Shown: one piece after another, positions 1-64,000 of the stretch
How the letters are laid out: each line of letters begins with the position of its first letter
How positions within the stretch are numbered: position 1 is the stretch's first letter
DNA from: a virus
Strand: one strand, 5' to 3'
Length of the DNA stretch: 64,000 bases
IMG/VR virus record: IMGVR_UViG_3300044712_001255
Coordinates: 62,001 to 126,000 of that record
Notes under the pieces: model-generated
Told to the model about the DNA's origin: nothing
Seen by the model: the letters and a program-made list of their open reading frames with translations, nothing else
The model's database searches: none
Made by a program: the position numbers and the translations under genes

Positions 1-645
1 ACGTTAGGATCGAGCACTAACAGAGCTGTCATCGCGTTTTTTTGTCTTCACGGTGCAACATCATACACAATAACGCAAGCAAAATACAATAATGTCAATA
101 TGGTGTTAGCTGGTTCAGGAATTTGTCCTGCTCTTTACAGCCGAGCAATTGCTATTTACGCGTACTATTTGCTTGAGGCAAATTTACCGGCGGCAGGCAC
201 ATATACATGCACATTTCAGTCAAGTGCGGGATATGCTGGTGGTCTCTTGGTACTTGATTTGGCCGGCGTCGTTCAATCAGCCCCTAGCTACACAGCAACA
301 GGAAATAGTAGAAATCCTGATTTGACTGGCGCATACAATTATACGATAAATGCAGCAGCATCAACTACGTTGATTCTTGATGCAACATCAACTGAGATTA
401 ACAACACAAATACGCCCGATGCAGGACAAACAGACGTATTTGGTACCGTCAATGAAACTGGTAGCACATATTGTTGGGGGTCACGAAAGTTCGCCTCAGG
501 TGCTGGATCTCAAACAATGGGATGGACTCCTGGTGGTCAATATTCTCACTACGAACAATTGTTACTTGCAATAGACGCATATGCTACGCCAGCACCCCCA
601 GGAAACCCTGCGCTTGATAATGCTTGTTTCATGAGTGGCTTTTGA
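1..645 (+). CDS. Adhesin-like virion protein, 5'-truncated by the window edge
   Basis: The frame is open from base 1, so the true start lies upstream; the first internal ATG is at 100. Near the visible N-terminus there is an NRAVIAFF segment, followed by a beta-rich stretch and LLEANLPAAGTYTCTF. This resembles the repeated beta-sandwich domain found in tail fibres and bacterial surface proteins (an nRaLvv... / ...NPPAGTxTV pattern), which is my basis for a tail or fibre role. The C-terminus is Gly/Pro/Ala rich. It precedes a run of virion genes on the same strand. The exact role (fibre, decoration or adhesin) cannot be told from the fragment. Confidence 0.55.
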   Translation, partial: TLGSSTNRAVIAFFCLHGATSYTITQAKYNNVNMVLAGSGICPALYSRAIAIYAYYLLEANLPAAGTYTCTFQSSAGYAGGLLVLDLAGVVQSAPSYTATGNSRNPDLTGAYNYTINAAASTTLILDATSTEINNTNTPDAGQTDVFGTVNETGSTYCWGSRKFASGAGSQTMGWTPGGQYSHYEQLLLAIDAYATPAPPGNPALDNACFMSGF

Positions 646-671
646 TGTAGTATACTTGCCTACATATCGTT

Positions 672-1121
672 ATGACGATTCAACAACTTCGTAACTGTAA
701 TATGGGTCGTCGGTTAGCGAATGCAACCGGGTCGAATGGTGTTGGGTACACGTTGATCAATTACGATGGAAGCACATATCAACCACGTACTGTATCGGGC
801 GTATACCAACTCGCTATTGATAGTGGAATTTATTCAGCATACATCACTTTTCCTGATCAATGGCGAGGTCAGATTTTGTGGGATACGGGGACGTTTTTTT
901 CTGGATCTGTTCCATATTTTGCGACAGAACAATACAACTACGAAGAAAATAACCCACGAGTCGATAGCATCTACAATATCGAATATGGTCGCTGGCGAAT
1001 TGTTGCAAATCAGATGATTTTTTATAAAGATGATAACGTCACAGAAGTTGCACGCTTTAACTTGTTTGATGAGAACGGTGCGCCGACGATGGACGCTGTG
1101 TTCGAGCGTCAGAAAGCTTGA
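672..1121 (+). CDS. Conserved phage virion-type protein of unknown function
   Basis: 149 residues, beginning MTIQQLRNCNMGRRL. The body is rich in aromatic and beta-strand residues (SGIYSAYITFPDQWRGQ, then ILWDTG) and ends with a compact strand-rich module (IEYGRWRIVANQMIFYKDD, FDENGAPTMDAVFERQ). I recall similar small proteins next to tail-fibre genes in other large phages, but no function is established for them. It lies 26 bp after the adhesin-like gene and its stop is followed 3 bp later by the next start. No clear ribosome site is visible; a TATACT hexamer at 651-656 could be a promoter. Confidence 0.6.
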   Translation: MTIQQLRNCNMGRRLANATGSNGVGYTLINYDGSTYQPRTVSGVYQLAIDSGIYSAYITFPDQWRGQILWDTGTFFSGSVPYFATEQYNYEENNPRVDSIYNIEYGRWRIVANQMIFYKDDNVTEVARFNLFDENGAPTMDAVFERQKA

Positions 1122-1124
1122 TGT

Positions 1125-1472
1125 GTGGGTATTGTTAATAAAATCATCACTAGAGGATTTGGATTTGCTCGTGATGGCATAGGAAATCGAGCGGGTCCTG
1201 TCACTCGTGGGTATGGCGGCAAGTTCATTGAACAAATAGTTGAACTTGTTCGTCACCGAGTTTTAGGCGGAAAAGCAAAGCGTCGCTATGAAGACATTGA
1301 TGAAATTATCGTGCATGCAAAACTGATTGACGTGAATGACGCTCCACCATCGCATAAAATTGAGGGATGGGTGCGAGTCAAGGTGTCAGGTGAGTACGTT
1401 CGATCGTTGGTGAAGTTGGTGACTAGCAGAGTAAAATCGTACCTAGTTAAGGCAACTCGCATCAAGCGATAG
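1125..1472 (+). CDS. Small basic hypothetical protein
   Basis: 115 residues from a GTG start directly after the upstream stop; the ATG at 1121 runs into a stop after five codons and is not usable. The protein is basic (KAKRRYEDID, TSRVKSYLVKATRIKR at the C-terminus) with a short beta-type middle (IEGWVRVKVSGEYVRSLVK). No known domain is recognised. Its place among virion genes suggests a structural or assembly role, by context only. Confidence 0.55.
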   Translation: MGIVNKIITRGFGFARDGIGNRAGPVTRGYGGKFIEQIVELVRHRVLGGKAKRRYEDIDEIIVHAKLIDVNDAPPSHKIEGWVRVKVSGEYVRSLVKLVTSRVKSYLVKATRIKR

Positions 1473-1495
1473 GAACGACATAGTTATTGGGAGCT

Positions 1496-2113
1496 ATGCA
1501 ACCACTTAAAGAATCAATAGATCTTGATGTCGATAGCGTCAATGAGTTACTGTTCAAGGTTCAGGTTGAAGGAACTGATGTCGCGCCTGCTCGCGTAAGG
1601 TTGGCAGTTGAAGGCGATGATGTGTCATATATGTTCAAAGGACATAGCACAGAACAACCAGGAATAGTGCAATTTGACATTCCAAACATGGCAGGTCGTT
1701 TGAAGGAGGGGCTTTATTCGTCTAGGGTTGAAGTATTCATCGACAATCGATACTTTGCGCCAGTTGAATTTGACATAAACTTCAAGCAACCTCTTAAGGT
1801 ATCCGCAGAAAGCATAGTCGTCAATCGACCGCGAAAACAGGATGTATCGGTAAAGGTTACGCCTGTCATTATCGAACAGCCTGTTCAACAACGACCACAA
1901 GTTACCAGACATGTTGGCCCACAACCCGTCAAAATCGAAGAAGATACGCCAGTCAAACCACGCGTAAGCCAACAACAAAGAACTCCAGTAGTTGAAACAA
2001 AGGCTAGCGAGACAAAACCTGGGTCGTTGGCAGCACGTAAGAAAACGTCAGTGAATGATGATCTACGTGGCGTAATTGAAGGAATCACGCGCAAAACCCT
2101 TAGGGACAAGTAA
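1496..2113 (+). CDS. Virion-associated protein with Pro/Gln-rich linker
   Basis: 205 residues from ATG 1496; a TTG at 1487, with AGGA at 1471-1474, is the alternative start and adds three residues. The first ~100 residues form a beta-sandwich-like domain (VNELLFKVQVEGTDVAPARV, EGLYSSRVEVFIDNRYFAPV). Residues ~110-175 are a low-complexity linker rich in P, Q, V and K. The C-terminal tail is basic (DDLRGVIEGITRKTLRDK). I do not recognise a family with a known function. The stop overlaps the next start (TAATG). Confidence 0.6.
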   Translation: MQPLKESIDLDVDSVNELLFKVQVEGTDVAPARVRLAVEGDDVSYMFKGHSTEQPGIVQFDIPNMAGRLKEGLYSSRVEVFIDNRYFAPVEFDINFKQPLKVSAESIVVNRPRKQDVSVKVTPVIIEQPVQQRPQVTRHVGPQPVKIEEDTPVKPRVSQQQRTPVVETKASETKPGSLAARKKTSVNDDLRGVIEGITRKTLRDK

Positions 2114-3318
2114 TGGCATCTTCTACGAGATTTGTTGATGTCATTCGGCCAACGCCGTTTGGATATTTTGACGGTGACACGGAATTTCAAACCGCTGCTG
2201 ATGGTATGGTAGTGTTTGTGAAGCGTCGTCTTGGCGACGACGTGTTATCAGTTGAACTTACAAATCGACAGATTTGGGCAAACTTGGAAGAGGCTACGTT
2301 AGAATATGCTCGCTTAATTCAGCAGCTTAAAATTCGTTCAGAGCTTGCGCAGGTTCTGGGACAACCGACGGGTTCTAACAACAGTTATACCAACAAGTAC
2401 CCCCAGCAAACGCTAGAGTACCTGATGCGTATGGCTGACCCGTATGCCACAGCGGCAGGTTCTGGCGGAAGTTACAACTCAGCGTTGGGATACATAACAC
2501 TCACAACGGGTAAACAAGATTATGACATCTATTCTGAATTGATGTCAACGGAACAGCCAAGCTCTGCGTTATTTGATACGCTGCCGTCTGGTTCACGTGG
2601 CAAGATGCGTATTGGTGAAGTATTTCACTTTGAACCCACCGCCGCGCAACAAACATTGTTGAATGCAAGCAATATCACAAACTTTCTTGCAACTAATTTC
2701 AACTATGAATCATACGTAAACAGCACCGTATTTTACGTACTACCAGTGTTTGAAGACGTTCTTCGTAGAGGAATGCTTGAAGAGGCGTTTCGAGTACGTA
2801 GGTCGCATTACAGCTGGAGCATCAACGGAACAAAACTTCGTATATTTCCGATTCCAACGACGTACATGAATCTTGGTAAGCTGTACATCAAGGTGATGCC
2901 AAGATTGAACCCATTGCAACCGTCGTTTGACCCGAATGATCCGTATGGTGGTGATTCATCAATTACTGGCGTTTCTGGTCCAAGCAATATGCCTCTTACG
3001 GTGATTCCATACAATTCAATCACTGAACCAGGTCGTCAATGGATTCGACAATACGCGCTTGCGTTGAGCATGGAACAACTTGGCTACATTCGTAGTAAGA
3101 TTGATACGATTCCAATTCCAAATGCTGACCTTAAGTTGAATGGCGAATCGCTTGTAACTAATGGTCGCGATGATAAGGAAAAGCTTCAAGAGCAGATGAA
3201 GGAATTCCTTGAAAATCTGACACAAGAAAAGTTGGCAGAGCAACAGGCGAACATAGCTGAACAAATCAACAAACAATTGAAGTTCGTTCCGATGCCAAAG
3301 GCCATCACCATCAGATAA
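2113..3318 (+). CDS. Neck/head-completion protein, gp13-like by synteny
   Basis: 401 residues. The N-terminal part reads FGYFDGDTEFQTAADGMVVF and then VKRRLGDDVLSVELTNRQIW, a pattern I associate with a conserved virion protein of T4-like phages. It sits directly before a gp14-like and a gp15-like gene, as gene 13 does in T4, so a head-tail neck role is likely. The N-terminus is helical, the middle has Tyr/Gly/Asn-rich loops, and the C-terminus is a helix of charged and Gln-rich residues (LEQMKEF..QEKLAEQQANI-like). The start overlaps the previous stop, with AGGGAC just upstream. The gp13 label rests mainly on gene order. Confidence 0.6.
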   Translation: MASSTRFVDVIRPTPFGYFDGDTEFQTAADGMVVFVKRRLGDDVLSVELTNRQIWANLEEATLEYARLIQQLKIRSELAQVLGQPTGSNNSYTNKYPQQTLEYLMRMADPYATAAGSGGSYNSALGYITLTTGKQDYDIYSELMSTEQPSSALFDTLPSGSRGKMRIGEVFHFEPTAAQQTLLNASNITNFLATNFNYESYVNSTVFYVLPVFEDVLRRGMLEEAFRVRRSHYSWSINGTKLRIFPIPTTYMNLGKLYIKVMPRLNPLQPSFDPNDPYGGDSSITGVSGPSNMPLTVIPYNSITEPGRQWIRQYALALSMEQLGYIRSKIDTIPIPNADLKLNGESLVTNGRDDKEKLQEQMKEFLENLTQEKLAEQQANIAEQINKQLKFVPMPKAITIR

Positions 3319-3338
3319 CGTCCTAGTTATCGTGTAGG

Positions 3339-4007
3339 ATGGCACGTCTTTTTCTTACTCAGCGAGAACTTGATTTCATTTCTGACATCACGAAAGAAGT
3401 GATCAAGGATGTCGTGGGCCAGACAATCAAATACTACCCAGTATCTGAGTTGAAGACAACTGCACACCCAGTGTATGATGAAGCTCTTCGCAAGATATAC
3501 GATAATCCAATCATCATAGAGGCGTTGGTCGACAACGTTGTGCAAACAGCAACTACGATCAACCAATTTGGTATCGATAAGAACTATCGTCTTGAAGTGT
3601 TCATTCATTATCGTGATCTTGTAGAACGTGGTATCAAGCTCAGTGTTGGAGATTATTTCACGTACAGTGATGTTATTTTTGAAGTCACTGAGGTTGTTTC
3701 TATGCGTTCTATTTACGGCATGGTAGAACAACCCGATGGTATGAAGATCGTTGGTATGCCTGCTCGTGATGGCGCGATTGATATCGCAATCAAGGGCCCG
3801 ACTGACATGTCTCTGGCAGAGCCAGATGCAGTACAACGAGTATTCGAACAACAACGAGGATTTGAATCAAATTCTCAAGGACCAACAGCTGATCACCGCG
3901 CGTTAGTAGACAAGGGTGTTTTGGACGCGCCTCTCACTGGACCAAAACAGGTCACCCCCGCTGCGGACGACAAGGGCCGCAACGCATTTTATGGCGAGGA
4001 TGATTGA
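3339..4007 (+). CDS. Neck protein, gp14-like by synteny
   Basis: 222 residues. The segment IKYYPVSELKTTAHPVYDEA, followed by KIYDNPIIIEALV, and the later HYRDLVERGIKLSVGDYF resemble the conserved core of T4-type head-completion/neck proteins of similar length. The last ~60 residues are acidic and flexible. The stop overlaps the start of the next gene. Upstream, TATCGT at 3328-3333 lies 5 nt before the ATG and could be a promoter -10 element. The identification combines a moderate motif match with the 13-14-15 gene order. Confidence 0.55.
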   Translation: MARLFLTQRELDFISDITKEVIKDVVGQTIKYYPVSELKTTAHPVYDEALRKIYDNPIIIEALVDNVVQTATTINQFGIDKNYRLEVFIHYRDLVERGIKLSVGDYFTYSDVIFEVTEVVSMRSIYGMVEQPDGMKIVGMPARDGAIDIAIKGPTDMSLAEPDAVQRVFEQQRGFESNSQGPTADHRALVDKGVLDAPLTGPKQVTPAADDKGRNAFYGEDD

Positions 4008-5293
4008 TGACTACGAGATTTGATGCTCGATCAACCGGGTTGAAGTCTGGTTACGACAGACACGATTATTCTACGGAATTCTCGATTCCATCGTGTGGTA
4101 TTGAGGACGTAGATGTGGCGGTTTTCAACTTGTTTAACAAGGAAATTCCGCTGCAGGTGAACAGCAAAGATGGATTAGAAAAAGTACACGTAATCTTTGC
4201 CGCTGGTGAAAAGTGGGCAGTAATCAAGAAGAAGAAGGAAATTAGAAATCGACAAGGTCGACTGATTCTTCCTCTTATTACCGTTGGCCGCACTGCAATT
4301 TTGCAGGATCCAACGAAAGATATTGCTGGTCGTGGAGTCAACCAACAAACCGGTGAAATTGTCATACAACGTCGTCTTGACTTCACAGATCGCTCACAAC
4401 AAAATCTAACGAATCGCTTGTTCATCCGTAATCAAATGAATGCTGCTGTGACATTACCACATCCTGAACAGTTATCAACGCTCAGGACCATTGGAGGTAT
4501 GTCAAACGATGCAGAGATAAATGCTGGTGCTTTGTTGAAGCCTCCGGATCTTCGAAGCAATATTTGGGAAACCATTATCGTTCCCACACCACAGTTCTTC
4601 TCAGCGAAATATGAAGTGACATTCTGGACGCAATACACGACGCACATGAATCAATTGATGGAAATGATGCTATCTGCGCAGCTGCCACAAGGAAATGCGT
4701 TCAAAATTGCCAACCCAAATAACAATGGGTACTGGTTTATTGCGACGATTGATAATAACGAATACACGCCAGAAAATAACTTTGATGACATGGTTGAAAA
4801 GGATCGCATCATCAAATACAAGTTCAATATGACAGTACCGGGATACGTGTTAGCGTCAGAAGCGCCAGGCGTTCCTGTTCCAATTAGAAAGTACGTTAGC
4901 TCAACTGCAATAGATTTCAAGACAATTGATGTTGATGTGGCGGGCGTGAATGTCTCAGCGGGAACAGAGGGAGTAAAAAATCCCTGGTTAGGCGCAGATG
5001 ATCCTACATTGCCATTTGAACATGATATGAAAGAAACCTTTCGCAGCCCAGATTTGCGTCGTGATGGGTACAGATTGTTAGACAACAGATCGGAGATCAG
5101 CCAGTCAGATCCAGCATTGCAATCATATCGTAGAGGCGTGCAACCAGATCGATATCTTAAAATTCCAGTCAAGGATGCCCTTGGAAATGTGACATATCGA
5201 TACGTGAAAGCAACAACGTACAATTCACGGCAGGGCGAGGCATCATTCAAACCGTCACTTGGCGAGTTATCGATTGTGGTCACCGATGACTGA
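4007..5293 (+). CDS. Tail terminator / sheath stabiliser, gp15-like
   Basis: 428 residues from ATG 4007 (TGATG overlap; GAGGA at 3996-4000); a TTG at 4004 is possible but less likely. The diagnostic part is in the middle, around residues 185-270: an IWETIIVPTPQFFSAKYEVT segment, then FWTQYTTHMNQLMEMML, and DRIIKYKFNMTVPGYVL. This matches the pattern of T4-type gp15 (and related gp3) proteins that cap the tail tube and join it to the neck. It is immediately followed by the sheath genes, as expected. The N-terminal ~130 residues and the C-terminal ~120 residues are extensions beyond the T4 protein's size. Confidence 0.6.
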   Translation: MTTRFDARSTGLKSGYDRHDYSTEFSIPSCGIEDVDVAVFNLFNKEIPLQVNSKDGLEKVHVIFAAGEKWAVIKKKKEIRNRQGRLILPLITVGRTAILQDPTKDIAGRGVNQQTGEIVIQRRLDFTDRSQQNLTNRLFIRNQMNAAVTLPHPEQLSTLRTIGGMSNDAEINAGALLKPPDLRSNIWETIIVPTPQFFSAKYEVTFWTQYTTHMNQLMEMMLSAQLPQGNAFKIANPNNNGYWFIATIDNNEYTPENNFDDMVEKDRIIKYKFNMTVPGYVLASEAPGVPVPIRKYVSSTAIDFKTIDVDVAGVNVSAGTEGVKNPWLGADDPTLPFEHDMKETFRSPDLRRDGYRLLDNRSEISQSDPALQSYRRGVQPDRYLKIPVKDALGNVTYRYVKATTYNSRQGEASFKPSLGELSIVVTDD

Positions 5294-5354
5294 CCCGGAC
5301 TTTTGAACCTGCTACGAATACTTATCGTTTGATTCCACACCGTAGGAGAGCGGA

Positions 5355-8300
5355 ATGCCCGAGCAAACATTTAGGTCCCCAAATTTTTTCGAGCGTGAGA
5401 TTGACCTTTCGGCGCCCGCGGCCACTGGACCAGTCGGTACACCAGCTGCCGTGATCGGCACGTCAAATAAGGGGCCAGCGTTCGTCCCTGTCACTGTAGC
5501 AAACTTTGGTGAATTCATTAACGTTTTTGGTAATCTTGATCCAAAGCAATTCGGTCCGTACGCGGCGAATGAATTCTTGAAGCATAGGTCTGCATTGACG
5601 TATCTTCGAATTCTTGGTGCTGGTACCAATTCATCTTTGACGGATATCACATCGTATCAAACATCTGGTCGTGTGAAGAACGCTGGATTCAAGATGGAAG
5701 GTGTCGCAGCGGTTGATGATGCACAGGGACGTCACACAGGAGTTGTCCAATTCCTATGTGCTCGTCACCAACTTCAGAACAATGAGATGTGGGGATCTCC
5801 TGATTTCACGGATAACTCAAGTTTCAACGGAAGCGTTGCAAGCCTTGTTCGCGGCGTGATAATGACACCAGCTGGCGCAAGAGTGATGATTCTCGATGGT
5901 GACCAGAGTGCAGTTGGTGCGTTCAGCACGACGGGTCCTGATGATTACGGTTCTATCGTAGGCAACAAGTTCAAGCTGGTAATCAGTTCTACGCTTGGTA
6001 ATTCGTTCTACAATACAGACGGTAACAAGGGCATCAGAATCTTCACCGCGTCTTTAGATCCAAGCTCAGATGACTACTTTGCAAAGATCCTAAATAAGGA
6101 CCCTGACAAATTCATTGCTGAACAGCACCTGTTGTACGCGGATCTTCCCGTCGATGCAGAACTCGCCGCAGCGAGCGAGGTTGGTATCCTTTCTGGAACG
6201 ATCAATACATCAACGACTTCAGGCGAAGCGGCGACAACATTTAGAGCAGCGTACGGTGCGTTCAATACACGATACACTACACCAAAGACGACGTGGTTCA
6301 TATCGCAGCCTTACGGCACGAACGAGTATGACTTGTTCCACTTTGAAACGCTCGATGATGGTGAGTATGCCAACAGTCTTTACAAGGTGTCGATCTCTAA
6401 CCTACAACGTTCTTCTGATGATGCAAATCCATGGGGTACATTTACAGTTGAGATTCGTGACTGGAACGACACTGACTCAAATCCGAACGTAATCGAACGT
6501 TTCCCGAACTGTACACTCGACCCACAGTCATCGAATTACGTTGCAAGATTGATTGGAGATCGCAAGGTTTTCTACAACTTTGATGCAACAACTGAGGGCG
6601 ATCGCAAGGTCATTACGTCAGGGAAGTATCCGAACGTTTCTGCATACGTTCGTGTGAAGATGTCAGACGCGGTTGAAAATAGCCTCATTCCAACCGATGC
6701 GCTTCCATTTGGATTCCGCGGTGCACAGGCAATCAAGACAACTGACTCTTTGAAGTCATACGGAACGTCTGCTGATGCACACACTCGTATCAACGGATTG
6801 TTGGGCGCGGCAACTACCACAGCGCAGCAACTGACAGGATCGATTGTTCCTCCTCTACCGATGCAGTTCAAGGTCACTCGTGGCGAACGCCTTGTAGGTG
6901 GAACATATACAGGTGAACCGGGTATTTCTGAGCTTGCAACTCCTTTGTATTACTGGGGCGTTCGTTTCGAGCGTGCAAATACGCCACTCGATCCTAACAC
7001 TGTTGGTGAGAAGAATGCGTTGCTTGAGAGCTACACGAAGTTCATGGGTATCCAAAAGCTGGACACTCTTGCAACAGGCTCTGGTGCTGACGCCTTGAAC
7101 GATAACAAGTTCACGTTGGCAAAGGTAGCGCTTGGTACAACCGACATTGCGTACCTCACGGCGTCGATCAACGATCACATGAAGACAGCAGCGTACATCA
7201 GAAATGGTAAGTTGGATCCAACTACTTACACCATCTATGACGCGGGTCTAGGTAATCGTATCACGTTTGGTACGCTGCTCAGCAAAGCAACGCCAGCGCA
7301 GTTCAACAGATTCGCTCCTTATTTGAAGTTCACTAGCTTCTTCCAAGGCGGATTCAATGGTGTGAACTTCCTTGATCGCGATGCTCGTCGTATGAACGAC
7401 AAGGCGTCTTCTTTCGAGGCAGGTGGTGGTGCAAACGCGACTTACGTAAGCCCAGGCTTTAGCACCAACCAGGCTGGTGCCGGTCAAGACAACAACACTG
7501 TTTCTTCTTACAAGACGGCAGTGAAGATCATGACAAACCCGATGGCTGTCACTCACAACGTGGTGACGCTGCCAGGCATCAGAGAACCGTTCATCACTGA
7601 CCTGACGTTGAACGCGGTGAAATCATACGGATTGGCGTACTATATCCTTGATATTCCTGCGTATGATGACAACCTTGTTCGTCTGTATGACGATTCTGCC
7701 GCAAGGCCGTCTGTCGGTCGTACGATCAGCCAGTTCACTGGCCGTGTAATCGACAACAACTTTGGTGGAACATATTGGCCAGATGTTGATATCGATGATA
7801 ACACAAATGCTCGTAGAGTGGCAGTACCGGCGTCGATCGCAGCACTTGGTGCATTGGCATTCAACGATAAGGTTGGGTATCCTTGGTTTGCGCCAGCAGG
7901 ATTCAACAGAGCATCTCTTGACTTTGTGAAGAACGTAAAGGTTCGACTCAATGTGACAGATCGTGATGCGTTGTATGATGCACGCATCAACCCAATAGCA
8001 GCGTTCCCACGTCTTGGATACACAATCTGGGGTCAAAAGACCCTGCAGCTCAATAAGTCAGCGTTGGATCGTGTGAACGTTCGCCGTATGCTTCTTGAGG
8101 TAAAGCGAATCGTCATCAACATCGCTCGTAGAGTGCCTTTCGAGCAGAATACACCGACGGTGCGAAACAATTTCGTTGCCTTGACAACGGTACAGTTGGC
8201 AATGATTCAGGCGCAGGCAGGTATTGAGCAGTTCAAGGTCATCATGAATGAGACTAACAATACTCAACAGGACATTGATCTAAATCGTGTGAACGGAAAG

Positions 8301-8381
8301 ATCATTGTGGTACCGACTCGTACGATTGAATTCATCGCAATTGATTTCATCGTGACAAACAGCGGAGTAGCCTTCGTCTAG
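5355..8381 (+). CDS. Tail sheath protein, copy 1 (gp18-like)
   Basis: 1,008 residues, a contractile tail sheath subunit. The N-terminus FFEREIDLSAPAATGPVGTP and the following AAVIGTSNKGPAFVPVTV are the standard sheath signature (start of the handshake/insertion region). The conserved C-terminal core holds GYPWFAPAGFNRASL, SALDRVNVRRMLLEVKRIV and ends TRTIEFIAIDFIVT, which forms the inner layer of the contracted tail. It is longer than T4 gp18 (~660 aa), with the extra length in the middle surface domains. The start has a strong GGAG site (GTAGGAGAGCGG). It is followed 48 bp later by a diverged paralogue. Confidence 0.95.
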   Translation: MPEQTFRSPNFFEREIDLSAPAATGPVGTPAAVIGTSNKGPAFVPVTVANFGEFINVFGNLDPKQFGPYAANEFLKHRSALTYLRILGAGTNSSLTDITSYQTSGRVKNAGFKMEGVAAVDDAQGRHTGVVQFLCARHQLQNNEMWGSPDFTDNSSFNGSVASLVRGVIMTPAGARVMILDGDQSAVGAFSTTGPDDYGSIVGNKFKLVISSTLGNSFYNTDGNKGIRIFTASLDPSSDDYFAKILNKDPDKFIAEQHLLYADLPVDAELAAASEVGILSGTINTSTTSGEAATTFRAAYGAFNTRYTTPKTTWFISQPYGTNEYDLFHFETLDDGEYANSLYKVSISNLQRSSDDANPWGTFTVEIRDWNDTDSNPNVIERFPNCTLDPQSSNYVARLIGDRKVFYNFDATTEGDRKVITSGKYPNVSAYVRVKMSDAVENSLIPTDALPFGFRGAQAIKTTDSLKSYGTSADAHTRINGLLGAATTTAQQLTGSIVPPLPMQFKVTRGERLVGGTYTGEPGISELATPLYYWGVRFERANTPLDPNTVGEKNALLESYTKFMGIQKLDTLATGSGADALNDNKFTLAKVALGTTDIAYLTASINDHMKTAAYIRNGKLDPTTYTIYDAGLGNRITFGTLLSKATPAQFNRFAPYLKFTSFFQGGFNGVNFLDRDARRMNDKASSFEAGGGANATYVSPGFSTNQAGAGQDNNTVSSYKTAVKIMTNPMAVTHNVVTLPGIREPFITDLTLNAVKSYGLAYYILDIPAYDDNLVRLYDDSAARPSVGRTISQFTGRVIDNNFGGTYWPDVDIDDNTNARRVAVPASIAALGALAFNDKVGYPWFAPAGFNRASLDFVKNVKVRLNVTDRDALYDARINPIAAFPRLGYTIWGQKTLQLNKSALDRVNVRRMLLEVKRIVINIARRVPFEQNTPTVRNNFVALTTVQLAMIQAQAGIEQFKVIMNETNNTQQDIDLNRVNGKIIVVPTRTIEFIAIDFIVTNSGVAFV

Positions 8382-8429
8382 TTTGCAAAGGCGTATAGTT
8401 AAACATCAAGGCACCAAGGAGTTTATAGA

Positions 8430-11400
8430 ATGGGACAGCTGAGATTTGGCAGCGCAGGCGTTACGGCACGAGAGATTGACCTTTCAACACCAACAACCGC
8501 AGCACCCACGGGAGTTCCCGCGGGTATCATCGGTACGGCCAACAGAGGTCCAGCATTCGTGCCGATCACTGTTGGTACTGTCGATAACTTCTATCTTGAG
8601 TTTGGAAAGACTGATGGTAAGAAGTTCGGACCGTTAGCAGTCACCGAGTGGCTGCGAAATGCCGGTGCCGTGACCTACATGAGAGTGATGGGTGTTGGTG
8701 ATGGAAATATGCGTGTTGCCGACGGCACATACGCTGGTTCTGTCAACAAGGCGGGTTTCGTTGTTGGTGAAGATCTACCGAATAGCACGAGCGGATTCTT
8801 GAGCAGAAATCCATACGCAAACTATGGTGGTCCTTCTGGCCGAACGTTCTTCCTTGGATGCCTCATGTCTGAGTCTGCTGGATCTACTGTGTTCAGTTCA
8901 GCCGGACTACAGCAGAATGGCGTGGCTGCTCCCATCATCCGTGGCGTCATCATGGCGGCTTCTGGCGTTATCTTGCGTCTATCGTCTTCAACGGCGGCGT
9001 CTTCGAATGCCCCCGCTGCGACGCTGGTTGCATCTGACGCAAATGCGCAAGGCTCATTGACGGGTTCAGTTTCACTGTTCGCCGGAGCGACTGCGAAGCA
9101 AGAATTTGTTCTGTTACTGAATGGTCACGTCGGAAACGATTCGTTGTATCCTAATGTCATCTCTGCATCGTTCGATATGACATCGAACAACTATTTTGCA
9201 AAGATGCTCAACAAGGACCCGCTGAATATCCAAAAAGCAGGTCACTGTTTGTATGCTTACTGGGATGTCTACCCGGCAACGGCAGCTGTCACAGGATCTG
9301 GCGTCATCGCAACTAGTGTTGGCGCGGGAGCGGGGGCAGCGCTTGGTTTCGAGCTCGCAGCATTCATCACAACTGGTTCTGTGGCACGCAATACCGGCAC
9401 TGCGACCGTCCCGAATTTTGAGAACTTCCAGGATAGGTTTTCCTATGCCAAGACTCCCTGGATTATCTCGCAGCGTTTTGGTGGCACGAGATACAACCTC
9501 TTTCGCCTTCATGCCCTTGACGCCGGCGCAGGAGTTTCAAACAGCGTGAAGTTCTCGATTGAGAACATCGCCGTATCAACGGACCCTGCAAACAAGTACG
9601 GTACCTTCGACATAGTCGTAAGGTCTTGGACTGATCGCGATGATTCACCCGTAGTGTTGGAGCGTTGGAGCGCAGTGGATCTCAATCCAAGCTCTGACCG
9701 TTACATTGCTAAGGTGATCGGTGATTCTTATGCGTACTTTGACTTTGATCGTTCAGAGTCTGAGCAGAAACTTGTGGTAGAGGGACAGTACGAAAATGTC
9801 TCGCAGTACATAAGAGTAGAGGTTGATTCCAACGTCGAAAATATGAGCGTAGATCCAGTGGCATTACCAGTTGGTATCCGCGGAACACATCACCTTGTGA
9901 CATCAGGATCGGTGCCTCTTACAGCGCTAGACACTGCAACTTGGATGCACAATGCAGTGACACCACCTGTGCCATTCCGCAATGACATCACTCAAGGGTC
10001 TGGTGCGACCAAGGCAGTACACCCAACGTATTACTGGGGTTACCAATTTGAACATGTAACTTCATTAGCAACAGCAAATGCGTCAGCGTTGGCAAATGAT
10101 TCAATGAAGGCACATGTCAAGTACTTCCCTGATTTCATGACCACCACTGTAAACGTGATCGTAGGTGACAATGAGGGTGATGTTGATACAACTGAACTTG
10201 GCGTCATCGACGCCGACAGATTCAACAACAACATCTTCACTCTTGAGAACTTACAGGTTGTCACAGGTTCAGACGGCCTTGCAGATCAACAGCAGTGGGT
10301 GAACGCAACGTACGTCAGAAATGGCAATATCGTTGCAAACGATGCGAACAAGACTCGTCGACTACAGACAACAGACTTCAATCAAGGCAACAAGGCATAT
10401 CTAAAGTTCAGCTTCTTTATGCAGGGTGGCTTTGATGGAACGAATATGTTTGATGTCGACGAAGCAGCATTGAACAACAATGCTATCGTAGCTGACATTG
10501 CTGACGCAAATCGTGGTCAGGCTCTCGGCCCGAACGTAAGAGCGTATACCAAGGCAATCGATATTATGGGCAACACGGTGTCAACTGACATCCAGTTGCT
10601 TGCAACGCCAGGTATTCGTGTGCCGCTTATCACTGATTACGCTTTGAACGCCACGGCAGAACGCTTCGATGCGATGTATGTCATGGATATCGAAGAGATC
10701 GATGTGATGGGCAACTTGGTGATGTCAGGTACTCAAACTACAAGTGTCCAACTCACTGCTAATAACTTCGCTGCTCGTGGATTGAACAGCAGTTTTGGAG
10801 CTGCATACTTTCCAGACGTGCTGATGACCGATCCAAACACGAAGACAAACCTCTTTGTGCCTCCATCGGTACAGGTGATGGGGGCAATGGCGCTCAATGA
10901 TGCAGTTGGTCACCCATGGTTTGCTCCGGCTGGCTTCACTCGTGGTGCCCTGCCGACAGCCCTTGAGACAAAGATCCCAATGGACCAGAGTAACCTTGAC
11001 GCTCTTTACAACGTGAATATTAACCCACTCACAGCATTCCCGGGTAACGCATCTTCTGGTACGAACCCAACAGGTGGAGTGTTGGTATGGGGACAGCGCA
11101 CAACGTTGCAGACAGCATCTGCTCTTGATAGAGTGAATGTACGTCGTCTGCTGATCGACATTCGTCGTCAGGTGCGTGAGATTGCAAACCTCATTATCTT
11201 TGAGCCCAATCGCGAATCTACGCTTGCCAAGTTCTCTGCCGCTGTGACACCACGTCTCCAGAGAATCCAGGCACTCGCAGGCCTCGAGCGTTTCAGAGTG
11301 ATGATCGATTCTTCTACCACCACTCAAGCAGACGTTGAAAACAACACCATCCGCGGTAAGATCTACATTCAACCAACGCGAACGATCGAATTCGTCTCGC

Positions 11401-11441
11401 TCGATTTCGTTGTGTCGAACAACCTCAATCAGGTCGCGTGA
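8430..11441 (+). CDS. Tail sheath protein, copy 2 (gp18-like paralogue)
   Basis: 1,003 residues, clearly homologous to the preceding gene: TAREIDLSTPTTAAPTGVPA and IIGTANRGPAFVPITV at the N-terminus, GHPWFAPAGFTRGALP and SALDRVNVRRLLIDIRRQV near the C-terminus, ending TRTIEFVSLDFVVSNN. Both ends are well conserved while the middle domains differ strongly, so the two are old paralogues, not a recent duplication. It has its own leader with TATAGTTA at 8394-8401 and AAGGAG at 8416-8421, which suggests separate expression control. Confidence 0.93.
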   Translation: MGQLRFGSAGVTAREIDLSTPTTAAPTGVPAGIIGTANRGPAFVPITVGTVDNFYLEFGKTDGKKFGPLAVTEWLRNAGAVTYMRVMGVGDGNMRVADGTYAGSVNKAGFVVGEDLPNSTSGFLSRNPYANYGGPSGRTFFLGCLMSESAGSTVFSSAGLQQNGVAAPIIRGVIMAASGVILRLSSSTAASSNAPAATLVASDANAQGSLTGSVSLFAGATAKQEFVLLLNGHVGNDSLYPNVISASFDMTSNNYFAKMLNKDPLNIQKAGHCLYAYWDVYPATAAVTGSGVIATSVGAGAGAALGFELAAFITTGSVARNTGTATVPNFENFQDRFSYAKTPWIISQRFGGTRYNLFRLHALDAGAGVSNSVKFSIENIAVSTDPANKYGTFDIVVRSWTDRDDSPVVLERWSAVDLNPSSDRYIAKVIGDSYAYFDFDRSESEQKLVVEGQYENVSQYIRVEVDSNVENMSVDPVALPVGIRGTHHLVTSGSVPLTALDTATWMHNAVTPPVPFRNDITQGSGATKAVHPTYYWGYQFEHVTSLATANASALANDSMKAHVKYFPDFMTTTVNVIVGDNEGDVDTTELGVIDADRFNNNIFTLENLQVVTGSDGLADQQQWVNATYVRNGNIVANDANKTRRLQTTDFNQGNKAYLKFSFFMQGGFDGTNMFDVDEAALNNNAIVADIADANRGQALGPNVRAYTKAIDIMGNTVSTDIQLLATPGIRVPLITDYALNATAERFDAMYVMDIEEIDVMGNLVMSGTQTTSVQLTANNFAARGLNSSFGAAYFPDVLMTDPNTKTNLFVPPSVQVMGAMALNDAVGHPWFAPAGFTRGALPTALETKIPMDQSNLDALYNVNINPLTAFPGNASSGTNPTGGVLVWGQRTTLQTASALDRVNVRRLLIDIRRQVREIANLIIFEPNRESTLAKFSAAVTPRLQRIQALAGLERFRVMIDSSTTTQADVENNTIRGKIYIQPTRTIEFVSLDFVVSNNLNQVA

Positions 11442-11458
11442 CCTAGAAAGACAACGTG

Positions 11459-12064
11459 ATGAAACGTACACAGGTAATCAAGCCAACATCTAAGCAGCTT
11501 CGTTCTTTCATTGTTGAAACTGCAACAGTTGCGCAGGAAAAGCTTGAAGAACAACGCCTTGCAAAGCTCGCAAAAGGTGTCCGTTTGAACGAAGCGGCGG
11601 TGCGGCGGATCATCAAGGAAGAAGTAAGGCGAGCAAATCTTATTAATCGTCTTAGGGCTGTGTTGAAGGAGTCTAAGCTTTTGGGCGAAGGCGATGCGTT
11701 CGCATCAGCATTTGACAAGGTGATGGCTGGAAAAGCATTTCAAGATTTGTCAAATGATGAGATCGAAGCGGCAGTTGGTCAGTTGGCTGATAGATTCAAT
11801 GCATCTGACGATGATATTGATGCAGCGCTTGATAAGCTCGGAATTACTGCGGCGTCCTCAGCAGGTGAAGATAATTTAGGAACCAGTGGAGCAACAAGCA
11901 CTTCAAAGGGGAAGGGCAATCTTGAAGATTCTCCAGACGCTGCGGCGCTAGAGGCGGGATCAACGCTTCAAGACCAGGGATTTCGTAAAGAGCCCACAAG
12001 ATGGGGCGGTCCTAACAAGGCGGCAAATCCTGGACAAGTTAAAAAAACACGTGCAGCAGGTTGA
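11459..12064 (+). CDS. Candidate scaffold or packaged internal protein with capsid-targeting-like N-terminus
   Basis: 201 residues from ATG 11459 (GTG 11456 is the alternative). The N-terminus contains TSKQLRSFIVETA, and a second similar element, AAVRRIIKEEVRRA, follows near residues 44-57. These resemble T4 capsid-targeting peptides cut by the prohead protease after (I/L)xE. The middle is helical and charged; the last ~70 residues are Gly/Ser/Thr-rich and likely disordered, ending basic (KKTRAAG). No enzymatic domain is visible. A structural, scaffold or packaged role is inferred from the peptide and from the neighbouring tail genes. Confidence 0.55.
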   Translation: MKRTQVIKPTSKQLRSFIVETATVAQEKLEEQRLAKLAKGVRLNEAAVRRIIKEEVRRANLINRLRAVLKESKLLGEGDAFASAFDKVMAGKAFQDLSNDEIEAAVGQLADRFNASDDDIDAALDKLGITAASSAGEDNLGTSGATSTSKGKGNLEDSPDAAALEAGSTLQDQGFRKEPTRWGGPNKAANPGQVKKTRAAG

Positions 12065-12066
12065 GC

Positions 12067-12720
12067 GTGTCAAATCTCAGCACAGTCACAAAACACCTAA
12101 AGCGTCAGGTTGCTCTTGAATGTGTCATTGCAGTGTGCGTTGGCATCCTGCGTGAAGAGGGCAACCTGATCAAAGAGGCGTTGTCTCGCGCCGAGTCCAA
12201 TGTTGTCGATGCAGTCATGCACTATGCGCAAAAGTATGTGTATGATAATGCAACACAACCGCATCGATCTCACCTACCAGACGTACCTGTGCCAGTCCCA
12301 GGTCGGCGAGCAGAAGAACTAGACCCTGCAACTGCTCACTTCTTTCAAGGCAAGATTATAGATTACCTTGAAAGATTCAAGAACTGGGTCGATCACCCAG
12401 AGTACATTCAGCAGATTGAAGAAGAGGATCCACAGTTCATCAAGAACTTTGCTACAAAGATGTTGATGTATATCTCGGCAATCAATGATGAAGAAGATTA
12501 TGATACGTTGATGAGCACATTACCACGTGATCAACGCGAAGTGCTACAGGCGATTTACATGTCTGTGTATGGGTCAACCCCTACTGACGTTGAAGAACCG
12601 CTGCCGTCATTTGACATTGATGATGAGCCTGATACAGAACCAGACGTCTCATTTGAACGTGAAAAAACCGCGCCGCGTACCCAAAGGTCTCTGCCTTATG
12701 GGCATGCAAAAAATCAGTGA
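12067..12720 (+). CDS. Hypothetical helical acidic protein
   Basis: 217 residues if translation starts at GTG 12067 (AGG at 12058-12060); TTG 12061, overlapping the previous stop, is the alternative. The protein is mostly helical with a strongly acidic C-terminal third (DIDDEPDTEPDVSFEREK) and a short basic end. No domain is recognised. In T4-like order, assembly genes lie between sheath and tube, so an assembly or structural job is plausible. It ends 12 bp from the convergent minus-strand endonuclease gene. Confidence 0.5.
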   Translation: MSNLSTVTKHLKRQVALECVIAVCVGILREEGNLIKEALSRAESNVVDAVMHYAQKYVYDNATQPHRSHLPDVPVPVPGRRAEELDPATAHFFQGKIIDYLERFKNWVDHPEYIQQIEEEDPQFIKNFATKMLMYISAINDEEDYDTLMSTLPRDQREVLQAIYMSVYGSTPTDVEEPLPSFDIDDEPDTEPDVSFEREKTAPRTQRSLPYGHAKNQ

Positions 12721-12721
12721 G

Positions 12722-12731
12722 CCCTCGAGGG
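12722..12731. other. 10-bp perfect palindrome between convergent genes
   Basis: CCCTCGAGGG sits exactly between the stop of the + strand gene (12718-12720) and the stop of the minus-strand endonuclease (12732-12734). It could be a weak two-way terminator or a junction left by insertion of the endonuclease gene, but no T-tract follows on either side. Confidence 0.3.
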
Positions 12732-14336
12732 TCACAGGGCCAGCTCGTACAGTTGGTTGCCACACCCCCATATCTTGACCACGCCGGCTTCGTCGGCTAC
12801 CTGCTGCTCGGTCATCCCACGGGAACTGTCTGCTTTGAACTTGAAGCGGTTGAATCTTTGTTGTCCGTTCGTCCACCAGAAGCGTGGCATCGTGGAACTA
12901 ATAAGAGAAAACCCTGCTTGTTGGTACGCAGTACCATCACCACCGAGCCTTTCGTCTACGTACGATAATAGACGCTTCTTACCAGACGATTTAGCATACT
13001 CAATGGCACATGTCATAAGACGACTCGTACCGCCAGGAACAATTGTATTGAGCTTGTTTGCTGAACGAGCAATTTCAATTGCGTCCTTGTGCAATTTGTG
13101 AAATGGCGTTCTTACAGATAACGCAGCTACGATTTCACCTTCATAAATCAACCCCCACGCGGCAGATGCTAAGGTGTCTCCATCAAGGTGATTTGTTGCA
13201 AAAAATGCAATACGTTCCTTGTAATCAAGTTGCTTGATTGAACACTTTCGAGCCATTACCTTGTTCGTAATTGCGTTCAAACGAGCGCAGATCATTGATT
13301 TGACAATGTCTTGTTTATGATCCCACTCATCATCAAAAATGTGCATTAGCTTGATTCCCACAGCGCGGCAAGCATTTGTTTTTCCTTGATGATATTTGTT
13401 ATCTCTACGTGATTCGTTGTGCCAATAGATTCCGTTGAGTTCTATGGCGAGCTGATGTGACGGTATGTAAATGTCAAGCTCTCTTTTGTGAATCACGCCA
13501 CGAACATTGCGACCTACGTCAACGCCGATTATCGATTCAATCCAATCAGCAATTTGAAGTTGTGCCTTGCTGCCCACTGGATCACATGATTTGCACCTGT
13601 CATTTCTTGCAAATGCAAGGCTAACGACAGATTGCTCATTGCACTTGACACAACGCACGGTTATAGATTCGCTAAGACAATTTTTGTAGTTGCCTATTGA
13701 TTCAAGACGTAACACGTTGTTTTGTTGAAGTACTTCAACAATCTTATCATCTGTGAATCTGTTGTATCTTACCAACGTACCGGCTTCTATTGAACGCTTC
13801 AAACCGGCAGACGTGTGTTCACCACGTATTTTAATACGTTCATCAGTTTCCTTTGTAAGTCCCTTTGCCCATGATTCACGCCCAGTCAAACTTTCGCGAC
13901 GTTTTTGTGCAATTGATTGAGCAACCTCGGTGGCGTATGACGTGTAGATGTTGCCGTTGTGTCCAATTCTAAACGTCGAATAACCGCTCCACCAATTCAC
14001 CCATTTGGTTTGCTCACCACACCCACATTGGCATAACGTTGGTGATTGATTGTGTTTCTTCAACCACAACTCTTCAAGAGACATACCATGTAATGCGGCG
14101 TGTTTATCTCCTTCGGTTGAGTCGTTGAACTGCAATCGAATAACTTCATTGCAAATTGGGCAAGAGTCAGTCATTGCGTGTTTCTTGCCGATCGCAGATC
14201 TACTACAGGTTACGCACACCTTTTGTAGGCGCTCGGCATACATGCACTTGGCACGATTTTTATGATCAACATTGTTATTGCATTGTGGACAGATGCGTCT
14301 CCAGACGATTTGCCCTCCATCGTTTACTTCTATCAT
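12732..14336 (-). CDS. Homing endonuclease, Vsr/EDxHD (PD-(D/E)XK-related) type, minus strand
   Basis: 534 residues from the ATG at 14336; longer in-frame starts exist up to 14372, but the 14336 ATG is preceded by a -10-like TAGAAT 7 nt away. Domain order: N-terminal zinc-finger-like cysteine pairs (CPQCNNN, CVTC, CPICNEV), a CQCGCGEQTKW module, a SWAKGLTKETDER module, further Cys pairs (CVKC, CKSC), then the nuclease core KRELDIYIPSHQLAIELNGI YWHNE-type, characteristic of I-Bth0305I/Vsr-like phage homing enzymes. The C-terminal ~190 residues form the accessory domain often joined to it (GGTSRLM, SYVDERLGGDGTAYQQAGF). It is the only confident minus-strand gene in the window. Confidence 0.85.
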   Translation of the reverse strand: MIEVNDGGQIVWRRICPQCNNNVDHKNRAKCMYAERLQKVCVTCSRSAIGKKHAMTDSCPICNEVIRLQFNDSTEGDKHAALHGMSLEELWLKKHNQSPTLCQCGCGEQTKWVNWWSGYSTFRIGHNGNIYTSYATEVAQSIAQKRRESLTGRESWAKGLTKETDERIKIRGEHTSAGLKRSIEAGTLVRYNRFTDDKIVEVLQQNNVLRLESIGNYKNCLSESITVRCVKCNEQSVVSLAFARNDRCKSCDPVGSKAQLQIADWIESIIGVDVGRNVRGVIHKRELDIYIPSHQLAIELNGIYWHNESRRDNKYHQGKTNACRAVGIKLMHIFDDEWDHKQDIVKSMICARLNAITNKVMARKCSIKQLDYKERIAFFATNHLDGDTLASAAWGLIYEGEIVAALSVRTPFHKLHKDAIEIARSANKLNTIVPGGTSRLMTCAIEYAKSSGKKRLLSYVDERLGGDGTAYQQAGFSLISSTMPRFWWTNGQQRFNRFKFKADSSRGMTEQQVADEAGVVKIWGCGNQLYELAL

Positions 14337-14349
14337 ATTTGCTATTCTA
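14337..14349 (-). promoter_or_regulatory. Leaderless-type promoter of the minus-strand endonuclease
   Basis: On the minus strand TAGAAT (14349-14344) is separated by 7 nt (AGCAAAT) from the ATG at 14336. No Shine-Dalgarno sequence lies between them. Confidence 0.5.
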
Positions 14350-14436
14350 AAATATAGCATGCACATCGACACAAAGTAAACGATTTTGAGATCAATACCG
14401 TAATTAACTTGTTACCCACTCAATAGGAGATGACAC

Positions 14437-14928
14437 ATGGCAGCAGAAACACTTGATGTAACGTCTATGTTACCAAATCGATTTGAACCCAAGCGAAAGA
14501 ATCGTTGGATTCTTATGGTAGAGGGAATTGACGCCTACATCGTAAAGACCACCGCACGTCCCACATACGCAACTGACGAAGTTGAAGTTCCATTCGTCAA
14601 CAGCCGCCGCTACCTGGCGGGTCTCACCAAGTTTGAGACGATGGCTGTTACTCTACACGACCCGATCGCGCCGTCGGGCGCGCAGCAGATCATGGAGTGG
14701 ATTCGTCTCCATTTCGAGTCTGTGTCAGGTCGTGCAGGATACGCAGACTTCTACAAGCGTGACGTTCAGTTGAAACTCCTTGACCCGATCGGTACTGTTA
14801 TCGAACTTTGGGATATAAAAGGTGCATTCATCACAAATGCCACTTTCGGTGAACTTACGTATGAAGACGGAGGGCTTACTGAGATTTCTCTAACTCTCAG
14901 ATATGATAACGCGGTTTTGCAATTTTAA
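14437..14928 (+). CDS. Tail tube protein (gp19-like)
   Basis: 163 residues, the size of T4 gp19. It shows the family pattern: an N-terminal NRFEPKRKNRWILMVEGIDA, a PTYATDEVEVPFVNSRRYLA segment, and the C-terminal FGELTYEDGGLTEISLTLRY with the closing beta strands. It polymerises into the inner tube through which DNA passes, surrounded by the sheath encoded upstream. The start has AATAGGAGATGACAC. It is followed by a strong hairpin and is flanked on both sides by homing endonuclease genes. Confidence 0.93.
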   Translation: MAAETLDVTSMLPNRFEPKRKNRWILMVEGIDAYIVKTTARPTYATDEVEVPFVNSRRYLAGLTKFETMAVTLHDPIAPSGAQQIMEWIRLHFESVSGRAGYADFYKRDVQLKLLDPIGTVIELWDIKGAFITNATFGELTYEDGGLTEISLTLRYDNAVLQF

Positions 14929-14958
14929 ATCAACTGCGATTACGCAAGTAATTGTTTT

Positions 14959-14982
14959 GAAAGGCCTTTTACGAGGCCTTTC
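14959..14982 (+). terminator. Terminator-like hairpin after the tail tube gene
   Basis: A perfect 9-bp stem (GAAAGGCCT / AGGCCTTTC) with a 6-nt loop (TTTACG), 30 bp after the tube stop codon. Only a weak T-run follows, so termination may be partial. Confidence 0.6.
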
Positions 14983-15024
14983 GGCATTTAAGACGTTGGC
15001 AGTACACATTGCTTTATCATATGA

Positions 15025-15036
15025 TAGAGTGAGTTT
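15025..15036 (+). promoter_or_regulatory. Leaderless-type promoter of the HNH homing endonuclease
   Basis: An extended -10, TGA-TAGAGT (hexamer 15025-15030), stands 6 nt before ATG 15037. An overlapping sigma70-like reading, TTGGCA (14996-15001), 18 nt, TATGAT (15020-15025), would also give a very short or absent leader. Confidence 0.5.
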
Positions 15037-15825
15037 ATGTGTAAATGTCCAATGTGTGATTATGAAAATGAAAATCTAACGTCATTATCTGTTCATTATC
15101 GAAAAAAACATAAGGGAACAGCTAAACAACTTTGTATTGAATTGTTTCATGATGGTATACAACCAACATGTAAATGTGGATGTGGTAAAGCTACTAAATT
15201 CTGGACATTGCAATTGGGATTTGCTAAATATCTTCGAGGACATGTAGCTCGAGTGCATAACAATTGGGGTCATAACGAAGATGCCCAGAAGAAAAGTCAG
15301 GACGTACGTCGTGACATGCATAAAAGAGGGGAGATTTTCATTTGGAATAAGGGTCTTTCTATTGAAACTGATGATCGTGTAGCGGCATATGGTAGATCTG
15401 GATCTCATACTCTCAAAACTGACGCCGCGTGTCAAAAACAACGATCTGAACACATGTCTACGCAATGGAAATTGGGTTGTATCGTTCCCCTTCGCGGTGC
15501 TGATCATTCTCAATGGCGAGGTGGCACTTCGGCGCTGCAGCCAGTCGTCAGATCTCGGCTTCATTATGCATGGGCATATCCCAAGCTCGCAGCATCAGGA
15601 TTTAAGTGTTCGTCTTGTGGCAGATCAGATACGCTTGAGGTACACCACGACGGTGAACGTTTTGCTGATATCCTGCACAAAGCGATTATTGAGTTAGGAG
15701 AATCAGGGGATGATTTTGAAAAGAAGTCTATTATAGCTGATTGGGTCGTCAAATATCATGTTGAAAATGATATTTCTGGCGTTGTATTGTGTCAGCATTG
15801 TCATGATAGTGCACATAACTCGTAG
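15037..15825 (+). CDS. HNH homing endonuclease with zinc-finger N-terminus
   Basis: 262 residues. A C2H2-like finger at residues 2-25 (CKCPMCDYENENLTSLSVHY) is followed by a CKCGCGKATKFW module, an IWNKGLSIETDDR module, and at the C-terminus an HNH-type nuclease core: CSSCGRSDTLEVHHDGE, then VVLCQHCHDSAHN. The Cys pairs frame the catalytic HH and the final H, as in zinc-stabilised HNH folds. The N-terminal modules are shared with the two neighbouring endonucleases, which have a different nuclease domain. This is a free-standing mobile gene inserted after the tail tube gene. Confidence 0.85.
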   Translation: MCKCPMCDYENENLTSLSVHYRKKHKGTAKQLCIELFHDGIQPTCKCGCGKATKFWTLQLGFAKYLRGHVARVHNNWGHNEDAQKKSQDVRRDMHKRGEIFIWNKGLSIETDDRVAAYGRSGSHTLKTDAACQKQRSEHMSTQWKLGCIVPLRGADHSQWRGGTSALQPVVRSRLHYAWAYPKLAASGFKCSSCGRSDTLEVHHDGERFADILHKAIIELGESGDDFEKKSIIADWVVKYHVENDISGVVLCQHCHDSAHNS

Positions 15826-15846
15826 TATAGCATAAAGATAATATGC

Positions 15847-17499
15847 ATGTCTTATGATCGTATCAAGTGCCCGATATGTAACGTAGATTTTGGGCAAGAA
15901 AAGCGATTTGTTGCTCATTGCAATGATGTCCATGGTATCGTTGCAGATGAAGCATATTATGTGCAAATTGTGTGTAATGGTACAGCTCCAACGTGTGCAT
16001 GTGGTTGTGGAAAGACAACCATGTGGAATGGTTGGAAGAAGGGATACACATCACAATACTTGCGCGGTCATAATGCTGCTGTTGATAACGTATTCTCAGA
16101 CCCAGAGCGTATGAAACGCATGGTTGAGAAGCGCGTTGACGGGTACAGATCTGGAAGAATTTCTGTGTGGAACGCCGGTCTTACAAAAGAAACCGACGAA
16201 AGAGTCGCTCGGCAGTCGGTTGCTGTTTCTAATACGTTGTCGCAAGCTTATCGATCTGGTGATCTTGTTGATTGGCGCAAGACAGATCCAGAAAAAGCAA
16301 TCGAACAAGCGAAAAAGTCATCCAATACAAAGAAGCGTAAATTTGCGTCTGGAGAATCAAAGATTTGGAACGAAGGACTTACGAAGGAAACTTCGTCATC
16401 TATCGCGTCAGCTGCAGAAAAGATTTCTGCAGCTTTTCGTAATCGCCCGGATATGGGCGCTCGAATAAAACTATCGAAAGTGAAACAACGTATCGATAAG
16501 TTCTCAGACAAATTTACGTTGGTATCTAACATTAATGAATACAAACATCATGATATTACGAGATTTGTGTTTCGTTGTAATACATGTGGTGAAGAGACAT
16601 TGAAATCATTAAATATGTTAGAATCAACTCCTATTTGTTTTCATTGTCATCCTAAGGAATCTAAGGGACAACTTGAGGTACTTGATTACATTCGTTCTCT
16701 TGGGATTAATGACGTTGTATCAAATGATCGTGCTGCTATTTCTCCAAAAGAACTAGACATTTACGTGCCATCTAAGAAGTTTGCAGTTGAATACAACGGG
16801 TTATACTGGCACAGCGAACAATTTCTTGGTAAGCATTATCATGACGAAAAGCTCTCAGCGGCAGAAAATGCTGGATTGTCATTGTTGATGATCTATGAGG
16901 ACGAATGGCGTGATCGTAGACATGTGATTGAAGGTATGATCAAACATCGTCTTAACCTTGATATTGTTCGCGTTCATGCGAGAAAATGTGTCGTGAAAGA
17001 AGTACCCGTAGAACAGCGCATTGCTTTTTTTGATTCTGCGCACCTTGAGGGTGACGTTAGAAGCGTTGTTGCATTTGGATTGTATTTTGAAGATCGACTT
17101 GTTGCGTGTATGTCGTTGCGCAGGCCTTTTCATAAAAAGTATGAAGATTATCTTGAGGTTGGAAGAAGTGCTTGTTTACCAACATACGCCATTTCTGGGT
17201 GGATTGGAAAGCTCACGAAGGCATGTAAAGAATTCGTGCGTTCTAAGGGTAAGATTGGTTTGGTGACATATGTTGATTCTCGAGTGGGCAAGGGAGAGTC
17301 GTATGCAGCTGCCGGATTCAAGCTTGTTAGCAATAACACGGGTTCACGTTTGTTTTGGACAGACTACGTGAAACGGTATAATCGATTCGCGGTACGTGCA
17401 AATAAGGCAGAAGGTATCACACAAAAGCAAGCTAGTGAAGACGCAGGCGTGGTTCCCATTTGGGGGCCCGGAAATCGTCTTTTCAAATTAGACATTTGA
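15847..17499 (+). CDS. Homing endonuclease, Vsr/EDxHD type, plus strand
   Basis: 550 residues, paralogous to the minus-strand gene at 12732-14336. Domain order: C2H2-like finger (CPICNVDFGQEKRFVAHC), CACGCGKTTMW module, two copies of the (I/V)WNxGLTKET module (near residues 111 and 176), Cys pairs (CNTC, CFHC), nuclease core KELDIYVPSKKFAVEYNGLY followed by WHSE, and the C-terminal accessory domain (AISGWIGKLT, TYVDSRVGKGESYAAAGF). It begins 22 bp after the HNH gene, probably with its own promoter (AT-rich TATAGCATAAAGATAAT just upstream). Confidence 0.85.
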   Translation: MSYDRIKCPICNVDFGQEKRFVAHCNDVHGIVADEAYYVQIVCNGTAPTCACGCGKTTMWNGWKKGYTSQYLRGHNAAVDNVFSDPERMKRMVEKRVDGYRSGRISVWNAGLTKETDERVARQSVAVSNTLSQAYRSGDLVDWRKTDPEKAIEQAKKSSNTKKRKFASGESKIWNEGLTKETSSSIASAAEKISAAFRNRPDMGARIKLSKVKQRIDKFSDKFTLVSNINEYKHHDITRFVFRCNTCGEETLKSLNMLESTPICFHCHPKESKGQLEVLDYIRSLGINDVVSNDRAAISPKELDIYVPSKKFAVEYNGLYWHSEQFLGKHYHDEKLSAAENAGLSLLMIYEDEWRDRRHVIEGMIKHRLNLDIVRVHARKCVVKEVPVEQRIAFFDSAHLEGDVRSVVAFGLYFEDRLVACMSLRRPFHKKYEDYLEVGRSACLPTYAISGWIGKLTKACKEFVRSKGKIGLVTYVDSRVGKGESYAAAGFKLVSNNTGSRLFWTDYVKRYNRFAVRANKAEGITQKQASEDAGVVPIWGPGNRLFKLDI

Positions 17500-17547
17500 C
17501 AGTGCAAACAATTTCTTTCCATGGTATACATCTGTCAACCTGCGGCT

Positions 17548-17555
17548 GATAGTTA
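17548..17555 (+). promoter_or_regulatory. GATAGTTA motif, candidate promoter of the NAD cassette
   Basis: TGATAGTTA (from 17547) lies in the 115-bp gap before nadM. The same 9-mer occurs at 21429 and 42183 and a close form (TATAGTTA) at 8394, always in leaders. This one gives a leader of about 55 nt ending in a GGAGAG ribosome site. Confidence 0.45.
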
Positions 17556-17614
17556 ACCACAGGTCAACAAGATCGCACAGAGCGTTCAAGTTTGACTAGG
17601 ACACGGAGAGTGAC

Positions 17615-18649
17615 ATGAAAAAGAAAATTGGCGTATTCATTGGTCGTTTGCAGCCTGTACACAATGCTCACCTCGCCGCCATCAATATGGCGCTTTCGGA
17701 GGTTGATCACCTGATCATAGTGCTTGGTTCTGACTGCACGGCAAAGACAATCAAGAATCCTTGGACGTCTACGGAACGTAGGAAGATGTTGTTTGCGTCT
17801 TTGAATAAAAAGTTCGTTAGCAAGATTACGTTTGTTTCGGCGAAGGATTACCTCTACAACGACAACATGTGGCTCACAGCGCTGCAGTGTTCGATGAACG
17901 TTGTATATGTTGGCGATAAACCTTACAACATAGAAGATTGCGATGTAACGTTGTATGGTCATGACAAAGATCGCAGCACGTTCTACTTGCACCTCTTCCC
18001 AAAGTGGAGCTTCAAGGAGACGGGCGACCTCGGCAACGTCAGCGCAACTATGGTGAGGGAGTGCTATTTCCGCAAGGACCTGCTCACCCTGAAGCGACTC
18101 GTTCCTGAGCCGGTGTGGAACATCATGAAGGAAGACATGAAGACAGACGAATACAATCGTCTTCATGACGAGTGGAATCACGTCATCAGCTACAAGGAAC
18201 TCTGGAAGGATGCACCGTTTCCTCCCACGTTCGTCACTGTCGATGCTGTGGTAATCAAGAGCGGTCACGTGTTGGTTGTCCGGCGCGGTGCCCAACCGGG
18301 TAAGGGGCTTGTCGCTCTTCCTGGTGGATTTCTCAATACTGGCGAGAAGATCGTTGATGGTTGTGTGAGGGAACTCAAGGAAGAGACTCGAATCTCTGTC
18401 AACAAGGATGAGCTATACAAGCGAATCGTAGACCAACGCGTCTTCGATCACCCAGACAGGTCTCTTCGTGGTCGCACAATCACCCATGCATTTTGCATCG
18501 ACCTTGGGTCTGGTCCGCTGCCGAAGGTGCAGGGAGATGACGACGCCGACAAGGCGTGGTGGATGCCGCTTCGAGATGTCCTTCGACAGGAGGAACAGTT
18601 CTTCGAGGATCACTGGCACATCGTTCAGTTTTTTGTGAGCAAGTTCTAA
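17615..18649 (+). CDS. nadM: Bifunctional NMN adenylyltransferase / Nudix hydrolase
   Basis: 344 residues with two domains. Residues 1-~180: NadM-type nucleotidyltransferase with GRLQPVHNAH (ATP-binding HxxH-type motif) and NVSATMVREC (ISTTxxR-like), which joins NMN and ATP to give NAD+. Residues ~205-344: Nudix domain with the box GGFLNTGEKIVDGCVREL followed by KEETRI; the catalytic Glu residues are kept but the usual Gly in EExGU is Arg. This fusion (ADP-ribose pyrophosphatase activity in studied homologues) is known from bacteria and T4-like phages. It forms an operon with nadV 23 bp downstream and has a GGAGAG site before the ATG. Confidence 0.93.
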   Translation: MKKKIGVFIGRLQPVHNAHLAAINMALSEVDHLIIVLGSDCTAKTIKNPWTSTERRKMLFASLNKKFVSKITFVSAKDYLYNDNMWLTALQCSMNVVYVGDKPYNIEDCDVTLYGHDKDRSTFYLHLFPKWSFKETGDLGNVSATMVRECYFRKDLLTLKRLVPEPVWNIMKEDMKTDEYNRLHDEWNHVISYKELWKDAPFPPTFVTVDAVVIKSGHVLVVRRGAQPGKGLVALPGGFLNTGEKIVDGCVRELKEETRISVNKDELYKRIVDQRVFDHPDRSLRGRTITHAFCIDLGSGPLPKVQGDDDADKAWWMPLRDVLRQEEQFFEDHWHIVQFFVSKF

Positions 18650-18672
18650 GCGTAAAGAGAGGAGAATAGACA

Positions 18673-20085
18673 ATGACTACTAACAACATCATTCTTGATA
18701 CCGATTCGTACAAGGCAAGCCATTGGAAGCAGTACCCGCCAAACACCACGTCGATGTTCAGCTACATCGAGTCGCGTGGCGGAAAGTTTGACACCACAGT
18801 ATTTTTCGGGCTGCAGTATTACATCAACAAGTACCTCACCACCCGCGTCACTGTCGACATGGTTGAGGAAGCCAAGGAATTCTACGCTGCTCACGGTGAG
18901 CCCTTCAACTACGAAGGGTGGATGCGAATTGCCACTGAGCTTGGTGGTAAGCTGCCTGTGCGAATCAGGGCAGTTCGAGAGGGCACTGTCGTTGAGACGT
19001 CGAATGTGCTTGTGAGCATTGAGAGCACCGATCCCCAGACGTTTTGGGTCGCTTCGTGGTTGGAGACCATGCTTGTTAGGTTGTGGTACCCGATCAACGT
19101 TGCAACGCTCAGTTACCACACTCGTAAGGTATTTGAACGATTCTTTGATGCGACAAGCGATGACGTCGCTCCTGGTCGTGCCATGTTCAAGCTGCATGAT
19201 TTCGGTAGCCGCGGCGTATCGAGCCAGGAATCGGCTGCGATTGGTGGGGCGGCCCACTTGATCAACTTCCTTGGAAGCGACACTGTCGTGGGAATCTATA
19301 CAGCAAACAAGTTCTATGACATTCCCATGGCTGCATTCTCGATTCCCGCGGCAGAGCACAGCACGATGACATCGTGGGGCAAGGCTCGAGAATCGGCAGC
19401 GTATGAAAACATGATCAATCAGTACGGTGGACCCGGCAAGCTCTTTGCTGTTGTGTCGGACAGCTACGACATCTACAACGCAGTGAAGAACATCTGGGGT
19501 GATGAACTGAAGCAGAAGGTGATCAACATGGGTGGTACGCTAGTCGTGCGACCTGATAGCGGTCACCCACCCACAGTCGTTGTGAATATCTTGAACATCC
19601 TCGGCGACAAGTTTGGTTTCACCACCAACAGCAAGGGATACAAGGTGCTGCCGCCGTGCATCAGGGTAATTCAGGGTGACGGAGTCAATTATGATTCGAT
19701 CTATGAGATTCTCGAGGTAATGCAGCAAGCCGGATGGAGCATTGACAATGTTGCGTTCGGAATGGGTGGAGCTCTGTTGCAGGGACACAACAGGGACACT
19801 CAGAAGTTTGCAATGAAGTGCTCGAGCGTCACTGTCGACGGTGAAGAAGTGGATGTCTACAAGGATCCTGTCACTGATGACGTGAAGCGCAGCAAGCGTG
19901 GTCGCCTAGACCTTATCAAGGTGACAATTCAAGGTAGCCACGGCAAGATTGATGTGCTTCGAACGGTGAAGTTGGCTCCTGGTGAGTTGGCACATCCCGA
20001 CACTGTTATGCAGACTGTGTACGAAAACGGCGAGGTACTGGTGCGTCAAAAGTTTGATGACATCAGAAAGAATGCGTGGGGATGA
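18673..20085 (+). CDS. nadV: Nicotinamide phosphoribosyltransferase
   Basis: 470 residues, full length for NadV/NAMPT. Family motifs: DTDSYKASHWKQYP at the N-terminus (substrate entry), HDFGSRGVSSQESAAIGGAA, IPAAEHSTMTSWG with the His that is phosphorylated in the human enzyme, VVRPDSGHPP (PRPP site) and RSKRGRLDL. It converts nicotinamide plus PRPP to NMN; NadM then makes NAD+. This pair is the salvage route that phages use to refill NAD+ when host defence systems destroy it. Start: AGAGAGGAGAATAGACA before the ATG. The cassette sits within tail genes and looks richer in G+C than its neighbours by eye. Confidence 0.95.
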   Translation: MTTNNIILDTDSYKASHWKQYPPNTTSMFSYIESRGGKFDTTVFFGLQYYINKYLTTRVTVDMVEEAKEFYAAHGEPFNYEGWMRIATELGGKLPVRIRAVREGTVVETSNVLVSIESTDPQTFWVASWLETMLVRLWYPINVATLSYHTRKVFERFFDATSDDVAPGRAMFKLHDFGSRGVSSQESAAIGGAAHLINFLGSDTVVGIYTANKFYDIPMAAFSIPAAEHSTMTSWGKARESAAYENMINQYGGPGKLFAVVSDSYDIYNAVKNIWGDELKQKVINMGGTLVVRPDSGHPPTVVVNILNILGDKFGFTTNSKGYKVLPPCIRVIQGDGVNYDSIYEILEVMQQAGWSIDNVAFGMGGALLQGHNRDTQKFAMKCSSVTVDGEEVDVYKDPVTDDVKRSKRGRLDLIKVTIQGSHGKIDVLRTVKLAPGELAHPDTVMQTVYENGEVLVRQKFDDIRKNAWG

Positions 20086-20102
20086 TCTCACGTCTGTGAG
20101 AT
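20085..20102 (+). terminator. First of two tandem hairpins after nadV
   Basis: A 7-bp stem ATCTCAC/GTGAGAT with loop GTCT overlaps the last base of the nadV stop codon. Confidence 0.45.
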
Positions 20103-20105
20103 AGA

Positions 20106-20130
20106 GATGGGCAGGTAAATCCTGCCCATC
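20106..20130 (+). terminator. Terminator hairpin after nadV
   Basis: A perfect 10-bp stem GATGGGCAGG/CCTGCCCATC with loop TAAAT, followed by GCGCTTTAAT. It separates the NAD cassette from the baseplate genes. Confidence 0.65.
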
Positions 20131-20217
20131 GCGCTTTAATGGTTGTCATGTGTCACCGCTGCGTATTTACGCTCTGTCCACGGAGTTTACTGTATACCAC
20201 AAGGACATAGGAGACAG

Positions 20218-21156
20218 ATGACATCAAGAACAGAGAACAAGGTTTTTTCGGGAGACGCACCCGCAGTCCCAGAGGCACTTCGCCAACACATGGAGGCTGT
20301 AGGTATGGAAACTACGTCTTCTGGTCGTCCAGCGGCAGCGGCAAATCTACAACCGGGTATGTCTGAGTCGATCAATGACATGCTTGCTCGTGATTTTGGC
20401 GTAGACATCCCAGTAGAACTTGTACCGCTCCCGTCAAGGGGAATTCTGTACCCGCAAGAGCACCCATATCACGGTCGAGATCTTGTTGAGATCAGAGCAA
20501 TGACCGCTCGTGAGGAGGACATCCTTACGTCGCAGGCTCTCATCAAGAAGGGTACTGTCATTTCTGAACTCATTCGTTCGTGCGTCATTGATCGTTCTGT
20601 GAATACACAGGACCTGTTGATTGGTGATCGAAATGCGTTGATGGTTGCCATTCGAATCACAGGATACGGCCCGCAGTACGATGGCGAAGTAACGTGTTCT
20701 GAGTGTGGCGCCAAGGGAGCTCGCCAGTTTGATCTTTCGCAGCTTACAATTCGACAGTTGACATTGAATCCTGTCTCTCCCGGCGCGAATGAGTTTGAGT
20801 TTACGCTGCCACGTTTGAAGTTGCCTGTACGCTTCAGGTTCCTCACCGGCCGCGATGAGGATGAGATTTCAAAGACTGCAGAACGACAGAAGAAATTGGG
20901 TCTCTCAAGTGATTCTCTTGTCACGACCAATCTGTTGTTCAGCATTATCTCTGCGAATGGGATAACTGATAAGTCAAAACTTGCGCATCTTATCAAGATG
21001 ATGCCAGCGCAGGATTCAAACGCTCTGCGAGTCTACATGCGTCAGAATGAGCCGGGCCTTGATATGAAGCAGGAGTGCGCATGCCCAGCATGTGGTCACA
21101 CCGAGGAGGTGTCGATTCCGATCGGCATCAAGTTTCTTTGGCCTAACGCCGAGTGA
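20218..21156 (+). CDS. Baseplate hub assembly chaperone (T4 gp26 family)
   Basis: 312 residues from ATG 20218, chosen for the ATAGGAGACAG site; an upstream in-frame start at 20143 lacks one. The core matches the T4 baseplate-protein family: VPLPSRGILYPQEHPY, VEIRAMTAREEDILTSQAL, LLIGDRNALMVAIRITGYG. Two Cys pairs follow (CSECG near residue 160, CACPACG near the C-terminus), probably a zinc site. It lies between the tube and tape-measure genes, the place occupied by the lambda gpG/gpGT tail chaperones. Its last codons include CTT TGG C at 21136-21142, a likely +1 frameshift site leading into the next frame. Confidence 0.8.
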   Translation: MTSRTENKVFSGDAPAVPEALRQHMEAVGMETTSSGRPAAAANLQPGMSESINDMLARDFGVDIPVELVPLPSRGILYPQEHPYHGRDLVEIRAMTAREEDILTSQALIKKGTVISELIRSCVIDRSVNTQDLLIGDRNALMVAIRITGYGPQYDGEVTCSECGAKGARQFDLSQLTIRQLTLNPVSPGANEFEFTLPRLKLPVRFRFLTGRDEDEISKTAERQKKLGLSSDSLVTTNLLFSIISANGITDKSKLAHLIKMMPAQDSNALRVYMRQNEPGLDMKQECACPACGHTEEVSIPIGIKFLWPNAE

Positions 21157-21409
21157 TCGAGAAGCAGTCCTACTTGAACCTGCTTTCAATATGATCTATT
21201 ACGGTGGGTGGACGTGGTCTGAGTACTATCGTCTTCCCACCGCGTATAAGACGTGGTTTATTGAAAGAATTCACAAGGAAATATCTCGGTCATCTTCTGG
21301 AGACGGTGGAACACAGTCACGCGGTGTGCAACACAACACCCCTGATTTACGACAATTACAAAACAGAGCACATCCGAACGCTCCTGCGCGTTTGAGGAGG
21401 TTCTCATAG
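21140..21409 (+). CDS. gp51-like tail chaperone extension, probably made by +1 frameshift from the gp26-like gene
   Basis: This frame overlaps the end of the gp26-like gene in the +1 register. The part resembling known small tail-assembly proteins (FFGLTPSDREAVLLEPAFNM, then IYYGGWTWSEYYRLP and TWFIERIHKEI) already begins before the first ATG of the frame (21191), which has no ribosome site. The only earlier start, GTG 21092, is poorly placed. Translation through a +1 shift at CTT TGG C (21136-21142) would join it to the gp26-like protein. The stop TAG (21407-21409) lies inside the left arm of an inverted repeat that covers the start of the next gene. Confidence 0.6.
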   Translation, partial: GLTPSDREAVLLEPAFNMIYYGGWTWSEYYRLPTAYKTWFIERIHKEISRSSSGDGGTQSRGVQHNTPDLRQLQNRAHPNAPARLRRFS

Positions 21410-21453
21410 GGACCTGGCGTATAGCAGTTGATAGTTACAACAGGTCCCTATGA
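21404..21453 (+). promoter_or_regulatory. Inverted repeat covering the start of gene 21450: translational-coupling hairpin
   Basis: TCATAGGGACCT (21404-21415) and AGGTCCCTATGA (21442-21453) are perfectly complementary over 12 bp, separated by 26 nt. The right arm contains the ribosome site AGG and the ATG of the next gene; the left arm contains the stop codon of the upstream frame. Ribosomes finishing the upstream frame would open the stem. GATAGTTA (21430-21437) lies in the loop. Confidence 0.6.
21430..21437 (+). promoter_or_regulatory. GATAGTTA motif
   Basis: TGATAGTTA starting at 21429, identical to the 9-mers before nadM (17547) and the RNR gene (42183). It lies 12 nt before the ATG of gene 21450, inside the loop of the inverted repeat. 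Confidence 0.4.
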
Positions 21454-21722
21454 AAGAACAGTCTAGTAGGCTCAATGTTCGTTCCCGTTTATTACACGCA
21501 GCAGTGGGCGCTTGGTTGTTTTCCGGTGCCCATGCGCCAAAACTTAAGGGAACGTCGACACAAGTTGCAGCAGCGGCTGCCGTAGCAAGTGCGACAAAAG
21601 CTTTCAAAGAATCACTTGAAAGAGAAGATGTTTCTTTGGTGGAAGTATCAGAACTTCTGCAGAAGAAACATCTTGCTGCTGAGAAATTCAAGCAAGAATT
21701 TGGCATTGATTGGTTGCTGTGA
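21450..21722 (+). CDS. Small helical protein before the tape measure gene
   Basis: 90 residues, mostly predicted helix, Ala-rich in the middle (TQVAAAAAVASATKAF) with a basic N-terminus (SSRLNVRSRLLHAA). No recognised family. Its ATG and ribosome site are buried in the right arm of a 12-bp inverted repeat, so its translation probably depends on the upstream chaperone frame. A tail-assembly role next to the tape measure gene is inferred from position. Confidence 0.6.
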   Translation: MKEQSSRLNVRSRLLHAAVGAWLFSGAHAPKLKGTSTQVAAAAAVASATKAFKESLEREDVSLVEVSELLQKKHLAAEKFKQEFGIDWLL

Positions 21723-21736
21723 TTGGGTTGTAGCAG

Positions 21737-24700
21737 ATGGCTGATAACATCGAAGAGCTTAAAAAGCTTACTAAAGCTGCCAATGAAGCAGCTGGGGCTA
21801 TCAATGAAGCATCAACTGCATTTGAAGGTCAGGCAAAGGTCATAGAACAATTGACTGTCGCCTTCAAGGCATATTCCACGGGCAACTTCGTCAAAGATAT
21901 TCAGACAGTGTCTCAAGAGCTTCAGGTAGCTCAACAGGCAGTAAAAGCATTCTCTGATCAAGGAAAGCAACTTGAAGATCAGCTTACTAGCATTGGTAAG
22001 CAAATGACTTCCAATGATCAGAACTATCAGTCACTTGTCGAGAAACTAACCAAGATCTCAGAGACGTTTGAAAAGATGAAGAAGACGGGCGAAAAGAACC
22101 CGTTGCATGATGAAAAAGAAGGCAAAAAGGTCAACGATAACATCAAGACAATGAATCAACAGATCAAGGACCAAGTGAAAACTATTGGTCTGTTGGGCGG
22201 CGCTTTCATAGGACTCAAGGACGGGTGGAAGTCAACGCTAGCAATGGGCGGCGGCGTCATAGGCTTGTTTACTAATTTAGCTGGATGGGCAATGAAGCTT
22301 TCAATGGCTATCATTTCTATACCAGTGAATTTCTTGGGAACATTAGTACGTTGGGCTGCACAAATGCAGGGCTCAACAGAATACATGCAAAAGATCGAAG
22401 AGGTACGTGAAAAATTCGGTAACTTCCAAGAGGGCCAATCAAAAGCCATTATGGAAATGCAAAAGTCATTTGCGCGTGTGACTGAGACTGGTCTAAACGC
22501 ATGGCGCATCTACGGCGATTTAGCAGAACGTCTTGGTATGATTACCAAGATGATCGAGGGCCTTGGCGCAGCGTGGAACGTCTTTGCAGATGAATTTGCG
22601 CAAGACGGTTATCTGCAGGCAAAACGAATAAATGAATTTCAGTTAGGTCTTGGATTATCTGAGGAACAACTAAAGACTACATTGACATTGACAAAGGCAA
22701 TGGGCCAATCTGCAGGCAAAACATTGACTGACCTCACAAAGCATGTCAAGGGTTACGCAGCAGCGTATCACATCAGCCACAAGGTGATTTCACGTGATGT
22801 CGCTGAAGCAATCAAGGACGCTGGCAGATTTGGTGGTGCAACTGTAGACTCAATAACAAGAGCTTCTGTGTACGCTCAAAAATTGGGACACAACCTTAAA
22901 GATATTGCTGGAGTGATGACTGCGTTTGAGACGTTCGACACTGCGGCTGAAGGCGCAGCGAAACTATCTCAGACATTCGGCGCGACGGTTGATGCATTCA
23001 AACTTGTCAAGGCGCAAAATCCTGACGAGATGATTCAGCACTTGCGAGATGCAATGTTTGCAGCTGGTAAGTCTGCTGAAAAGATGAGCAGACAAGAATT
23101 GAAGTTGCTTTCTCAACAGTCTGGATTGACTGAAGAGGTGGCGCGTTCGGTGTTTTCAATGAACAACGCTGGCGTGTCTGTTGATGAATTGCGCAAGAAA
23201 CAAGAGGCTCAGGAAGATTCTGCTGTCACTCAAGCAAAGGCGTTGAAGTCGCTATCTGAAGACATCAAACGTATGGTGAAGCAGCAACAGCAGCAGGCTG
23301 AAACATACGTGAAGCAATTTCTTGCTGGCATGATGATGGGCATCAGGATGTCTGAAGACTTCCGTAAGTTGATGATGAACATCAAGAAGGGATTGCACCT
23401 TGTTTGGTTGGAAGGACGACAGTTCGGTATTCAATTAATGACTCAGGTGCCGCTTGTCAAGCAAATGATGAAAGCCCTGCAGGACTTCTTTGCGCCTGGC
23501 AAATATCAGAAACTTGCGCAGCAAGTACGTCACATCTTGATGAGCTTGATAACTGGCAACGAAGGCGTGCCAAATATCATGCACAAGATGTCAGCTGCGT
23601 TTATGCAGTTCTTTGATTCCAACAACCCAGCCATCAGACAAATGCTCGCTAGTGCCAAGGGAATAATGGTACGAGTGTCCAAAATAATTGGAGAGAGCAT
23701 TCTGTGGGTCACAGATCAGATAGGTGATGGTATTAAAGCACTTGTAGATATCATCTCTGGAAAGAAGCGTACTGGCGCTATTTCATTTGGGTCAGCTGCG
23801 ACGCAATTTGTTTGGGATATCATCAAACCAATTTTTGATGCGTTGTACGTTGCAGTACCCAAATTAGGGATGGCGCTTTTTGAATTATTGCAACAAGGAA
23901 TTTCGGCGTTATATACGCGTGCAACTACTGACCCTCAGATATCGTCCGTGTTGAAGAAGGTTGCTCTTGCGATTGCTGGTATTTTTGTTGTCAATATTGC
24001 GTCAAGAGCAATAATGGGCGCTATCACAGCTGGTATCACTAATGCTGTTATTGGAGGAATTGGTGGGTTAGCGTCTGGCGGCGGTATGGCAAAAATTGCC
24101 GCTGCTGGTAAAGAAGTTGCTGCTCAATCGGCAAAAACTAGTGCAGCAATGGGTAAGGAAGGTGCCACTGCTTCTGGCGCAACAACTCGTGTTGCAAATG
24201 GATGGGCGCAAGCCGCGCTTGCGCTAAAGAGAGTTTCAATTACAGATATCGGTAAAATGTTCTTGATTTTAACTGCGATCGCCGCAGGTCTCGCCGTAGG
24301 CGGGATCGCCTTTGCGGGCGCTGTAAAATTGATGGCCGAAGAATTGAAAGATACAAAGAGTGAGGATGTCGCGAAGGCAGTACTTTCGATGACTGGACTG
24401 GTGCTCAACATCGCAATATTAGCTGGTACTGTAAAATTGCTTGGAAACATCGATTTTAAGTCGCTTGGTATGGGTGCCCTTGTTATTCTTGCAATGGGTG
24501 GTGTTCTTGGTGGATTGATGTGGTTAATGGGCGCCCTTACAAAGAGTATGAAAGAGGCACACATCACAGGTTCTGAACTTGCCGCGACTGCAGGCGTATT
24601 GAAAACGCTCGCTTTAACAATGCTCATTATGGTTCCCGTGATAACGGCAGCTGCGATATTTGGTTCAGCGATTATTGCAACGTCTGGTGCGTTAGCATTA

Positions 24701-26806
24701 GCCGCAGCAGCCGGTCTCACTGCGATCACAGCGGCTATGGGAGGTCTTGTTGGCGTAACGATTGGTATTATGGAGCAATTGCGTAAGATGCCAAAGGATG
24801 ATTCGCTGCCTGAGAAAACAAAGTCATTCACAAATATCTTTGACGCAATCACAAAGATGATTTCAGTTTTAGGTAAGACGTTGGCTGATACTGCGCCGTC
24901 GATAGCTGACTTTTTGACTGGTACAAGTGTTGTGAAACGTATGCAACAATCCGTTGCGTTGATCGATGAGATCAGGGGCACAGTGACGCAGATGATCGAT
25001 AAGATCATGGTGATCGTCAATCTTTACAAGGACAATCCAACACTCGTCAAGGGCGCGGCAGCAGTTGGCGGGTTAATATCATCAGTTACAGGTTTGATGT
25101 TAGCGTTAAAGGTTCCAAAGGAACTTGCAAGTGGCAGTTTTGATCTTGGGTGGAGTGGAATCAGTTTGAAAAAGCCGTCAGAAGACGCTGCCATGGTAAT
25201 GTTCCAGATGCAACAAAGCGCGTCATCATTGATTGGTGGTGTCATTGGATTGATGAAGTCTGTTGGTGGATTGAATCTGAACGATCAAGCTCTAAAAAGC
25301 ATACCAGTCATTAGCGAATTGCTTAAGGTGATGGGTACAATTCTTGGGGAACTCACGCCATCAGCTGACATGCTTGCGCAATTCCAGAAGATCAAGACGA
25401 CGTCTGGTTCTGCAAAGGGCGGTTTATCGCTAACAGAGATTTCTCAAACAGTAACAACATCGCTTAAAGAACAAGAGCTCGATAGTGATGCGCTGATGAA
25501 GATGATGCAGTTTGCTCGTGAAAATCTCACTAAGATTTTCGAGCTATTGTCAAGTGATACTTTCAAAAAAGTTGTTGACATGACAAAGGATTGGTCTCCG
25601 AAACAACTTGATGGTATCAAGGCAATTGCGTCAATTATGTCTGCGATTGGATCAATCATGAGCGCAATGAATCAATCATTTGCAAAGGTACCAAAAGTTG
25701 AGGTCCAAGCCGCACAAGGTGCAAATGTTACTAACATCCTCAAAATTCCATTTGTTGATATCAATGAAACGTTATCAAAACTTACTGGCGATAAGGGTGG
25801 TATTAAACAATTGTTCAACACGATAATTGGACTTGCAACTGATCTTGGTAAAACAGCTGGTGGAGGGGCTGTTGTTACGTCTAGCTTGAAATCTGTAATG
25901 GGCGTGTTTGAAGGTATTAAGGGAATCATAGCATTCTTGTCTAATACGGCTGGAATGGCAACAAAGGCTTATCGTGGTGGAGTTGGTGTAGATGCCACAA
26001 CTACTGCCCTTGCTTTGACGATGCCCCTTGAGGCAATGATCATGTTGCTGCGAGGACTTAATCAACCTGCAAAAGATTCTAAATCTGGTGGTTCATTGAT
26101 GAATGAAATTGTGAACCAACTCGCTGCGGTATCAGCAGCAGGCACGATGTCAGCTGCGGAAGTGAAGAACGTTGGATCTTTAGTCCAAACGTTCAAAGAA
26201 CTACAAAAGATTCAGGCAGCATTAGGCGAAGTTGGCGCGTCATTTTCTGGAAGTAACGTTGGTGCACTTTACTCAACTTTCCCATTATTGACTGGATTCG
26301 TTGCTGGATTAGCTGCGAATATCTCGCCATTCTCTACGCAGCTGTCTGCGCTCACTCAAGAGCTCACAAAGATGGGCGTTGCTTTCAAACCAGAGATTGT
26401 CAATAAGAGCGTATTGCCGATGCTTGAAGCATTCTCGAAGGTGGTGAGTGCCGTAAGAGAAGTTCACAACAGTTTGAATGATATCAATCTTGGCAAAAAA
26501 CCAATTGCCGCTACGCTGAATTCAATCGCGGGCCAGTTAGGCATTGGTGGTAAGGTACAATTCACGCCAATTGAGAACAAAGCTGTTCAAATTCACCTTA
26601 CAGTTGAAGTATCAATGAGAGCAGCAGACGTCGAGAAGGCGATGGTCTGCAGATCAACCAGCATCATTAGAGATCAGATCAACTGGATCAGAAAGTCTGG
26701 ATCTAGCGCTGGTAAGAATGAAGAAGCATTCAAGATGGGCAATCATGATATCCCAGGTGATTTGAAGTCTGAGTACATGCCAGTTGATGCGCCAGCAGCT
26801 ACATAA
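21737..26806 (+). CDS. Tail length tape measure protein
   Basis: 1,689 residues, the longest gene in the window. The N-terminal ~150 residues are coiled-coil-like (repeated heptads from LTKAANEAAGAINEAS onward); residues ~160-200 and several stretches between ~750 and ~1,010 are hydrophobic membrane-type helices (e.g. LALTMLIMVPVITAAAIFGS), as in other tape measure proteins that cross the cell membrane during infection. It follows the tail chaperone genes, the usual order. It is far longer than T4 gp29 (~590 aa). With the known relation of about 1.5 angstrom per residue, a tail near 250 nm is implied, if the whole protein measures length. Confidence 0.85.
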   Translation: MADNIEELKKLTKAANEAAGAINEASTAFEGQAKVIEQLTVAFKAYSTGNFVKDIQTVSQELQVAQQAVKAFSDQGKQLEDQLTSIGKQMTSNDQNYQSLVEKLTKISETFEKMKKTGEKNPLHDEKEGKKVNDNIKTMNQQIKDQVKTIGLLGGAFIGLKDGWKSTLAMGGGVIGLFTNLAGWAMKLSMAIISIPVNFLGTLVRWAAQMQGSTEYMQKIEEVREKFGNFQEGQSKAIMEMQKSFARVTETGLNAWRIYGDLAERLGMITKMIEGLGAAWNVFADEFAQDGYLQAKRINEFQLGLGLSEEQLKTTLTLTKAMGQSAGKTLTDLTKHVKGYAAAYHISHKVISRDVAEAIKDAGRFGGATVDSITRASVYAQKLGHNLKDIAGVMTAFETFDTAAEGAAKLSQTFGATVDAFKLVKAQNPDEMIQHLRDAMFAAGKSAEKMSRQELKLLSQQSGLTEEVARSVFSMNNAGVSVDELRKKQEAQEDSAVTQAKALKSLSEDIKRMVKQQQQQAETYVKQFLAGMMMGIRMSEDFRKLMMNIKKGLHLVWLEGRQFGIQLMTQVPLVKQMMKALQDFFAPGKYQKLAQQVRHILMSLITGNEGVPNIMHKMSAAFMQFFDSNNPAIRQMLASAKGIMVRVSKIIGESILWVTDQIGDGIKALVDIISGKKRTGAISFGSAATQFVWDIIKPIFDALYVAVPKLGMALFELLQQGISALYTRATTDPQISSVLKKVALAIAGIFVVNIASRAIMGAITAGITNAVIGGIGGLASGGGMAKIAAAGKEVAAQSAKTSAAMGKEGATASGATTRVANGWAQAALALKRVSITDIGKMFLILTAIAAGLAVGGIAFAGAVKLMAEELKDTKSEDVAKAVLSMTGLVLNIAILAGTVKLLGNIDFKSLGMGALVILAMGGVLGGLMWLMGALTKSMKEAHITGSELAATAGVLKTLALTMLIMVPVITAAAIFGSAIIATSGALALAAAAGLTAITAAMGGLVGVTIGIMEQLRKMPKDDSLPEKTKSFTNIFDAITKMISVLGKTLADTAPSIADFLTGTSVVKRMQQSVALIDEIRGTVTQMIDKIMVIVNLYKDNPTLVKGAAAVGGLISSVTGLMLALKVPKELASGSFDLGWSGISLKKPSEDAAMVMFQMQQSASSLIGGVIGLMKSVGGLNLNDQALKSIPVISELLKVMGTILGELTPSADMLAQFQKIKTTSGSAKGGLSLTEISQTVTTSLKEQELDSDALMKMMQFARENLTKIFELLSSDTFKKVVDMTKDWSPKQLDGIKAIASIMSAIGSIMSAMNQSFAKVPKVEVQAAQGANVTNILKIPFVDINETLSKLTGDKGGIKQLFNTIIGLATDLGKTAGGGAVVTSSLKSVMGVFEGIKGIIAFLSNTAGMATKAYRGGVGVDATTTALALTMPLEAMIMLLRGLNQPAKDSKSGGSLMNEIVNQLAAVSAAGTMSAAEVKNVGSLVQTFKELQKIQAALGEVGASFSGSNVGALYSTFPLLTGFVAGLAANISPFSTQLSALTQELTKMGVAFKPEIVNKSVLPMLEAFSKVVSAVREVHNSLNDINLGKKPIAATLNSIAGQLGIGGKVQFTPIENKAVQIHLTVEVSMRAADVEKAMVCRSTSIIRDQINWIRKSGSSAGKNEEAFKMGNHDIPGDLKSEYMPVDAPAAT

Positions 26807-26813
26807 GGATTTT

Positions 26814-27068
26814 ATGTTCGACCATGATGAAGTGATCAAAATGATACGATCGAATCCTCTGTATCGCCAAGCCCTTGGCAAGCTTGATGATGAAGAGAGA
26901 CAAAAGGTTGACGCTAACGCTGAACGCATGATATCTCAGTTGTTTGGCGCTCTTGCGCCTGTAATCAGCAAGGCGCAACAGGAACAGGCTGATATCGACA
27001 TTGCTAAGGTAGTTAAGGAGAGCACCGGTAAAGTAGAAGGAACGCAGGTTGCAGATGTCAACGAATAA
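26814..27068 (+). CDS. Small helical hypothetical protein
   Basis: 84 residues from ATG 26814, which has AAGGAT at 26805-26810; a longer reading frame from 26784 overlaps the tape measure gene and lacks a ribosome site. Helical and charged, with HDEVIKMIRSNPLYRQALGK and a Gln/Glu-rich second half. No domain recognised. Its end overlaps the next start by 14 bp, so the two are co-translated. Confidence 0.6.
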   Translation: MFDHDEVIKMIRSNPLYRQALGKLDDEERQKVDANAERMISQLFGALAPVISKAQQEQADIDIAKVVKESTGKVEGTQVADVNE

Positions 27069-30000
27069 CAGCAATGTTAACGCGCCAATTGAACACCTTG
27101 CTGATCAAGGTGGTTTCTCTTTGCCACCTACGCCTGGTGAGCCTAACAATGAACGCATAACTTTCATTAATGAACCAGACTCTCCTTATGATATTCAAGC
27201 GCCGACGCTTGTAAAGATCGGCAGCTACCTCAGTAATTTATCGCAGCAAAACAAATACGCAGTTGATGCAAATGAAAAACTTGTATTGACAAAGTTTGAC
27301 GATTCTCGACCGTCACCTGTTTCAACTACAAATACAAAGGCATACGCACCAGACAAGTCAAAGTGGCCAACATCAGTCGGCTTTCCTGTTGGAAATGGTA
27401 AGACTGCTCAAGACATGAGCAATAACGCGACGCTCGTAAAGTCAATTGCAGTAGCACCAGCGTCTAGCAAATACGGTGATTCGCAACCACTCGAGAATAC
27501 AGAGGGTACGCCTGCAAACGCCTATGCCAATGCAGTGTTGTCGTACAATCGTTTTACGTCCAGCAATAAGCTGAACCCAACGATCGCAGCAGGAAATTAT
27601 TACGCTCAACCTGATTCTAATTTCAATCCAACAGTGCGTCTACAAACTGGTGGTGGCGAAAGCTTAGGTAAGTACGCAGAACCAAATACGTACAAGGACG
27701 AGAATTTCAATCACATGGCGCTGATTGGTTACATGATGTCGCTTCGTGGAACGGGCGAGGTCGGGTCTGGTAATCAAGGGTATGATCCATTAGATGGTGG
27801 TAGAGAAGCAGAGGCGCTTCTACCCTCTGGTGATCAGTTAATGATTGAGCGTCCTAACGTAAACAACTTCAACGCTCGCCGAGTGCTGTCAGAAATGACG
27901 CCTGTTCGAGGCGCAACCAAAAGCCTTGTTAGCATATACGCGAAGGGCTCTAGCGATGAGGGGGATAATTCTTGGGGTGTGATGAATAACATCTACGACC
28001 AATTCTCAGGAATTACCGCGATTGGTATGGTCGCCCTCTCGATAGCACTTGTGTTGGCGACGACGGCGCTAACGGGTATTCTTGGGTCTGTATTCGGTCT
28101 CATCTCAAGCAATCCCAACGCAACGACAAAACACAAAGATGGAACGTTCGTTTTTGGTAAGTCTCGAGCAAATCTCGAGTCCGCAGCGGGCTTTGACATA
28201 TTTCAAGCTGTTGGTACTGGAATAGCTGATTTAATTGGAATTCACGCAACAACAAGCAATTTTCAAGCCGCGTTGATGAGGGGAATTGGTGTATTCTTTG
28301 GTCTTGACGTCGGCGTAAGCGATCTTCTGAATCCCACTGGTGCATTAGGCGCAGTTGCAACGGCAATTGAATCCCCTGGGTTCAAAGCAGTAACATGTCG
28401 ATCAATTATGCGTTCTACCATGATATTCATCAATAAATTGAAGGGTTTAGCTGACAGCCCGTCTATCATGGCAGGCGTGAAGAATTTCCTATCACTATTT
28501 GAAATACTGAAGGAAAGCAAGTTGATGTCTGCGATCAACTTATTTGCAACGCTTGGTGACATGGCGATATTGAAAATGAATGAGGACACGCTTGTTGAAA
28601 AGCAAGGTGGAGTTGTCTATCATTCAACAATCGATGCGCAAAAGCAAGGGTTACCAGGTGAATCTGTCACAAAGCATCGGCTACAGTACAAGGCGGGCGA
28701 AAGTAGCTTCAAGATTGCGTGGGCAAACAATCGTACGCCCTCATCGCTACTTTTGCCTGTAAACGTGCAAGGATTAGCTGCATTAGAAGCAGCTACTGCA
28801 ACAACTCAACACACTTCACCACGTGCCGCGACAGGTCAAAAAAATGACGCGGAGTGGTCAAAATCATACAATTACATCTCAAAGGAAAATAGAATTCCAC
28901 AAAACGTAGATGATAATTCGGTGTCAGTCGCTAACATTGAAACAATGCTTGACGCTGAGTACGTGCCATTCTATTTTCATGATCTTCGTACCAATGAAAT
29001 CATAAGCTTCCAGGCATTTTTGGGATCACTTAAAGATGATTACACGCCACAATGGGAAAATAGCGATGCGTTTGGACGTGTAGACAAAGTCAAAATCTAC
29101 AAGTCAACTGACAGACGCATATCATTTGATTTTTGGGTTGTTGCGCTTGATCGCAAAGACTTCGATGATATGTGGGTTAAGATCAATAAATTGGTCACTA
29201 TGGTTTACCCACAGTACTCAGCAGGAAGAAAGCTAATTGCCGACGGCGGCAAAACTACTATTACAATGCCGTTTAGCCAGGTGATGACATCTTCACCTAT
29301 CGTACGCTTACGTATTGGCGACGTAATTCGCTCAAACTATTCACGGTTCAATTTATCAAGAGTATTTGGGTTAGCTGACACTGATGCGAAAATTAATGGC
29401 GTGTCTCTAGATACGTCAAGCATTACATCAACCTTACAAACGGCAAAGAAAGAGCTCGATGTCTTGTTACGCAACCCAGAAACAGCAGGCGACAACTATA
29501 CATTCTACCTGACGTCTCCAACGCCAGCATTGATGGCAAAAGCTAGTTCTGGAATACAAATTTCATTGCCCATTATTGGAAAATCTTCAAACGATCGACC
29601 TACGCAAAATGCTATGATTCCTCTTGAAATGTTGCCTTATTTCAAGATGAGGGCTGAATCTTCTTCAATGATGGGCGGCCAAGGCACATTTGTCATTAGC
29701 GCTATGACGCCAGATGAACTAAAACAGAACTGGAGATTGAACGCAAGCATGATAAAACTTGTAGACGAGCAAACAAAAGTCATTGCTGAAAAATACAAGT
29801 TTGATTCTACGAAGTTTCAAATTCCATTATCATCAATATCACTTACGCCAGAAAGTATGAGACAATTTTGGGCAGCATATTCAGAATCTCCAGAAGAAAT
29901 GATGAAATTCATGGATAAAAATTCAAATGCAATCGTCAAGTCATTCCAGGAAATGGGAGGTAAAGGACTTGCCGGAACGATTGACCAAATGAACTTTGAA

Positions 30001-30180
30001 TGGCTAGACGCTAATCACATGCGTTGGGAGACTGAACAGCGTTCACGAGCACCACAACGTACGAAGGTCACTATGACGTTTAGCCCAATTCACGATATCT
30101 CTCCCGGTATTGATCACATGGGATACAATCGAGCTCCAATATACCCAGTTGGTTCTATGTTTTCTGAAATCGACAGGTAA
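27055..30180 (+). CDS. Large baseplate/hub candidate protein
   Basis: 1,041 residues from ATG 27055 (TTG 27049 adds two). The N-terminal ~280 residues are low in predicted structure; residues ~320-350 are strongly hydrophobic (GMVALSIALVLATTALTGIL). Around residue 640 a well-formed domain begins: VPFYFHDLRTNEIISFQAFL, then VDKVKIYKSTDRRISFDFWV and DDMWVKINKLVTMVYPQYS. I have seen this pattern in unnamed virion proteins of large T4-like phages, and its place after the tape measure suggests a baseplate hub or tail-tip role. No enzyme motif is seen. Confidence 0.6.
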   Translation: MSTNNSNVNAPIEHLADQGGFSLPPTPGEPNNERITFINEPDSPYDIQAPTLVKIGSYLSNLSQQNKYAVDANEKLVLTKFDDSRPSPVSTTNTKAYAPDKSKWPTSVGFPVGNGKTAQDMSNNATLVKSIAVAPASSKYGDSQPLENTEGTPANAYANAVLSYNRFTSSNKLNPTIAAGNYYAQPDSNFNPTVRLQTGGGESLGKYAEPNTYKDENFNHMALIGYMMSLRGTGEVGSGNQGYDPLDGGREAEALLPSGDQLMIERPNVNNFNARRVLSEMTPVRGATKSLVSIYAKGSSDEGDNSWGVMNNIYDQFSGITAIGMVALSIALVLATTALTGILGSVFGLISSNPNATTKHKDGTFVFGKSRANLESAAGFDIFQAVGTGIADLIGIHATTSNFQAALMRGIGVFFGLDVGVSDLLNPTGALGAVATAIESPGFKAVTCRSIMRSTMIFINKLKGLADSPSIMAGVKNFLSLFEILKESKLMSAINLFATLGDMAILKMNEDTLVEKQGGVVYHSTIDAQKQGLPGESVTKHRLQYKAGESSFKIAWANNRTPSSLLLPVNVQGLAALEAATATTQHTSPRAATGQKNDAEWSKSYNYISKENRIPQNVDDNSVSVANIETMLDAEYVPFYFHDLRTNEIISFQAFLGSLKDDYTPQWENSDAFGRVDKVKIYKSTDRRISFDFWVVALDRKDFDDMWVKINKLVTMVYPQYSAGRKLIADGGKTTITMPFSQVMTSSPIVRLRIGDVIRSNYSRFNLSRVFGLADTDAKINGVSLDTSSITSTLQTAKKELDVLLRNPETAGDNYTFYLTSPTPALMAKASSGIQISLPIIGKSSNDRPTQNAMIPLEMLPYFKMRAESSSMMGGQGTFVISAMTPDELKQNWRLNASMIKLVDEQTKVIAEKYKFDSTKFQIPLSSISLTPESMRQFWAAYSESPEEMMKFMDKNSNAIVKSFQEMGGKGLAGTIDQMNFEWLDANHMRWETEQRSRAPQRTKVTMTFSPIHDISPGIDHMGYNRAPIYPVGSMFSEIDR

Positions 30181-30188
30181 GGATTCGT

Positions 30189-30482
30189 ATGGCAATCAGT
30201 CGTTACATAGCTGCACCAATCATTGGGTTTGGAACACAATTTGGTACGTCATACGCTGCTGCAAGCTTGCGTCATGCAGTGATTGATGGTACTTTACCGT
30301 GTAAGCAGATCATTGTTCGTGGTAAGGAACGCCTTGATACAATAGCTGGCGTTGAATACGGTGATGCGAAATATTGGTGGGTGTTGGCGGCAACGAGTGG
30401 AATTGGATGGGGATTGCAGGTCCCAACAGACACGGTAGTGTACGTTCCAAATCTGCAGGACGCGTTGTCATACGTGGTATAA
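30189..30482 (+). CDS. LysM/tail-protein-X-like small baseplate protein (gp53-like)
   Basis: 97 residues. The segment RGKERLDTIAGVEYGDAKYW, then WVLAATSGIGWGLQVPTDTV and VYVP, follows the LysM-like pattern (go to site, small turn, YGD..YWW, final hydrophobic P) found in phage tail protein X and T4 gp53. Such proteins sit in the baseplate and may touch peptidoglycan or partner proteins. It lies between two large baseplate candidates, with TAAGGATTCGT before the ATG. Confidence 0.65.
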   Translation: MAISRYIAAPIIGFGTQFGTSYAAASLRHAVIDGTLPCKQIIVRGKERLDTIAGVEYGDAKYWWVLAATSGIGWGLQVPTDTVVYVPNLQDALSYVV

Positions 30483-30483
30483 C

Positions 30484-33400
30484 ATGGCAGACATAAATTC
30501 AGAAGAAGCGTTAATGAAATACTACCAAATGGTCGAGATGATCGACTCATTTGGCGCACGTACAATACTGTCATCTACGCTCGACTCCGCGGCTCGCAAT
30601 TCTGGTGGGTCTGACGTTCCGACAAACGCAAATTTCTATAAGGCGTTGATGAGGTTACTGCTTGAGGTGGACTCTAGGGGTGCATACAGCATCACCAAGT
30701 TGGTTGAAAAGCTAAAGGAGCTGTGCAAAGATGGCTCATTGAAATCAGCTGAATCAGACGAGTTACACAAGAAAATCATTCGGCACATTATTCGTGTGTA
30801 CTCTACGAAAGGCGAAAAGATTGACCTCTTAGATGACGGCAAACCATATCAAAACATGTACTACAAAGAGGAAAAAAACTCTGGCGTTGACTACATGGAC
30901 TCATTGCTACAAATCTTCCCGAAGGAAACACAAAGCCAATTAAAGAAATCCAACACGTCATTGTCGGCTGTGCTGTGTACTGCGCCTATTCTACTGCCAC
31001 AAAATCGTAATGTAAGCAAGATAGAATTCTGGTTGAATCATATGCCATCAATCGTGGTATCTCGGATGGTACCATTTGTTGATGTGAAATTCACATTTGA
31101 ACGATTCGATAACGAAAATAACAAAACAGCAAATTCAACGTTTAGTTTGATAAAATTTCTTGAAGGCGCCAAGATGACGTTTGAAGGCGCAAACAAGACA
31201 TTGCATGAAGCAAATTTTTACGATGCTGGACAAAGCAATGAAGATCCTACTATGCGTCGATTCTATCATCGAGCTGGTATGGAGGTGTTTCTTTCCCCAC
31301 AAACGATGGTAAATCCAAACAAGGAAGCATCAGATTCTCGTTACGTGAGTATCACAGATAAGATGCGTCCCTATGCGTCATTGAAGAGCATCGATATCAG
31401 CATTCAACCCACATTTGGGTTTATGACGTACAAGAACGGATCATTGTCATTTACGTTGCATGATCGTTCTAGACTCACAGAGATTTCAGACCTAATTCGT
31501 CCACAACTTTTCAAGGGCGCAACAATTTGGATCACGTATGGGTGGCGTCATCCACCAGAACCGGGAAATGCATACGCAAATTTCATCAACAATAACATGA
31601 TGATGAGAGAAGCGTTTATGGTCGTCAATACAGAACTCAGCTTTGACAACGTCGGTCAGGTGAATATCAAACTTCACATTGCAACAAAGGGGGCAATTCA
31701 AGGTGAGACAAATTCACTAGCGTCTAACGTAGGTAAGGACATAAACAACATCCTTAATGAATTGTCAACTATCACCAAAAATATCATGAAGGCTCGCGCT
31801 GCCATGGGCGGTGGAGTGTCTGGATTTAAGGAAGAAGTCCGTGCATTTCAAGTCATTGATCAAGCCGCACGTGGTACTGCCCTAAAGTACGATGAAGTCG
31901 TCAAAGGAATGGACCAGATTAAAAAGCTGCTTTCTAATAAGAAGTTGAACAATCCTGAACTAAAACAAGCGTTAACTGATGTATCAAAAGAACTGTCTAA
32001 GTTGTATGGCAATGGACAAGGTAACAAATCATTATTGATCTCATCTAAGGGTCTTTTCAGCAAGATACAAAACACTTACGAACAAGCAGTGAAACAAAAG
32101 TTTGAAGCCATGCAAGAGGGACCAGATCCCTGGTTGTTGTCAAACGTTCACGCAAACAAAAAGGGAGTAAAAGACGCATTAGCAAGTAAGATACCAGATT
32201 GGGCAATCAATCCTGAAATTGCTAACTTGTTGCAAGGCGCGTCATTTGATTACCAAAGCGATAAATCAGCGTCAACGAAATTGAAGCACACCACAAGAAT
32301 TGTTTCATTCGGTAAGCTGTTCATGAATTTTGTAGGTGAATCGTTTGCTGGCATAGACGGTATTGATGAAGTGCAAGTTTGGTTCTATCGATTGAACGAC
32401 AGCTGCGGTCCTGCGAGTGGAATGAACATCGCTGAATTCCCAATTGAAGTCAATACAATCTACACAAAATACAGCGATTACGTGTATAAGAAGCGAGTAC
32501 AAAACATCTCTGTTCAGGAGTTCCTGAGCTTAGTGATAAACACGCAATTCACAGATCCACGTGCAATACCGTATGGCTTACGAATGTATTACAAGCCGTA
32601 CAACGTCTCAGCACCAGATCCTGCTGAGCGTACAGGCATACCCACAACATTGCAAAACGGAATTTTAGAGCGTCAATCAAAGTACGGTGTTTTCAAGTAT
32701 CCTGCGCTTGAGATCATGATTGAAACTGTACACGCTAATAACACAAATGCCAATCAACCCGTGGACTTACTTACGTTATACGAATATCTTGAAGCACCTG
32801 AAGCGAAAAAATTTGGATCAATGAAATTAGCATCTGGCGCGGACGGTGATCGACGTATCATGCGAGTTCATGTTTACGATAAGTCAGTTGATCCTTACCC
32901 CACAGAATCAAGCATGCTGCGTGATAAGCAAGGGTTCATTTACGAAATTCCTGCTTCACCAGCAAGCAAAAAATACTTTTCTGAGCAACAGGAAATTGTA
33001 CGTAAGGGATACGCAAAAGATCAAAGTGACAAGCGTCAACAAGACGCGTTGTCGAAGGCGCTTCGAGGTCAGCAAGGTATTCGAATGTATAAGTCGGATG
33101 CGCAAGCCGTAAGCACGGAAGGCGCATTTGAAAAGATGGCAGAATTCGTCGCGCGTGGCGTTCCCACAATTACGTATGGGTCAAACGGCACAACGATCAA
33201 AAATTGCAACGTGTCTTCAAAGGCTGATCCATTACTATCAACTGCAAACATGATTCGTCCAGAAGGCGATCCCAACAGCGTACAACCTAATGGCGCAGGA
33301 TTTGGTAATATGCCAATTCGCGTTGTGCCTGCTACGATGACAATGTCATCATTGGGTTGTCCGTTGGCGAACCCGGCGCAATTGTATTTCTTCAATTTTG

Positions 33401-33621
33401 GCACAGGCACAACCATCGATAACTTCTACATTTTGACGCACATAACTCATCAATTCGGTCCTGGAAAGTTTGAAACGAACTGGACGTTTGGATATTCTGA
33501 CGCGTATGCTCGAATTGAAGGCGCACCAATCTTTGTCGATAGTTTGAAGAAGTTCCTAGAAGATGAAGAAGATGATCAGACTAACGACAATATCAACGAT
33601 GCGTTCATGAATGAATACTAG
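30484..33621 (+). CDS. Large baseplate-associated virion protein
   Basis: 1,045 residues, starting 1 bp after the previous stop. The first ~150 residues are helical; a beta-rich region follows (IEFWLNHMPSIVVSRMVPFV, SLKSIDISIQPTFGFMTYKN, ATIWITYGWRHPPEPG). A helical, Lys-rich insert lies at about residues 420-560, and the last ~100 residues return to beta structure (ATMTMSSLGCPLANPAQLYF, FETNWTFGYSDAYARIEGAP) followed by an acidic tail. I do not recognise a named family; placement after the LysM-like gene points to the hub or tail tip. Confidence 0.6.
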   Translation: MADINSEEALMKYYQMVEMIDSFGARTILSSTLDSAARNSGGSDVPTNANFYKALMRLLLEVDSRGAYSITKLVEKLKELCKDGSLKSAESDELHKKIIRHIIRVYSTKGEKIDLLDDGKPYQNMYYKEEKNSGVDYMDSLLQIFPKETQSQLKKSNTSLSAVLCTAPILLPQNRNVSKIEFWLNHMPSIVVSRMVPFVDVKFTFERFDNENNKTANSTFSLIKFLEGAKMTFEGANKTLHEANFYDAGQSNEDPTMRRFYHRAGMEVFLSPQTMVNPNKEASDSRYVSITDKMRPYASLKSIDISIQPTFGFMTYKNGSLSFTLHDRSRLTEISDLIRPQLFKGATIWITYGWRHPPEPGNAYANFINNNMMMREAFMVVNTELSFDNVGQVNIKLHIATKGAIQGETNSLASNVGKDINNILNELSTITKNIMKARAAMGGGVSGFKEEVRAFQVIDQAARGTALKYDEVVKGMDQIKKLLSNKKLNNPELKQALTDVSKELSKLYGNGQGNKSLLISSKGLFSKIQNTYEQAVKQKFEAMQEGPDPWLLSNVHANKKGVKDALASKIPDWAINPEIANLLQGASFDYQSDKSASTKLKHTTRIVSFGKLFMNFVGESFAGIDGIDEVQVWFYRLNDSCGPASGMNIAEFPIEVNTIYTKYSDYVYKKRVQNISVQEFLSLVINTQFTDPRAIPYGLRMYYKPYNVSAPDPAERTGIPTTLQNGILERQSKYGVFKYPALEIMIETVHANNTNANQPVDLLTLYEYLEAPEAKKFGSMKLASGADGDRRIMRVHVYDKSVDPYPTESSMLRDKQGFIYEIPASPASKKYFSEQQEIVRKGYAKDQSDKRQQDALSKALRGQQGIRMYKSDAQAVSTEGAFEKMAEFVARGVPTITYGSNGTTIKNCNVSSKADPLLSTANMIRPEGDPNSVQPNGAGFGNMPIRVVPATMTMSSLGCPLANPAQLYFFNFGTGTTIDNFYILTHITHQFGPGKFETNWTFGYSDAYARIEGAPIFVDSLKKFLEDEEDDQTNDNINDAFMNEY

Positions 33622-33633
33622 ACACACGTATGG

Positions 33634-33645
33634 TAACATTGAGCC
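33634..33645 (+). promoter_or_regulatory. Leaderless-type promoter of the DNA polymerase gene
   Basis: Extended -10 TGG-TAACAT (hexamer 33634-33639), then 6 nt (TGAGCC), then ATG 33646. There is no Shine-Dalgarno sequence. Confidence 0.55.
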
Positions 33646-34911
33646 ATGCGTGTTGCGCTCTCTGCGTCGCTGTTGATGACAGACAAAACGTTGTTGATCA
33701 ATGATGACAAAACGCTAAGTTGGGTTGATGATATTCCACAAGATGCGTGGGTGTTCAGCGGTGCCCCAAAACCTGGCAAGTGCTTTGATACGTTGTTGAA
33801 GCTCAATCACTTGTCAGTTGATGCAACAATTGATTCTCGCTATGAAAGCGTTGCACGTACCGTGTTGTCTGGTTCTATGTTCGCAACGCCTCCTTATGCA
33901 TTGTTGATGTCTCAAGGCCACATCAAGGAGCGAATTAGAAAAATCGTACATCAGGTTGTGGGTTACCTTGGTTCAATAGACACCAATTATTTTGATAGCA
34001 CGTGGGTGCCCGCGACAAGGGTTTTTGACCGCCTGAGGCCTGCAAAAATAGACACAACGTCCTGGCATGGGTGGATGTTACGTGAAGTCGGCAACAAACC
34101 AATCATCAAAACGTTCGCGCCAGGAACTGATGATTTCGCCGAGCCTGTTGAATACGACAGATTTGGCACTCGTACAGGTCGATTGACTGTAAAGTCTGGC
34201 CCAAACATCTTGACATTGCGCAAAGACGCAAGGAACATGATAACTTCTCGTTATCAAAATGGTTCAATCATCTTTTATGACTTTTCTGGTCAGGAAGCTC
34301 GTGTAGTGTTGTATGAGGCTGGTCGGCGATGCGAAGAACTTGATCTCTACGGTATGATGACACGGCAGCTGTTTGACAACCAGATTGAACGTAATGTTGT
34401 GAAGCAGGCTGTGTTGTCAGAGTTGTACGGTCAAGGCCACGCGGCGCTCGGCAAGCGTTTGGGAATTGCCGGTGAAGCTCTCACTGCATTCATTAAACGT
34501 ATTAGAACGTACTTTCACTTCGGGAAGCTACAACGTCATGTGAAGGGTGGCTTCATTGCTAACGGATATGTCACCAATCGATTTGGGCGCAAGATCACAA
34601 TTGACGAACCGCTCGATAACATCATTTTTAATTCATACGTGCAATCAACGGCGGCTGATGTAGCCTTGCTTGGGTTTGATTGCTTGTGTGAATCTGTGTT
34701 ACCTCAATATACAAATTTTACGCCGTTGTTTTTGCTACATGATGCATTGATCATCGACGTTGAAGACGCAAGCAAGCTACCAGAAGTTGCGTGGATCAAG
34801 GTACCAGGTTATGTTCAGCGATGGCCGGTAAAGCTTGAACACATGACCAAGGTAGAAGTACAGTCTGGTGAAGAGGAACAAGAAGATGAAATCACAAGAT
34901 CTGCGACCTGA
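33646..34911 (+). CDS. DNA polymerase, family A (polymerase domain only)
   Basis: 421 residues carrying the family A motifs: A, IIFYDFSGQEARVVLYEA (near residue 210); B, RNVVKQAVLSELYG (249-262); C, FLLHDALIID (near 366), where the usual HDE is HDA. The position equal to E. coli Pol I Phe762 is Leu. The N-terminal ~150 residues are too short to hold a normal 3'-5' exonuclease and show none of its motifs; a separate 5' nuclease gene is at 39515. It copies phage DNA or repairs it. Its start appears leaderless. The stop of this gene overlaps the HD hydrolase start by 26 bp. Confidence 0.85.
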   Translation: MRVALSASLLMTDKTLLINDDKTLSWVDDIPQDAWVFSGAPKPGKCFDTLLKLNHLSVDATIDSRYESVARTVLSGSMFATPPYALLMSQGHIKERIRKIVHQVVGYLGSIDTNYFDSTWVPATRVFDRLRPAKIDTTSWHGWMLREVGNKPIIKTFAPGTDDFAEPVEYDRFGTRTGRLTVKSGPNILTLRKDARNMITSRYQNGSIIFYDFSGQEARVVLYEAGRRCEELDLYGMMTRQLFDNQIERNVVKQAVLSELYGQGHAALGKRLGIAGEALTAFIKRIRTYFHFGKLQRHVKGGFIANGYVTNRFGRKITIDEPLDNIIFNSYVQSTAADVALLGFDCLCESVLPQYTNFTPLFLLHDALIIDVEDASKLPEVAWIKVPGYVQRWPVKLEHMTKVEVQSGEEEQEDEITRSAT

Positions 34912-35506
34912 AGACGTTGAGGCAAACTTCAACAAATATGTTGAGTACCTGAAGAAAATTCAGGATCCAAGTCGTCAGGCAGCAGCATTGTCTGTGACAG
35001 AACTTTTGGGAGAGCGCCTTGCCTTGTGTCCCGCTTCAGGTCGTACAGAACATCATAATTGTTTTGTTGGCGGGCTTGTTGATCATTCAATTCGAGTGCT
35101 GCGTAACGCCCTGGTGTTGCGAAAGACATTCGATATGGTGAATGATGTTCCACTTGATTCTGTTGTAATCGCAGCACTGTTTCATGACTTGGGTAAGGTC
35201 GGTGATTACGATGTTGATTATTACGTCCCTCAGGACAGCGACTGGCACAGGGAAAAGCTGGGTGAGCTGTACACTTTTAACAAGAATCTACCATTCATGA
35301 CTGTGCCGCATCGTAGTCTGTGGTTGCTTCAGAAGGCAGGACTTGCGCTCACTCAGGATGAGTTCCTGGCAATCATGTTGCATGATGGGCAATATGCGGA
35401 AGGTAACAAGCAATATGCCATGAAGGAACGTACGCTTGTTGATTTGATTCACATGGCTGATTTCATGGCATGTAAGCAAGAAAAGAATGGAAATGGAGAA
35501 AAGTGA
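34886..35506 (+). CDS. HD-domain phosphohydrolase
   Basis: 206 residues from ATG 34886 (GAGGAA at 34873-34878). The HD signature is CFVGGLVDHSIRVLRNALVL, then AALFHDLGKVGDYD, and later IMLHDGQYAEGNKQY, giving the H...HD...D metal ligands. The fold is typical of nucleotide or oligonucleotide hydrolases; YhaM-like and (p)ppGpp-type members share the layout, so substrate cannot be fixed. It overlaps the polymerase gene, suggesting a replication-linked job. Confidence 0.8.
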   Translation: MKSQDLRPEDVEANFNKYVEYLKKIQDPSRQAAALSVTELLGERLALCPASGRTEHHNCFVGGLVDHSIRVLRNALVLRKTFDMVNDVPLDSVVIAALFHDLGKVGDYDVDYYVPQDSDWHREKLGELYTFNKNLPFMTVPHRSLWLLQKAGLALTQDEFLAIMLHDGQYAEGNKQYAMKERTLVDLIHMADFMACKQEKNGNGEK

Positions 35507-35718
35507 TGCAAAGTGATGCCGTACCTTTTGTGAAGATCGTTTTGGATGGTTCGCAGAATCCTCGAACTATTGAGAATGTCTTGCTAGAATCTGGCGCTGA
35601 CGTTGCTCGCACAGCTGATCCAGATCTATACTTTGCGTATGATGCTTCAAAATCTATGCTCGATAGTCTTGTTGGTGATGGTATTGCTGCATACCATGTC
35701 ATCGAAGTGAATACTTAA
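35506..35718 (+). CDS. Small hypothetical protein
   Basis: 70 residues from ATG 35506 (TGATG overlap with the HD gene, GGAGAAAAG upstream). It reads as a small alpha/beta protein (PFVKIVLDGSQNPRTIENVL, DPDLYFAYDASKSML). No family recognised; co-translated with the HD hydrolase. Confidence 0.6.
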   Translation: MQSDAVPFVKIVLDGSQNPRTIENVLLESGADVARTADPDLYFAYDASKSMLDSLVGDGIAAYHVIEVNT

Positions 35719-35725
35719 TATCGCG

Positions 35726-36025
35726 ATGGCGTCTTCAGCAAAAAGATTACTGGAACAATACGTAAGAGCGTTGATCGCCGAATCTGACGTATCAGAGACA
35801 GCGGCGGGTGCTCCTGGAGAACATGATATCATTGAGCCTGGTTCAGAGGGCGACATCAGCGGGCAAGAAGAAACAGAAGGTTGCTCAGCAGGAATGGCAG
35901 ATGAATGTGGTGGAGCCGGTGCGGGTGGCGGAATCTCTGTCGCCAGCACTGGTCTTCCTGGCGCTCCTGGCATGGGCATGAAAAGAAACACAAGGTCAAA
36001 TTCAAGATCTAGAACTGAAAGATAG
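35726..36025 (+). CDS. Small Gly/Ala/Pro-rich protein with capsid-targeting-like N-terminus
   Basis: 99 residues. The N-terminus KRLLEQYVRALIAESD is helical and closely resembles the T4 internal-protein leader (ending IAE|A, the prohead-protease cut). Then follow an acidic stretch, a Gly/Ala/Pro-rich middle and a basic Arg/Ser tail (RNTRSNSRSRTER), which could bind DNA. The composition fits a protein packed into the capsid with DNA. This role is inferred; no homologue of known function is recognised. Confidence 0.5.
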   Translation: MASSAKRLLEQYVRALIAESDVSETAAGAPGEHDIIEPGSEGDISGQEETEGCSAGMADECGGAGAGGGISVASTGLPGAPGMGMKRNTRSNSRSRTER

Positions 36026-36031
36026 AAACGC

Positions 36032-36054
36032 TGTCACGATTTACACTCGTGACA
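36032..36054 (+). terminator. Hairpin before the methyltransferase gene
   Basis: 8-bp stem TGTCACGA/TCGTGACA with a 7-nt loop. No T-tract follows. It lies just upstream of the leaderless-type promoter at 36062, so it probably insulates the next gene. Confidence 0.4.
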
Positions 36055-36061
36055 CACTGTG

Positions 36062-36073
36062 TATAGTTTAGGC
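36062..36073 (+). promoter_or_regulatory. Leaderless-type promoter of the methyltransferase
   Basis: TATAGT (36062-36067) followed by 6 nt (TTAGGC) and ATG 36074, preceded by TGTG. Confidence 0.55.
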
Positions 36074-36694
36074 ATGGCAAGAGCTATAAAGAACAAACCG
36101 TACGATCCCGAGAAAGAGCGTACCGTATACGATGATGAGTATTATCATAATCATGTAAAGTACTATCAACGTGGTATTCCTCATTTTGAGCAATTCCTAC
36201 GTGATGAATTCAAGTTCGAAAGCATCGCAGACATTGGATGTGGAACCGGTGCATTCTCTGCGCCATTCCAGACAGACAAAAAGGTTTATGGGTTTGACTT
36301 CTCGGTTGGATCTGAGGGTGTAAGTTTTCTTGATCCCAAGAATTACTACTCTGCAGACCTAACGGTTCCAAACTCAACTTCTGTCGCCAAGGGCGTTGAT
36401 ATTGCGATGTCGTTGGAAGTGTATGAGCATCTGCTTCCTGAATTTGAGATGACGTATCTGGATAACGTATTTGGTCTTGGATCAAAGTGGGTTATCATAT
36501 CATGCGCCCCTCCAGGACAGTGGGGTCGCCACCACGTAAATTGTAAGTCTTTGGCAGACGTTGAAGCTACGGTGACAGGAAGATTCCCACAGTATGTGGT
36601 GAACCCTGACATCACTGATCGTTTCAAGAAAATCAAGCTTCTAGCATCATTCTATCGTAAGAACACTTTGGTATTCGAACGACGTGATGTTTGA
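36074..36694 (+). CDS. SAM-dependent methyltransferase, class I
   Basis: 206 residues from ATG 36074; GTG 36059 would put the start inside the promoter. SAM motif I is IADIGCGTGAFSAPF (near residue 50), with an acidic motif II region (VYGFDFS) and motif IV-like DIAMSLEVYEHLLPEF, the pattern of small-molecule and protein methyltransferases more than of DNA methylases. The later GRHHVNCKSLADVEATV is typical of this broad group. The target is unknown. Confidence 0.75.
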   Translation: MARAIKNKPYDPEKERTVYDDEYYHNHVKYYQRGIPHFEQFLRDEFKFESIADIGCGTGAFSAPFQTDKKVYGFDFSVGSEGVSFLDPKNYYSADLTVPNSTSVAKGVDIAMSLEVYEHLLPEFEMTYLDNVFGLGSKWVIISCAPPGQWGRHHVNCKSLADVEATVTGRFPQYVVNPDITDRFKKIKLLASFYRKNTLVFERRDV

Positions 36695-36766
36695 AAACAA
36701 GGGAAACAAGTGATACAAGAATAGAACGTTCGTTGGACGTTCGTGAAAGGTAAAAAGGAAAACAAT

Positions 36767-37687
36767 ATGGCAATCAATCTTGACGCAATTCGTAGGAAGA
36801 TGGAGCAGCTTAACTCTAAGGGGGGTGGAGGTGGATCTTACTCCAAGCTCTGGCGTCCCAAGGAGATCGGTGAGTACAAGGTTCGTGCCCTTCCATGGCC
36901 GGATGGCAAGACTGCCGAAGGCGTTCCGTTCGTAGAGAGATACTTCTACTGGATCGGTGACACAAGCCTTCTTGCACCAAAGCAGTTCGGCGAAGACGAT
37001 CCGATCAATGACGTCATCACTGCACTCTTCAGAACGAAGAAGGAAGATGACAAGGAGACGGCGAAGAAGCTTCTGCCGAAGATGAAGGCGTACTTGCCTA
37101 TCGTCGTAAAGGGCGAAGAGGACAAGGGAGTTCAGGTTTGGGCATTTGCAAGAGACACGTATCTTCGACTGTTGGGATTTTTCACCAACGAGGAGATTGG
37201 TGATTTCACCAATCCTCAAGAGGGATTCGATCTCATTGTTACGGTGTCTGATTCCGGAAAGAAGTGGAATGGAAAGCCGGTGTTGAATCAGACGATTGAC
37301 GCAGCCCGCCGCTCATCATCTTTCGCAAAGTGGTTTGGTGATGATGACGCCAAGGTAGACGCACTGCTTGCGAAGATTCCTGACATCGACGCAATGAACG
37401 CCGACTATCGCAAGACCCCGTCGCAGGCGAAGGCGATCCTTGATCGTTGGCTCGATAGTGGTCGAACTGACACAAAGTCAGAGGGGACAGCTCGCGGTCC
37501 TGCAAGCCCAGATAAGCTCGATCAGCTTGCTGAGGAAGTGTCTTCTGGAAAGGCAGCTGAGGTTGCTGTGACAAAGGCAAAGGCTGAAAAGCCTGCAAAG
37601 GGTAAGAAGACCACGACAGTTGACGACGATGTATCAACTAAGGTGGATGCTGATCTCGACTCAGCTCTCGATGAGCTGATGGAGTAA
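36767..37687 (+). CDS. Single-stranded DNA-binding protein (gp32-like)
   Basis: 306 residues from ATG 36767 (AAGGAAAACAAT). The layout follows T4 gp32: a basic N-terminal cooperativity segment (LDAIRRKMEQLNSKGGGGG), a core that begins SKLWRPKEIGEYKVRALPWP, and a long Lys/Ala-rich linker ending in the acidic tail DADLDSALDELME that recruits replication partners. The zinc-binding cysteines of T4 gp32 are not evident. It protects single strands and loads the recombinase encoded next. A hairpin with a T-run separates the two genes. Confidence 0.85.
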   Translation: MAINLDAIRRKMEQLNSKGGGGGSYSKLWRPKEIGEYKVRALPWPDGKTAEGVPFVERYFYWIGDTSLLAPKQFGEDDPINDVITALFRTKKEDDKETAKKLLPKMKAYLPIVVKGEEDKGVQVWAFARDTYLRLLGFFTNEEIGDFTNPQEGFDLIVTVSDSGKKWNGKPVLNQTIDAARRSSSFAKWFGDDDAKVDALLAKIPDIDAMNADYRKTPSQAKAILDRWLDSGRTDTKSEGTARGPASPDKLDQLAEEVSSGKAAEVAVTKAKAEKPAKGKKTTTVDDDVSTKVDADLDSALDELME

Positions 37688-37710
37688 TCCTCACACAAAA
37701 CATTGCATCG

Positions 37711-37753
37711 CTTAGGTACGAGTTTCTGATTCGTCATGATGCTCGTACCTGAG
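37711..37753 (+). terminator. Terminator/attenuator between ssb and recA-like genes
   Basis: 12-bp stem (one G-T pair) between 37711-37722 and 37742-37753 with a 19-nt loop, followed by TTTT. It would reduce read-through from the abundant SSB message into the recombinase gene. Confidence 0.65.
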
Positions 37754-37782
37754 TTTTATGTTGAACATGAAAGGAAAACAAA

Positions 37783-39012
37783 ATGGCCGCAGGACGTAAA
37801 AAGAAGGACGCGTCGGAAGATACATCGAGTTCAGCGATTTCTGATCAGCTGACTGAAGAGCTTATCTCTGACATCAACAAGGAATTTGGTACTCGAGTTG
37901 CGTATAACTTGAGCGAAGCTAACGCACCAACAATCGTCAAGTCGTGGATCGGTAGCAGATCATTGCTTCTCGATTATGCGATCTCAAACAAGAGAAACGG
38001 TGGGTATCCAGTAGGTCGTGTGATAGAGGTGTCTGGTTTGCCATCGACTGGAAAGTCGCACCTTGCGTACGAGGCTGCGCGAACCGTGCAAGAGCAAGGT
38101 GGGCTTGTTGTGTACGTTGATACTGAGAACGCTACACCGGTCGAGAAGCTTGCTACGATGGGAATCGATGTTCGTAAGCGGTTTGTGTATGTTGATACAC
38201 ACTGCACGGAAGAGGTGTTTTCTATCATTGATTCCATCATTCGCAAGACGAAGCCATACACAGACAAGGGGCTGCCTGTGTTAGCTATCTGGGATTCTGT
38301 TGCTGGCACCTCTCCGAAGGCAGAGCTAGAGGGCGACTACGACACGAGCACGGTCGGTCTTCAGGCGCGTATGCTATCAAAGGGTATGCGCAAGATCACA
38401 GGTGTGATTGCGCAAATGGGTGTTACGCTGTTTTGCATCAATCAGCTACGGCAGAAGATTGGCGTGAACTTTGGTGATCCATACGTCACCCCGGGCGGCG
38501 CAGCGATTCCGTACCACTCGTCAGTGCGAGTGCGCTTAACAGGAGAAGGCACTGCACTCAAGGATAAGTTCGGTAACGTAATTGGCATCAAGGTGCCACT
38601 GCGTATCATCAAGAACAAGGTTGCTCCGCCATTCAGATCATTCTCACTTGAGATTCATTTCGGTCGTGGTATAGTGGAGACTGATTCACTCATCGACGCC
38701 GGCATTGAGTACTGCGAAAAGCACAAGTACGTGCTACGCGGGGACAAGCAGTTCAGCATCACAGGTAAGGGAAAGGCGTGGAAGACGTTCCTTGTCGCTG
38801 ACAACAAGTCGGGTGAAGTGCTGTATGAGAAGAAGTTCCAAAAGGACGACTTTGATGACTTGCTTCACAAGGATGACGTGTGTAGCCCGCTAATGAAGGA
38901 GTTCTATGATGGAGCTCTAACTGTGGTGTTTGGTGAGCCAGAAGGCGAACACGATATCAATCCAGTGTCTGATGAAGACGATATGGGAGATCAAGATGCA
39001 GATGAATCCTGA
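37783..39012 (+). CDS. UvsX/RecA-type recombinase
   Basis: 409 residues. Walker A is GLPSTGKS (near residue 86), Walker B is LPVLAIWDSV, and the L2-type segment is INQLRQKIGVNFGDPYVTPG with the RecA-family GG (PGGAAIPYHSSVRVRL). The N-terminal part is short and the C-terminus ends in an acidic tail, as in UvsX. It forms filaments on single-stranded DNA for strand exchange and recombination-driven replication. AAAGGAAAACAAA precedes the ATG. The end overlaps the dUTPase start. Confidence 0.93.
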   Translation: MAAGRKKKDASEDTSSSAISDQLTEELISDINKEFGTRVAYNLSEANAPTIVKSWIGSRSLLLDYAISNKRNGGYPVGRVIEVSGLPSTGKSHLAYEAARTVQEQGGLVVYVDTENATPVEKLATMGIDVRKRFVYVDTHCTEEVFSIIDSIIRKTKPYTDKGLPVLAIWDSVAGTSPKAELEGDYDTSTVGLQARMLSKGMRKITGVIAQMGVTLFCINQLRQKIGVNFGDPYVTPGGAAIPYHSSVRVRLTGEGTALKDKFGNVIGIKVPLRIIKNKVAPPFRSFSLEIHFGRGIVETDSLIDAGIEYCEKHKYVLRGDKQFSITGKGKAWKTFLVADNKSGEVLYEKKFQKDDFDDLLHKDDVCSPLMKEFYDGALTVVFGEPEGEHDINPVSDEDDMGDQDADES

Positions 39013-39478
39013 GATTGGAAAGTGCCGTGTGTTTTTGGAGGAAGGCGCACAGCTTCCTTCAATTCAAACTCCCGGTGCTGCTGGATATGATCTGACAGCC
39101 CTAGAAGATATCGTGCTCGTGGAAGGGGTAACCACATTTGCCCGCACGGGAGTTTTTCTAGAGCTGCCGGAGGGCGTAGAAGCCCAAATCAGGCCGCGGT
39201 CTGGACTGTCGGCCAAGGGCGTCATTATTCTAAATGCGCCAGGCACGATCGATTGCGATTATCGTGGTGAAGTGAAAATTATCATGACGTGTTTGCCATA
39301 CGGACAACCTACAGCCCCCGCAGGTTCAAAGCGCATGTACAGCATCAAGGCGGGAGAACGTATCGCTCAAATGGTATTTGCTCCTGTGTTACGTATGCAA
39401 TTTGACACTGTCAACTCGTACGTAGAACTCACAGAAACCACACGTGGTGCCGGTGGATTTGGCAGTACGGGAAAGTAG
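38996..39478 (+). CDS. dut: dUTP diphosphatase (trimeric dUTPase)
   Basis: 160 residues from ATG 38996 (GGGAGA at 38985-38990; ATG 39002 is the alternative). All five motifs are present in order: 1 PGAAGYDLTA, 2 RPRSGLSAKG, 3 GTIDCDYRGEVKI, 4 GERIAQMVF, 5 RGAGGFGSTG. It hydrolyses dUTP to dUMP, which keeps uracil out of DNA and feeds the ThyX reaction. The gene overlaps the recombinase gene by 17 bp. Confidence 0.95.
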   Translation: MQMNPEIGKCRVFLEEGAQLPSIQTPGAAGYDLTALEDIVLVEGVTTFARTGVFLELPEGVEAQIRPRSGLSAKGVIILNAPGTIDCDYRGEVKIIMTCLPYGQPTAPAGSKRMYSIKAGERIAQMVFAPVLRMQFDTVNSYVELTETTRGAGGFGSTGK

Positions 39479-39514
39479 TTGATAGACCGGGCACGGGTTT
39501 GTTATGATGGCTGC
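39479..39514 (+). promoter_or_regulatory. Promoter of the 5' nuclease gene, leaderless-type
   Basis: TTGATA (39479-39484), 18 nt, then TATGAT (39503-39508) preceded by TGT, then 6 nt to ATG 39515. This is the one case in the set with a good -35 box as well. Confidence 0.65.
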
Positions 39515-40477
39515 ATGTCATCTGATAGACCCGTGCTTCTGGTAGATGCTTACTCTCTTTTCATCAGAAGTTTTCTTGCGTATCCGTCAATGTCAGCCCA
39601 TGGTTACCAGATGGGTGGCACGATTGGTTTCTTAAAAACGTTGCAACGCGTTTGTTCTGAATTGAACCCACGCGCGGTGTATATCGCTTGGGAAGGTGGT
39701 GGTTCATCAAAACGTCGTGCTATTTTCTCTGAGTACAAACTTGGTCGTTTACCAGAAAAGCTGAATCGATTTTACGATGATGATATTCCAGAGTCTGATG
39801 AGAATCGCAAACATCAAATGTTGGTGTTAATCGGGCTATTAAAACATACACCTGCTTGTCAATTGTACGCCGCTGACTGCGAAGGCGATGATGTTATTGC
39901 GTTTCTTTGTAGAGGAAGATTTCGTGGTCAAAATAAGGTAATTGTGTCATCAGACAAAGACATGTACCAATTGCTCGACGATACAACTCGAGTGTATAGC
40001 CTCTATCGAAAGATCTACGTTACAAAGGAAGATGTGCTTCGAGATTATCAGGTGACTGCAAAGAATTTTGCTCTTGCAAAGGCTCTTTGTGGAGACGCTA
40101 GCGACAATATCCCAGGCGTACCAGGAATGGGTTATAAGACGCTTGTGAAGCGCTTACCGTTTGTAGGCCTCGAGGAGGACATCATTCTGCAACAGGTATT
40201 TGATTACTGTGAAGCTCACAAGAAAGAGTCAATTCACTATCGTCGTATCTTAGAATCTCAATCTGATGTCAAACGTAACTGGCGCTTAATCTATCTTGAC
40301 GACCATACGTTGACAAACGCTCAGGCACAAAAGATTGACTACGTGATTGATACATTTGAGCCCCGGATTGGGAAGATAGAGTTCATGCGTTTGCTTGCAA
40401 AGGAAGGGCTGAATGACTTTGACGTCAATTGGTTCTACTATGCAATGAATGGTGTTGAAGGATTGAATGATACGTAA
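39515..40477 (+). CDS. 5'-3' exonuclease / flap nuclease (T4 RNase H / Pol I N-domain type)
   Basis: 320 residues from ATG 39515; the frame extends to a TTG at 39479, but that overlaps the promoter. Family signs: LLVDAYSLFIRSF at the N-terminus (first metal Asp), ADCEGDDVIAFLC and SSDKDMYQLL (metal Asp clusters), then the helix-hairpin-helix ALCGDASDNIPGVPGMGYKT. It removes RNA primers and flaps, complementing the exonuclease-less polymerase at 33646. Confidence 0.9.
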   Translation: MSSDRPVLLVDAYSLFIRSFLAYPSMSAHGYQMGGTIGFLKTLQRVCSELNPRAVYIAWEGGGSSKRRAIFSEYKLGRLPEKLNRFYDDDIPESDENRKHQMLVLIGLLKHTPACQLYAADCEGDDVIAFLCRGRFRGQNKVIVSSDKDMYQLLDDTTRVYSLYRKIYVTKEDVLRDYQVTAKNFALAKALCGDASDNIPGVPGMGYKTLVKRLPFVGLEEDIILQQVFDYCEAHKKESIHYRRILESQSDVKRNWRLIYLDDHTLTNAQAQKIDYVIDTFEPRIGKIEFMRLLAKEGLNDFDVNWFYYAMNGVEGLNDT

Positions 40478-40485
40478 GGAAAAAT

Positions 40486-40746
40486 ATGAAGACAAGAGGC
40501 GGATTTGTATCAAATTCATCAAGTTGTTCATTTGTTATCAGAGGCACAAAGTTGAATGCTACGCAACGTGCCGTTGTTGAGCATTATGAAGATGTGTTTA
40601 AGTCACATGAAGATGCTGATTGTTTGAATACGTGGCGCATGACGTATGACAATGGTGATTATCACTTTAGTACGTTCATAGACAACATTAAATTGCAAGA
40701 GCTGTTTCCTGAGATTGGAATTCCCGTGGAGGATGTTGCAGAATGA
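40486..40746 (+). CDS. Small protein with GFVSNSSSxSF motif
   Basis: 86 residues. The N-terminus MKTRGGFVSNSSSCSFVI is a motif seen at the start of many small phage and bacterial proteins of unknown function. The rest is acidic and aromatic. GTAAGGAAAAAT provides the ribosome site, and the stop overlaps the helicase start (ATGA). No function is assigned. Confidence 0.65.
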   Translation: MKTRGGFVSNSSSCSFVIRGTKLNATQRAVVEHYEDVFKSHEDADCLNTWRMTYDNGDYHFSTFIDNIKLQELFPEIGIPVEDVAE

Positions 40747-42173
40747 CTGAAGCTTCTACAAATTCAACTACGTTTGCGTCATATGGGAAAGTATTTCAAG
40801 AAAAAGTTCTCCAGTCGATGTTGATGGATCACATCTGGGCAGAGCAGTTGCTCGAGGTCATTCGCCCAGAATACTTTGAGTTGAAGTACTTGCAGTACCT
40901 TGCGCAGGCATACTTCAAATACGCAGTGAAGTACAAGGCATTCCCAACGCTTCAACTACTTGTGACGATCATTCGAGATGACCTGAAGCAGGGGTCTGAT
41001 AAGCTGCTTGCCGACCAGATCGTGGATTATTTGATGCGAGTGCGATCAAATCCAGATCCTGGTGACCTTGAGTTTGTCAAGGACAAGTCATTGGACTTTT
41101 GTCGAAAGCAGGCGCTGAAGGAGGCGATGGAGAAGTCTATCGACCTGATGCAGGATGAAAAGTATGAAACCATTGTTGATGTCATTAAGAAGGCAGTGAC
41201 TGTTGGCACAACGCCATCATTGGGACACGATTTTCTCGTAGATTACGAGCAGAGGTTTTTGACTGAGACGCGACATTGTGTCGCTACTGGAATTGTTGAG
41301 CTTGACGAAAAGGACATACTTGGTGGTGGTCTTGGCTCTGGTGAGCTTGGAATCGTCGTAGCAGCTACTGGCGTTGGTAAGTCACACTTGCTAGTAGACT
41401 TCGGCGCAGCTGCTCTTGTACGTGGTGTTAATGTCGTTCACTACACTCTCGAGTTGTCAGAAACTCAGGTTGCAAAACGATATGACAGTCGAATTTGCGA
41501 AGTAGATTTCAACGAAATTCCAGACAATAAGGAACACATCCTCAAGAAGTACGATTCATTGAAGGACTCAATGGGTAGACTTGTTGTGAAGCATTACCCA
41601 ACTGGTACTGCGTCCATATACACGCTGCGAGCTCACCTTGAGAGAGCGTCAACTCGTGGTTTTAAGCCTGGATTGATGATCATTGACTACGCAGATATCA
41701 TGCGTTCCTCGCGGCAATTTGATTCTTTGCGCCATGAGCTAAAATTGGTATATGAAGAGTTGCGTGGCCTTGCTGACGAGTTACGCATTCCAATTTGGTC
41801 TGCGTCGCAAAGCAATAAGGAAGGATCAAATAGCGATATTGTTGATTTGACAAACATGAGCGAAGCGTATGGTAAGGCGATGGTTGCTGACGTCGTCCTG
41901 TCAATTTCGCGCAAGCCGCAGGAAAAAGCTGCTGGACTGGGACGCTTTTACATGGCAAAGAACCGAGCGGGCCGTGACGGCATTGTTTGGCCTGTTCGCA
42001 TCAATACTGCTCAATCTCGCTTCACAGTTTTGGGCCAAGCGAATACTTTGGAAGATGAAAATCGAGACAACGAAGTGCAGATTAAAAACAACATTCGTAA
42101 GAAGTTGAAGGAGCTCGAAGATGACCCCTCTCTGCGCATCAAGGGCGCAGCGAAGGACGATGACGCAACTTGA
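40743..42173 (+). CDS. Replicative DNA helicase (DnaB / gp41 type)
   Basis: 476 residues. The N-terminal helical domain (QEKVLQSMLMDHIWAEQLLE) is followed by a RecA-like core: Walker A AATGVGKSHLLVD (near residue 206), Walker B GLMIIDYADIM, and an arginine-finger/H4-type end (AKNRAGRDGIVWPVRI). It unwinds the replication fork as a hexamer. No separate primase gene is seen in the window. The C-terminus is charged and helical. Confidence 0.92.
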   Translation: MTEASTNSTTFASYGKVFQEKVLQSMLMDHIWAEQLLEVIRPEYFELKYLQYLAQAYFKYAVKYKAFPTLQLLVTIIRDDLKQGSDKLLADQIVDYLMRVRSNPDPGDLEFVKDKSLDFCRKQALKEAMEKSIDLMQDEKYETIVDVIKKAVTVGTTPSLGHDFLVDYEQRFLTETRHCVATGIVELDEKDILGGGLGSGELGIVVAATGVGKSHLLVDFGAAALVRGVNVVHYTLELSETQVAKRYDSRICEVDFNEIPDNKEHILKKYDSLKDSMGRLVVKHYPTGTASIYTLRAHLERASTRGFKPGLMIIDYADIMRSSRQFDSLRHELKLVYEELRGLADELRIPIWSASQSNKEGSNSDIVDLTNMSEAYGKAMVADVVLSISRKPQEKAAGLGRFYMAKNRAGRDGIVWPVRINTAQSRFTVLGQANTLEDENRDNEVQIKNNIRKKLKELEDDPSLRIKGAAKDDDAT

Positions 42174-42183
42174 GCTTGGGCCT

Positions 42184-42191
42184 GATAGTTA
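42184..42191 (+). promoter_or_regulatory. GATAGTTA motif before the RNR gene
   Basis: TGATAGTTA from 42183, 59 nt before the ATG, the same spacing from 9-mer to start codon as in front of nadM. The leader ends in TTTTAGGAGAAACTG, a strong ribosome site. Confidence 0.45.
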
Positions 42192-42250
42192 AGAAAGCGC
42201 ACGATGCTCATGAACTTACGTGCAAAATTAGACAATTTTAGGAGAAACTG

Positions 42251-45200
42251 ATGCAGCGGACGTATAGCCGCGACGAGGTTCGAAAGGCCTCGCTCGCCTT
42301 TTTTTCTGGTGATGAACTTGCTACTGACGTCTATGTCAACAAATATGCGTTGAAAGACCATGAAGGAAACTACTATGAATTGTCCCCAGCGTATAGCGGG
42401 ATGCGCCTCGCAAAGGAATTTGCGAAGGCGGAGCTAAAGTACGCGAACCCAATGTCTGTAGAAGAAATCTACAGATTGTTGATGAATGTTGATACGCAAG
42501 AGCCACTTGAGGGTCTTGCGCTAGTGGAAGCAGCGTCAGGCTTTGGCCCAATAGTTCCACAAGGTTCTCCGCAATCTGCGATGGGCAACTTCTTACAGAT
42601 TCAATCATTGTCAAACTGCTTTGTGATTGATCCACCGCATGATTCTTATGGTGGCATTCTACACGCTGACCAGGAGCAGGCGCAAATAATGAAGCGTCGT
42701 GGAGGCGTGGGTATGGATCTTTCTACGATTCGTCCAAGGGGATTGCCTACGTCAAACGCTGCTATGACTACCGATGGTATCGGCGTGTTTATGCAACGTT
42801 TTTCGAATACATGTCGTGAAGTTGCGCAGGGCGGTCGTCGTGGCGCATTGATGTTGACTATTTCAATTAATCATCCTGAGATTGAGACGTTCATCAATAT
42901 CAAACGTGACAAGACGGCAGTGACGGGCGCAAACATATCAATTCGTTACACTGATGAATTCATGAGAGCTGTTGAGTCTGACTCAGAATACACGTTGCGA
43001 TGGCCGTGTGACGTGGACCCAGAAAATGCGAAGATAGTTCGAGTCGTTAGGGCTCGTGATATCTGGGACCAGGTGATCGATGCTGCCTGGTTCTCTGCCG
43101 AGCCAGGCGTTCTGTTTTGGGATGCTGCTCAGAAGTACACGCCCTCTGAGCGTTACGCATCAAAGGGATTTGCTGCAAAGTCAACCAATCCGTGCTTGAC
43201 GTACGATACAAAGCTTGCCGTTGCTGATGGTCGAGGGTATGTTGAAATTGGCGAATTAGCAAAAACCGGGTTTGATGTACCAGTCTACGCTGTAGATGAA
43301 TGTGGGAAGATTGTTGTTAAAATGATGCGCCACCCACGTTTGACAGGTGAAAAAATGCCTGTGTTTAAGGTGACTATCGAAGGAGGACACTCATTCAAGG
43401 CGACCGGTAATCATAAAATGATTATGCGTGATGGTACTCGAATTGAAGTGAAAGATCTTAAGACGGGCGATCAGCTTTGGTCAGGATTTAGAGCTAGTGG
43501 AAAATTTCATGAAGCCATAAAGGGATTACGTGCAACACAATCGCAAGACTATTATTGGATTAACGATTGTGAAAATGCGTCAAAACACTGGAAATCAGAA
43601 CATCGATTGATATGGGAATATCACAATCAAAGATCGTTGGAACAACATGAAGTAATTCATCACATTGACTTCAATGCACAAAACAATCATATTGACAACC
43701 TTCGTTGCATGTTGAAAGAAGATCATGACGCCTTACATACTGAACGTATGTGTGGAAACAACAATCCTATCTTTAAAATCAAGGCAAATCCTGTAAGATT
43801 TGCTGAATATTCTAAAACGTTAAGTGATGCAGTAAGCGGGTTGAATAATCCAATGGCGTATGCTGTGTCATCTACAGACGTCTATGCAGCAATTCTATCA
43901 TTAACAAAGCGATTGAATCGTCGACCGAGTTTGATAGAGTGGCAAAATGAAGCAAAGCAACTTGGAATGCCAATTAATTTGACAAAATTTCGTTGTAATG
44001 AGTTGGGTGGGTCATTTGCTGAACTTTGCCGTCGAGCCGCTACAGAGGTCGGTGTGTCAAATCCAGACGTCGACCCCAGAATGCAGAGAACATTGTGTGA
44101 AGCTGAGGCGATGGGATACATCGCAGATGTTATTGACAATGACGTTTATGTTGAAAGAACGTGTGAATGGTGCAAACAAGAATTTTTGTCACGTTTCTCT
44201 AGGAGAGAAATCGCATTTTGTTCACATTCTTGTTCAAATTTACATGCAAATCGCATCGCTGGAAAGAATACTAAAAGAACAGCGACTCTTCAAAAAATTC
44301 ATGCGAAGAAATCTGAAGAAACACGAAAAAAGATTTTAGACAAGTATACAAGCTTACGCTTTGAATTGGGACGTATGCCAAATCAGCCAGAACTTGTTCA
44401 GGCGTGTCGATCAAGTAACATACCATTTCGTTATGGATTGAAGAATGGGTTTAAAGATTGGCAAGATGTCACTCAAACTGCTCAATTGCACAATCATCGA
44501 ATTGTGTCTGTTGAGCCATGTGGATTTGAAGATGTCTATAACGGGACAGTTGATGATGAACATACATTGTGTATCGCCGTGGGTGATGAAAAGATAGAGC
44601 GTTTTGCAAAAAATGTAATGATATTATTGGGTTGCACACAATGCGGCGAAATTGTGTTATCTGCCTACGATAGTTGTCGTTTGCAGGTAGTTGATCTGCG
44701 TTGGTTCGTAAAGAACAAGTGGATGCCAGACGCAAAGTTTGATTTTGCGTATTTTGACAAGACTGTTCAAATCGCACAGCGATTGATGGACGATCTTGTG
44801 GACCTTGAAATTGAGGCAGTTGAACGCATCATCGCAAAGATAAACGCAGATCCAGAACCTGAATACATCAAGGCTCAGGAATTGTCGTTGTGGTCGAAGA
44901 TCAAAAACGCCGCTGCGCAAGGCCGCCGTACTGGTCTTGGTATCACTGCGCTCGGTGATACGCTTGCGATGTTGGGATTGAAGTATGGTTCACCCGAGTC
45001 GATCGCAATGACAGACGCGATTTACAGGGCACTTGCGCTTGCGTCATACAGATCGTCAGTGAAGATGGCGCAAGATCGTGGCGCGTTTCCAGCGTATGAC
45101 TATGAGCTAGAGAAGGATGATGAGTTCATCAATCGTATCATGAATTTGGACGATGATCTGCGCGCAGATTGGAAGAAGTTTGGGCGTCGTAACATCGCAA

Positions 45201-46441
45201 ATACGACTACCGCTCCAGTAGGCAGCATGTCAACGCAGCTTGCGTCAACGTCAGGTATTGAAAATGTGCCAGGACTAAAGTCGAAGCGTCGTAGGAAGAT
45301 TAATCCAAGCGATCCAGATGCACGCGTTGATTACACAGATGCATTGGGCGATAAGTGGCAATGGTACGATGTGCATCACAGAGGCCTACAACAGTGGATT
45401 GATGCAACTGGTGAGACAGACATCACAAAGTCTCCGTATTGGGGAACTACGATCAATGATGTTGATTGGGTGTCTGGCGTAAAGCTTCAGGCAGCTGCAC
45501 AGAAGTGGGTGTGCCACTCAATCTCTCGAACAGCGAATTTGCCCAAGGACGCTACTCATGAGCTCGTATCGCAGGTGTACTTAGAAGCCTGGCGCCACGG
45601 CTGCAAGGGCTTCACGGTGTATCGAGATGGCTCACGAGCAAATGTTCTGCTTGTTGGTGAAGAAGCCAAGGTATGGTTTGAAGGAATTCCTGACGATGAA
45701 CTGGTCGTCATGTTGAAGATCGCAGATCGATTCAAGCAACACATGCCTGACAAGTACCTGCAGACCGTTGAAGAGGCGAAGGTCGAGTTGCAAAGGCGTC
45801 AGCATGTTTCTGAAAGCCTACATGCTAACATGATTGATGACATCATCCCAACGTGGGTTCAGGCGTCATCTCAGGGACAGTTGAGCGCACCACGACGCCC
45901 CAAGCGTTTGCCTTGTCACATTCATCGTGTGAAGGTGATGGTGAACGGAGAAAGCGAAACGTATCTTGCGTTGGTAGGTCTCATGGAAGACAAACCATAC
46001 GAAATTTTCTGTGGGTTGTCAAAGCACGTTGATTTACCACGAAAGTTTGATAAGGGAACGTTGGTGAAGAATGGACGTAAAAAGCCAGGCAACATCGCAA
46101 CGTATAACCTCATCATTCCAACTGACGATGGTGAAGAGATTGTTTTCAAGGATGTAGTTGAACTGTTCGACAATCCAAATTACGGCTCTTTCTCTCGGGT
46201 GTTGTCGCTCGTATTGCGTCATCAAATTCCATTGCACTTCCTCGTTGAGCAGCTGCAGAAGGACAAGTACAGCGATATCTCTTCATGGGCTCGAGCAATT
46301 GCAAGAGTTTTGAAGCAGTACATTCCTGATGGCACGAAGGCTTCACTTGATAAGGTGTGCCCACAGTGCAATTCGGATTCGCTCATTTACCAAAGTGGAT
46401 GCCCGTCTTGCTCGAGTTGTGGGTGGACGAAGTGTGCGTAA
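42251..46441 (+). CDS. nrdJ: Class II (B12-dependent) ribonucleotide reductase interrupted by an intein
   Basis: 1,396 residues; about 913 after removal of the intein. RNR parts: SLSNCFVIDPP (first redox Cys), KRRGGVGMDLSTIRPRG, GRRGALMLTISINHPEI, the active-site region STNP^CGEIVLSAYDSCRL split by the intein, APVGSMSTQLASTSGIEN, and GCKGFTVYRDGSR near the end, typical of class II. A C-terminal zinc ribbon (CPQCNSDS, CPSCSSCGW) follows. It reduces ribonucleotides to deoxyribonucleotides using adenosylcobalamin. No nrdB-like partner is present, consistent with class II. Confidence 0.9.
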   Translation: MQRTYSRDEVRKASLAFFSGDELATDVYVNKYALKDHEGNYYELSPAYSGMRLAKEFAKAELKYANPMSVEEIYRLLMNVDTQEPLEGLALVEAASGFGPIVPQGSPQSAMGNFLQIQSLSNCFVIDPPHDSYGGILHADQEQAQIMKRRGGVGMDLSTIRPRGLPTSNAAMTTDGIGVFMQRFSNTCREVAQGGRRGALMLTISINHPEIETFINIKRDKTAVTGANISIRYTDEFMRAVESDSEYTLRWPCDVDPENAKIVRVVRARDIWDQVIDAAWFSAEPGVLFWDAAQKYTPSERYASKGFAAKSTNPCLTYDTKLAVADGRGYVEIGELAKTGFDVPVYAVDECGKIVVKMMRHPRLTGEKMPVFKVTIEGGHSFKATGNHKMIMRDGTRIEVKDLKTGDQLWSGFRASGKFHEAIKGLRATQSQDYYWINDCENASKHWKSEHRLIWEYHNQRSLEQHEVIHHIDFNAQNNHIDNLRCMLKEDHDALHTERMCGNNNPIFKIKANPVRFAEYSKTLSDAVSGLNNPMAYAVSSTDVYAAILSLTKRLNRRPSLIEWQNEAKQLGMPINLTKFRCNELGGSFAELCRRAATEVGVSNPDVDPRMQRTLCEAEAMGYIADVIDNDVYVERTCEWCKQEFLSRFSRREIAFCSHSCSNLHANRIAGKNTKRTATLQKIHAKKSEETRKKILDKYTSLRFELGRMPNQPELVQACRSSNIPFRYGLKNGFKDWQDVTQTAQLHNHRIVSVEPCGFEDVYNGTVDDEHTLCIAVGDEKIERFAKNVMILLGCTQCGEIVLSAYDSCRLQVVDLRWFVKNKWMPDAKFDFAYFDKTVQIAQRLMDDLVDLEIEAVERIIAKINADPEPEYIKAQELSLWSKIKNAAAQGRRTGLGITALGDTLAMLGLKYGSPESIAMTDAIYRALALASYRSSVKMAQDRGAFPAYDYELEKDDEFINRIMNLDDDLRADWKKFGRRNIANTTTAPVGSMSTQLASTSGIENVPGLKSKRRRKINPSDPDARVDYTDALGDKWQWYDVHHRGLQQWIDATGETDITKSPYWGTTINDVDWVSGVKLQAAAQKWVCHSISRTANLPKDATHELVSQVYLEAWRHGCKGFTVYRDGSRANVLLVGEEAKVWFEGIPDDELVVMLKIADRFKQHMPDKYLQTVEEAKVELQRRQHVSESLHANMIDDIIPTWVQASSQGQLSAPRRPKRLPCHIHRVKVMVNGESETYLALVGLMEDKPYEIFCGLSKHVDLPRKFDKGTLVKNGRKKPGNIATYNLIIPTDDGEEIVFKDVVELFDNPNYGSFSRVLSLVLRHQIPLHFLVEQLQKDKYSDISSWARAIARVLKQYIPDGTKASLDKVCPQCNSDSLIYQSGCPSCSSCGWTKCA
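43193..44641 (+). mobile_element. Intein with HNH homing endonuclease in the RNR active site
   Basis: About 483 residues (315-797 of the precursor). Block A: CLTYDTKLAVADGRGYVEIG; block B: SFKATGNHKMIMRDG; block F: VYNGTVDDEHTLCIAV. The nuclease is HNH type (EVIHHIDFNAQNNHIDNLRC), not the common LAGLIDADG, with a Cys4-like finger (CEWC, CSHSC) near residue 640. The right edge is uncertain: ending after ...LLGCTQ restores NPCGEI, the class II consensus, but gives a C-terminal Gln in place of Asn and no penultimate His; ending after ...ILLG leaves extra residues TQC. The insertion point is at the catalytic Cys. Confidence 0.85.
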
Positions 46442-46453
46442 TATTTACAAGCC

Positions 46454-46744
46454 ATGAAGCACAAACAAAAGATGATTCGCGTCACAGCGAAACAACTGCG
46501 TGAGATGATCTTACGCGAAGAGGTGCTTCGTGGCATCCCTGATTTTGTTCTTGTTGACGAAATCTCAAAAATGGTAGAAGCAATGCGAAATGCATTGTTG
46601 AAGTACGCAGAGGAAGAGAAAGCTGGCGACGAGAAGACTATCAATGACACAATAGCGCACATCGATGAATTTGTTCAAGAAGTGTCTGTTGGTTGTAAGG
46701 CAGTGCTTGAAGAGAAGCTCTCTGATTTGATACAGAAATTGTAA
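46454..46744 (+). CDS. Small helical protein with capsid-targeting-like N-terminus
   Basis: 96 residues, almost entirely helical. The N-terminus RVTAKQLREMILREEV matches the shared LRxxIxxE element also seen at 11459 and 57521. The remainder is a long charged helix pair. TAATAT at 46439-46444 lies 9 nt before the ATG and there is no ribosome site, so it may also be leaderless. A packaged internal protein is a possibility. Confidence 0.55.
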   Translation: MKHKQKMIRVTAKQLREMILREEVLRGIPDFVLVDEISKMVEAMRNALLKYAEEEKAGDEKTINDTIAHIDEFVQEVSVGCKAVLEEKLSDLIQKL

Positions 46745-46769
46745 CACTGAACATTACCATCTTGTGTGT

Positions 46770-46781
46770 TACAGTTGAGAC
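46770..46781 (+). promoter_or_regulatory. Leaderless-type promoter of thyX
   Basis: Extended -10 TGT-TACAGT (hexamer 46770-46775), 6 nt (TGAGAC), ATG 46782. Confidence 0.55.
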
Positions 46782-47456
46782 ATGCAAGATGGTTTGCCAA
46801 TTGGGTGTGACAATACTGTAGAACTTTTAGGCGTGTACGGCGGAGATGATTCTCATGCCTTGAGCGCGTGGACATCGACGTCTCGAGAGCTTAGCGACAC
46901 AAAGCGTCAACGCATTCCTGCGTTGTTGAAGATGCTGGCTGATAATGGCCATCACACGCCTTTCGAGAAGAGCTCAATTCATTTTCTGGTATCCACTGAG
47001 ATTGCTTCTCATGTGCATTTAATTAAACACCGCATCGGTGTTTCAGTCAATGCGGAATCTGCGCGCTACAAAGAATTGCTGGATGACAAGTACTACATCC
47101 CCAACGATTGGCATGCAAAAGAAGTTGAGGAGTACGTTGCGTTTATGCATATTGCATTTGCAAAGTATCACGAAGTCCTTGAACGTTTGGTTGCTCGTGG
47201 AGTGCCTCGTGGTCGAGCAAAGGAATCTGCAAGGTTTTATTTGCCTTACGGCAATCAAATCAAAAGTGATGTGATGTTCAATTTTAGAAGCTTCATGCAC
47301 TTTTGTGGATTACGATACTCGCTCCATGCGCAAAAAGAGATTCGAGACATTGCACGCAAGATGTTGCAATTTGTGCTTGACACAGGACAATTTAATCAAT
47401 CATTGCAAGCATTTGGGTATTTGAATGAAAATGGATCTCTACGAGATCCCACGTGA
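46782..47456 (+). CDS. thyX: FAD-dependent thymidylate synthase
   Basis: 224 residues. The ThyX motif RHRxxSxNxxSxRY appears as KHRIGVSVNAESARY (residues 82-96), with Lys for the first Arg. Other family features: NGHHTPFEKSSIHFLV (His-rich substrate region) and ARFYLPYGNQIKSDVMFNFR near residue 150. It methylates dUMP to dTMP using FADH2 and methylenetetrahydrofolate, downstream of dUTPase. It forms a cluster with tmk. Confidence 0.93.
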   Translation: MQDGLPIGCDNTVELLGVYGGDDSHALSAWTSTSRELSDTKRQRIPALLKMLADNGHHTPFEKSSIHFLVSTEIASHVHLIKHRIGVSVNAESARYKELLDDKYYIPNDWHAKEVEEYVAFMHIAFAKYHEVLERLVARGVPRGRAKESARFYLPYGNQIKSDVMFNFRSFMHFCGLRYSLHAQKEIRDIARKMLQFVLDTGQFNQSLQAFGYLNENGSLRDPT

Positions 47457-47462
47457 GGACAA

Positions 47463-48074
47463 ATGAACGCAAAAACTCCGCACCAAAGAACTCAGCTAAT
47501 TGTCATTGATGGTCCTGACCGCGTAGGAAAAGAAACGCAGTCAAAAATGCTCACAGAACACTTACGAGCTCGTGGGTATAAGGTTGCGTTGATTGAGGTT
47601 CCATACCACGACGGTCTTACATATAATGTCATTTACTGGATGCTAAGAAATGGTTTGGCAAAGCAGTGGAAGAACACTTTTCAGGCAGTACACTTTTTGA
47701 ACAAGTGGGTTTTTCAGACATTTGCGCTCAAGCGACTTGAGTGGGACTATGATTTTGTGATCATGGACCGCTGGCAGCTATCTTCAGAGGTTTATGGAGA
47801 AGCAACCGGCATAGATCAACATGCCAATGATTTTCTTGGACAGTTTTTGACTCGAGTTGATGTAACGTTTGTCTTGCTGGGACCTGCGTGGGCAAAAGAA
47901 GGACGTGACGTCTACGAAAAGGACAAAAAGCTGCAGGATGAAGTTCGACGTCTCTACAAAGAAAAAGCATCACAGGACGCAAGCCTCGTTGAGATCGCGG
48001 CAAATCAGTCAGCACAAGATGTGCATGACATCATCACCGGGTATCTTTTGCTCACAAAAAGAATAACTGAGTGA
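47463..48074 (+). CDS. tmk: Thymidylate kinase
   Basis: 203 residues. P-loop IVIDGPDRVGKETQSK near residue 14, the DRW motif (VIMDRWQLSSEVYGEA, near residue 100) in place of DRY, and a LID-like region with KDKKLQDEVRRLY. It phosphorylates dTMP to dTDP, completing the ThyX route. GTGAGGACAA precedes the ATG, 6 bp after thyX, so the two are one operon. Confidence 0.88.
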   Translation: MNAKTPHQRTQLIVIDGPDRVGKETQSKMLTEHLRARGYKVALIEVPYHDGLTYNVIYWMLRNGLAKQWKNTFQAVHFLNKWVFQTFALKRLEWDYDFVIMDRWQLSSEVYGEATGIDQHANDFLGQFLTRVDVTFVLLGPAWAKEGRDVYEKDKKLQDEVRRLYKEKASQDASLVEIAANQSAQDVHDIITGYLLLTKRITE

Positions 48075-48105
48075 TGTAATCCGAAACGTATTTCAATAAG
48101 CGATG

Positions 48106-48116
48106 TAGAATGCTGA
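48106..48116 (+). promoter_or_regulatory. Possible leaderless-type promoter
   Basis: TAGAAT (48106-48111) lies 5 nt before ATG 48117. The spacing is one nt shorter than in the main set, so it is less certain. Confidence 0.35.
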
Positions 48117-48425
48117 ATGGAGGCTATCCGAAAGATGTCAACGAATAAGAAGTTTAAGATTGGTGATGGAGTTTGGCACCGCGTTGTGCAGATCGTGCAA
48201 GAGGCAATGCTGATGGGCGTAGATTGTGTAGATCTTATGCGTCAGGTTGAGGTGTGTGAAGATCCTGAGAACGCTGGCGAGCTTGCTCTTACGCCAGAGT
48301 ATGCAAATCAAGTTGAAAAGATGCACGCAGCATGGTTGGTAAAGGCTGAGCAGTTGCAGAAGGAACTTGAAGTTGCTGGTGATGTTTCTACAGCAAAGAT
48401 CAATTTTGATTCTGGCGTTAATTGA
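48117..48425 (+). CDS. Small helical hypothetical protein
   Basis: 102 residues (ATG 48135 is a possible shorter start). Helical and acidic (GVWHRVVQIVQEAMLMGVDC, MHAAWLVKAEQLQKELEV). No family recognised. It lies between tmk and a MazG-like gene. Confidence 0.55.
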   Translation: MEAIRKMSTNKKFKIGDGVWHRVVQIVQEAMLMGVDCVDLMRQVEVCEDPENAGELALTPEYANQVEKMHAAWLVKAEQLQKELEVAGDVSTAKINFDSGVN

Positions 48426-48437
48426 GAGATCTTCAAT

Positions 48438-48812
48438 ATGTCGCAGCAAGACAATTGGCACACCATGTGGGAACAGCAAGAGCGTTTTATGCGCCTCTTG
48501 CAAAATGAACGTGGGTTTCCGTCATTCCCAGTTGACATAGAGGCAAAAGCTGGTCAACGAATCATCAAAGAAATGGCGTATGAATGCGTTCAAGAGTTGA
48601 TAGAAGCAATTCAGCTTTTGAAAAATTCAAAATCGCACAGGATTACTGATGTACCTGAGATCAATCGTGCCCATTATCTTGAAGAGATCGCAGACGTTTT
48701 TCATTATCTCATAGAGGTTGCAATACTTTCTGGATTGTCTCGTGAAGAGGTATTGGAAGCATACCTTGCAAAGGGCGAGAAAAACGCCAAGCGCATCAAT
48801 GAAGGGTATTAA
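48438..48812 (+). CDS. All-alpha NTP pyrophosphohydrolase (MazG / dimeric dUTPase type)
   Basis: 124 residues. The metal site pattern ExxxE (E49, E53 in YECVQELIEA) and ExxD (E83, D86 in YLEEIADVFHYLIEVAI), followed by AYLAKGEKNAKRINEGY, is that of the all-alpha NTPase superfamily; the last part is most like dimeric dUTPases. It would hydrolyse dUTP or other non-canonical dNTPs to monophosphates. It joins Dut, ThyX and Tmk in thymidine nucleotide supply. Confidence 0.8.
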   Translation: MSQQDNWHTMWEQQERFMRLLQNERGFPSFPVDIEAKAGQRIIKEMAYECVQELIEAIQLLKNSKSHRITDVPEINRAHYLEEIADVFHYLIEVAILSGLSREEVLEAYLAKGEKNAKRINEGY

Positions 48813-48887
48813 AAAGCGTTGAAGGGGGTGTACTTCTAACGAGCTGACATTATCATCTTTCTACCCTCACAAGGAAAGGAGAAACAG

Positions 48888-49199
48888 ATGATGTGGTACT
48901 TTGAAGAATACGCCCCAACAACACAATTGCCTTCTTACGTAAAGGACGATACGCTTTTTATTGACGTTGAAATTCCTGGCATTAAACGTGAAAATCTCAC
49001 TGTTTCAACTGAGAAAAGAAAAGTTGAACTGTCATGGAAACAAACGTCAAAGTCGGGAGCTGACGTTTCAGGTCGCAAGACGATTTTAGTGGGCAAGGAA
49101 TGGGACACTGATAAATTGACTGCACACCTTGAAGACGGCGTGCTCACCCTGTCAGCCCCTAGGGGCGCATCAACTCGTCGATCTGTGGCAGTTACTTAG
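48888..49199 (+). CDS. Small heat shock protein (Hsp20)
   Basis: 103 residues. An alpha-crystallin domain fills most of the protein: PSYVKDDTLFIDVEIPGIKR, ENLTVSTEKRKVELSW and the closing AHLEDGVLTLSAP. It lacks the C-terminal IxI anchor of large Hsp20 oligomers. Small Hsp20 proteins are common in T4-like phages and likely hold unfolded proteins during assembly. The start has AAGGAAAGGAGAAACAG. A strong terminator follows. Confidence 0.9.
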   Translation: MMWYFEEYAPTTQLPSYVKDDTLFIDVEIPGIKRENLTVSTEKRKVELSWKQTSKSGADVSGRKTILVGKEWDTDKLTAHLEDGVLTLSAPRGASTRRSVAVT

Positions 49200-49227
49200 A
49201 GTCATTCATTGTTGGAAATGAGTAGAT

Positions 49228-49254
49228 CGAAGAGGGACACAATGTCCCTCTTCG
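49228..49254 (+). terminator. Strong terminator after hsp20
   Basis: 12-bp perfect stem (49228-49239 with 49243-49254), 3-nt loop, followed by TGTTTATA. It also sits just before the next promoter. Confidence 0.7.
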
Positions 49255-49258
49255 TGTT

Positions 49259-49271
49259 TATACTTACTTGC
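49259..49271 (+). promoter_or_regulatory. Leaderless-type promoter of the C39-like peptidase gene
   Basis: TATACT (49259-49264), 7 nt (TACTTGC), ATG 49272, directly behind the terminator stem. Confidence 0.55.
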
Positions 49272-50462
49272 ATGGTCAGGCGTCATCTTGTGTTAGAGGG
49301 CAATGTCGTTGATTTTGCTGCAAAGAAGGCCGCGAGTATTTTGCAAGCATATGCAGAAACTGGCGAGATGCCTTCGTTCGCAAACGCAAAGGAAGTAACA
49401 AACGTTGCCATTGCTCTACAACGAACGCCAGCGTGGGAGTCGCTAAAGCCCATATATTCTCGTATGCATACTGAATGGTTGAAGAACGCTGTTGATAGTG
49501 GGCTGCAATCTATGAAAGATGCTGACAAGAACATCACAAGTGCAGTTCAGCAATTACAACAGCAACACATGGACGCGTCTCGTAAGTTTACGAACATGCC
49601 GCTGCTCCGAGCTTACAACCTTGACTACAAACAAGTCACAGGTATTGAAGTGGCAGCGTACGCAGCACAGGACAACTTGTTTGGGTATTCTGAAACGCCT
49701 ATTGCAACACAAGAGTTTACTCGTAAGTGGTTGATTGACAACATTGATGAGATGCTACAACTAGCAGATCAGTTTGTTGATGACTGGCGTGGAATTATCA
49801 AAATGTATTGGGATAATCCATCAAGAAATGCGTTGAGTGGTCTTAAGGCTGCTGAACGTCTTGCATTTGAAGTAGAACGGCAACGTGACTCGCTCAGAGA
49901 TTTTAAGCGTAAGTTTGCGCAGGTAAGGGAATCACGACGAGCAGACACAAAGTTCGTAAATACTGTTGATCCCGGTGGCGTTGATCAAACGCCCGGCATG
50001 TGTGGTCCCGCTAGCCTAAAGTCAGTGTTTGATCGTTACGGCGTAGAAGTTGAACTTAAAAAGATTGCAAAAGCAGCAAAATCTACGGCAGAACGTGGTA
50101 CGTCACCTGAAAATATGGTCGCCGCAGCACGAAAATTTGGATTTGATGCTTCTGTTGAAGAAGATTCTGATGTAGGTCGTCTTAGAGAATTGCTTGATGA
50201 CGGCGTAACGCCAATCGTTGATTGGTGGAAGGATGACGACGGTCACTACAGTGTGGTCTCAGATATCAATGACTCAGAGATTGAGATTATGGATCCTGAG
50301 ACGGGTGATAAAAAGTGGACCACCCTCGAAGAATTTGAGCCGCTATGGTTTGACTTTGAGGCTGGAGACGCAGACCACAAGAAACCAAAGAATAAGGTGA
50401 TCATCATCGTAAGAGACGGTGGAGACACGCAAGAATTCAAGGCTAACGTTACGTTCGTCTAG
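49272..50462 (+). CDS. C39-like cysteine peptidase with long helical N-terminal region
   Basis: 396 residues from ATG 49272; earlier in-frame starts (from 49209) would lie in the terminator. Residues 1-~225 are helical and Gln/Ala/Lys-rich. Residues ~240-395 form a papain-like C39 fold: DQTPGMCGPASLKSVFDRYG with the catalytic Cys, a middle GTSPENMVAAARKFGFDA, and the His/Asp pair in DDGHYSVVSDINDSEIEIMD. Bacterial homologues cut double-glycine leader peptides; the phage role could be virion maturation or attack on a host target. No transporter domain is present. Confidence 0.75.
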   Translation: MVRRHLVLEGNVVDFAAKKAASILQAYAETGEMPSFANAKEVTNVAIALQRTPAWESLKPIYSRMHTEWLKNAVDSGLQSMKDADKNITSAVQQLQQQHMDASRKFTNMPLLRAYNLDYKQVTGIEVAAYAAQDNLFGYSETPIATQEFTRKWLIDNIDEMLQLADQFVDDWRGIIKMYWDNPSRNALSGLKAAERLAFEVERQRDSLRDFKRKFAQVRESRRADTKFVNTVDPGGVDQTPGMCGPASLKSVFDRYGVEVELKKIAKAAKSTAERGTSPENMVAAARKFGFDASVEEDSDVGRLRELLDDGVTPIVDWWKDDDGHYSVVSDINDSEIEIMDPETGDKKWTTLEEFEPLWFDFEAGDADHKKPKNKVIIIVRDGGDTQEFKANVTFV

Positions 50463-50486
50463 TGTGTAGATCACGTTCGTGTAGGG

Positions 50487-50498
50487 TACATTGTACCC
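50487..50498 (+). promoter_or_regulatory. Leaderless-type promoter of the pnkp gene
   Basis: TACATT (50487-50492), 6 nt (GTACCC), ATG 50499. The short palindrome GGGTACATTGTACCC spans it and may be an operator. Confidence 0.5.
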
Positions 50499-51455
50499 AT
50501 GAGAACTGTATTAATGTTGATGGGTCTTCCGGCCGCGGGTAAGTCAACCTTTGCTAAGGAGCTCCTGCGTAAGGAGCCGAAGCGTTGGAAGCGAGTCAAT
50601 CGAGATGACTTGCGTATTTTGCTTGATGGCGATAACTTCATCAAGGAAAATGAGGAGTTTGTGCGCAATGCACAGGAAGTCCTTATCAAGGAGGCCTTGC
50701 GTCAGGGGTTCGACGTTGTCGTTGACAACACTCATCTCATCTCATCCACCGTGAACAAGCTTCACAAGCTGCTTGAGTCTATTGGAGACGTGAAGGTCAT
50801 TCACAAGGCATTCAATGTATCGGTTGATGAGTGTATCGCTCGCAATGCAAAGCGAGAGGGACGTGCGAAGGTACCCGATAGCGTAATCTTGGGTATGGCA
50901 AAGGGAGCAGGCCTCAATAAGGGACGCAAGCTTCAGGACAAGGAGTTCTATTACCCGCCGCGCGGTTCCGAAGTCTCAGTTGTCACAAATGATCCAGCGC
51001 TGCCCAAGGCGATCATTTGTGACCTTGACGGAACTCTTGCGATCATGGGAGATCGTTCGCCATACGATGCATCTCAGTGTGATGTCAAGGACCATCCAAA
51101 TTGGCCCGTGATTGAGTGCGTCAAGGCAATGTATCGCAGGGGCGTGCATATCATCTTCATGTCTGGACGTGAAGTAAAGGATCGTGCGCCAACAATGCGA
51201 TTCATTGATCAGTGGGTTCAATGTGAACTGTCAAATCCTGATGGCGCTTCTGACTTGTTTCCAATTTCGTATGAGCTTCACATGCGCCAGACTGGTGATC
51301 AGCGAAAGGACGCAATCATCAAGCGCGAGCTATTCCAGGCTAACGTTGAAGGAAAGTATCATGTGATGTTCATTCTTGATGATCGCAATCAGGTCGTGGA
51401 GAATTGGCGTGCCATGGGACTGACAACTTTTCAGGTCGCAGAGGGAAATTTTTGA
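50499..51455 (+). CDS. Polynucleotide kinase / 3'-phosphatase (T4 PseT type)
   Basis: 318 residues. N-terminal kinase with P-loop GLPAAGKST (residues 9-17) and RVNRDDLRILLDG; C-terminal HAD phosphatase with IICDLDGTLA (near residue 175, DxDGT nucleophile) and a lid (ILDDRNQVVENWRAMG). It prepares cut RNA ends (5' phosphate on, 3' phosphate off) for ligation; T4 uses it to heal tRNAs cleaved by host anticodon nucleases. Its partner ligase is at 53257. Confidence 0.92.
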   Translation: MRTVLMLMGLPAAGKSTFAKELLRKEPKRWKRVNRDDLRILLDGDNFIKENEEFVRNAQEVLIKEALRQGFDVVVDNTHLISSTVNKLHKLLESIGDVKVIHKAFNVSVDECIARNAKREGRAKVPDSVILGMAKGAGLNKGRKLQDKEFYYPPRGSEVSVVTNDPALPKAIICDLDGTLAIMGDRSPYDASQCDVKDHPNWPVIECVKAMYRRGVHIIFMSGREVKDRAPTMRFIDQWVQCELSNPDGASDLFPISYELHMRQTGDQRKDAIIKRELFQANVEGKYHVMFILDDRNQVVENWRAMGLTTFQVAEGNF

Positions 51456-51748
51456 TGGAAACGCTAGATGCTGAATATCTCAAGACACTTCATACTCGAG
51501 TACTCCTACCCATCTATCAGAGGGCCCGTGGATACTTGTGGACTCGATGGCACGAAGGTGAGCCATACGATCCCGAAAAGCCCACGTACGTAAACGCACA
51601 GTTCTTTGGGTATGAACCATATGGCGTCATTTCCAATATCACGTTGGAACAGATGCGAGCTGAACTTGCCACTCGAGAACATGTGCCCAACAAGGTAGAG
51701 GCAAAGAAGATCAGGCAAGAAAAGGCAAAGGCAAAAAGGAATCGGTGA
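51455..51748 (+). CDS. Small hypothetical protein, basic C-terminus
   Basis: 97 residues from ATG 51455 (TGATG overlap with pnkp). It has an aromatic middle (GYLWTRWHEGEPYDPEKPTY) and a Lys/Arg-rich helix at the end (KKIRQEKAKAKRNR). No family recognised. Part of a chain of overlapping small genes. Confidence 0.6.
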   Translation: METLDAEYLKTLHTRVLLPIYQRARGYLWTRWHEGEPYDPEKPTYVNAQFFGYEPYGVISNITLEQMRAELATREHVPNKVEAKKIRQEKAKAKRNR

Positions 51749-52053
51749 TGTCAGACATTCGTACTTACAATTATCACAATTGGTCACAGTACATTGTGCT
51801 CAAGCAAGAGCAGGTGCCAAAGTCTAGACATTTTGCCGCTATTTTGTTTGATAAATACACGCCGTGTTCAGGCTATGAAAATGAAGGTTACCAAGCAGAC
51901 CCACGCCCTATGACCGTGTATTTTGCCTTCCCAACGAAGGAGCTATTGTCACAATGGGTCCTAGAGGCTACGCAAGACAAAAAGCAGTTCTTCTTCTTTG
52001 AAGTCCCGAAGATGGGCGAGGTAAAGATCAGCGTCAACCTGGAGATAACGTGA
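51748..52053 (+). CDS. Small hypothetical protein
   Basis: 101 residues from ATG 51748 (TGATG overlap; AAAGGAAT upstream). It reads as a compact alpha/beta protein (TVYFAFPTKELLSQWVLEA, FFFFEVPKMGEVKISVNLE). No family recognised. Confidence 0.6.
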   Translation: MSDIRTYNYHNWSQYIVLKQEQVPKSRHFAAILFDKYTPCSGYENEGYQADPRPMTVYFAFPTKELLSQWVLEATQDKKQFFFFEVPKMGEVKISVNLEIT

Positions 52054-52316
52054 TGAGTGAAAGTAAGAATCGTATCACGATTGAGCGCTACAACCAAGTC
52101 CTGTGGTCTCGGGTGTGCCCAGGATGTGGCGAATATACAGTGATTGATGTCATACGACGTAGTAAATCTGACGCTATGTCGAGAGACTCCAAGTTCTTAG
52201 GTAAGTTCCATTGCTGCGGTGGGCCGAATGGACATAAGTGCTGGCACATGAGTTGTCAGTCAGGTGATAAGCCATTGTATGAAATGTTCGGATCAGAATC
52301 ATTGATCAAGACGTGA
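52053..52316 (+). CDS. Small zinc-ribbon-like protein
   Basis: 87 residues from ATG 52053 (TGATG overlap). Cysteines CPGC and CC followed by CWHMSC suggest a zinc-binding site. It is aromatic-poor and charged. A regulatory or nucleic-acid-binding role is possible but not shown. Confidence 0.6.
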   Translation: MSESKNRITIERYNQVLWSRVCPGCGEYTVIDVIRRSKSDAMSRDSKFLGKFHCCGGPNGHKCWHMSCQSGDKPLYEMFGSESLIKT

Positions 52317-52338
52317 TGATTGTGTATAAATCATAATC

Positions 52339-52524
52339 ATGACAAAACACACGTGGAGCGCCGAAGAGATCATTGGTTACACGCCGCCAGTACCGCGTCC
52401 GATTGGCACTGGATTCAAGACACCGATAATCAAAGTTGAGTGTCTTGAGTGTGGTAAAGTGGTGGCAGGTGATAAGGGATCTGCTAAGCTTGAAAGCGAC
52501 TTGCTCGAAGAAACATGTGTTTGA
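52339..52524 (+). CDS. Very small Cys-pair protein
   Basis: 61 residues: Pro-rich N-terminal half (IIGYTPPVPRPIGTGFKTP), a CLEC pair, and a final Cys. TATAAA at 52325-52330 lies 8 nt before the ATG, so this may also be leaderless. Function unknown. Confidence 0.5.
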   Translation: MTKHTWSAEEIIGYTPPVPRPIGTGFKTPIIKVECLECGKVVAGDKGSAKLESDLLEETCV

Positions 52525-52539
52525 CTGGAATGATGCGCA

Positions 52540-53166
52540 ATGACTAAACGCGATCTGTTGTGTATGCGATGGGAAAAGACGCTCTCTTTGTTCCCGAAAT
52601 ATCCAACAAAATCGTACAAGTTGTTTGATGAAATTGTTGTTGCGTATGAAGACAAGCATCGAGTGTACCATTCGACAGATCACCTGTTGCATGTGTTCGC
52701 AACGCTTGATATGTTCTTTCACGATGAGGAATTCCAACTAGAAATTGAACTTGCGTTGTGGTACCATGATTTTGTGTACGTTATCGGGTCCCAACATAAC
52801 GAAAAGAAATCAGCCAACATTGCTGGTGATAGGTTGTGTGGGTTGCTACCGCATACGTTGCATGTAGAACAGTTCATACTAAAAACGCAGCACGCTTACG
52901 AACCCACGGATAGACCTTCTAAGATTGTAGCTGACGTTGATCTTGCAATTTTGGGTGAATCACCAGAAATTTACGAGCACTACGAGCAGGCAGTTCGCAA
53001 GGAATACGCAATGTTTCACGATTATGCGTACAATCGTGGTCGTCGACAAGTTTTGCTTGACTTCTACAATCGTCCAAAAATCTTTCACACCCAAGAGATG
53101 ATCAATTTTGGGTATGAAGATCGTGCACGCATAAACCTTGCAAGAGTTCTCGGTAAGGCGGCGTAA
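52540..53166 (+). CDS. HD-superfamily metal-dependent phosphohydrolase
   Basis: 208 residues, full length for the predicted HD hydrolase family of COG4339 type: RVYHSTDHLLHV, ALWYHDFVYVIGSQHNEKKS, VADVDLAILGESPEIYEHYE and RKEYAMFHDYAYNRGRRQVL. The metal ligands H..HD..D are visible. Substrates for this family are not established. It lies directly upstream of the tRNA-like element and RNA ligase. Confidence 0.85.
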   Translation: MTKRDLLCMRWEKTLSLFPKYPTKSYKLFDEIVVAYEDKHRVYHSTDHLLHVFATLDMFFHDEEFQLEIELALWYHDFVYVIGSQHNEKKSANIAGDRLCGLLPHTLHVEQFILKTQHAYEPTDRPSKIVADVDLAILGESPEIYEHYEQAVRKEYAMFHDYAYNRGRRQVLLDFYNRPKIFHTQEMINFGYEDRARINLARVLGKAA

Positions 53167-53174
53167 GCCACAAA

Positions 53175-53254
53175 CGGAATGTTAGGCGTAGCAGCCCAAA
53201 GCTGCGCTGGGTCAGCCGTAGTCATTCGGCGCAGTTCAACTCTGCGACATTCCG
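53175..53254 (+). ncRNA. tRNA-like structure in the leader of the RNA ligase gene
   Basis: An acceptor-type stem CGGAATGT (53175-53182) pairs perfectly with ACATTCCG (53247-53254). T8/A9-like TA follows at 53183-53184. A perfect T-arm is present: stem CGCAG/CTGCG (53230-53234, 53242-53246) with loop TTCAACT, which fits the tRNA T-loop consensus. The 45 nt between do not fold into a normal D-arm plus a 5-bp/7-nt anticodon arm; the best parts are GGC/GCC near 53185-53196 and a GCTG/CAGC stem with 8-nt loop at 53201-53216. No CCA is encoded. It ends 2 nt before the ligase ATG. Either a decayed tRNA gene or a tRNA mimic. Confidence 0.5.
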
Positions 53255-53256
53255 CT

Positions 53257-54045
53257 ATGAAAGAGATTAGGAAATACGACCGTACACCACACATTCGTGG
53301 GTCACGTTTCCAAAATGGAGACCACGACATGGAGGCTGTGCCATGGGAGTTTCTACGCGGTAAGAACCTCGTAGTCGAAGAGAAGATCGATGGGTCAAAT
53401 TGCGGTATTTCTTTCGATAATGGGCAACTTCTGCTTCAGTCTCGTGGGCACTATCTGCAGGGAGGCCCACGCGAGAAGCAATTCACTATTCTAAAACAGT
53501 GGGCCAATTCAAAGCAAGAGGAATTGTACTGCGTCGCTGGCGAGCGTTACATCATCTACGGTGAGAACATGTACGCAAAGCACACTGTGTTCTACGATGC
53601 ATTGCCTCACTACTTCATGGAATTCGATGTCTATGATATGCAGGAGGGTGTCTTCTTAAGCACCCAGGCTCGACGACAATTGTTGTCTGCGATCAATGTA
53701 AGTTCAGTGCTCGTGCTCGCTGAGCGAAAATTTGACAAGCTCGATGAGCTACGAGCGCTCATAGGTCGCAGTAACTTCATCACTCCGGCGCGGTTACAAA
53801 ATTTGCGTATGGCGAGTGTGTTGGCAGGAGTAGCATTTGAAGATGCTTTGACGCACACAGACATGAATGAAAATATGGAAGGTCTCTACGTCAAGTGGGA
53901 GGAAGACGGGATCGTTAAGGGCCGTTATAAGTTTGTTCGTGATTCATTTACGAACGCAATTTTAGAGCAGGAGACTCACTGGCACGATCGACCCATCATC
54001 CAGAACATGCTGGTGCCGGGTGCATTTGAGAAGATGTTTGAGTAG
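53257..54045 (+). CDS. RNA ligase (nucleotidyltransferase type)
   Basis: 262 residues from ATG 53257; the frame extends upstream but through the tRNA-like element. The KxDG motif VVEEKIDGSNCG puts the adenylated Lys at residue 43. Further ligase motifs: YIIYGENMYAKHTVFYD (motif III-like), ENMEGLYVKWEE (motif IV) and KGRYKFVR (motif V). It is closest in layout to small Rnl2-like ligases. It would seal RNA prepared by the Pnkp at 50499. No ribosome site precedes the ATG other than the tRNA-like fold itself, so its translation may be controlled by that structure. Confidence 0.85.
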   Translation: MKEIRKYDRTPHIRGSRFQNGDHDMEAVPWEFLRGKNLVVEEKIDGSNCGISFDNGQLLLQSRGHYLQGGPREKQFTILKQWANSKQEELYCVAGERYIIYGENMYAKHTVFYDALPHYFMEFDVYDMQEGVFLSTQARRQLLSAINVSSVLVLAERKFDKLDELRALIGRSNFITPARLQNLRMASVLAGVAFEDALTHTDMNENMEGLYVKWEEDGIVKGRYKFVRDSFTNAILEQETHWHDRPIIQNMLVPGAFEKMFE

Positions 54046-54051
54046 AATGGA

Positions 54052-54894
54052 ATGACTATGGGAAATTATGCTTGGCTAACTGACATTCACCTTGATGCAA
54101 TCGATGACAATCGATTGATGCGACTCGTTGAAGATATCAAGGCGACTCGTCCTGATGGCGTCATCATCTCTGGCGATGTTTCGAATGCTCGTCAGGTTGT
54201 GTATCACCTCTCTGCTCTCGAAAGAGGCGTTCAGCTTCCGATTTACTTTGTGTTGGGTAATCACGATTACTACGGTGGAAGCATTGAAACTGTGCGTAAG
54301 TCGATGAAGGACCTTGCACGGTTGTCGCCATACCTGAAGTACTTGCCCAATTCTGGGTACGAGATGCTCAATGAATCGACTGCAATTGTTGGACACGATT
54401 GTTGGTATGATGCAAATTGGGGTGATGCAAAGGGATCGTCAATGATCTTAAATGATTGGCACCTCATTCATGAGTACAGACAATTCGCGGGGCCGTCGAT
54501 GTATGGGCGTGGTGATAGTAGACCAAGTCGACAGAAGACGATTGAAATCTCGCAGCAGCTTGCTCGAGAAGGAGTCGTGCACCTGCAGGATTCGATTAAG
54601 AAGGCGATGCGCTACGCTAGGAACGTTGTTGTAGTGAGCCACGTGCCACCCTTCAGGGAGTCACACATCTACAATGGCAAGATTGGAGATAACAACGCTC
54701 ATCCGTGGTTCACTTGCAAGATGCTTGGTGACATGCTGACAGACGCTGCAAAGGCGTTTCCAGATAGAAACATCATTTCGTTGTCTGGACACACTCACGG
54801 TAGGTACCAGGGTAAGTTTGCCAACAACCTAGAGGTATTTGTGGGTGAAGCAGCGTACAGCAACCCCAAGGTGGAGCGCAACTTTCAGCTATGA
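54052..54894 (+). CDS. Calcineurin-like metallophosphoesterase
   Basis: 280 residues (ATG 54058 is a possible second start). All the metal motifs are there: TDIHLD, GVIISGDVSN, VLGNHDYYGG, VVVSHVPP and SGHTHG. It binds two metals and cleaves phosphoesters; substrates range from cyclic nucleotides and RNA ends to phosphoproteins. Next to RNA repair genes, a role on RNA or cyclic nucleotide signals is possible. The stop overlaps the methyltransferase start (ATGA). Confidence 0.85.
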   Translation: MTMGNYAWLTDIHLDAIDDNRLMRLVEDIKATRPDGVIISGDVSNARQVVYHLSALERGVQLPIYFVLGNHDYYGGSIETVRKSMKDLARLSPYLKYLPNSGYEMLNESTAIVGHDCWYDANWGDAKGSSMILNDWHLIHEYRQFAGPSMYGRGDSRPSRQKTIEISQQLAREGVVHLQDSIKKAMRYARNVVVVSHVPPFRESHIYNGKIGDNNAHPWFTCKMLGDMLTDAAKAFPDRNIISLSGHTHGRYQGKFANNLEVFVGEAAYSNPKVERNFQL

Positions 54895-55658
54895 CAGTCG
54901 TAGAATTCCCTGATGGGTACGCTATTCTTGGTGATGGAACGTCACCAACGACAGTATCTCAAGCCATGGCGTGGGTCGGTGATGGACAGTTCATTGTGCA
55001 CACTGATCCGCCCTATGGTGGCATCTTAAAAGAGGATTGGGATAGGCAGTTTCCTGAAGTTCAGCATGCTGCGTGGATGTTGGATTGGACAGTTCTTTGG
55101 ACAGATCATTTACCCATTGGAGGTACGGCGTACGTGTGGGGAGGCGTAGGAACGTATCGCAATCGACCATTCTTTCGCTACCTGTGTGACGTCGAGTTCA
55201 GAGCGAGCGTGAAGATTCAGAACTTTATCACATGGGGAAAGAAGAGGGGCATCGGGACCGCGTACAATTATCTCTTCACTCGAGAAGAATTGGCCTTCAT
55301 GGTGAAGGGAGGAAAAAACGCCAAGCCCTCCGTGTTCAATGTGCCGCTGCTTGACGAGCTGCGGGGTTACGAGGGATACAATAAGCAGTATCCTGCAAAG
55401 AGCGCTTACAAACGTCGTACAAATGTGTGGACTGACATCACTGAAAAGTTGCGTAACAAGGTGCACGTTGCTGAGAAGCCCGTGTCGCTTTGCAAGGTAC
55501 CCATCGGCGCAAGCACGAATCCTGGACATTGGGTGATCGATCCGTTCGCTGGATCTGGTGCCACGGCGCTAGCTGCAAGAGAACTTGGTCGTCGATTCAT
55601 TGTGGTTGAAAATGATCCTGAAGCGTTCGCAGTGTTGGTGAAGCGACTTGGAAAATGA
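54891..55658 (+). CDS. DNA methyltransferase (N6-adenine or N4-cytosine, beta-type order)
   Basis: 255 residues. Catalytic motif IV DPPYGG (near residue 39) comes before the SAM-binding VIDPFAGSGATALAARELGR near the C-terminus, the order of beta-class enzymes. DPPY suggests adenine N6 or cytosine N4. No restriction partner is nearby, so it is likely an orphan that protects phage DNA from host nucleases or marks it. It overlaps the phosphoesterase gene by 4 bp. Confidence 0.87.
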   Translation: MTVVEFPDGYAILGDGTSPTTVSQAMAWVGDGQFIVHTDPPYGGILKEDWDRQFPEVQHAAWMLDWTVLWTDHLPIGGTAYVWGGVGTYRNRPFFRYLCDVEFRASVKIQNFITWGKKRGIGTAYNYLFTREELAFMVKGGKNAKPSVFNVPLLDELRGYEGYNKQYPAKSAYKRRTNVWTDITEKLRNKVHVAEKPVSLCKVPIGASTNPGHWVIDPFAGSGATALAARELGRRFIVVENDPEAFAVLVKRLGK

Positions 55659-55662
55659 TCAA

Positions 55663-56583
55663 ATGTCAATAGAAGAAGTGAAGTTTCAACATTATGCGTG
55701 GTCTCCCGAACAACGAGATGCGTTGAGGGATATTTTTCGTAATTGTTTGTCTTCTCATGAGGCTAAGACATTGTCAATTGCATTTGAAGCTGGTGGGATG
55801 ATTTGTGGTGGTGCAGCGAGGCGTATAGCTGCATCGCTGTTCAAGATCAATGCACGACCACGCACAAATCATGTTGATTACGTTTCATCATATTTTCGCG
55901 ACGGTCGTCATGACTCTTTCAATAAACCTGGCGATATTGACGTATTCTTCCCAACAGATGAGTCAGTGACGCGATTTTGGCGCAACTTCTCGGTGTCGAG
56001 CATTCCAAGCGTTGCGCATGTCTCTGAATCTGTGTTGGGATATGCACGAAACATTCGCATCAACACAGGTGTGAACATTCAGGTAGTAAAACCTGTGTGT
56101 GGGTCTACTGTTGAACATCAGTTGGCGTCATTTGACATCTACAATGCAATGATTGGGTTGAATGCGCATAAGGCGATCATTCCTGACGAGTGGCATTACC
56201 TTGAACAACATTCAATGTTGCATGTTCACAGATTTCAGACTGATTATCAGCTGAAACGCATCATCAAGTGGATGACGCGGCAACAATACGAGTCGCTTTC
56301 TCCCAAAACGGCGTCAGAAGTTGGCACCTATGCGTTTGAGTTGATGGAACGTATCAAGGAGGCTGATGGTCTTCCAACTCCTTGGAAGGACGTAAAAATT
56401 ACTGTCGATACAGTACGTCATGCGCTTTATCCGTTGCTTACGCACCTCACGAATGACCAGTTACTTTTGTTGTCAACCGTCATGATGACTCGAGATAGCT
56501 ACGGCAATATCGGCGCCAACCCGGCAATGGATATAATTCAGGATCGATCAAAGCAAACAATTTGTAGTGCAAATAGTGACTAA
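55663..56583 (+). CDS. Predicted nucleotidyltransferase-fold protein
   Basis: 306 residues from ATG 55663. The pattern GGMICGGAARRIAASLF, then NKPGDIDVFFPT (GG..R plus DxD), is that of the Pol-beta-like nucleotidyltransferase superfamily, in the form used by several unnamed phage proteins. The middle (VQVVKPVCGSTVEHQLASFD-like) and the helical C-terminal half are compatible with a tRNA-nucleotidyltransferase-like layout, but catalytic identity is unproven. Close to the RNA repair cluster, an RNA-end activity is an attractive guess only. Confidence 0.55.
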   Translation: MSIEEVKFQHYAWSPEQRDALRDIFRNCLSSHEAKTLSIAFEAGGMICGGAARRIAASLFKINARPRTNHVDYVSSYFRDGRHDSFNKPGDIDVFFPTDESVTRFWRNFSVSSIPSVAHVSESVLGYARNIRINTGVNIQVVKPVCGSTVEHQLASFDIYNAMIGLNAHKAIIPDEWHYLEQHSMLHVHRFQTDYQLKRIIKWMTRQQYESLSPKTASEVGTYAFELMERIKEADGLPTPWKDVKITVDTVRHALYPLLTHLTNDQLLLLSTVMMTRDSYGNIGANPAMDIIQDRSKQTICSANSD

Positions 56584-56589
56584 GAAAGG

Positions 56590-56601
56590 TATAGTAACCA
56601 C
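56590..56601 (+). promoter_or_regulatory. Leaderless-type promoter
   Basis: TATAGT (56590-56595), 6 nt (AACCAC), ATG 56602, just after the upstream stop. Confidence 0.55.
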
Positions 56602-56901
56602 ATGTTGAAGCAAACGCTTGGAAAGCAGCTCACTGAGCAAGAGAAAAGTCAGCAGATCATCGATAACCTTGAGTCTCATCTCAAGGAAGCGAAACGACAG
56701 CTTGCGTATCTTCAGGATCGCGCAAACAGGTATGATGATCTTCGAAATCGTAAGACTTTCTTGAAGAAGAAGTCTGAGCGTCAGTTCAAGATCACTAAGC
56801 GCTTTATCATGGCTGATCGCGCCGCAGCGCAGACGATTCAGTTCATCGATAAGCTCGAGAGTGAGATCAAGTCGGTGAGGGACACTGCCCAGAAAACCTA
56901 G
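56602..56901 (+). CDS. Small coiled-coil protein
   Basis: 99 residues, Lys/Glu/Gln-rich and helical throughout (QIIDNLESHLKEAKRQLAYL, IQFIDKLESEIKSVRDTAQ), with heptad spacing of Leu/Ile typical of a coiled coil. No domain recognised. Confidence 0.65.
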   Translation: MLKQTLGKQLTEQEKSQQIIDNLESHLKEAKRQLAYLQDRANRYDDLRNRKTFLKKKSERQFKITKRFIMADRAAAQTIQFIDKLESEIKSVRDTAQKT

Positions 56902-56938
56902 TGCAACAAGGCTCGAAAAGTAGTAGATATAGAGATGT

Positions 56939-56957
56939 GGGCCACCGAGTGTGGCCC
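56939..56957 (+). other. Leader hairpin of the HNH gene
   Basis: 7-bp stem GGGCCAC/GTGGCCC with a 5-nt loop lies 27 nt before ATG 56985 and upstream of its ribosome site. It may terminate the previous message or stabilise the leader. Confidence 0.4.
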
Positions 56958-56984
56958 GACTCGTAGGAGAAAGAGGAAAATCAA

Positions 56985-57515
56985 ATGAAGCGTGCGCTTC
57001 TGCTTAATGCTGACTGGACTCCGATGCACTTTGTTGATGAAGACGAAGCGATATACCTTTTGTACCTCAACAAGGCAGAAATGGTCATTATCACCGATGG
57101 CCAGCAATCAAAGTGGCCAAAGGGTCATGGACTTGCAAATGGCGGAGAGTTCCCAGCAGGTGCTACACTTCGTTTGCTTGAGCACGTGAAGAAGCGTTGG
57201 AAGCCTCCACAGTTTCGTAAGCGTGTCATGTTCAATCGTGACAATTGGCAGTGCCAGTACTGTGGTGCTGCTGTGAATTCGTCTACTGCGACAATTGAAC
57301 ACATTGTTCCTGAATCACGTGGTGGACCAAAGTCTTGGTTGAATTGCGTCACTGCGTGCACACATTGCAACAGGCGCAAGATGAACAGGACTCCTGATGA
57401 GGCAGGTATGACTCTTCGCAGTGTTCCTAAGGTGCCTGCGCCGATCCACTATTGGGACATTCAACGTTCTTCTGAGTGGCATCCCGACTGGGATTATCTG
57501 TTGGGCAAGCAATAG
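56985..57515 (+). CDS. HNH endonuclease (stand-alone bacterial/phage type)
   Basis: 176 residues. It follows the widespread small HNH family: N-terminal LLLNADWTPMHFV and ALYLLYLNKAE-type segment, then FNRDNWQCQYCGAAVNSSTA, ATIEHIVPESRGGPKSWLNC and TACTHCNRRKMNRTPDEAGM. Two Cys pairs hold zinc around the HNH residues. Such proteins are often found near packaging or replication genes of phages; it is different from the homing enzymes at 12732-17499. AGGAGAAAGAGG precedes the ATG. Confidence 0.87.
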   Translation: MKRALLLNADWTPMHFVDEDEAIYLLYLNKAEMVIITDGQQSKWPKGHGLANGGEFPAGATLRLLEHVKKRWKPPQFRKRVMFNRDNWQCQYCGAAVNSSTATIEHIVPESRGGPKSWLNCVTACTHCNRRKMNRTPDEAGMTLRSVPKVPAPIHYWDIQRSSEWHPDWDYLLGKQ

Positions 57516-57520
57516 ATAGA

Positions 57521-57751
57521 ATGATGAGGATAAGGGTTGGGCGTTTACGTCAAATCATCAAAGAAGAACTTCAATGTTCTTATAAGGGATTGGGCCAACG
57601 CCAACCCGTCCGCAACGTCTCCGGGCCGTTTTCTAGCTTTCTAGCAGACGATGAATCCCTAGACGACAATGATTCATTATGGATTGAGCCTAAGTCAAAG
57701 GCAAAAATTCGTAGTTGGATGCACGACATGGGCCTTGCTGAAGATGCGTAG
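57521..57751 (+). CDS. Small protein with capsid-targeting-like N-terminus
   Basis: 76 residues from ATG 57521 (57524 possible). It starts MMRIRVGRLRQIIKEELQ, the clearest copy of the shared LRxxIxxE leader. The rest is acidic and probably unstructured (SSFLADDESLDDNDSLW). No enzymatic domain. Candidate packaged internal protein, by analogy with T4 internal proteins whose leader is removed by the prohead protease. Confidence 0.5.
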   Translation: MMRIRVGRLRQIIKEELQCSYKGLGQRQPVRNVSGPFSSFLADDESLDDNDSLWIEPKSKAKIRSWMHDMGLAEDA

Positions 57752-57794
57752 CGCACGTAACGTATTGGCTCCATAGATATAGCGAGGAGTTTCC

Positions 57795-58949
57795 ATGGAG
57801 TTGAAGCTGAAATTACGCCAGCTACAGGACGTTGCACGGACGACCTTAAATGAAGACAAGGCTATCCAAACACTGCGCGAGGAGGCTCGTAAGGTGTTTG
57901 GCCCTACGATGCGTGTCGATGGTACGCCAGTTGCTCTTGCGACTCGTATCAATGATCACCTTTCGTACCTTGAACACACCGGAGCTGATGTTGACGTACG
58001 AGTCAAGACGTCTGTTTTGACTGCGTTGATGAAGCATCCAGTAGCCGAAGTACGCAAAGTGGCTGCTCGGTTGTTGCCTGAAAAGCTTGCGTTGAACATG
58101 ACTCAGGACAGGGATGCTGGCGTAAGAGCTACAATTGCCCGCCGCATGCCTGCGCAGATCGTTAAGGAAATGTGCAAACGTTATCCGAACGATGATCAAC
58201 TTCACACCATCTTGTCTGAAGCTGTTGAAGAATTTGATATTCATGGCGATAAACGACTTGGAGATTCTGCAAAAACAAAGACTATTGAGTTGTCTGAGGC
58301 GTGGTACGAGCAACAGGCTCAACGCATCCTCGAAGATTACAATGAATTCAGCAGCGCAATGCCTCGTCAAATTGACAGGCACTGGAACCCGCTTGCTGTA
58401 AGGCGATACGTTGATAGCGTAAGGGCAACGTCTGGCGTCACAATCGACGTTGAGCGTTTACAAAAGGCTGTTGATAAGTTGCTTGAGGACCTTGATGATC
58501 GTAGGGAAGAGAACTACGAATACCGCACTATGCGCGAGGTCAAGGCCTCATTGAAACAACTTGTCAATGAAGACGTCTCAGGCGCTCGTCAAGTGATGCC
58601 AGTTATTTCTGAGGCAGAAGAAGACGTTGTTAAAAATCTTTTGAACTCGCAGATGTCTTCGCATGAATATATGCGTTTCTTCGAGTCAATCTTCAGAGTT
58701 CGTAAGGCAAATGTGCCAGCAGCGATTCGCAAGTATCGTTTGGGTGAAGGAATCTCTCACGATACGTTGGTTCCCATGAAGGCATACTTGCCTCACGGTC
58801 GCCTCGACGAAGTTACTGAACACGCTATTGATCGATACGTTACTGCGTGGTCTGACGCCCAAAAATTGGTGGGCGAGCCACTGCAACTTGGGTGGAACGC
58901 AGACCCAGGTGACACTTCTGTCATTGGATTCGATCTTGCTCTGTTTTGA
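57795..58949 (+). CDS. HEAT-repeat-like protein
   Basis: 384 residues. The N-terminus ELKLKLRQLQDVARTTLNED is helical. From about residue 55 there are HEAT-type units with the DxxVR signature (VDVRVKTSVLTALMKHPVAE, then VRKVAARLL, and DRDAGVRATIARRM). The C-terminal half is helical with no recognised domain. HEAT proteins usually bind other proteins or nucleic acid. GCGAGGAGTTTCC gives a good ribosome site. The gene precedes the Dps-like gene by 6 bp. Confidence 0.6.
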   Translation: MELKLKLRQLQDVARTTLNEDKAIQTLREEARKVFGPTMRVDGTPVALATRINDHLSYLEHTGADVDVRVKTSVLTALMKHPVAEVRKVAARLLPEKLALNMTQDRDAGVRATIARRMPAQIVKEMCKRYPNDDQLHTILSEAVEEFDIHGDKRLGDSAKTKTIELSEAWYEQQAQRILEDYNEFSSAMPRQIDRHWNPLAVRRYVDSVRATSGVTIDVERLQKAVDKLLEDLDDRREENYEYRTMREVKASLKQLVNEDVSGARQVMPVISEAEEDVVKNLLNSQMSSHEYMRFFESIFRVRKANVPAAIRKYRLGEGISHDTLVPMKAYLPHGRLDEVTEHAIDRYVTAWSDAQKLVGEPLQLGWNADPGDTSVIGFDLALF

Positions 58950-58955
58950 GGTAAA

Positions 58956-59540
58956 ATGCGCAGACTAAGAGAATTCACAAATGACGTTGTGTCTGGTGAC
59001 GTAGTACCAGTGTCAGCAACTGATACAAACAACACTGAGGTGCGTCAAAATATTCGAATGGATAACAACCTTGGAGTGTGGAACAGCGTTCATTATGGTG
59101 CACTTTCTGCGCTTCTTGCGCATCTGCGTTTTGTGTACTTTGTGCACCAGTTTTATCACTGGACCGCGGGTGGTACGGCGTTTTACGGCGATCATCTGAT
59201 GTTCCAGCGTATGTACGAAAAAACTCTTGAAGAGATCGATGATCTTGCTGAGAGGGCGATTGGCTTGGGAAGTAACGATAACGTTGATTTGCTAATGCAA
59301 TTTCAAACAATCGTTCCCTTGATCAAGGGATTTGGTCAATCTGTAACGCACGGTCGTGATTCAAATGCCGCTAAAAGAGCGCTAGAACTTGAATGCGAAT
59401 TGCTTATGATGATTGACAAAACCATCGAACATTTGGAGATGGATGGCCTAATGACAGTTGGTCTTGATGATCTTCTACCAAATATCAAGGCAAATCATGA
59501 GGGCCATGTTTACCTGTTGAAGCAAAGGTGTGGACAATGA
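58956..59540 (+). CDS. Dps-type ferritin-like protein
   Basis: 194 residues. The ferroxidase signature of Dps is intact with exact spacing: H68, H80 (12 apart), D95 (15 further), E99 (4 further), in YFVHQFYHWTAGGTAFYGDH and EIDDLAERAIG; the HW after the first His is also typical. Dps forms 12-mers, oxidises iron with peroxide and can bind and compact DNA. The N-terminal ~40 residues are an unusual extension. A phage-carried Dps could protect the phage genome or manage iron during infection. GAGGTAAA precedes the ATG. Confidence 0.75.
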   Translation: MRRLREFTNDVVSGDVVPVSATDTNNTEVRQNIRMDNNLGVWNSVHYGALSALLAHLRFVYFVHQFYHWTAGGTAFYGDHLMFQRMYEKTLEEIDDLAERAIGLGSNDNVDLLMQFQTIVPLIKGFGQSVTHGRDSNAAKRALELECELLMMIDKTIEHLEMDGLMTVGLDDLLPNIKANHEGHVYLLKQRCGQ

Positions 59541-60247
59541 ACCAACAGACGCCATTTGACCCTGAGGGCGAAGTAGCAGAAGAAGTTACAGATATCAAAT
59601 ATGATCGTTGGCGTGATTTGGCAATTCGCTTTCGTCAAGACGGTAGAGTTGATGCAAATCCATCACAGATTGAATCAGCAATTAATGCGTTACACAAAGC
59701 ATTAGAATTTGCTGGTGAACGTGGCATGTCTCAAGGTGAGATAGAGAAATTCTTCGTTGAAGACGTTGGATTACGACTTACGCCAACGCAAGTCAACACG
59801 CTTATTGATATCATGGCGTTTGATTTTGGTCTTGTATATGATGATGGGGGAGATAAGATATTTCTTGACGTTATTGATGAAGCGTTCGGTCATGTTGTGA
59901 AATCTCCTGAGGGACACGTCGGTATCGAAGACGAAGGTCCAGGTGGCAAGACAACTTACGACGAAGATGCAAAAGAGGGTTTCTGGTCAGCGCCAGAAGT
60001 TTTCTCAGAGGCAAAGAAAAAGGGTCCGTCAAAGAAAGCAGCAAAAGGCTGGGTAAAGGGCACAAAGACCTTCAAACAAAAGGTGAATAAGGCAAAGAAG
60101 ATTCCAGGCATCGACAATCCTGAGGGATTTGCTGCTTCCACGGAACACAAGGCCACCGGTAAGTGGCCAAAGCACGGCAAGAAAAATGAGTCTGTGCTTC
60201 AACAGTTCATAATGAATGTGTTGGCTGAACAAATGAAGGACAAGTGA
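59537..60247 (+). CDS. Hypothetical protein with helical N-terminus and basic tail
   Basis: 236 residues from ATG 59537 (overlaps the Dps gene stop). Residues 1-110: winged-helix-like helices (SQIESAINALHKALEFAGER, LTPTQVNTLIDIMAFDFGLV). Residues ~150-210: Lys/Gly-rich, probably disordered and DNA-binding (KKGPSKKAAKGWVKGTKTFK). The C-terminus ends with a QQFIMNVLAEQ segment. No family recognised. Confidence 0.55.
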   Translation: MNQQTPFDPEGEVAEEVTDIKYDRWRDLAIRFRQDGRVDANPSQIESAINALHKALEFAGERGMSQGEIEKFFVEDVGLRLTPTQVNTLIDIMAFDFGLVYDDGGDKIFLDVIDEAFGHVVKSPEGHVGIEDEGPGGKTTYDEDAKEGFWSAPEVFSEAKKKGPSKKAAKGWVKGTKTFKQKVNKAKKIPGIDNPEGFAASTEHKATGKWPKHGKKNESVLQQFIMNVLAEQMKDK

Positions 60248-60260
60248 TATTATCGCAAGC
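60248..60260 (+). promoter_or_regulatory. Leaderless-type promoter
   Basis: Extended -10 TGA-TATTAT (hexamer 60248-60253), 7 nt (CGCAAGC), ATG 60261. Confidence 0.55.
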
Positions 60261-60575
60261 ATGCAGCACCTTGCTGAGATGCTTGTAGAGTTTACCACAG
60301 TATTGTTTAGATTTGATCCAATGAATCTTGGATCGTCTAATCCACTTGAATATGACAAGGAAGCTTTGTCAATTTTGTCTCGTTTTGTCGAGAGCGGAGT
60401 TCACAAGGCAGATTATGTAGAAGCGTTGAAAATCGTCATACAAACGTTCAAGTTTTGGTTTGAAAAAGATTCAAGCCCTGAACAACTTGCCAAATTGGGG
60501 GAGCTTGCGACGGAACTCTATGATCTGATGAAGAAAAGATACGTGTTGGTCGATATTTCGGAGACATTGGGATGA
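60261..60575 (+). CDS. Small helical hypothetical protein
   Basis: 104 residues, helical (LVEFTTVLFRFDPMNLGSS, YVEALKIVIQTFKFWFEKD). Its stop overlaps the epimerase start (ATGA), so it is co-translated with it. No family recognised. Confidence 0.6.
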   Translation: MQHLAEMLVEFTTVLFRFDPMNLGSSNPLEYDKEALSILSRFVESGVHKADYVEALKIVIQTFKFWFEKDSSPEQLAKLGELATELYDLMKKRYVLVDISETLG

Positions 60576-61552
60576 AGACAGTCGTTATTACTGGCGCAGC
60601 TGGGTTTCTTGGTAGTCATCTTTCGAATCGATTTCTCAACGCTGGATGGCGTGTAATTGGAATAGATGATTTTTCAACTGCGCTGGGACGCTCAGCGCCG
60701 CATTTTGTTGAACTGTCGTTACGTAATAATTTCATTTTTTACGCAGAAGATATTTGTGAGTTGCAACCAGCGCTTTTTGGGATGCGTGGTGTTGGTAAGA
60801 TCGATCTTATTTTGAATTTTGCATGTCCCGCGTCACCTCCTCGTTATCAAGCAATACCCATCAAGACAATGATGACATGTGTTTGGGGTGTTGACAAAAT
60901 GTTGAGGCTCGCTCACCAACATAAATGTCCCATTGTCCATGCCTCAACTTCTGAGGTGTACGGAGATCCTGAGATTTCACCTCAAGCCGAGGAGTACAGA
61001 GGCGTAGTAAATTCGTATGGGCCACGAGCATGCTATGATGAAGGTAAGCGTGCAGCAGAAGCACTGTGTTATGACTGGACGACAAAGTTTGGCGTAGACG
61101 CAAGATTGGTAAGAATTTTCAATACTTACGGGCCTCACATGGATCCAAATGATGGACGAGTTGTGAGCAATTTCATAACTCAAGCGCTGAACGATGATCC
61201 TCTTACGATCTACGGGAGTGGCGAACAAACACGATCATTCTGCTACGTAGATGATCTTGTGGAAGGCATCTATCGTGTATCGCAACTGCCGGCTGGGCGT
61301 CTAAATGGACCCGTCAATCTTGGTAATCCACATGAATTTACAATCATCCAACTCGCTAATGTTGTTGCTGCAGTTTTGAATAAGAAACACCTCATTACAT
61401 TTGAAGCACTTCCTGTGGATGATCCACGTCAACGAAAGCCCGATATTACAAAGGCTCGTCTGTTGCTTGACGGGTGGGAACCTCAAGTTGAACTTCGATA
61501 TGGAATCGAGAAGAGTGTTGACTGGTTCAAGCGAGTGTTGCACATCAAGTGA
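60572..61552 (+). CDS. NAD-dependent sugar epimerase/decarboxylase (UDP-xylose synthase-like)
   Basis: 326 residues, a short-chain dehydrogenase fold. N-terminal nucleotide motif VITGAAGFLGSHLSN; catalytic region ACPASPPRYQAIP, HASTSEVYGDPEISPQ, NSYGPRACYDEGKRAAEAL with the YxxxK pair; later RIFNTYGPHMDPNDGRVVSN. This sequence set is closest to UDP-glucuronate decarboxylases (UDP-xylose synthases). It would make a nucleotide sugar for modifying phage DNA, virion or host surface; no glycosyltransferase is in the window. Confidence 0.87.
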   Translation: MKTVVITGAAGFLGSHLSNRFLNAGWRVIGIDDFSTALGRSAPHFVELSLRNNFIFYAEDICELQPALFGMRGVGKIDLILNFACPASPPRYQAIPIKTMMTCVWGVDKMLRLAHQHKCPIVHASTSEVYGDPEISPQAEEYRGVVNSYGPRACYDEGKRAAEALCYDWTTKFGVDARLVRIFNTYGPHMDPNDGRVVSNFITQALNDDPLTIYGSGEQTRSFCYVDDLVEGIYRVSQLPAGRLNGPVNLGNPHEFTIIQLANVVAAVLNKKHLITFEALPVDDPRQRKPDITKARLLLDGWEPQVELRYGIEKSVDWFKRVLHIK

Positions 61553-61557
61553 TGTGG

Positions 61558-61569
61558 TAACATGTCTTT
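61558..61569 (+). promoter_or_regulatory. Leaderless-type promoter
   Basis: Extended -10 TGG-TAACAT (hexamer 61558-61563), 6 nt (GTCTTT), ATG 61570; the same hexamer as at the polymerase gene. Confidence 0.55.
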
Positions 61570-62400
61570 ATGCTAAGAGACTGCTTGTTCATGGCGGGCG
61601 AATTCAGCCTAACCATGAAATTGACCTTTAGACGTGATCGTTGGTGGCATACGTGTTCTGCGTCTCGATTGCAACATGTCACTCATGGCGTAGTTCGTCG
61701 TGAAAAGTTTTTGCGTGAAGAACTGCGTGGAATTATCTTCTACGCAGACGTTGATGATAAACAATTGGAATCTGAATCTTTGCAGGCAATCATTGCTAGT
61801 GAAGTTCCATGTTGGCCTGACCCAAATACGCTGCTGCGCATGATCGACAGACACTGCGTCATGTCGAAGCTCATTGAACTTGGTCTTGTTGATCATGATG
61901 TTTGGCAAGGAATGCATCATGCTCGTACACACCACGGGCTCACGAATTATCCCTTGGTATTGAAGGTTGGGAACAACCATCGTGGGCAAGGAAAATATCT
62001 CGTGCCAACGTGGGATGACCTGAACCAATTTCCAGAGTGGCAGGGTATCGCTACTCTTGAACCATTCTTCTCAGGGGACTCGTACAGGGTATTGTTGGTC
62101 GGCGAAGACGCATTCGGAATTCGTGTTGCAAATGGGCAAAGCTGGATCAAGAACTCCGTTGGAGCTGATGCATCATTTGATACGCCATGCAATGAAATTG
62201 TTGCGCATGCTCGCAAAGTTGCCAATGAGTTTGCGCTCGATGTTGCAGGAGTGGATTACGTTGTAAACCCTCGACACCCAGAAGATTTTCACTTCCTTGA
62301 GGTAAATCAGTTCCCTGGTATACCGCTCGACCTGCCAGGTATTGAGCGTGTTGAGCATTTCATAGATTCACGTATGCAGTGGGTAGAAAATGAAATTTGA
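61570..62400 (+). CDS. ATP-grasp ligase-like protein
   Basis: 276 residues. ATP-grasp hallmarks: PLVLKVGNNHRGQGKYLV (glycine-rich ATP loop after the lysine), TLEPFFSGDSYRVLLVGEDA, GVDYVVNPRHPEDFHFLEVN with the metal Glu/Asn pair, then QFPGIPLDLPGIERVEHF. The layout is RimK/synapsin-like. Such enzymes join a carboxylate to an amine, often adding amino acids to proteins or small peptides. Next to the sugar epimerase, a surface or protein modification role is possible. Confidence 0.78.
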   Translation: MLRDCLFMAGEFSLTMKLTFRRDRWWHTCSASRLQHVTHGVVRREKFLREELRGIIFYADVDDKQLESESLQAIIASEVPCWPDPNTLLRMIDRHCVMSKLIELGLVDHDVWQGMHHARTHHGLTNYPLVLKVGNNHRGQGKYLVPTWDDLNQFPEWQGIATLEPFFSGDSYRVLLVGEDAFGIRVANGQSWIKNSVGADASFDTPCNEIVAHARKVANEFALDVAGVDYVVNPRHPEDFHFLEVNQFPGIPLDLPGIERVEHFIDSRMQWVENEI

Positions 62401-62656
62401 TATCGTCCCAGGCGATATGATCGAATGGGTATACAATTCAAATAAACGGCGTGTTGACGTAAATGAACAACTTTATTCGACTGTAATGAAACAATGGGTG
62501 TCTATCGGACGTCCAGCTTTGTTGATCCACATCGATGAACACACGTATTCGTGGCTTTCCCCGACGGGGTTGTTCCACGCGCGTGTGGATGATACGCAGC
62601 CGGTCGGTTGGGGTGGCACCCTCCTCCACCCTGTTGTTCCACACTTGTGCGGATGA
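62390..62656 (+). CDS. Small hypothetical protein
   Basis: 88 residues overlapping the ATP-grasp gene by 11 bp. Beta-rich, with IVPGDMIEWVYNSNKRRVD and YSWLSPTGLFHARVDDTQ. No family recognised. Confidence 0.55.
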   Translation: MKFDIVPGDMIEWVYNSNKRRVDVNEQLYSTVMKQWVSIGRPALLIHIDEHTYSWLSPTGLFHARVDDTQPVGWGGTLLHPVVPHLCG

Positions 62657-62716
62657 TACATACAACACCACAGTGATTAGTGAAGTTCACGCTCGTGTTA
62701 TGACGTAAATAAGCTC

Positions 62717-62773
62717 ACCAGTGGTGTAACAAATGCGCGCGCGAGGTAATTTATCTATGGGCAGCAATGCTGC
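62717..62773 (+). promoter_or_regulatory. Leader region of the von Willebrand gene with two palindromes
   Basis: The 157-bp gap before 62814 holds CACCAGTGGTG (62719 region, an operator-sized palindrome) and a GCAGC-AAT-GCTGC hairpin at 62761-62773. A TTGAAAGGTAGAAAAG ribosome site leads to the ATG. I cannot fix the promoter. Confidence 0.35.
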
Positions 62774-62813
62774 GCCAAGTTTGACAAGTAATTCAAGTTG
62801 AAAGGTAGAAAAG

Positions 62814-63926
62814 ATGACAATTCAGGCTATTGATTTGGCAATTTCGTTCGATACGACTGGTTCAATGTATCCGTGTCTCACCCAGGTACGTCGTAACGTT
62901 GCAAACCTCGTCAAGAAGATGATCGCGACTGTACAAGGTATTCGAATCGCAATCATTGCTCACGGTGACTACTGCGACGAGGGACACTCATACGTTACGA
63001 AGATTCTTGACTTCACCTCTGATGAAAAGAAGATCAGCGATTTCATTCAGGGCGTTGAACCCACTGGTGGTGGTGACGCTCCAGAGTGCTATGAGCTTGT
63101 GCTGCATCAGGCTCGTTCGTTGTCGTGGAAGTCAGGCAAGTCCAAGGTGCTTGTCATGATTGGCGACGACGTTCCTCATGCTCCCAACTACCCACTGAAC
63201 AAGGGACGAATCGACTGGCGCAATGAGCTCGGGCTTCTTACCGAGGCAGGCATCAGCGTTCACGGAGTCCACGCTCTTCCGGGATGTCGTCGACACTCAA
63301 AGTCATTCTATGATGAGATTGCACGAAAGACCGGCGGGTTTTATCTCACCCTCGATCAGTTCTCAACCGTCGAGGACCTGTTGATGGCGGTTGCCACAAA
63401 GCAGGATGGAGATGAGACGCTCAACAGCTATGTTGAGACTGTGAAGGCAGCAGGTCGCGCGACTCGTAACTTCATCAATATCGTGGGAACTCTCACTGGC
63501 AAGGCGATTGCTTGGGCAGGTCCAAAGGTCACCACGTCTGACGGCAAGGAACTCGTGCCTGTTCCTACTGGACGTTTCCAGGTGATGAAGGTGGATGAGA
63601 CTACGGTGATTGCAAACTTTGTGCAGGCACAGGGCGCAAGCTTCAAGCCGGGTCGTGGCTTCTATGAGCTGACGAAGTCCGAGAAGGTGCAGGGATACAA
63701 GGAGATCATCCTGCAGGACAAGGTCTCTGGTGATCTCTTCAATGGTTCGCAGGTACGTGATCTGTTGGGACTTCCGCATCATGAAGACGGACGCCTGTCC
63801 AGCAAGTCTTTGCTCGACAAGTACCGCATTTTTGTGCAGAGCACTTCCTACAATCGTAAGCTTGTAGGTGATACATACTTCTTGTACGAAACACCGGATT
63901 GGGAGCGGCTAGACGACGCCGCGTAA
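62814..63926 (+). CDS. Von Willebrand factor A domain protein
   Basis: 370 residues. The vWA domain fills residues 1-~210: LAISFDTTGSMYPC (MIDAS DxTGS at 13-17), a TGGGDAPE loop (third metal motif), and VLVMIGDDVPHAP (MIDAS Asp). Residues ~220-370 form a beta-rich second half (GRFQVMKVDETTVIANF, VQAQGASFKPGRGFYELTK). MIDAS proteins bind protein partners through a metal ion, and in phages and bacteria are linked to adhesion, AAA+ chaperones or TerD-type stress systems. A strong terminator follows, so it ends an operon. Confidence 0.8.
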   Translation: MTIQAIDLAISFDTTGSMYPCLTQVRRNVANLVKKMIATVQGIRIAIIAHGDYCDEGHSYVTKILDFTSDEKKISDFIQGVEPTGGGDAPECYELVLHQARSLSWKSGKSKVLVMIGDDVPHAPNYPLNKGRIDWRNELGLLTEAGISVHGVHALPGCRRHSKSFYDEIARKTGGFYLTLDQFSTVEDLLMAVATKQDGDETLNSYVETVKAAGRATRNFINIVGTLTGKAIAWAGPKVTTSDGKELVPVPTGRFQVMKVDETTVIANFVQAQGASFKPGRGFYELTKSEKVQGYKEIILQDKVSGDLFNGSQVRDLLGLPHHEDGRLSSKSLLDKYRIFVQSTSYNRKLVGDTYFLYETPDWERLDDAA

Positions 63927-63927
63927 T

Positions 63928-63944
63928 CCAAGACGCTTTCTTGG
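63928..63944 (+). terminator. First hairpin after the vWA gene
   Basis: Stem CCAAGA/TCTTGG with 5-nt loop directly after the stop codon. Confidence 0.4.
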
Positions 63945-63948
63945 AATT

Positions 63949-63975
63949 GATCAGGCCTCCTCGCGGGGCCTGATC
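63949..63975 (+). terminator. Terminator after the vWA gene
   Basis: Stem GATCAGGCC/GGCCTGATC (9 bp) with a 9-nt loop, followed by TGTTTGT. Confidence 0.65.
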
Positions 63976-64000
63976 TGTTTGTACTGCACGTTGTTTTGGA

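Follow-up and report, generated by a model that had tools for sequence, protein, structure and literature searches.

Bacterial leaderless genes are reported to carry a TANNNT hexamer about 12 bp upstream of the start codon (Zheng et al. 2011, PMC3160421), and a -10 motif is described for leaderless genes of Deinococcus (PMC12340547). In phages, the middle and late mRNAs of the Thermus phage phiYS40 are described as mostly leaderless (PMC3594737), and leaderless SigA promoters were predicted in Cluster O mycobacteriophages (PMC4351075). The phage studied here, G000, is known from record IMGVR_UViG_3300044712_001255, from which a window of 64,000 nt (positions 62,001 to 126,000) was taken; several tests covered 159 kb of G000, and the uncultured relatives G003, G006, G007, G011, G018, G019, G021, G023, G024 and G028 were compared.

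In G000, TANNNT is found above background some 12 bp ahead of the start codon, at the same position as in the genes of Zheng et al. and of Deinococcus and, as there, fused to the start codon. Those genes belong to cellular genomes, whereas the G000 group consists of phages that share a non-canonical -35. phiYS40 resembles the group as a large phage for which leaderless genes are reported and served as a positive control (TGNTANNNTN6ATG 14 times vs 2 for the reversed pattern; T4 gives 8/5 and phiKZ 20/19), but it has a 152 kb genome, a known host and a TTGAC -35 (35 vs 4 reversed in a 50 kb stretch, 5 with ATG at 6/7 nt). In view of the phiYS40 report, the suggestion in the sequence-only reading that no phage of this kind is known to have so many leaderless genes was too strong. 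The Cluster O promoters share with G000 a +1 predicted to coincide with the start codon's first base, but in that report they are SigA-like, and of 8-9 predicted promoters two or three are of this kind. Two Streptomyces phages also show an excess of TGNTANNNTN6ATG (TomSawyer 16 vs 5; Blueeyedbeauty 11 vs 1). Unlike G000, they use TTGAC promoters, with ATG at 6/7 nt in 13/70 and 3/34 cases, respectively (the TomSawyer stretches include repeated end genes), and both carry WhiB.

Eleven genes of the window had been listed as having TANNNT 6 or 7 nt before the ATG, and all eleven do, the distance being 7 nt in genes 14336 (minus strand), 49272 and 60261 and 6 nt in the eight others. On the minus strand, the candidate promoter of the HNH/homing-endonuclease-like gene 14336-12732 lies at 14337-14371 (TGTCGA-N16-TAGAAT). 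On the plus strand, candidate promoters precede gene 15037, which has weak HNH matches (15003-15036, TGA TAGAGT, upstream hexamer TACACA), the DNA polymerase A-like gene 33646 (33612-33645, TGAATA-N16-TAACAT with TGG), gene 36074, which has a weak methyltransferase match (36040-36073, TTTACA-N16-TATAGT), the 5'-3' exonuclease gene 39515 (39481-39514, TGT TATGAT), the ThyX gene 46782 (46748-46781, TGAACA-N16-TACAGT with TGT), the C39-peptidase-like gene 49272 (49237-49271, TATACT, no clear -35) and the polynucleotide kinase gene 50499 (50465-50498, TGTAGA-N16-TACATT). Three more precede genes of unknown product: 56602 (56568-56601, TGCAAA-N16-TATAGT), 60261 (60226-60260, TGAACA-N16-TATTAT with TGA) and 61570 (61536-61569, TGTTGC-N16-TAACAT with TGG). 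An extended -10, previously given for at least six genes, is present in exactly six (15037, 33646, 39515, 46782, 60261 and 61570). The base at -1 is a pyrimidine in all eleven.

Start codons were taken from our own gene caller, which counted ATG 14366 instead of 14336 for the minus-strand gene; genes were excluded if they lay too close to a stretch end or had no in-frame ATG in the neighbourhood of the called start. Of the 60 called window genes, 58 had a usable ATG. TANNNT stood at 6-7 nt in 11 of these 58, whereas 1000 sets of dinucleotide-shuffled upstream regions averaged 2.8 (sd 1.5, maximum 8), which confirms the observation. Counted over all window ATGs without gene calls, TANNNT gave no clear peak and TGnTANNNT a small one on the plus strand only (7 at 6 nt; 0-4 at other distances): the TANNNT spacing signal belongs to gene starts. 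It recurs, more weakly than in the window, in five other, held-out stretches of G000 (95 kb, 105 called genes), where TANNNT occurred at 6 nt in 6 genes and at 7 nt in 7, while the remaining distances averaged 3.0; two other single distances were equally high in this raw count (12 nt: 7; 19 nt: 8). A free-position EM search yielded uninformative motifs and was replaced by a fixed-position mixture and by a -10 matrix built from another phage, G003. With this matrix, 9 held-out genes scored at 6-7 nt vs 1.15 per other bin (p 7e-4), and 8 window genes vs 0.46 (p 6e-6). The unsupervised mixture found the promoter class in G000, present but weak. Judged by these models, the motif in G000 is of moderate strength and would serve a minority of genes.

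In 159 kb of G000, 23/24 motif genes have a YR initiator positioned on the A of the ATG, vs 65/137 others (p 3e-6), and Shine-Dalgarno sites occur in 3/24 vs 76/137. As in the cellular leaderless genes, such a site is absent from 21 of the 24 motif genes of G000 and from 10 of the eleven listed ones; the exception among the eleven, 56602, has the Shine-Dalgarno-like 4-mer AAGG in the tested interval. G003 and G021 showed no such anti-correlation between motif and Shine-Dalgarno site (p 0.41 and 0.19, respectively), perhaps because TAGGAT itself holds AGGA. The base at -1 is C in 49/52 motif genes of G021 and 28/31 of G028.

The sites had been described as mostly lacking a -35 box; instead, we find a shared non-canonical -35-like element at a fixed spacing, 16-18 nt upstream, which reads TGWACA in G000 and GTGNAA in relatives. 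A TG starts the hexamer exactly 16 nt before the -10 in 7/11 listed genes, other spacings giving 0-2/11 (binomial 1e-6, uncorrected for the 20 spacings inspected). The log-likelihood of a -35 model reached 47.2 in G000 vs 18.8 (sd 2.1) in 20 shuffles, and 86.0 vs 18.3 (sd 2.4) in G003. As plain patterns over 159 kb of G000, neither GTGNA-N17-19-TANNNT (82 vs 78 reversed, 7 with ATG at 6 nt) nor TGWAC-N16-18-TANNNT (33 vs 50) was enriched. The canonical sigma70/SigA TTGAC-like -35 at 17-19 nt was not enriched either in G000 (23 vs 21), G003 (10 vs 7), G021 (1 vs 2) or G028 (2 vs 3). The T4-like late promoter is TATAAATA, and this idea was dropped, as TATAAATA has a count of 0 on both strands of the 159 kb.

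Two routes led to the relatives, UvsX (80 loci kept, 19 records taken further) and an alignment of a helix protein described below (80 of 181 viral loci kept, 15 records taken further), since a query of viral contigs with the sigma factor alone returned no matches. In chosen stretches, 52/114 genes of G021 and 31/60 of G028 have TANNNT at this spacing. Without gene calls, GTGNA-N17-19-TANNNT matched 65 times in G021 and 61 times in G028 (reversed control 5 in each), with an ATG exactly 6 nt after 42 and 38 of the matches, respectively. The mixture, given no motif, separated among 130 genes of G003 a 33-gene class with ggTAggaT at 6 nt and C at -1; in G006 it returned no -10 class, this phage showing an excess without gene calls and none with our own caller. 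Among ten further records scored with the G003 matrix, only G007 was significant alone (p 0.002), and p for the other nine ranged from 0.05 to 1, eight of these records contributing only 15-21 genes. Many related records show little or no excess, and the promoter class, as judged from its motif, is shared by some but not all of these uncultured jumbo phages. Duplicate and N-terminally incomplete orthologues being excluded, TANNNT stands at 6-7 nt in 26/70 exonuclease, ThyX and polymerase starts vs 3/158 SSB, UvsX and DnaB starts (Fisher 2e-12, relatedness uncorrected). It is found in 15/44 exonuclease (39515) and 5/9 ThyX (46782) orthologues, and in 0/1 orthologues of 36074 and 0/2 of the kinase gene 50499; the 20 exonuclease and ThyX orthologues with this spacing are at 51-69% identity. 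The spacing is conserved at orthologous genes.

Motif, spacing, initiator base and conservation are established as far as sequence goes. The spacing, the pyrimidine at -1, the fewer Shine-Dalgarno sites and the conservation at three orthologous genes all argue for the leaderless geometry first proposed. We consider it highly probable that the eleven sites are real sigma70-family promoters with a predicted start at the A of the ATG, giving leaderless mRNAs translated without a Shine-Dalgarno site. Such a promoter would consist of a TGWACA-like -35, a 16-17 nt spacer, an often extended TANNNT -10 and a 6-7 nt discriminator ending in a pyrimidine, and the mRNA would begin with AUG. The genes served in the window would be those of DNA metabolism, HNH-type genes and unknowns, possibly expressed early or middle, and the class may cover about half of the genes in the chosen stretches of two relatives, while the UvsX, SSB and DnaB genes of the group mostly retain Shine-Dalgarno-like leaders. 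Chance matches of a three-base motif in AT-rich upstream DNA could be suspected from the looseness of TANNNT and from the all-ATG count, but the shuffles, the held-out stretches, the -1 base, the fixed -35 spacing and the orthologues make this extremely improbable. It is also improbable, if less so, that the promoters are real but translation mainly starts further downstream, at a codon with its own ribosome site, or that the RNA begins a few nucleotides upstream: the starts come from our own caller and several genes have further in-frame starts nearby, yet the ATG 6 nt after the G021 and G028 matches is far above neighbouring distances, and the exonuclease and ThyX orthologues keep the spacing.

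G000 encodes an RpoD-like sigma body (263876 onward, open frame of 294 aa; Sigma70_r2 E 1.7e-23; top PDB matches RpoD/SigA) that ends before region 4.2. Region 4 is matched in the body over positions 2-20 only (weak, E 0.097) and over positions 19-50 in a separate frame (E 1.4e-8); no continuation of the body was found in other frames, and the 10 related bodies read all stop close to this point. G000 has two more weak matches to region 4, at 149774 and 117363. The helix protein, of 86 aa with Cys residues, has a sigma 4.2-like helix (12247-12342, minus strand) whose segment RMRICQIEK is invariant in seven aligned phages; it is also identical in G021, G028, G023 and G024, by construction, as RMRICQI was the search pattern. 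In a pattern search of 10 loci, three (L114, L115, L119) gave no helix protein. A sigma 2-3 body and a region-4-like part are thus encoded by different genes. T4 gp55/gp33 is the comparison case of a two-part phage sigma, to which the split sigma would be a counterpart if it is a working pair.

The promoters might be read by this two-part sigma, the helix protein recognizing the non-canonical -35, as the architecture of the two genes, the lack of TTGAC enrichment in G000, G003, G021 and G028 and the TGWAC-N16-18-TANNNT excess of G024 (22 vs 10), which has both proteins, would suggest. However, G018, G019, G023 and G024 have both proteins and no excess of GTGNAA-N17/18-TANNNT (11/11, 13/10, 6/8 and 6/6), nor does G011 (9/11), which yielded the body alone; RMRICQIEK is identical in G018, G019 and G000, and of the 15 records with the helix protein, which are fragments, only 8 yielded the body. 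These relatives weaken a direct link between sigma and promoter, although G024 and G018 (TGNTANNNTN6ATG 15 vs 3) are not clear-cut, and we regard reading by the phage's own sigma as unlikely. As relatives that lack GTGNAA promoters have the pair too, reading by host RNA polymerase with a host sigma is more likely; we favour it with some reservation, the two-part sigma of the phage being the main alternative. More doubtful still is the full reading of a widespread jumbo-phage group whose sigma is split into two unlinked genes and, in part of the group, reads a private GTGNAA/TGWAC-17-18 nt-TANNNT promoter giving transcripts that begin with AUG and leaderless translation; if true, the phage would have a regulon that combines transcription by a split sigma of its own with leaderless translation.

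WhiB is a frequent, not obligatory, marker of phages of Actinobacteria. The promoters had been taken to hint at a host in Actinobacteria or Deinococcota, which the comparison does not favour: a search for WhiB in 31 phage records, which took in all but four of the 34 relatives, found no such gene, and the tested Streptomyces and Thermus phages use TTGAC. An actinobacterial host was set aside on the WhiB result and the -35 of the two Streptomyces phages. Four MAG contigs with the helix protein (Flavobacteriales, Methylococcaceae, Halobacteriovorax, Legionellales) indicate no consistent host. The promoter pattern may point to hosts in which leaderless mRNA is translated efficiently.

Leaderless expression, described for a few phages, would take in part of an uncultured giant-phage group, where as many as about half of a stretch's genes would be under a promoter with an unusual -35, and one virus would offer a testable division between leaderless and Shine-Dalgarno genes. 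The promoter spacing may also be a cheap aid to correcting start codons in such genomes. Four more genes had been cited as weaker versions; read by eye, no TANNNT is seen at 52339, and the hexamer stands about 9 nt from the start at 46454 and about 5 nt at 3339 and 48117.

The fused -10 pattern, a TANNNT hexamer ending 6-7 nt before the ATG, is real and reaches well beyond the window, and as judged from sequence it most likely marks leaderless genes. For the eleven genes named by the sequence-only reading (14336 on the minus strand, 15037, 33646, 36074, 39515, 46782, 49272, 50499, 56602, 60261 and 61570), both the hexamer and its distance proved correct in every case, and the extended -10 (TGn) proposed for at least six is present in six; the ATG is preceded directly by C in eight genes and by T in three. 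We called genes with our own small codon-usage caller, 60 in the window and 105 in five other stretches (95 kb) of the 324,468-base source virus record (G000; window, 62001-126000). TANNNT precedes the candidate ATG by 6 nt in nine window genes and by 7 nt in three, with 0-5 genes at other distances, and the anticipated enrichment over shuffled upstream regions was found (11/58 genes, versus a mean of 2.8 and a maximum of 8 in 1000 dinucleotide shuffles). Over 159 kb of G000 it amounts to 24 of 161 genes, against a dinucleotide-shuffle mean of 7.8 and maximum of 17. The 105 held-out genes give six at 6 nt and seven at 7 nt (mean elsewhere, 3.0), with counts equally high at 12 nt (7) and 19 nt (8). 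A -10 matrix built from the related uncultured record G003 detects eight window genes at 6-7 nt versus 0.46 per other bin, and nine held-out genes versus 1.15; among ten further records it was significant in G007 (4 genes, p 0.002) and not significant in G006 (1/78 genes) or in eight others of 15-21 genes each (p 0.05-1). Over all window ATGs, taken without gene calls, there is no clear TANNNT peak; the signal is thus one of gene starts.

Thirty-four related virus records were reached, 19 of them through UvsX (from 80 kept loci) and 15 through a small helix protein described below (from 80 kept of 181 matching viral loci), and TGNTANNNTN6ATG was counted on both strands against the reversed pattern. 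The own record gives 32 forward and 12 reversed hits. On the UvsX route the counts are 19/5 in G003, 23/8 in G006, 15/3 in G018, 8/2 in G017, 7/1 in G007, 5/2 in G004, 7/4 in G001, 6/4 in G002, 5/4 in G014, 9/12 in G019 and 4/7 in G011, the other eight records having 0-3 hits versus 0-2 reversed. On the helix-protein route they are 48/3 in G021, 34/7 in G028, 17/3 in G020, 12/3 in G022, 12/2 in G026, 12/5 in G027, 7/0 in G029, 6/1 in G033, 3/2 in G032 and 2/1 in G031, and near or below control in G024 (9/8), G025 (6/5), G023 (7/9), G030 (4/5) and G034 (2/5). TANNNT lies at 6-7 nt in 52/114 genes over 53 kb of G021 and in 31/60 over 36 kb of G028, with C before the ATG in 49 and 28, these shares coming from stretches picked for many TGNTANNNTN6ATG sites and not being genome averages. 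In loci L217 and L218 of G021 (57001-90000), minus-strand genes, most of them small, follow one another in a long run, and many have a fused GTGNAA/TAGGAT promoter of their own.

The sites also share features outside the motif definition. The -1 base, which lies outside it, is a pyrimidine in 23/24 motif genes versus 65/137 others in the 159 kb of G000 (Fisher 3e-6), and in 26/30 versus 52/100 in G003 (6e-4). Since transcription initiation favours a pyrimidine preceding a purine, this base is consistent with transcripts beginning at the A of the ATG. The idea that most of these genes lack a -35 box did not hold: aligned on the -10, the sites of the own phage have TGWACA in common at a 16-nt spacer (log-likelihood 47.2 versus 18.8, sd 2.1, in 20 shuffles), while the G003 element is GTGAAC at 18 nt (86.0 versus 18.3, sd 2.4). 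TG starts the hexamer at spacer 16 in seven of the 11 window sites, and no other spacer in the 8-27 range exceeds two sites; the 13 held-out sites have five at 16, three at 17 and also four at 23. None of the 24 sites of the own phage has TTGAC at spacers 0-33. GTGNAA-N17/18-TANNNT gives 52/1 forward and reversed hits in G021, 48/1 in G028, 24/10 in G006 and 13/7 in G003, with 18/19 in the own phage and no excess in G011, G018, G019, G023 and G024. Counted without gene calls, GTGNA-N17-19-TANNNT is followed by an ATG at exactly 6 nt after 42/65 hits in G021 and 38/61 in G028 (five reversed hits each), 16/39 in G003 (control 28), 9/50 in G006 (control 49) and 7/82 in the own phage (control 78).

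At orthologous starts in the loci examined, TANNNT stands at 6-7 nt in 15/44 for the exonuclease, 5/9 for ThyX and 6/17 for the polymerase (with four more at 5 nt), versus 1/54 for SSB, 1/58 for UvsX and 1/46 for DnaB, or 26/70 versus 3/158 when pooled (Fisher 2e-12, the loci not being independent). SD-like 4-mers lie upstream of 54/54 SSB, 53/58 UvsX and 36/46 DnaB starts, and of 19/44 exonuclease, 3/9 ThyX and 1/17 polymerase starts. These counts indicate that the leaderless type itself is conserved for the exonuclease, ThyX and the polymerase. Of the 26 motif orthologues, 19 have TGWA at a distance of 15-25 nt upstream of the -10, and 25 have C or T at -1. The motif was absent from orthologues of 36074 (0/1) and of the kinase 50499 (0/2), and no orthologues of 49272 or 61570 were found among the loci examined.

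As for the reader of these promoters, one candidate is a phage-encoded sigma of RpoD type (Sigma70_r2, E 1.7e-23; PDB matches to RpoD/SigA) that stops before the region 4.2 helix (G000:C1:263876-264457, plus strand, outside the window) and has no continuation in other frames. The body weakly matches region 4 positions 2-20 (E 0.097), and positions 19-50 lie about 250 kb away in a separate 86-aa Cys-rich protein with a 4.2-like helix (12247-12342 of the same contig, minus strand, also outside the window). The body is present in 10/19 UvsX-route records, ending near the same point in all ten read; 8/14 further records have a region-4 match above the family cut-off, which in six of them lies in a small separate frame of helix-protein type, and RMRICQIEK is invariant in seven aligned helix proteins. 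Two helix-protein queries found no match in cultured phages. The body is not private to the group, with 287 cultured phage records matching, 24 across at least 80% of it, and Synechococcus phages aligning at 27-31% identity as far as its final residues. It is tempting to assign the odd -35 to the body and helix protein acting as a pair, and G024 has an excess of TGWAC-N16-18-TANNNT (22/10) and G018 one of the extended -10; however, both parts also occur in G018, G019, G023 and G024, which lack GTGNAA promoters, and a host sigma is therefore the likelier reader. WhiB was found in 0/31 records searched.

Among 18 records of other phages, TGNTANNNTN6ATG is in excess in phiYS40 (14/2) and in the Streptomyces phages TomSawyer (16/5) and Blueeyedbeauty (11/1); the others give T4 8/5, phiKZ 20/19, SPO1 8/6, Mx1 4/2, Mel-JY01 12/16, SCTP-2 35/35, LR756502 42/37, LR756511 18/19, LR756508 12/12, LucasX 2/4, CcrColossus 0/2, P23-45 0/0, and 0 versus 0-2 reversed in two mycobacteriophages and one Gordonia phage. 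TTGAC-type promoters in the stretches read number 70/11 in TomSawyer, 34/8 in Blueeyedbeauty and 35/4 in phiYS40, with an ATG at 6/7 nt after 13, 3 and 5. The new group thus differs from these phages in its -35, and G021 and G028 differ in the share of fused promoters. The excess in the cultured actinophages TomSawyer (MN369750) and Blueeyedbeauty (NC_048720) suggests leaderless genes there too; 50 kb of Blueeyedbeauty has no 6-nt peak over all ATGs. The published phiYS40 (PMC3594737), Cluster O mycobacteriophages (PMC4351075) and bacterial TANNNT work (PMC3160421, PMC12340547) are clear precedents, and a further paper remarks, as an aside, that phages often have leaderless transcripts (PMC5312081). 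Leaderless expression is a known mode and this group's form of it a new variant; in the open-licence literature searched we found neither the group nor a phage sigma split in this way reported.

From the gene content of the window, which includes UvsX and a DnaB-like helicase as well as two tail-sheath genes and an NAD salvage pair, we infer a T4-like jumbo myovirus. No close cultured relative was found: a 5-kb phage gene had zero DNA matches among 50,697 phage records, all matches to the helicase, NAMPT and G001 UvsX queries were below 60% identity, and the best matches listed for helicase and UvsX were at 30-39%. The two tail-sheath-like genes adjoin at 5355-8381 and 8430-11441 (plus strand); each encodes roughly 1000 aa, and GGAG-type sites precede both as seen by eye. 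Leaderless window genes with a match encode a DNA polymerase A-like protein, a 5'-3' exonuclease, ThyX, polynucleotide kinase, a weakly matching methyltransferase, a C39 peptidase and HNH/homing-type proteins; their timing may be early or middle. A short divergent region lies between two proteins of homing-endonuclease/HNH type (12732-14336, minus; 15847-17499, plus), which also show weak matches of Mom-like type. The salvage pair, an NMN adenylyltransferase-NUDIX fusion beside a nicotinamide phosphoribosyltransferase, lies at 17615-20085 (plus strand); leaderless RNAs that begin with A might in principle carry an NAD cap.

Follow-up and report, generated by a model that had tools for sequence, protein, structure and literature searches.

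A conserved YTT TGG C junction predicts +1 frameshifting between short and long forms of a gp26-like phage tail assembly chaperone

The window, the whole 64,000-nucleotide stretch analysed here (positions 62001-126000 in the 324-kb record of a giant tailed phage, a single metagenomic contig), contains a gp26-like gene that very probably gives rise to two tail assembly chaperones, a short form of 312 aa and a long form of 396 aa, through prfB-like +1 ribosomal frameshifting. That shifting happens, and its rate, we infer from the sequence. The features of the locus are listed below.

8430-11441: sheath-like ORF, upstream of the tube-like gene.
14437-14928, plus strand: tail-tube-like gene, assigned by size and by its position downstream of the sheath-like ORF.
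20218-21156, plus strand: gp26-like tail assembly chaperone, short form (TAC-N), 312 aa, matching PF12322 (T4_baseplate) and phrog_150.
21104-21111, plus strand: Shine-Dalgarno-like tract AGGAGGTG, 24 nt 5' of the slip codon, anti-Shine-Dalgarno energy -15.7.
21108-21129, plus strand: predicted hairpin GGTGTCGAT-TCCG-ATCGGCATC, 9 bp, -11.0 kcal/mol, with 6 nt between it and the slip codon.
21136-21142, plus strand: predicted +1 slip site CTT TGG C, at which P-site CTT would re-pair with TTT while TGG is in the A site; YTT TGG C in 202 of 208 +1 loci.
21154-21156, plus strand: 0-frame stop codon TGA, read from the sequence, end of the short form.
21140-21409, plus strand: +1-frame C-terminal domain (TAC-C), 89 aa plus stop codon TAG at 21407-21409, readable only after a shift; long form 396 aa.
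21737-26806, plus strand: presumed tape measure gene, 1689 aa, assigned by size and position only, as in relatives.

The 3' end of the 0 frame reads ATC AAG TTT CTT TGG CCT AAC GCC GAG TGA, and the +1 frame from 21140 begins with GLTPSDREAVL and stays open to the TAG. The initial annotation had placed a change of reading frame at CTT TGG C and had claimed that the downstream frame has no usable start codon. The frame change was present as stated, and the sole ATG, GTG or TTG upstream in the +1 frame was a GTG at 21092, without a Shine-Dalgarno sequence before it.

The gp26-like protein matched PF12322 with an E value of 2e-14 (hmmscan) and phrog_150 with an E value of 3.6e-18. It is followed by a 90-aa ORF and the 1689-aa ORF, and this gene order matched in the isolates Mel-JY01 (L004) and immuto (L005); Pfam and PHROG searches with the tape measure candidate gave no match. 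The 90-aa ORF (21450-21722) has no family match, and a small ORF is found at the equivalent place in Mel-JY01. The gene had been described as lying between the tube and tape measure genes. Downstream this stood, with the presumed tape measure gene in place; the direct 5' neighbours are instead NAD-salvage and homing-endonuclease-like genes, and the tube-like gene lies farther upstream. The NAD-salvage pair inserted between the tube-like and chaperone genes (17615-20085) consists of a cytidylyltransferase-like and NUDIX protein followed by a nicotinamide phosphoribosyltransferase. Homing-endonuclease-like ORFs with CxCGCG motifs stand on either side of the tube gene (12732-14372 on the minus strand, 15037-15825 and 15847-17499 on the plus strand). 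No tRNA genes were found in the window.

Relatives were gathered by tblastn and IMG/VR scans, giving 221 non-redundant loci, and a profile of the extension was searched in all three forward frames beside each gp26-like stop codon. Of the 221 loci, 208 carried the TAC-C domain in an overlapping +1 frame and therefore have the coding capacity for short and long forms with a common N-terminal domain. YTT TGG C was present at the junction in 202 of these 208 (183 TTT and 19 CTT), and thus the comparison with related phages that the initial annotation had proposed showed a conserved site. At each of the other six junctions (L006, L009, L010, L012, L186 and L241) there were TTT codons able to re-pair forward. 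The first 153 loci with YTT TGG C formed 41 clusters at 60% protein identity. The +1 relation was also observed in Mel-JY01 and immuto, as well as in the distant isolates Rhodothermus RM378 (TTT TTT TGG AAT), Streptomyces BRock and LuckySocke, Bacillus SP-15, Listeria LIS04 and Streptococcus GXN1. CTT sites occurred at at least three places on a 106-row tree, and the window fell in a supported clade (n = 9) with CTT TGG C in all members.

The 96 representatives used for the following comparisons were picked for YTT TGG, and the invariance of that motif among them is by construction; the wobble base of the slip codon is the better test. A Phe codon before TGG was TTT in 82/82 cases, compared with about 74% TTT in gene bodies, and a Leu codon before TGG was CTT in 14/14, compared with 22%, with relatedness ignored in both comparisons. 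TTC before TGG was found in none of the first 159 +1 loci examined. In the same representatives, the 0-frame protein was conserved through F-F-W-P and then ended after a few variable residues. The +1-frame residues were not conserved 5' of the slip site, where 28/96 had a stop at codon -9 and 16/96 had one at codon -5, and were conserved from F-G-L on.

In the window alone, both TTT-C and CTT-T are able to re-pair one base forward. However, the sequence is TTC TTT TGG in 19 of the 153 relatives examined first, and there only the codon directly before TGG can re-pair in +1, indicating that this codon is the slip codon; the slip from CTT to TTT suggested earlier had thus named the right one. These data are consistent with a model in which P-site YTT would re-pair on TTT while the A site presents TGG, and the predicted product of the window would read ...IGIKFL-GLTPSDR.... 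Most ribosomes would read on to the TGA at 21156 and make the short form (TAC-N), while a fraction would stall when CTT occupies the P site and the A site holds a Trp codon, TGG, still to be decoded. During this stall the Leu tRNA would move forward by one base and pair with TTT, in the manner of prfB; translation would then resume at GGC in the +1 frame, giving the long form (TAC-N plus TAC-C). With 74 copies of YTTTGGC in the 324-kb genome (37 for a reversed control), the heptamer must be only part of the signal. Nor is it proof by itself, because CTT TGG C has been retained in locus L029, where the domain starts from an ATG as an independent gene.

Upstream of the slip site, the AGGAGGT that the initial annotation had pointed out at 21104-21110 was confirmed at those coordinates. 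With positions counted from the first base of the slip codon, the core of the Shine-Dalgarno-like tract was at about -33 to -25 in the relatives, and about 7 nt closer in one clade. The best anti-Shine-Dalgarno energy in -40 to -14 was -10 kcal/mol or lower in 70% of the 96 representatives, compared with 0-2% in five control windows, and Glu was encoded by GAG in 29/31 cases at codon -11 and 38/47 at codon -10, compared with 33%. The hairpin region (-24 to -3) had a mean energy of -4.7, compared with roughly -0.5 to -3 elsewhere. When synonymous codons were permuted within columns, the hairpin region gave z -7.8 and 16 other windows gave +1.1 to -4.0, in a control that does not fully remove relatedness and in which one other window reached z -4.0; the same permutation on 41 coarser representatives gave z -5.6. 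RNAalifold returned only two pairs for the hairpin, because its register varies among sequences, so a fixed-register count was used together with the synonymous permutation. With a fixed 5-bp register in 59 sequences, covariation was 0.176, compared with 0.089 or less when the register was slid.

In three clades, the tract was found in 69%, 92% and 52% of sequences (0% in control windows), with hairpin z values of -4.5, -4.6 and -3.0. Both elements were weak in 16 held-out representatives found with a query from one AT-rich clade (tract 31%, hairpin z -1.3), and neither is universal. A downstream stimulatory RNA structure gave no clear signal in the two intervals searched (mean z -0.40 at +9 to +69, compared with -0.63 for the control, and -0.92 at +9 to +109, compared with -0.18). 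The tract and the hairpin probably stimulate the shift, and folding of the hairpin, which lies between tract and slip site, would bring the two effectively nearer to each other.

The same tract could be taken as a ribosome-binding site, from which TAC-C would be made independently through initiation within the gp26-like gene. It is indeed a strong Shine-Dalgarno sequence, an ATG, GTG or TTG stands at 0-frame codon -7 in 35/96 representatives, and TAC-C is a gene of its own in five loci (L025, L029, L142, L210 and L236). However, a protein begun at codon -7 would be read in the 0 frame, and a +1 shift would still be required to reach TAC-C. In 78/153 loci the +1 frame, followed to three codons beyond the slip site, contained no ATG, GTG or TTG, which excludes separate initiation in about half of the loci, and the sub-clade with the tract nearer the slip site has no start codon behind it. 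An internal start also leaves the fixed wobble bases of YTT unexplained, and we consider it quite improbable.

Transcriptional slippage or a -2 shift can yield the same frame as a +1 ribosomal shift, and most relatives have a run of at least seven T's at the site. The runs in the window (TTTCTTT) and in the 19 relatives with TTC TTT TGG (TTCTTTT) are, however, broken and shorter than polymerase slippage usually requires, and a -2 shift in TTC TTT TGG would put the Phe anticodon on TCT, which makes these routes slightly less probable still. Because the sequence comes from a single metagenomic contig, an indel introduced during sequencing or assembly might also be thought of, as might gene decay; both were refuted by the recurrence of the frame change in 208 non-redundant loci, as well as in the isolates Mel-JY01 and immuto.

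The predicted +1 shift is replaced by other arrangements in some relatives, and on the 106-row tree these derived exceptions sit inside or beside +1 rows. Loci L070 and L207, which are 88% identical and lie on separate contigs, read AAT TTT TTC TGG CCG, containing a U UUU UUC heptamer, and carry the domain in the -1 frame; nested among +1 phages, they represent an apparent switch of frameshift direction. The extension was in the -1 frame also in L008 and several isolates. In L025 and L029 the domain is encoded separately, by a gene whose ATG follows the stop codon by a few bases, and L025 has lost the slip site (TTC TTG TAT). A free-standing GIY-YIG homing endonuclease ORF lies between the halves in the IMG/VR contigs L142 and L210, where the slip site has been lost (TTC TTC TGG), and a GIY-YIG ORF is inserted likewise in L236, also an IMG/VR contig, which keeps TTC TTT TGG. 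The downstream gene of L142 and L210 reads in a single frame VPLGLNLF-NITPKTAP or IPLGLNMF-GITPENAP, with the pattern (I/V)PLGLNxF-(G/N)IT, and by its sequence is a hard-coded version of the predicted +1 junction. A group I intron in the endonuclease-bearing loci, in which splicing would take the place of shifting, was considered and rejected, as no Rfam hit was obtained. In the derived lineages, slip site and architecture had changed together.

Taken as one signal, these elements may form a previously undescribed three-part +1 cassette in a large environmental phage group. It would consist of a Shine-Dalgarno tract acting in elongation about 18-26 nt 5', a spacer hairpin, and a YTT TGG C site whose A-site codon is a sense codon; a derived TTT TTC TGG lineage carries the extension in -1. 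We put this forward tentatively, with slightly less than even confidence. The folded hairpin would cut the effective distance from tract to slip codon, or might pull the message forward while folding. If the cassette is real, a change at one wobble base may accompany the switch of direction.

To place the encoded domains, TAC-N and TAC-C were modelled with AlphaFold as separate chains. The TAC-N model (pLDDT 91.5) had the HK97 tail assembly chaperone (2ob9) as its best PDB match, with a middling Z score of 5.8 and an rmsd of 3.5 over 81 residues (next unrelated match 3.1; Foldseek E not significant), and it also found many gp26-like proteins in BFVD. TAC-C was predicted as a three-helix core (pLDDT about 90), without a significant match in BFVD, and the window's TAC-C sequence alone found nothing in PHROG, Pfam or phage tblastn searches. 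T4 gp26 and gp51 both match PF12322, gp26 consisting of this family only and gp51 of PF12322 plus about 48 aa. The fused profile aligned with gp51 through its C-terminus (86%, E 5e-6), better than with gp26 (46%). Homology of TAC-C to the gp51 C-terminus, taken independently, was weak and was set aside (7% probability for the extension alone), so that the term gp51-like, used for the extension by the initial annotation, suits the fused protein and only weakly the extension. Gene order and the short/long design point to a chaperone function for the gp26-like gene. The proposed likeness to lambda G/GT holds in gene order and in the short and long architecture, and the middling HK97 match may add to it. 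By analogy with lambda G/GT, the short form would coat the tape measure protein and the C-domain of the long form would recruit tube subunits.

Frameshifting is reportedly conserved in several T4-like groups. T4 itself shares with the window the PF12322 family and the short and long forms, but has two genes, gp26 short and gp51 long, where the window has one gene and a predicted shift. Lambda G/GT and other chaperone frameshifts of the -1 kind occur on a slippery heptamer, whereas the shift in the window would be +1, and no sequence similarity to them is claimed; unlike the X XXY YYZ type, with its extension in -1, the window has its extension in +1. The prfB site of release factor 2, CTT TGA C, is alike in having YTT followed by T, P-site re-pairing on TTT and an upstream Shine-Dalgarno-like tract. 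It differs in having a stop codon in the A site, where the window and 202 loci have the sense codon TGG, and in a Shine-Dalgarno sequence 3 nt from the slip codon, compared with about 24 nt and an intervening hairpin in the window. The prfB frameshift serves autoregulation, whereas that of the window would serve to make two products. In the T4 gene 60 bypass, an upstream stem-loop takes part in forward ribosome movement, which resembles the arrangement here, although gene 60 involves a 50-nt bypass and other signals.

G-T frameshifting has been described as widespread except in T4, and the tail chaperone of halovirus HSTV-2, a myovirus with an archaeal host, as "very likely +1" (PMC5009743), a predicted shift in the same direction and gene as in the window. 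T4-like phages are known to have tail assembly chaperone genes, some with a short gene and a longer fusion gene (Vladimirov, Gautam and Davidson 2022, Virology 566:9-15, as cited in PMC12846349 and PMC10885494), and their poly-T signals are described as -1 (Vladimirov et al. 2022, as quoted in PMC12846349), in contrast to the window, where the predicted shift is +1 at YTT TGG C and a tract and a hairpin lie 5' of it. The claim that a +1 site in a T4-like pair would be new is therefore upheld in part: the concept of short and long chaperones in T4-like phages was already known in 2022, while the +1 YTT TGG C site and its tract and hairpin look new, judged against that study as represented in the papers citing it.

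A predicted sense-codon +1 site conserved in more than 200 phage loci comes with a natural series at one place, of +1, -1, split genes, separation by homing endonucleases and T4-style duplication, which lets the evolution of recoding direction be tested, and the same holds for a distant Shine-Dalgarno tract and hairpin as drivers of +1 shifting. In public genomes, the long chaperone is missing or appears as stray short ORFs: in Mel-JY01 (L004 3342-3578) and immuto (L005 3336-3446), the extension is annotated as a separate hypothetical protein or left unannotated.

Follow-up and report, generated by a model that had tools for sequence, protein, structure and literature searches.

A tRNA-like element abutting the RNA ligase start codon of an uncultured jumbo phage: a possible processing signal resembling T5 RNA1 and RNA2

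What is a structure resembling one half of a tRNA doing directly before the start codon of a phage RNA ligase gene? The locus lies in a 64,000-nucleotide stretch of DNA (the window), which corresponds to bases 62001-126000 of a 324,468-bp IMG/VR record of an uncultured jumbo phage. Genes for tail sheath, UvsX and NAMPT were found in this jumbo tailed phage, which carries 47 tRNAs according to ARAGORN and a tmRNA (record positions 49473-49828, tag ANDNATVLRAAA).

The tRNA-like element spans 80 nt on the plus strand (53175-53254). An earlier inspection of the letters, here termed the sequence-only reading, had described a perfect 8-bp acceptor-like stem and a consensus T-arm with a TTCAACT loop. 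Both are present with all pairs being Watson-Crick: C53175-T53182 (CGGAATGT) pairs with A53247-G53254 (ACATTCCG) at 8 of 8 positions, and the T-arm, which fits the GTTCRANYC consensus, has a perfect 5-bp stem placed directly against the acceptor. The tRNA mimicry seen in this half of the fold was thus borne out, while the length of 8 bp turned out to be nothing special, the eighth pair being a -1:73 pair that is possible in 29 of the phage's own 45 canonical tRNAs. The element has no encoded CCA. As was also claimed, the middle does not form a normal anticodon arm; in the MFE structure two hairpins, of 8 bp and 4 bp, replace the D and anticodon arms. The final base of the second hairpin (53230) doubles as a T-stem base, and by eye the CCCA of the first hairpin loop could pair with TGGG at 53209-53212 to give a possible pseudoknot.

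Features of the element and of the adjoining genes (window positions)
Feature	Position	Strand	Remark
Pnkp-type polynucleotide kinase-phosphatase (PF25109 HAD_PNKP)	50499..51455	+	1.7 kb upstream of the element
HD-type phosphohydrolase (phrog_19425), TAA 53164-53166	52540..53166	+	8 nt separate it from the fold
Acceptor-like stem, 5' strand CGGAATGT	53175..53182	+	C53175 is position -1
TA matching tRNA U8 A9	53183..53184	+	read directly from the sequence
Hairpin 1, 8 bp GGCGTAGC/GCTGCGCT, loop AGCCCAAA	53185..53208	+	replaces D/anticodon arms; from folding
Hairpin 2, GCCG-TAGTCATT-CGGC	53215..53230	+	placed like a variable arm; from folding
T-arm CGCAG-TTCAACT-CTGCG	53230..53246	+	GTTCRANYC consensus
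Acceptor-like stem, 3' strand ACATTCC and discriminator-like G53254	53247..53254	+	from the sequence
RNA ligase (PF09414)	53257..54045	+	ATG lies 2 nt past the fold; lacks a Shine-Dalgarno
Nucleotidyltransferase-like protein, GDIDVFFP motif	55678..56583	+	in the block common to relatives

The whole element has an MFE of -35.6 kcal/mol (z = -3.5 relative to dinucleotide shuffles), and 1 of 200 shuffles was equally stable. From base composition, the number of such structures expected by chance in a 324-kb genome is 0.0009 for 13 Watson-Crick pairs at a spacing of 20-110, and 0.004 for 12 pairs; a looser descriptor found 0.3 structures per simulated genome. No second T-arm with five Watson-Crick pairs and a TTCRANY loop occurs in the 64-kb window, whichever strand is read.

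The genes around the element form the Pnkp/ligase RNA repair setting that had been recognised earlier, with Pfam matches to PF09414 (RNA_ligase) and PF25109 (HAD_PNKP). The distance of 2 nt between the fold and the ligase ATG was confirmed (G53254 and ATG at 53257), and this start agrees with the N termini of the ligases in related phages. The 90-nt gap between the HD gene and the ligase gene is almost entirely taken up by the element, the other genes of the block overlapping or being separated by at most about 22 nt. A terminator scan gave a single weak minus-strand match, close to the shuffled mean. The Shine-Dalgarno match of the ligase (2/6) was the poorest among 51 starts examined, tied with one other start, and a clear Shine-Dalgarno sequence was missing from other window genes too. 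The region from -90 to +15 of the ligase start was the third most stable of 48, i.e., not the single most structured one.

We found no indication that the element is a tRNA in the ordinary sense. ARAGORN called no tRNA at this position, and a scan of 53000-53450 against Rfam gave no family match, including RF00005, up to E=10; the Infernal check that the sequence-only reading had proposed therefore came out negative. The covariance model of RF00005 comprises D, anticodon and T arms, and the element falls outside it: the acceptor, U8 A9 and the T-arm are common to the element and the canonical phage tRNA genes, whereas a recognisable D or anticodon arm is missing. Anticodons CAA, CCA and CAU, picked out by eye in various loops, were discarded as each violates U33 or stem rules. 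The bacterial Y RNA (YrlA) is a tRNA mimic encoded near Ro60 and beside RNA-repair genes. The element resembles it as a tRNA-like RNA adjoining RNA-repair genes, but the phage has no TROVE/Ro60 gene and Rfam gave nothing at E<=10, and this identity was rejected.

Relatives of the locus were sought with the Pnkp protein, which retrieved six viral contigs at 53-58% identity. Two of these, with genomes of 309 and 340 kb (here G001 and G002), are jumbo phages that have 50 and 60 ARAGORN tRNA/tmRNA genes, and both contain the same block of Pnkp, ligase-phosphoesterase-methyltransferase genes. In the three syntenic relatives, i.e., both jumbo phages and a third one, the ligase gene begins within the ORF before it, and the tRNA-like element was absent upstream of the ligase in 3 of 3. 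By retention in syntenic relatives the element is hence not a conserved cis-regulatory RNA, and the absence of the fold from homologous phages, named by the sequence-only reading as an outcome that would speak against it, was partly observed. The HD gene was not found in the two jumbo relatives, and a search with the HD protein gave no viral relative. No comparable element was present near the ligase in the best 80 bacterial loci fetched, which encode ligases 47-58% identical. Exact and degenerate patterns of the element gave no match, or chance coding matches, in IMG/VR, and blastn against the phage collection gave short partial matches only. The best of these, in Pseudomonas phage phita81A (E=0.005), was dismissed; it overlaps annotated CDSs and no tRNA-like feature is annotated there. 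Since no homologue was found, the covariation support suggested earlier has nothing to compare.

By sequence, the closest known kind to the element is represented by RNA1 and RNA2 of phage T5, which are labeled as "tRNA-like stable RNA with unknown functions" (GenBank AY543070). Both were recovered by a descriptor in which an acceptor stem and a consensus T-arm frame a middle unlike that of a tRNA, and the element has this structure as judged from its sequence. In T5, as here, the acceptor is stacked directly on the consensus T-arm, the middle is not that of a tRNA and the phage is rich in tRNAs; the TTCAACT loop in the core of RNA1 is identical to that of the element. The T5 RNAs differ in being located inside a tRNA cluster, in their annotated length of about 125-144 nt and in not abutting a start codon. 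Gaps between tRNA and CDS in T5 are about 16-34 nt, compared to 2 nt between the element and the ligase. The same descriptor also picked three odd elements at 243.4-243.8 kb in the phage and several in the two jumbo relatives.

We proceeded to analyze how often canonical tRNAs lie immediately before a start codon, using 150 tRNAs (47 from the phage, 48 from G001 and 55 from G002) and ORFs of at least 80 aa. An ATG was found 1-5 nt past the ARAGORN 3' end of 9 of the 150 tRNAs, a small number of cases resting on predicted start codons and giving modest statistics, where 2.2 were expected from the average count in 5-nt bins lying farther downstream (Poisson p=5e-4). With an ORF cut-off of at least 50 aa the expected mean was 3.3 and p=0.0075. 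None of 126 tRNAs in the control phages T5, XacN1, Atu_ph07, KVP40, and phiCbK had an abutting start (Fisher p=0.004), a comparison to be read with the CCA encoded in 121 of these tRNAs, which itself blocks the first downstream positions. CCA is encoded in 0 of 47 tRNAs in the phage, 28 of 48 in G001 and 6 of 55 in G002, and two tRNAs of the relatives with encoded CCA have an ATG 1-2 nt past the CCA. Comparison of tRNA listings showed that the ARAGORN end of CCA-less tRNAs is one base beyond the discriminator; the distance from the element to the ligase is therefore +2 on the same scale. Several abutting ORFs correspond to real genes (CTP_transf_like at E=1e-12, HNH at E=4e-7, C2H2/HNH, S24-like). 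One abutting ORF, next to the tRNA-Leu at record position 283224, has an SD-like GGGAGGGG within the tRNA 3' strand, and leaderless status is therefore not needed for all abutting ORFs. The occurrence of canonical tRNAs abutting ORF starts in this phage group, which the sequence-only reading had left out of account, points to RNA processing and not to ligase binding.

The acceptor/T half is the part of a pre-tRNA that is read by RNase P and tRNase Z. We propose that the element is tRNA-derived and non-decoding, belongs to the T5 RNA1/RNA2 class and most likely acts as a cis-acting processing signal. Its intact acceptor/T half would be recognised, and presumably cleaved, by RNase P and tRNase Z. 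Cuts at its two ends would free the RNA and let the ligase message begin 2 nt before the AUG, and this message, without a Shine-Dalgarno sequence, would be translated as a near-leaderless mRNA. The logic would be that of mitochondrial "tRNA punctuation" or of a "t-element", and canonical tRNAs of the same phages are similarly placed before ORFs. Punctuation and t-elements are known in mitochondria, with putative RNase P/Z cut sites and very short 5' ends (PMC8003010). Leaders of <10 nt count as leaderless, and such mRNAs are translated in bacteria and phages, lambda cI being the classic case (PMC4681348). As in mitochondrial punctuation and plant mitochondrial t-elements, a tRNA or a structure resembling one adjoins an ORF directly, in this case immediately before its start; in the organelle systems cleavage has been shown, whereas for the phage element it is the arrangement and the sequence that are shown.

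A processing signal would agree with the Watson-Crick-perfect acceptor and T stems around a free middle, the enrichment of abutting starts, the real genes among them, the lack of CCA, the poor Shine-Dalgarno match of the ligase and a ligase start region that ranks among the more structured ones. Against it, compact packing could contribute to the nine abutment cases, and three syntenic relatives have the ligase without such an element. With modest statistics and predicted start codons behind it, we give the explanation a confidence of about 0.4. That tRNAs and non-decoding tRNA-likes serve as mRNA punctuation in this jumbo-phage lineage, being excised by tRNA-processing enzymes to yield near-leaderless mRNAs including that of its own RNA ligase, is a wider and more tentative suggestion.

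The element could instead be a stable tRNA-like RNA with a function in trans, e.g., by engaging tRNA-acting enzymes or nucleases as a decoy or sponge, so that its position at the ligase would reflect co-expression and not cis control. This would fit the annotation of T5 RNA1 and RNA2 as stable and tRNA-like, their acceptor and T-arm descriptor in common with the element, the further odd tRNA-likes at 243.4 kb and the location within an RNA-repair block. Lacking an anticodon arm, however, the element is therefore not a mimic for anticodon nucleases; there is no known target and no conserved homologue was found, and we consider a function in trans rather unlikely. An equally doubtful explanation is a tRNA gene wreck, in which a recent insertion or recombination swapped the D/anticodon part and the remainder persisted by chance. 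The absence from the syntenic relatives and a tRNA-rich genome with several sub-threshold tRNA matches are in its favour. The remains of slow decay would look different, though: all 12 acceptor and T pairs of the element are Watson-Crick (13 counting the -1:73 pair), compared to a mean of 10.6 of 12 in the 45 canonical tRNAs of the phage, only 6 of which have all 12, so that the element is better paired than 39 of them. The stable middle within the fold and an intergenic space almost exactly the size of the element likewise argue against a wreck. Of the decayed tRNA suggested by the sequence-only reading, gradual decay is accordingly disfavoured because of this pairing, while the middle may have been replaced recently.

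The same reading had raised autoregulation by binding of the ligase to its own mRNA. In such a scheme the ligase (or Pnkp) would attach to the fold and thereby block translation of the message. A fold ending 2 nt before the ATG would, if unprocessed, occlude initiation. Yet a conserved site of this ligase family is at odds with the lack of the fold in all syntenic relatives and near the 80 bacterial homologues, and autoregulation seems highly improbable.

If the element is a processing signal, a mitochondrial mode of gene expression would move into phages, and there would be a reason beyond codon supply for keeping some phage tRNAs and tRNA wrecks. The long-unexplained tRNA-like RNAs of T5 would gain a testable role, and expression of a tRNA-repair enzyme would be tied to the tRNA-processing machinery. 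Punctuation by tRNAs would be novel in a phage, as far as the searched literature shows.

The odd elements at 243.4-243.8 kb are tandem tRNA-likes (record 243421-243522, 243580-243714, and 243719-243792) of 74-135 nt with aberrant middles. Their acceptor and T-arms are intact or nearly so, and two of the three are preceded by spacers ending in GGAAACAA. Two tRNA-likes of the relatives (G001 258778-258935 and G002 91133-91208, both on the minus strand) have an Arg-type anticodon hairpin (CTTCTAA/CTTCGAA) at the site of the D-arm, followed by a TAAYYGGACACATG-like sequence, which is possibly a rearranged tRNA architecture common to the two phages. A GGC/GCC helix can be drawn in the element that would match their Arg hairpin within a 3-bp helix, but it is not part of the MFE structure and we do not claim kinship.

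The GDIDVFFP-motif protein encoded beside the RNA repair genes had no Pfam match; it is kept in two related phages and, by its sequence, probably resembles pol-beta nucleotidyltransferases. A tRNA with a UUA anticodon (ochre suppressor type) is located far from the tRNA cluster, at record positions 313007-313079 on the minus strand. Window positions 42251-46441 hold a 1396-aa ribonucleotide reductase-like ORF with an apparent intein insert, as seen by eye.
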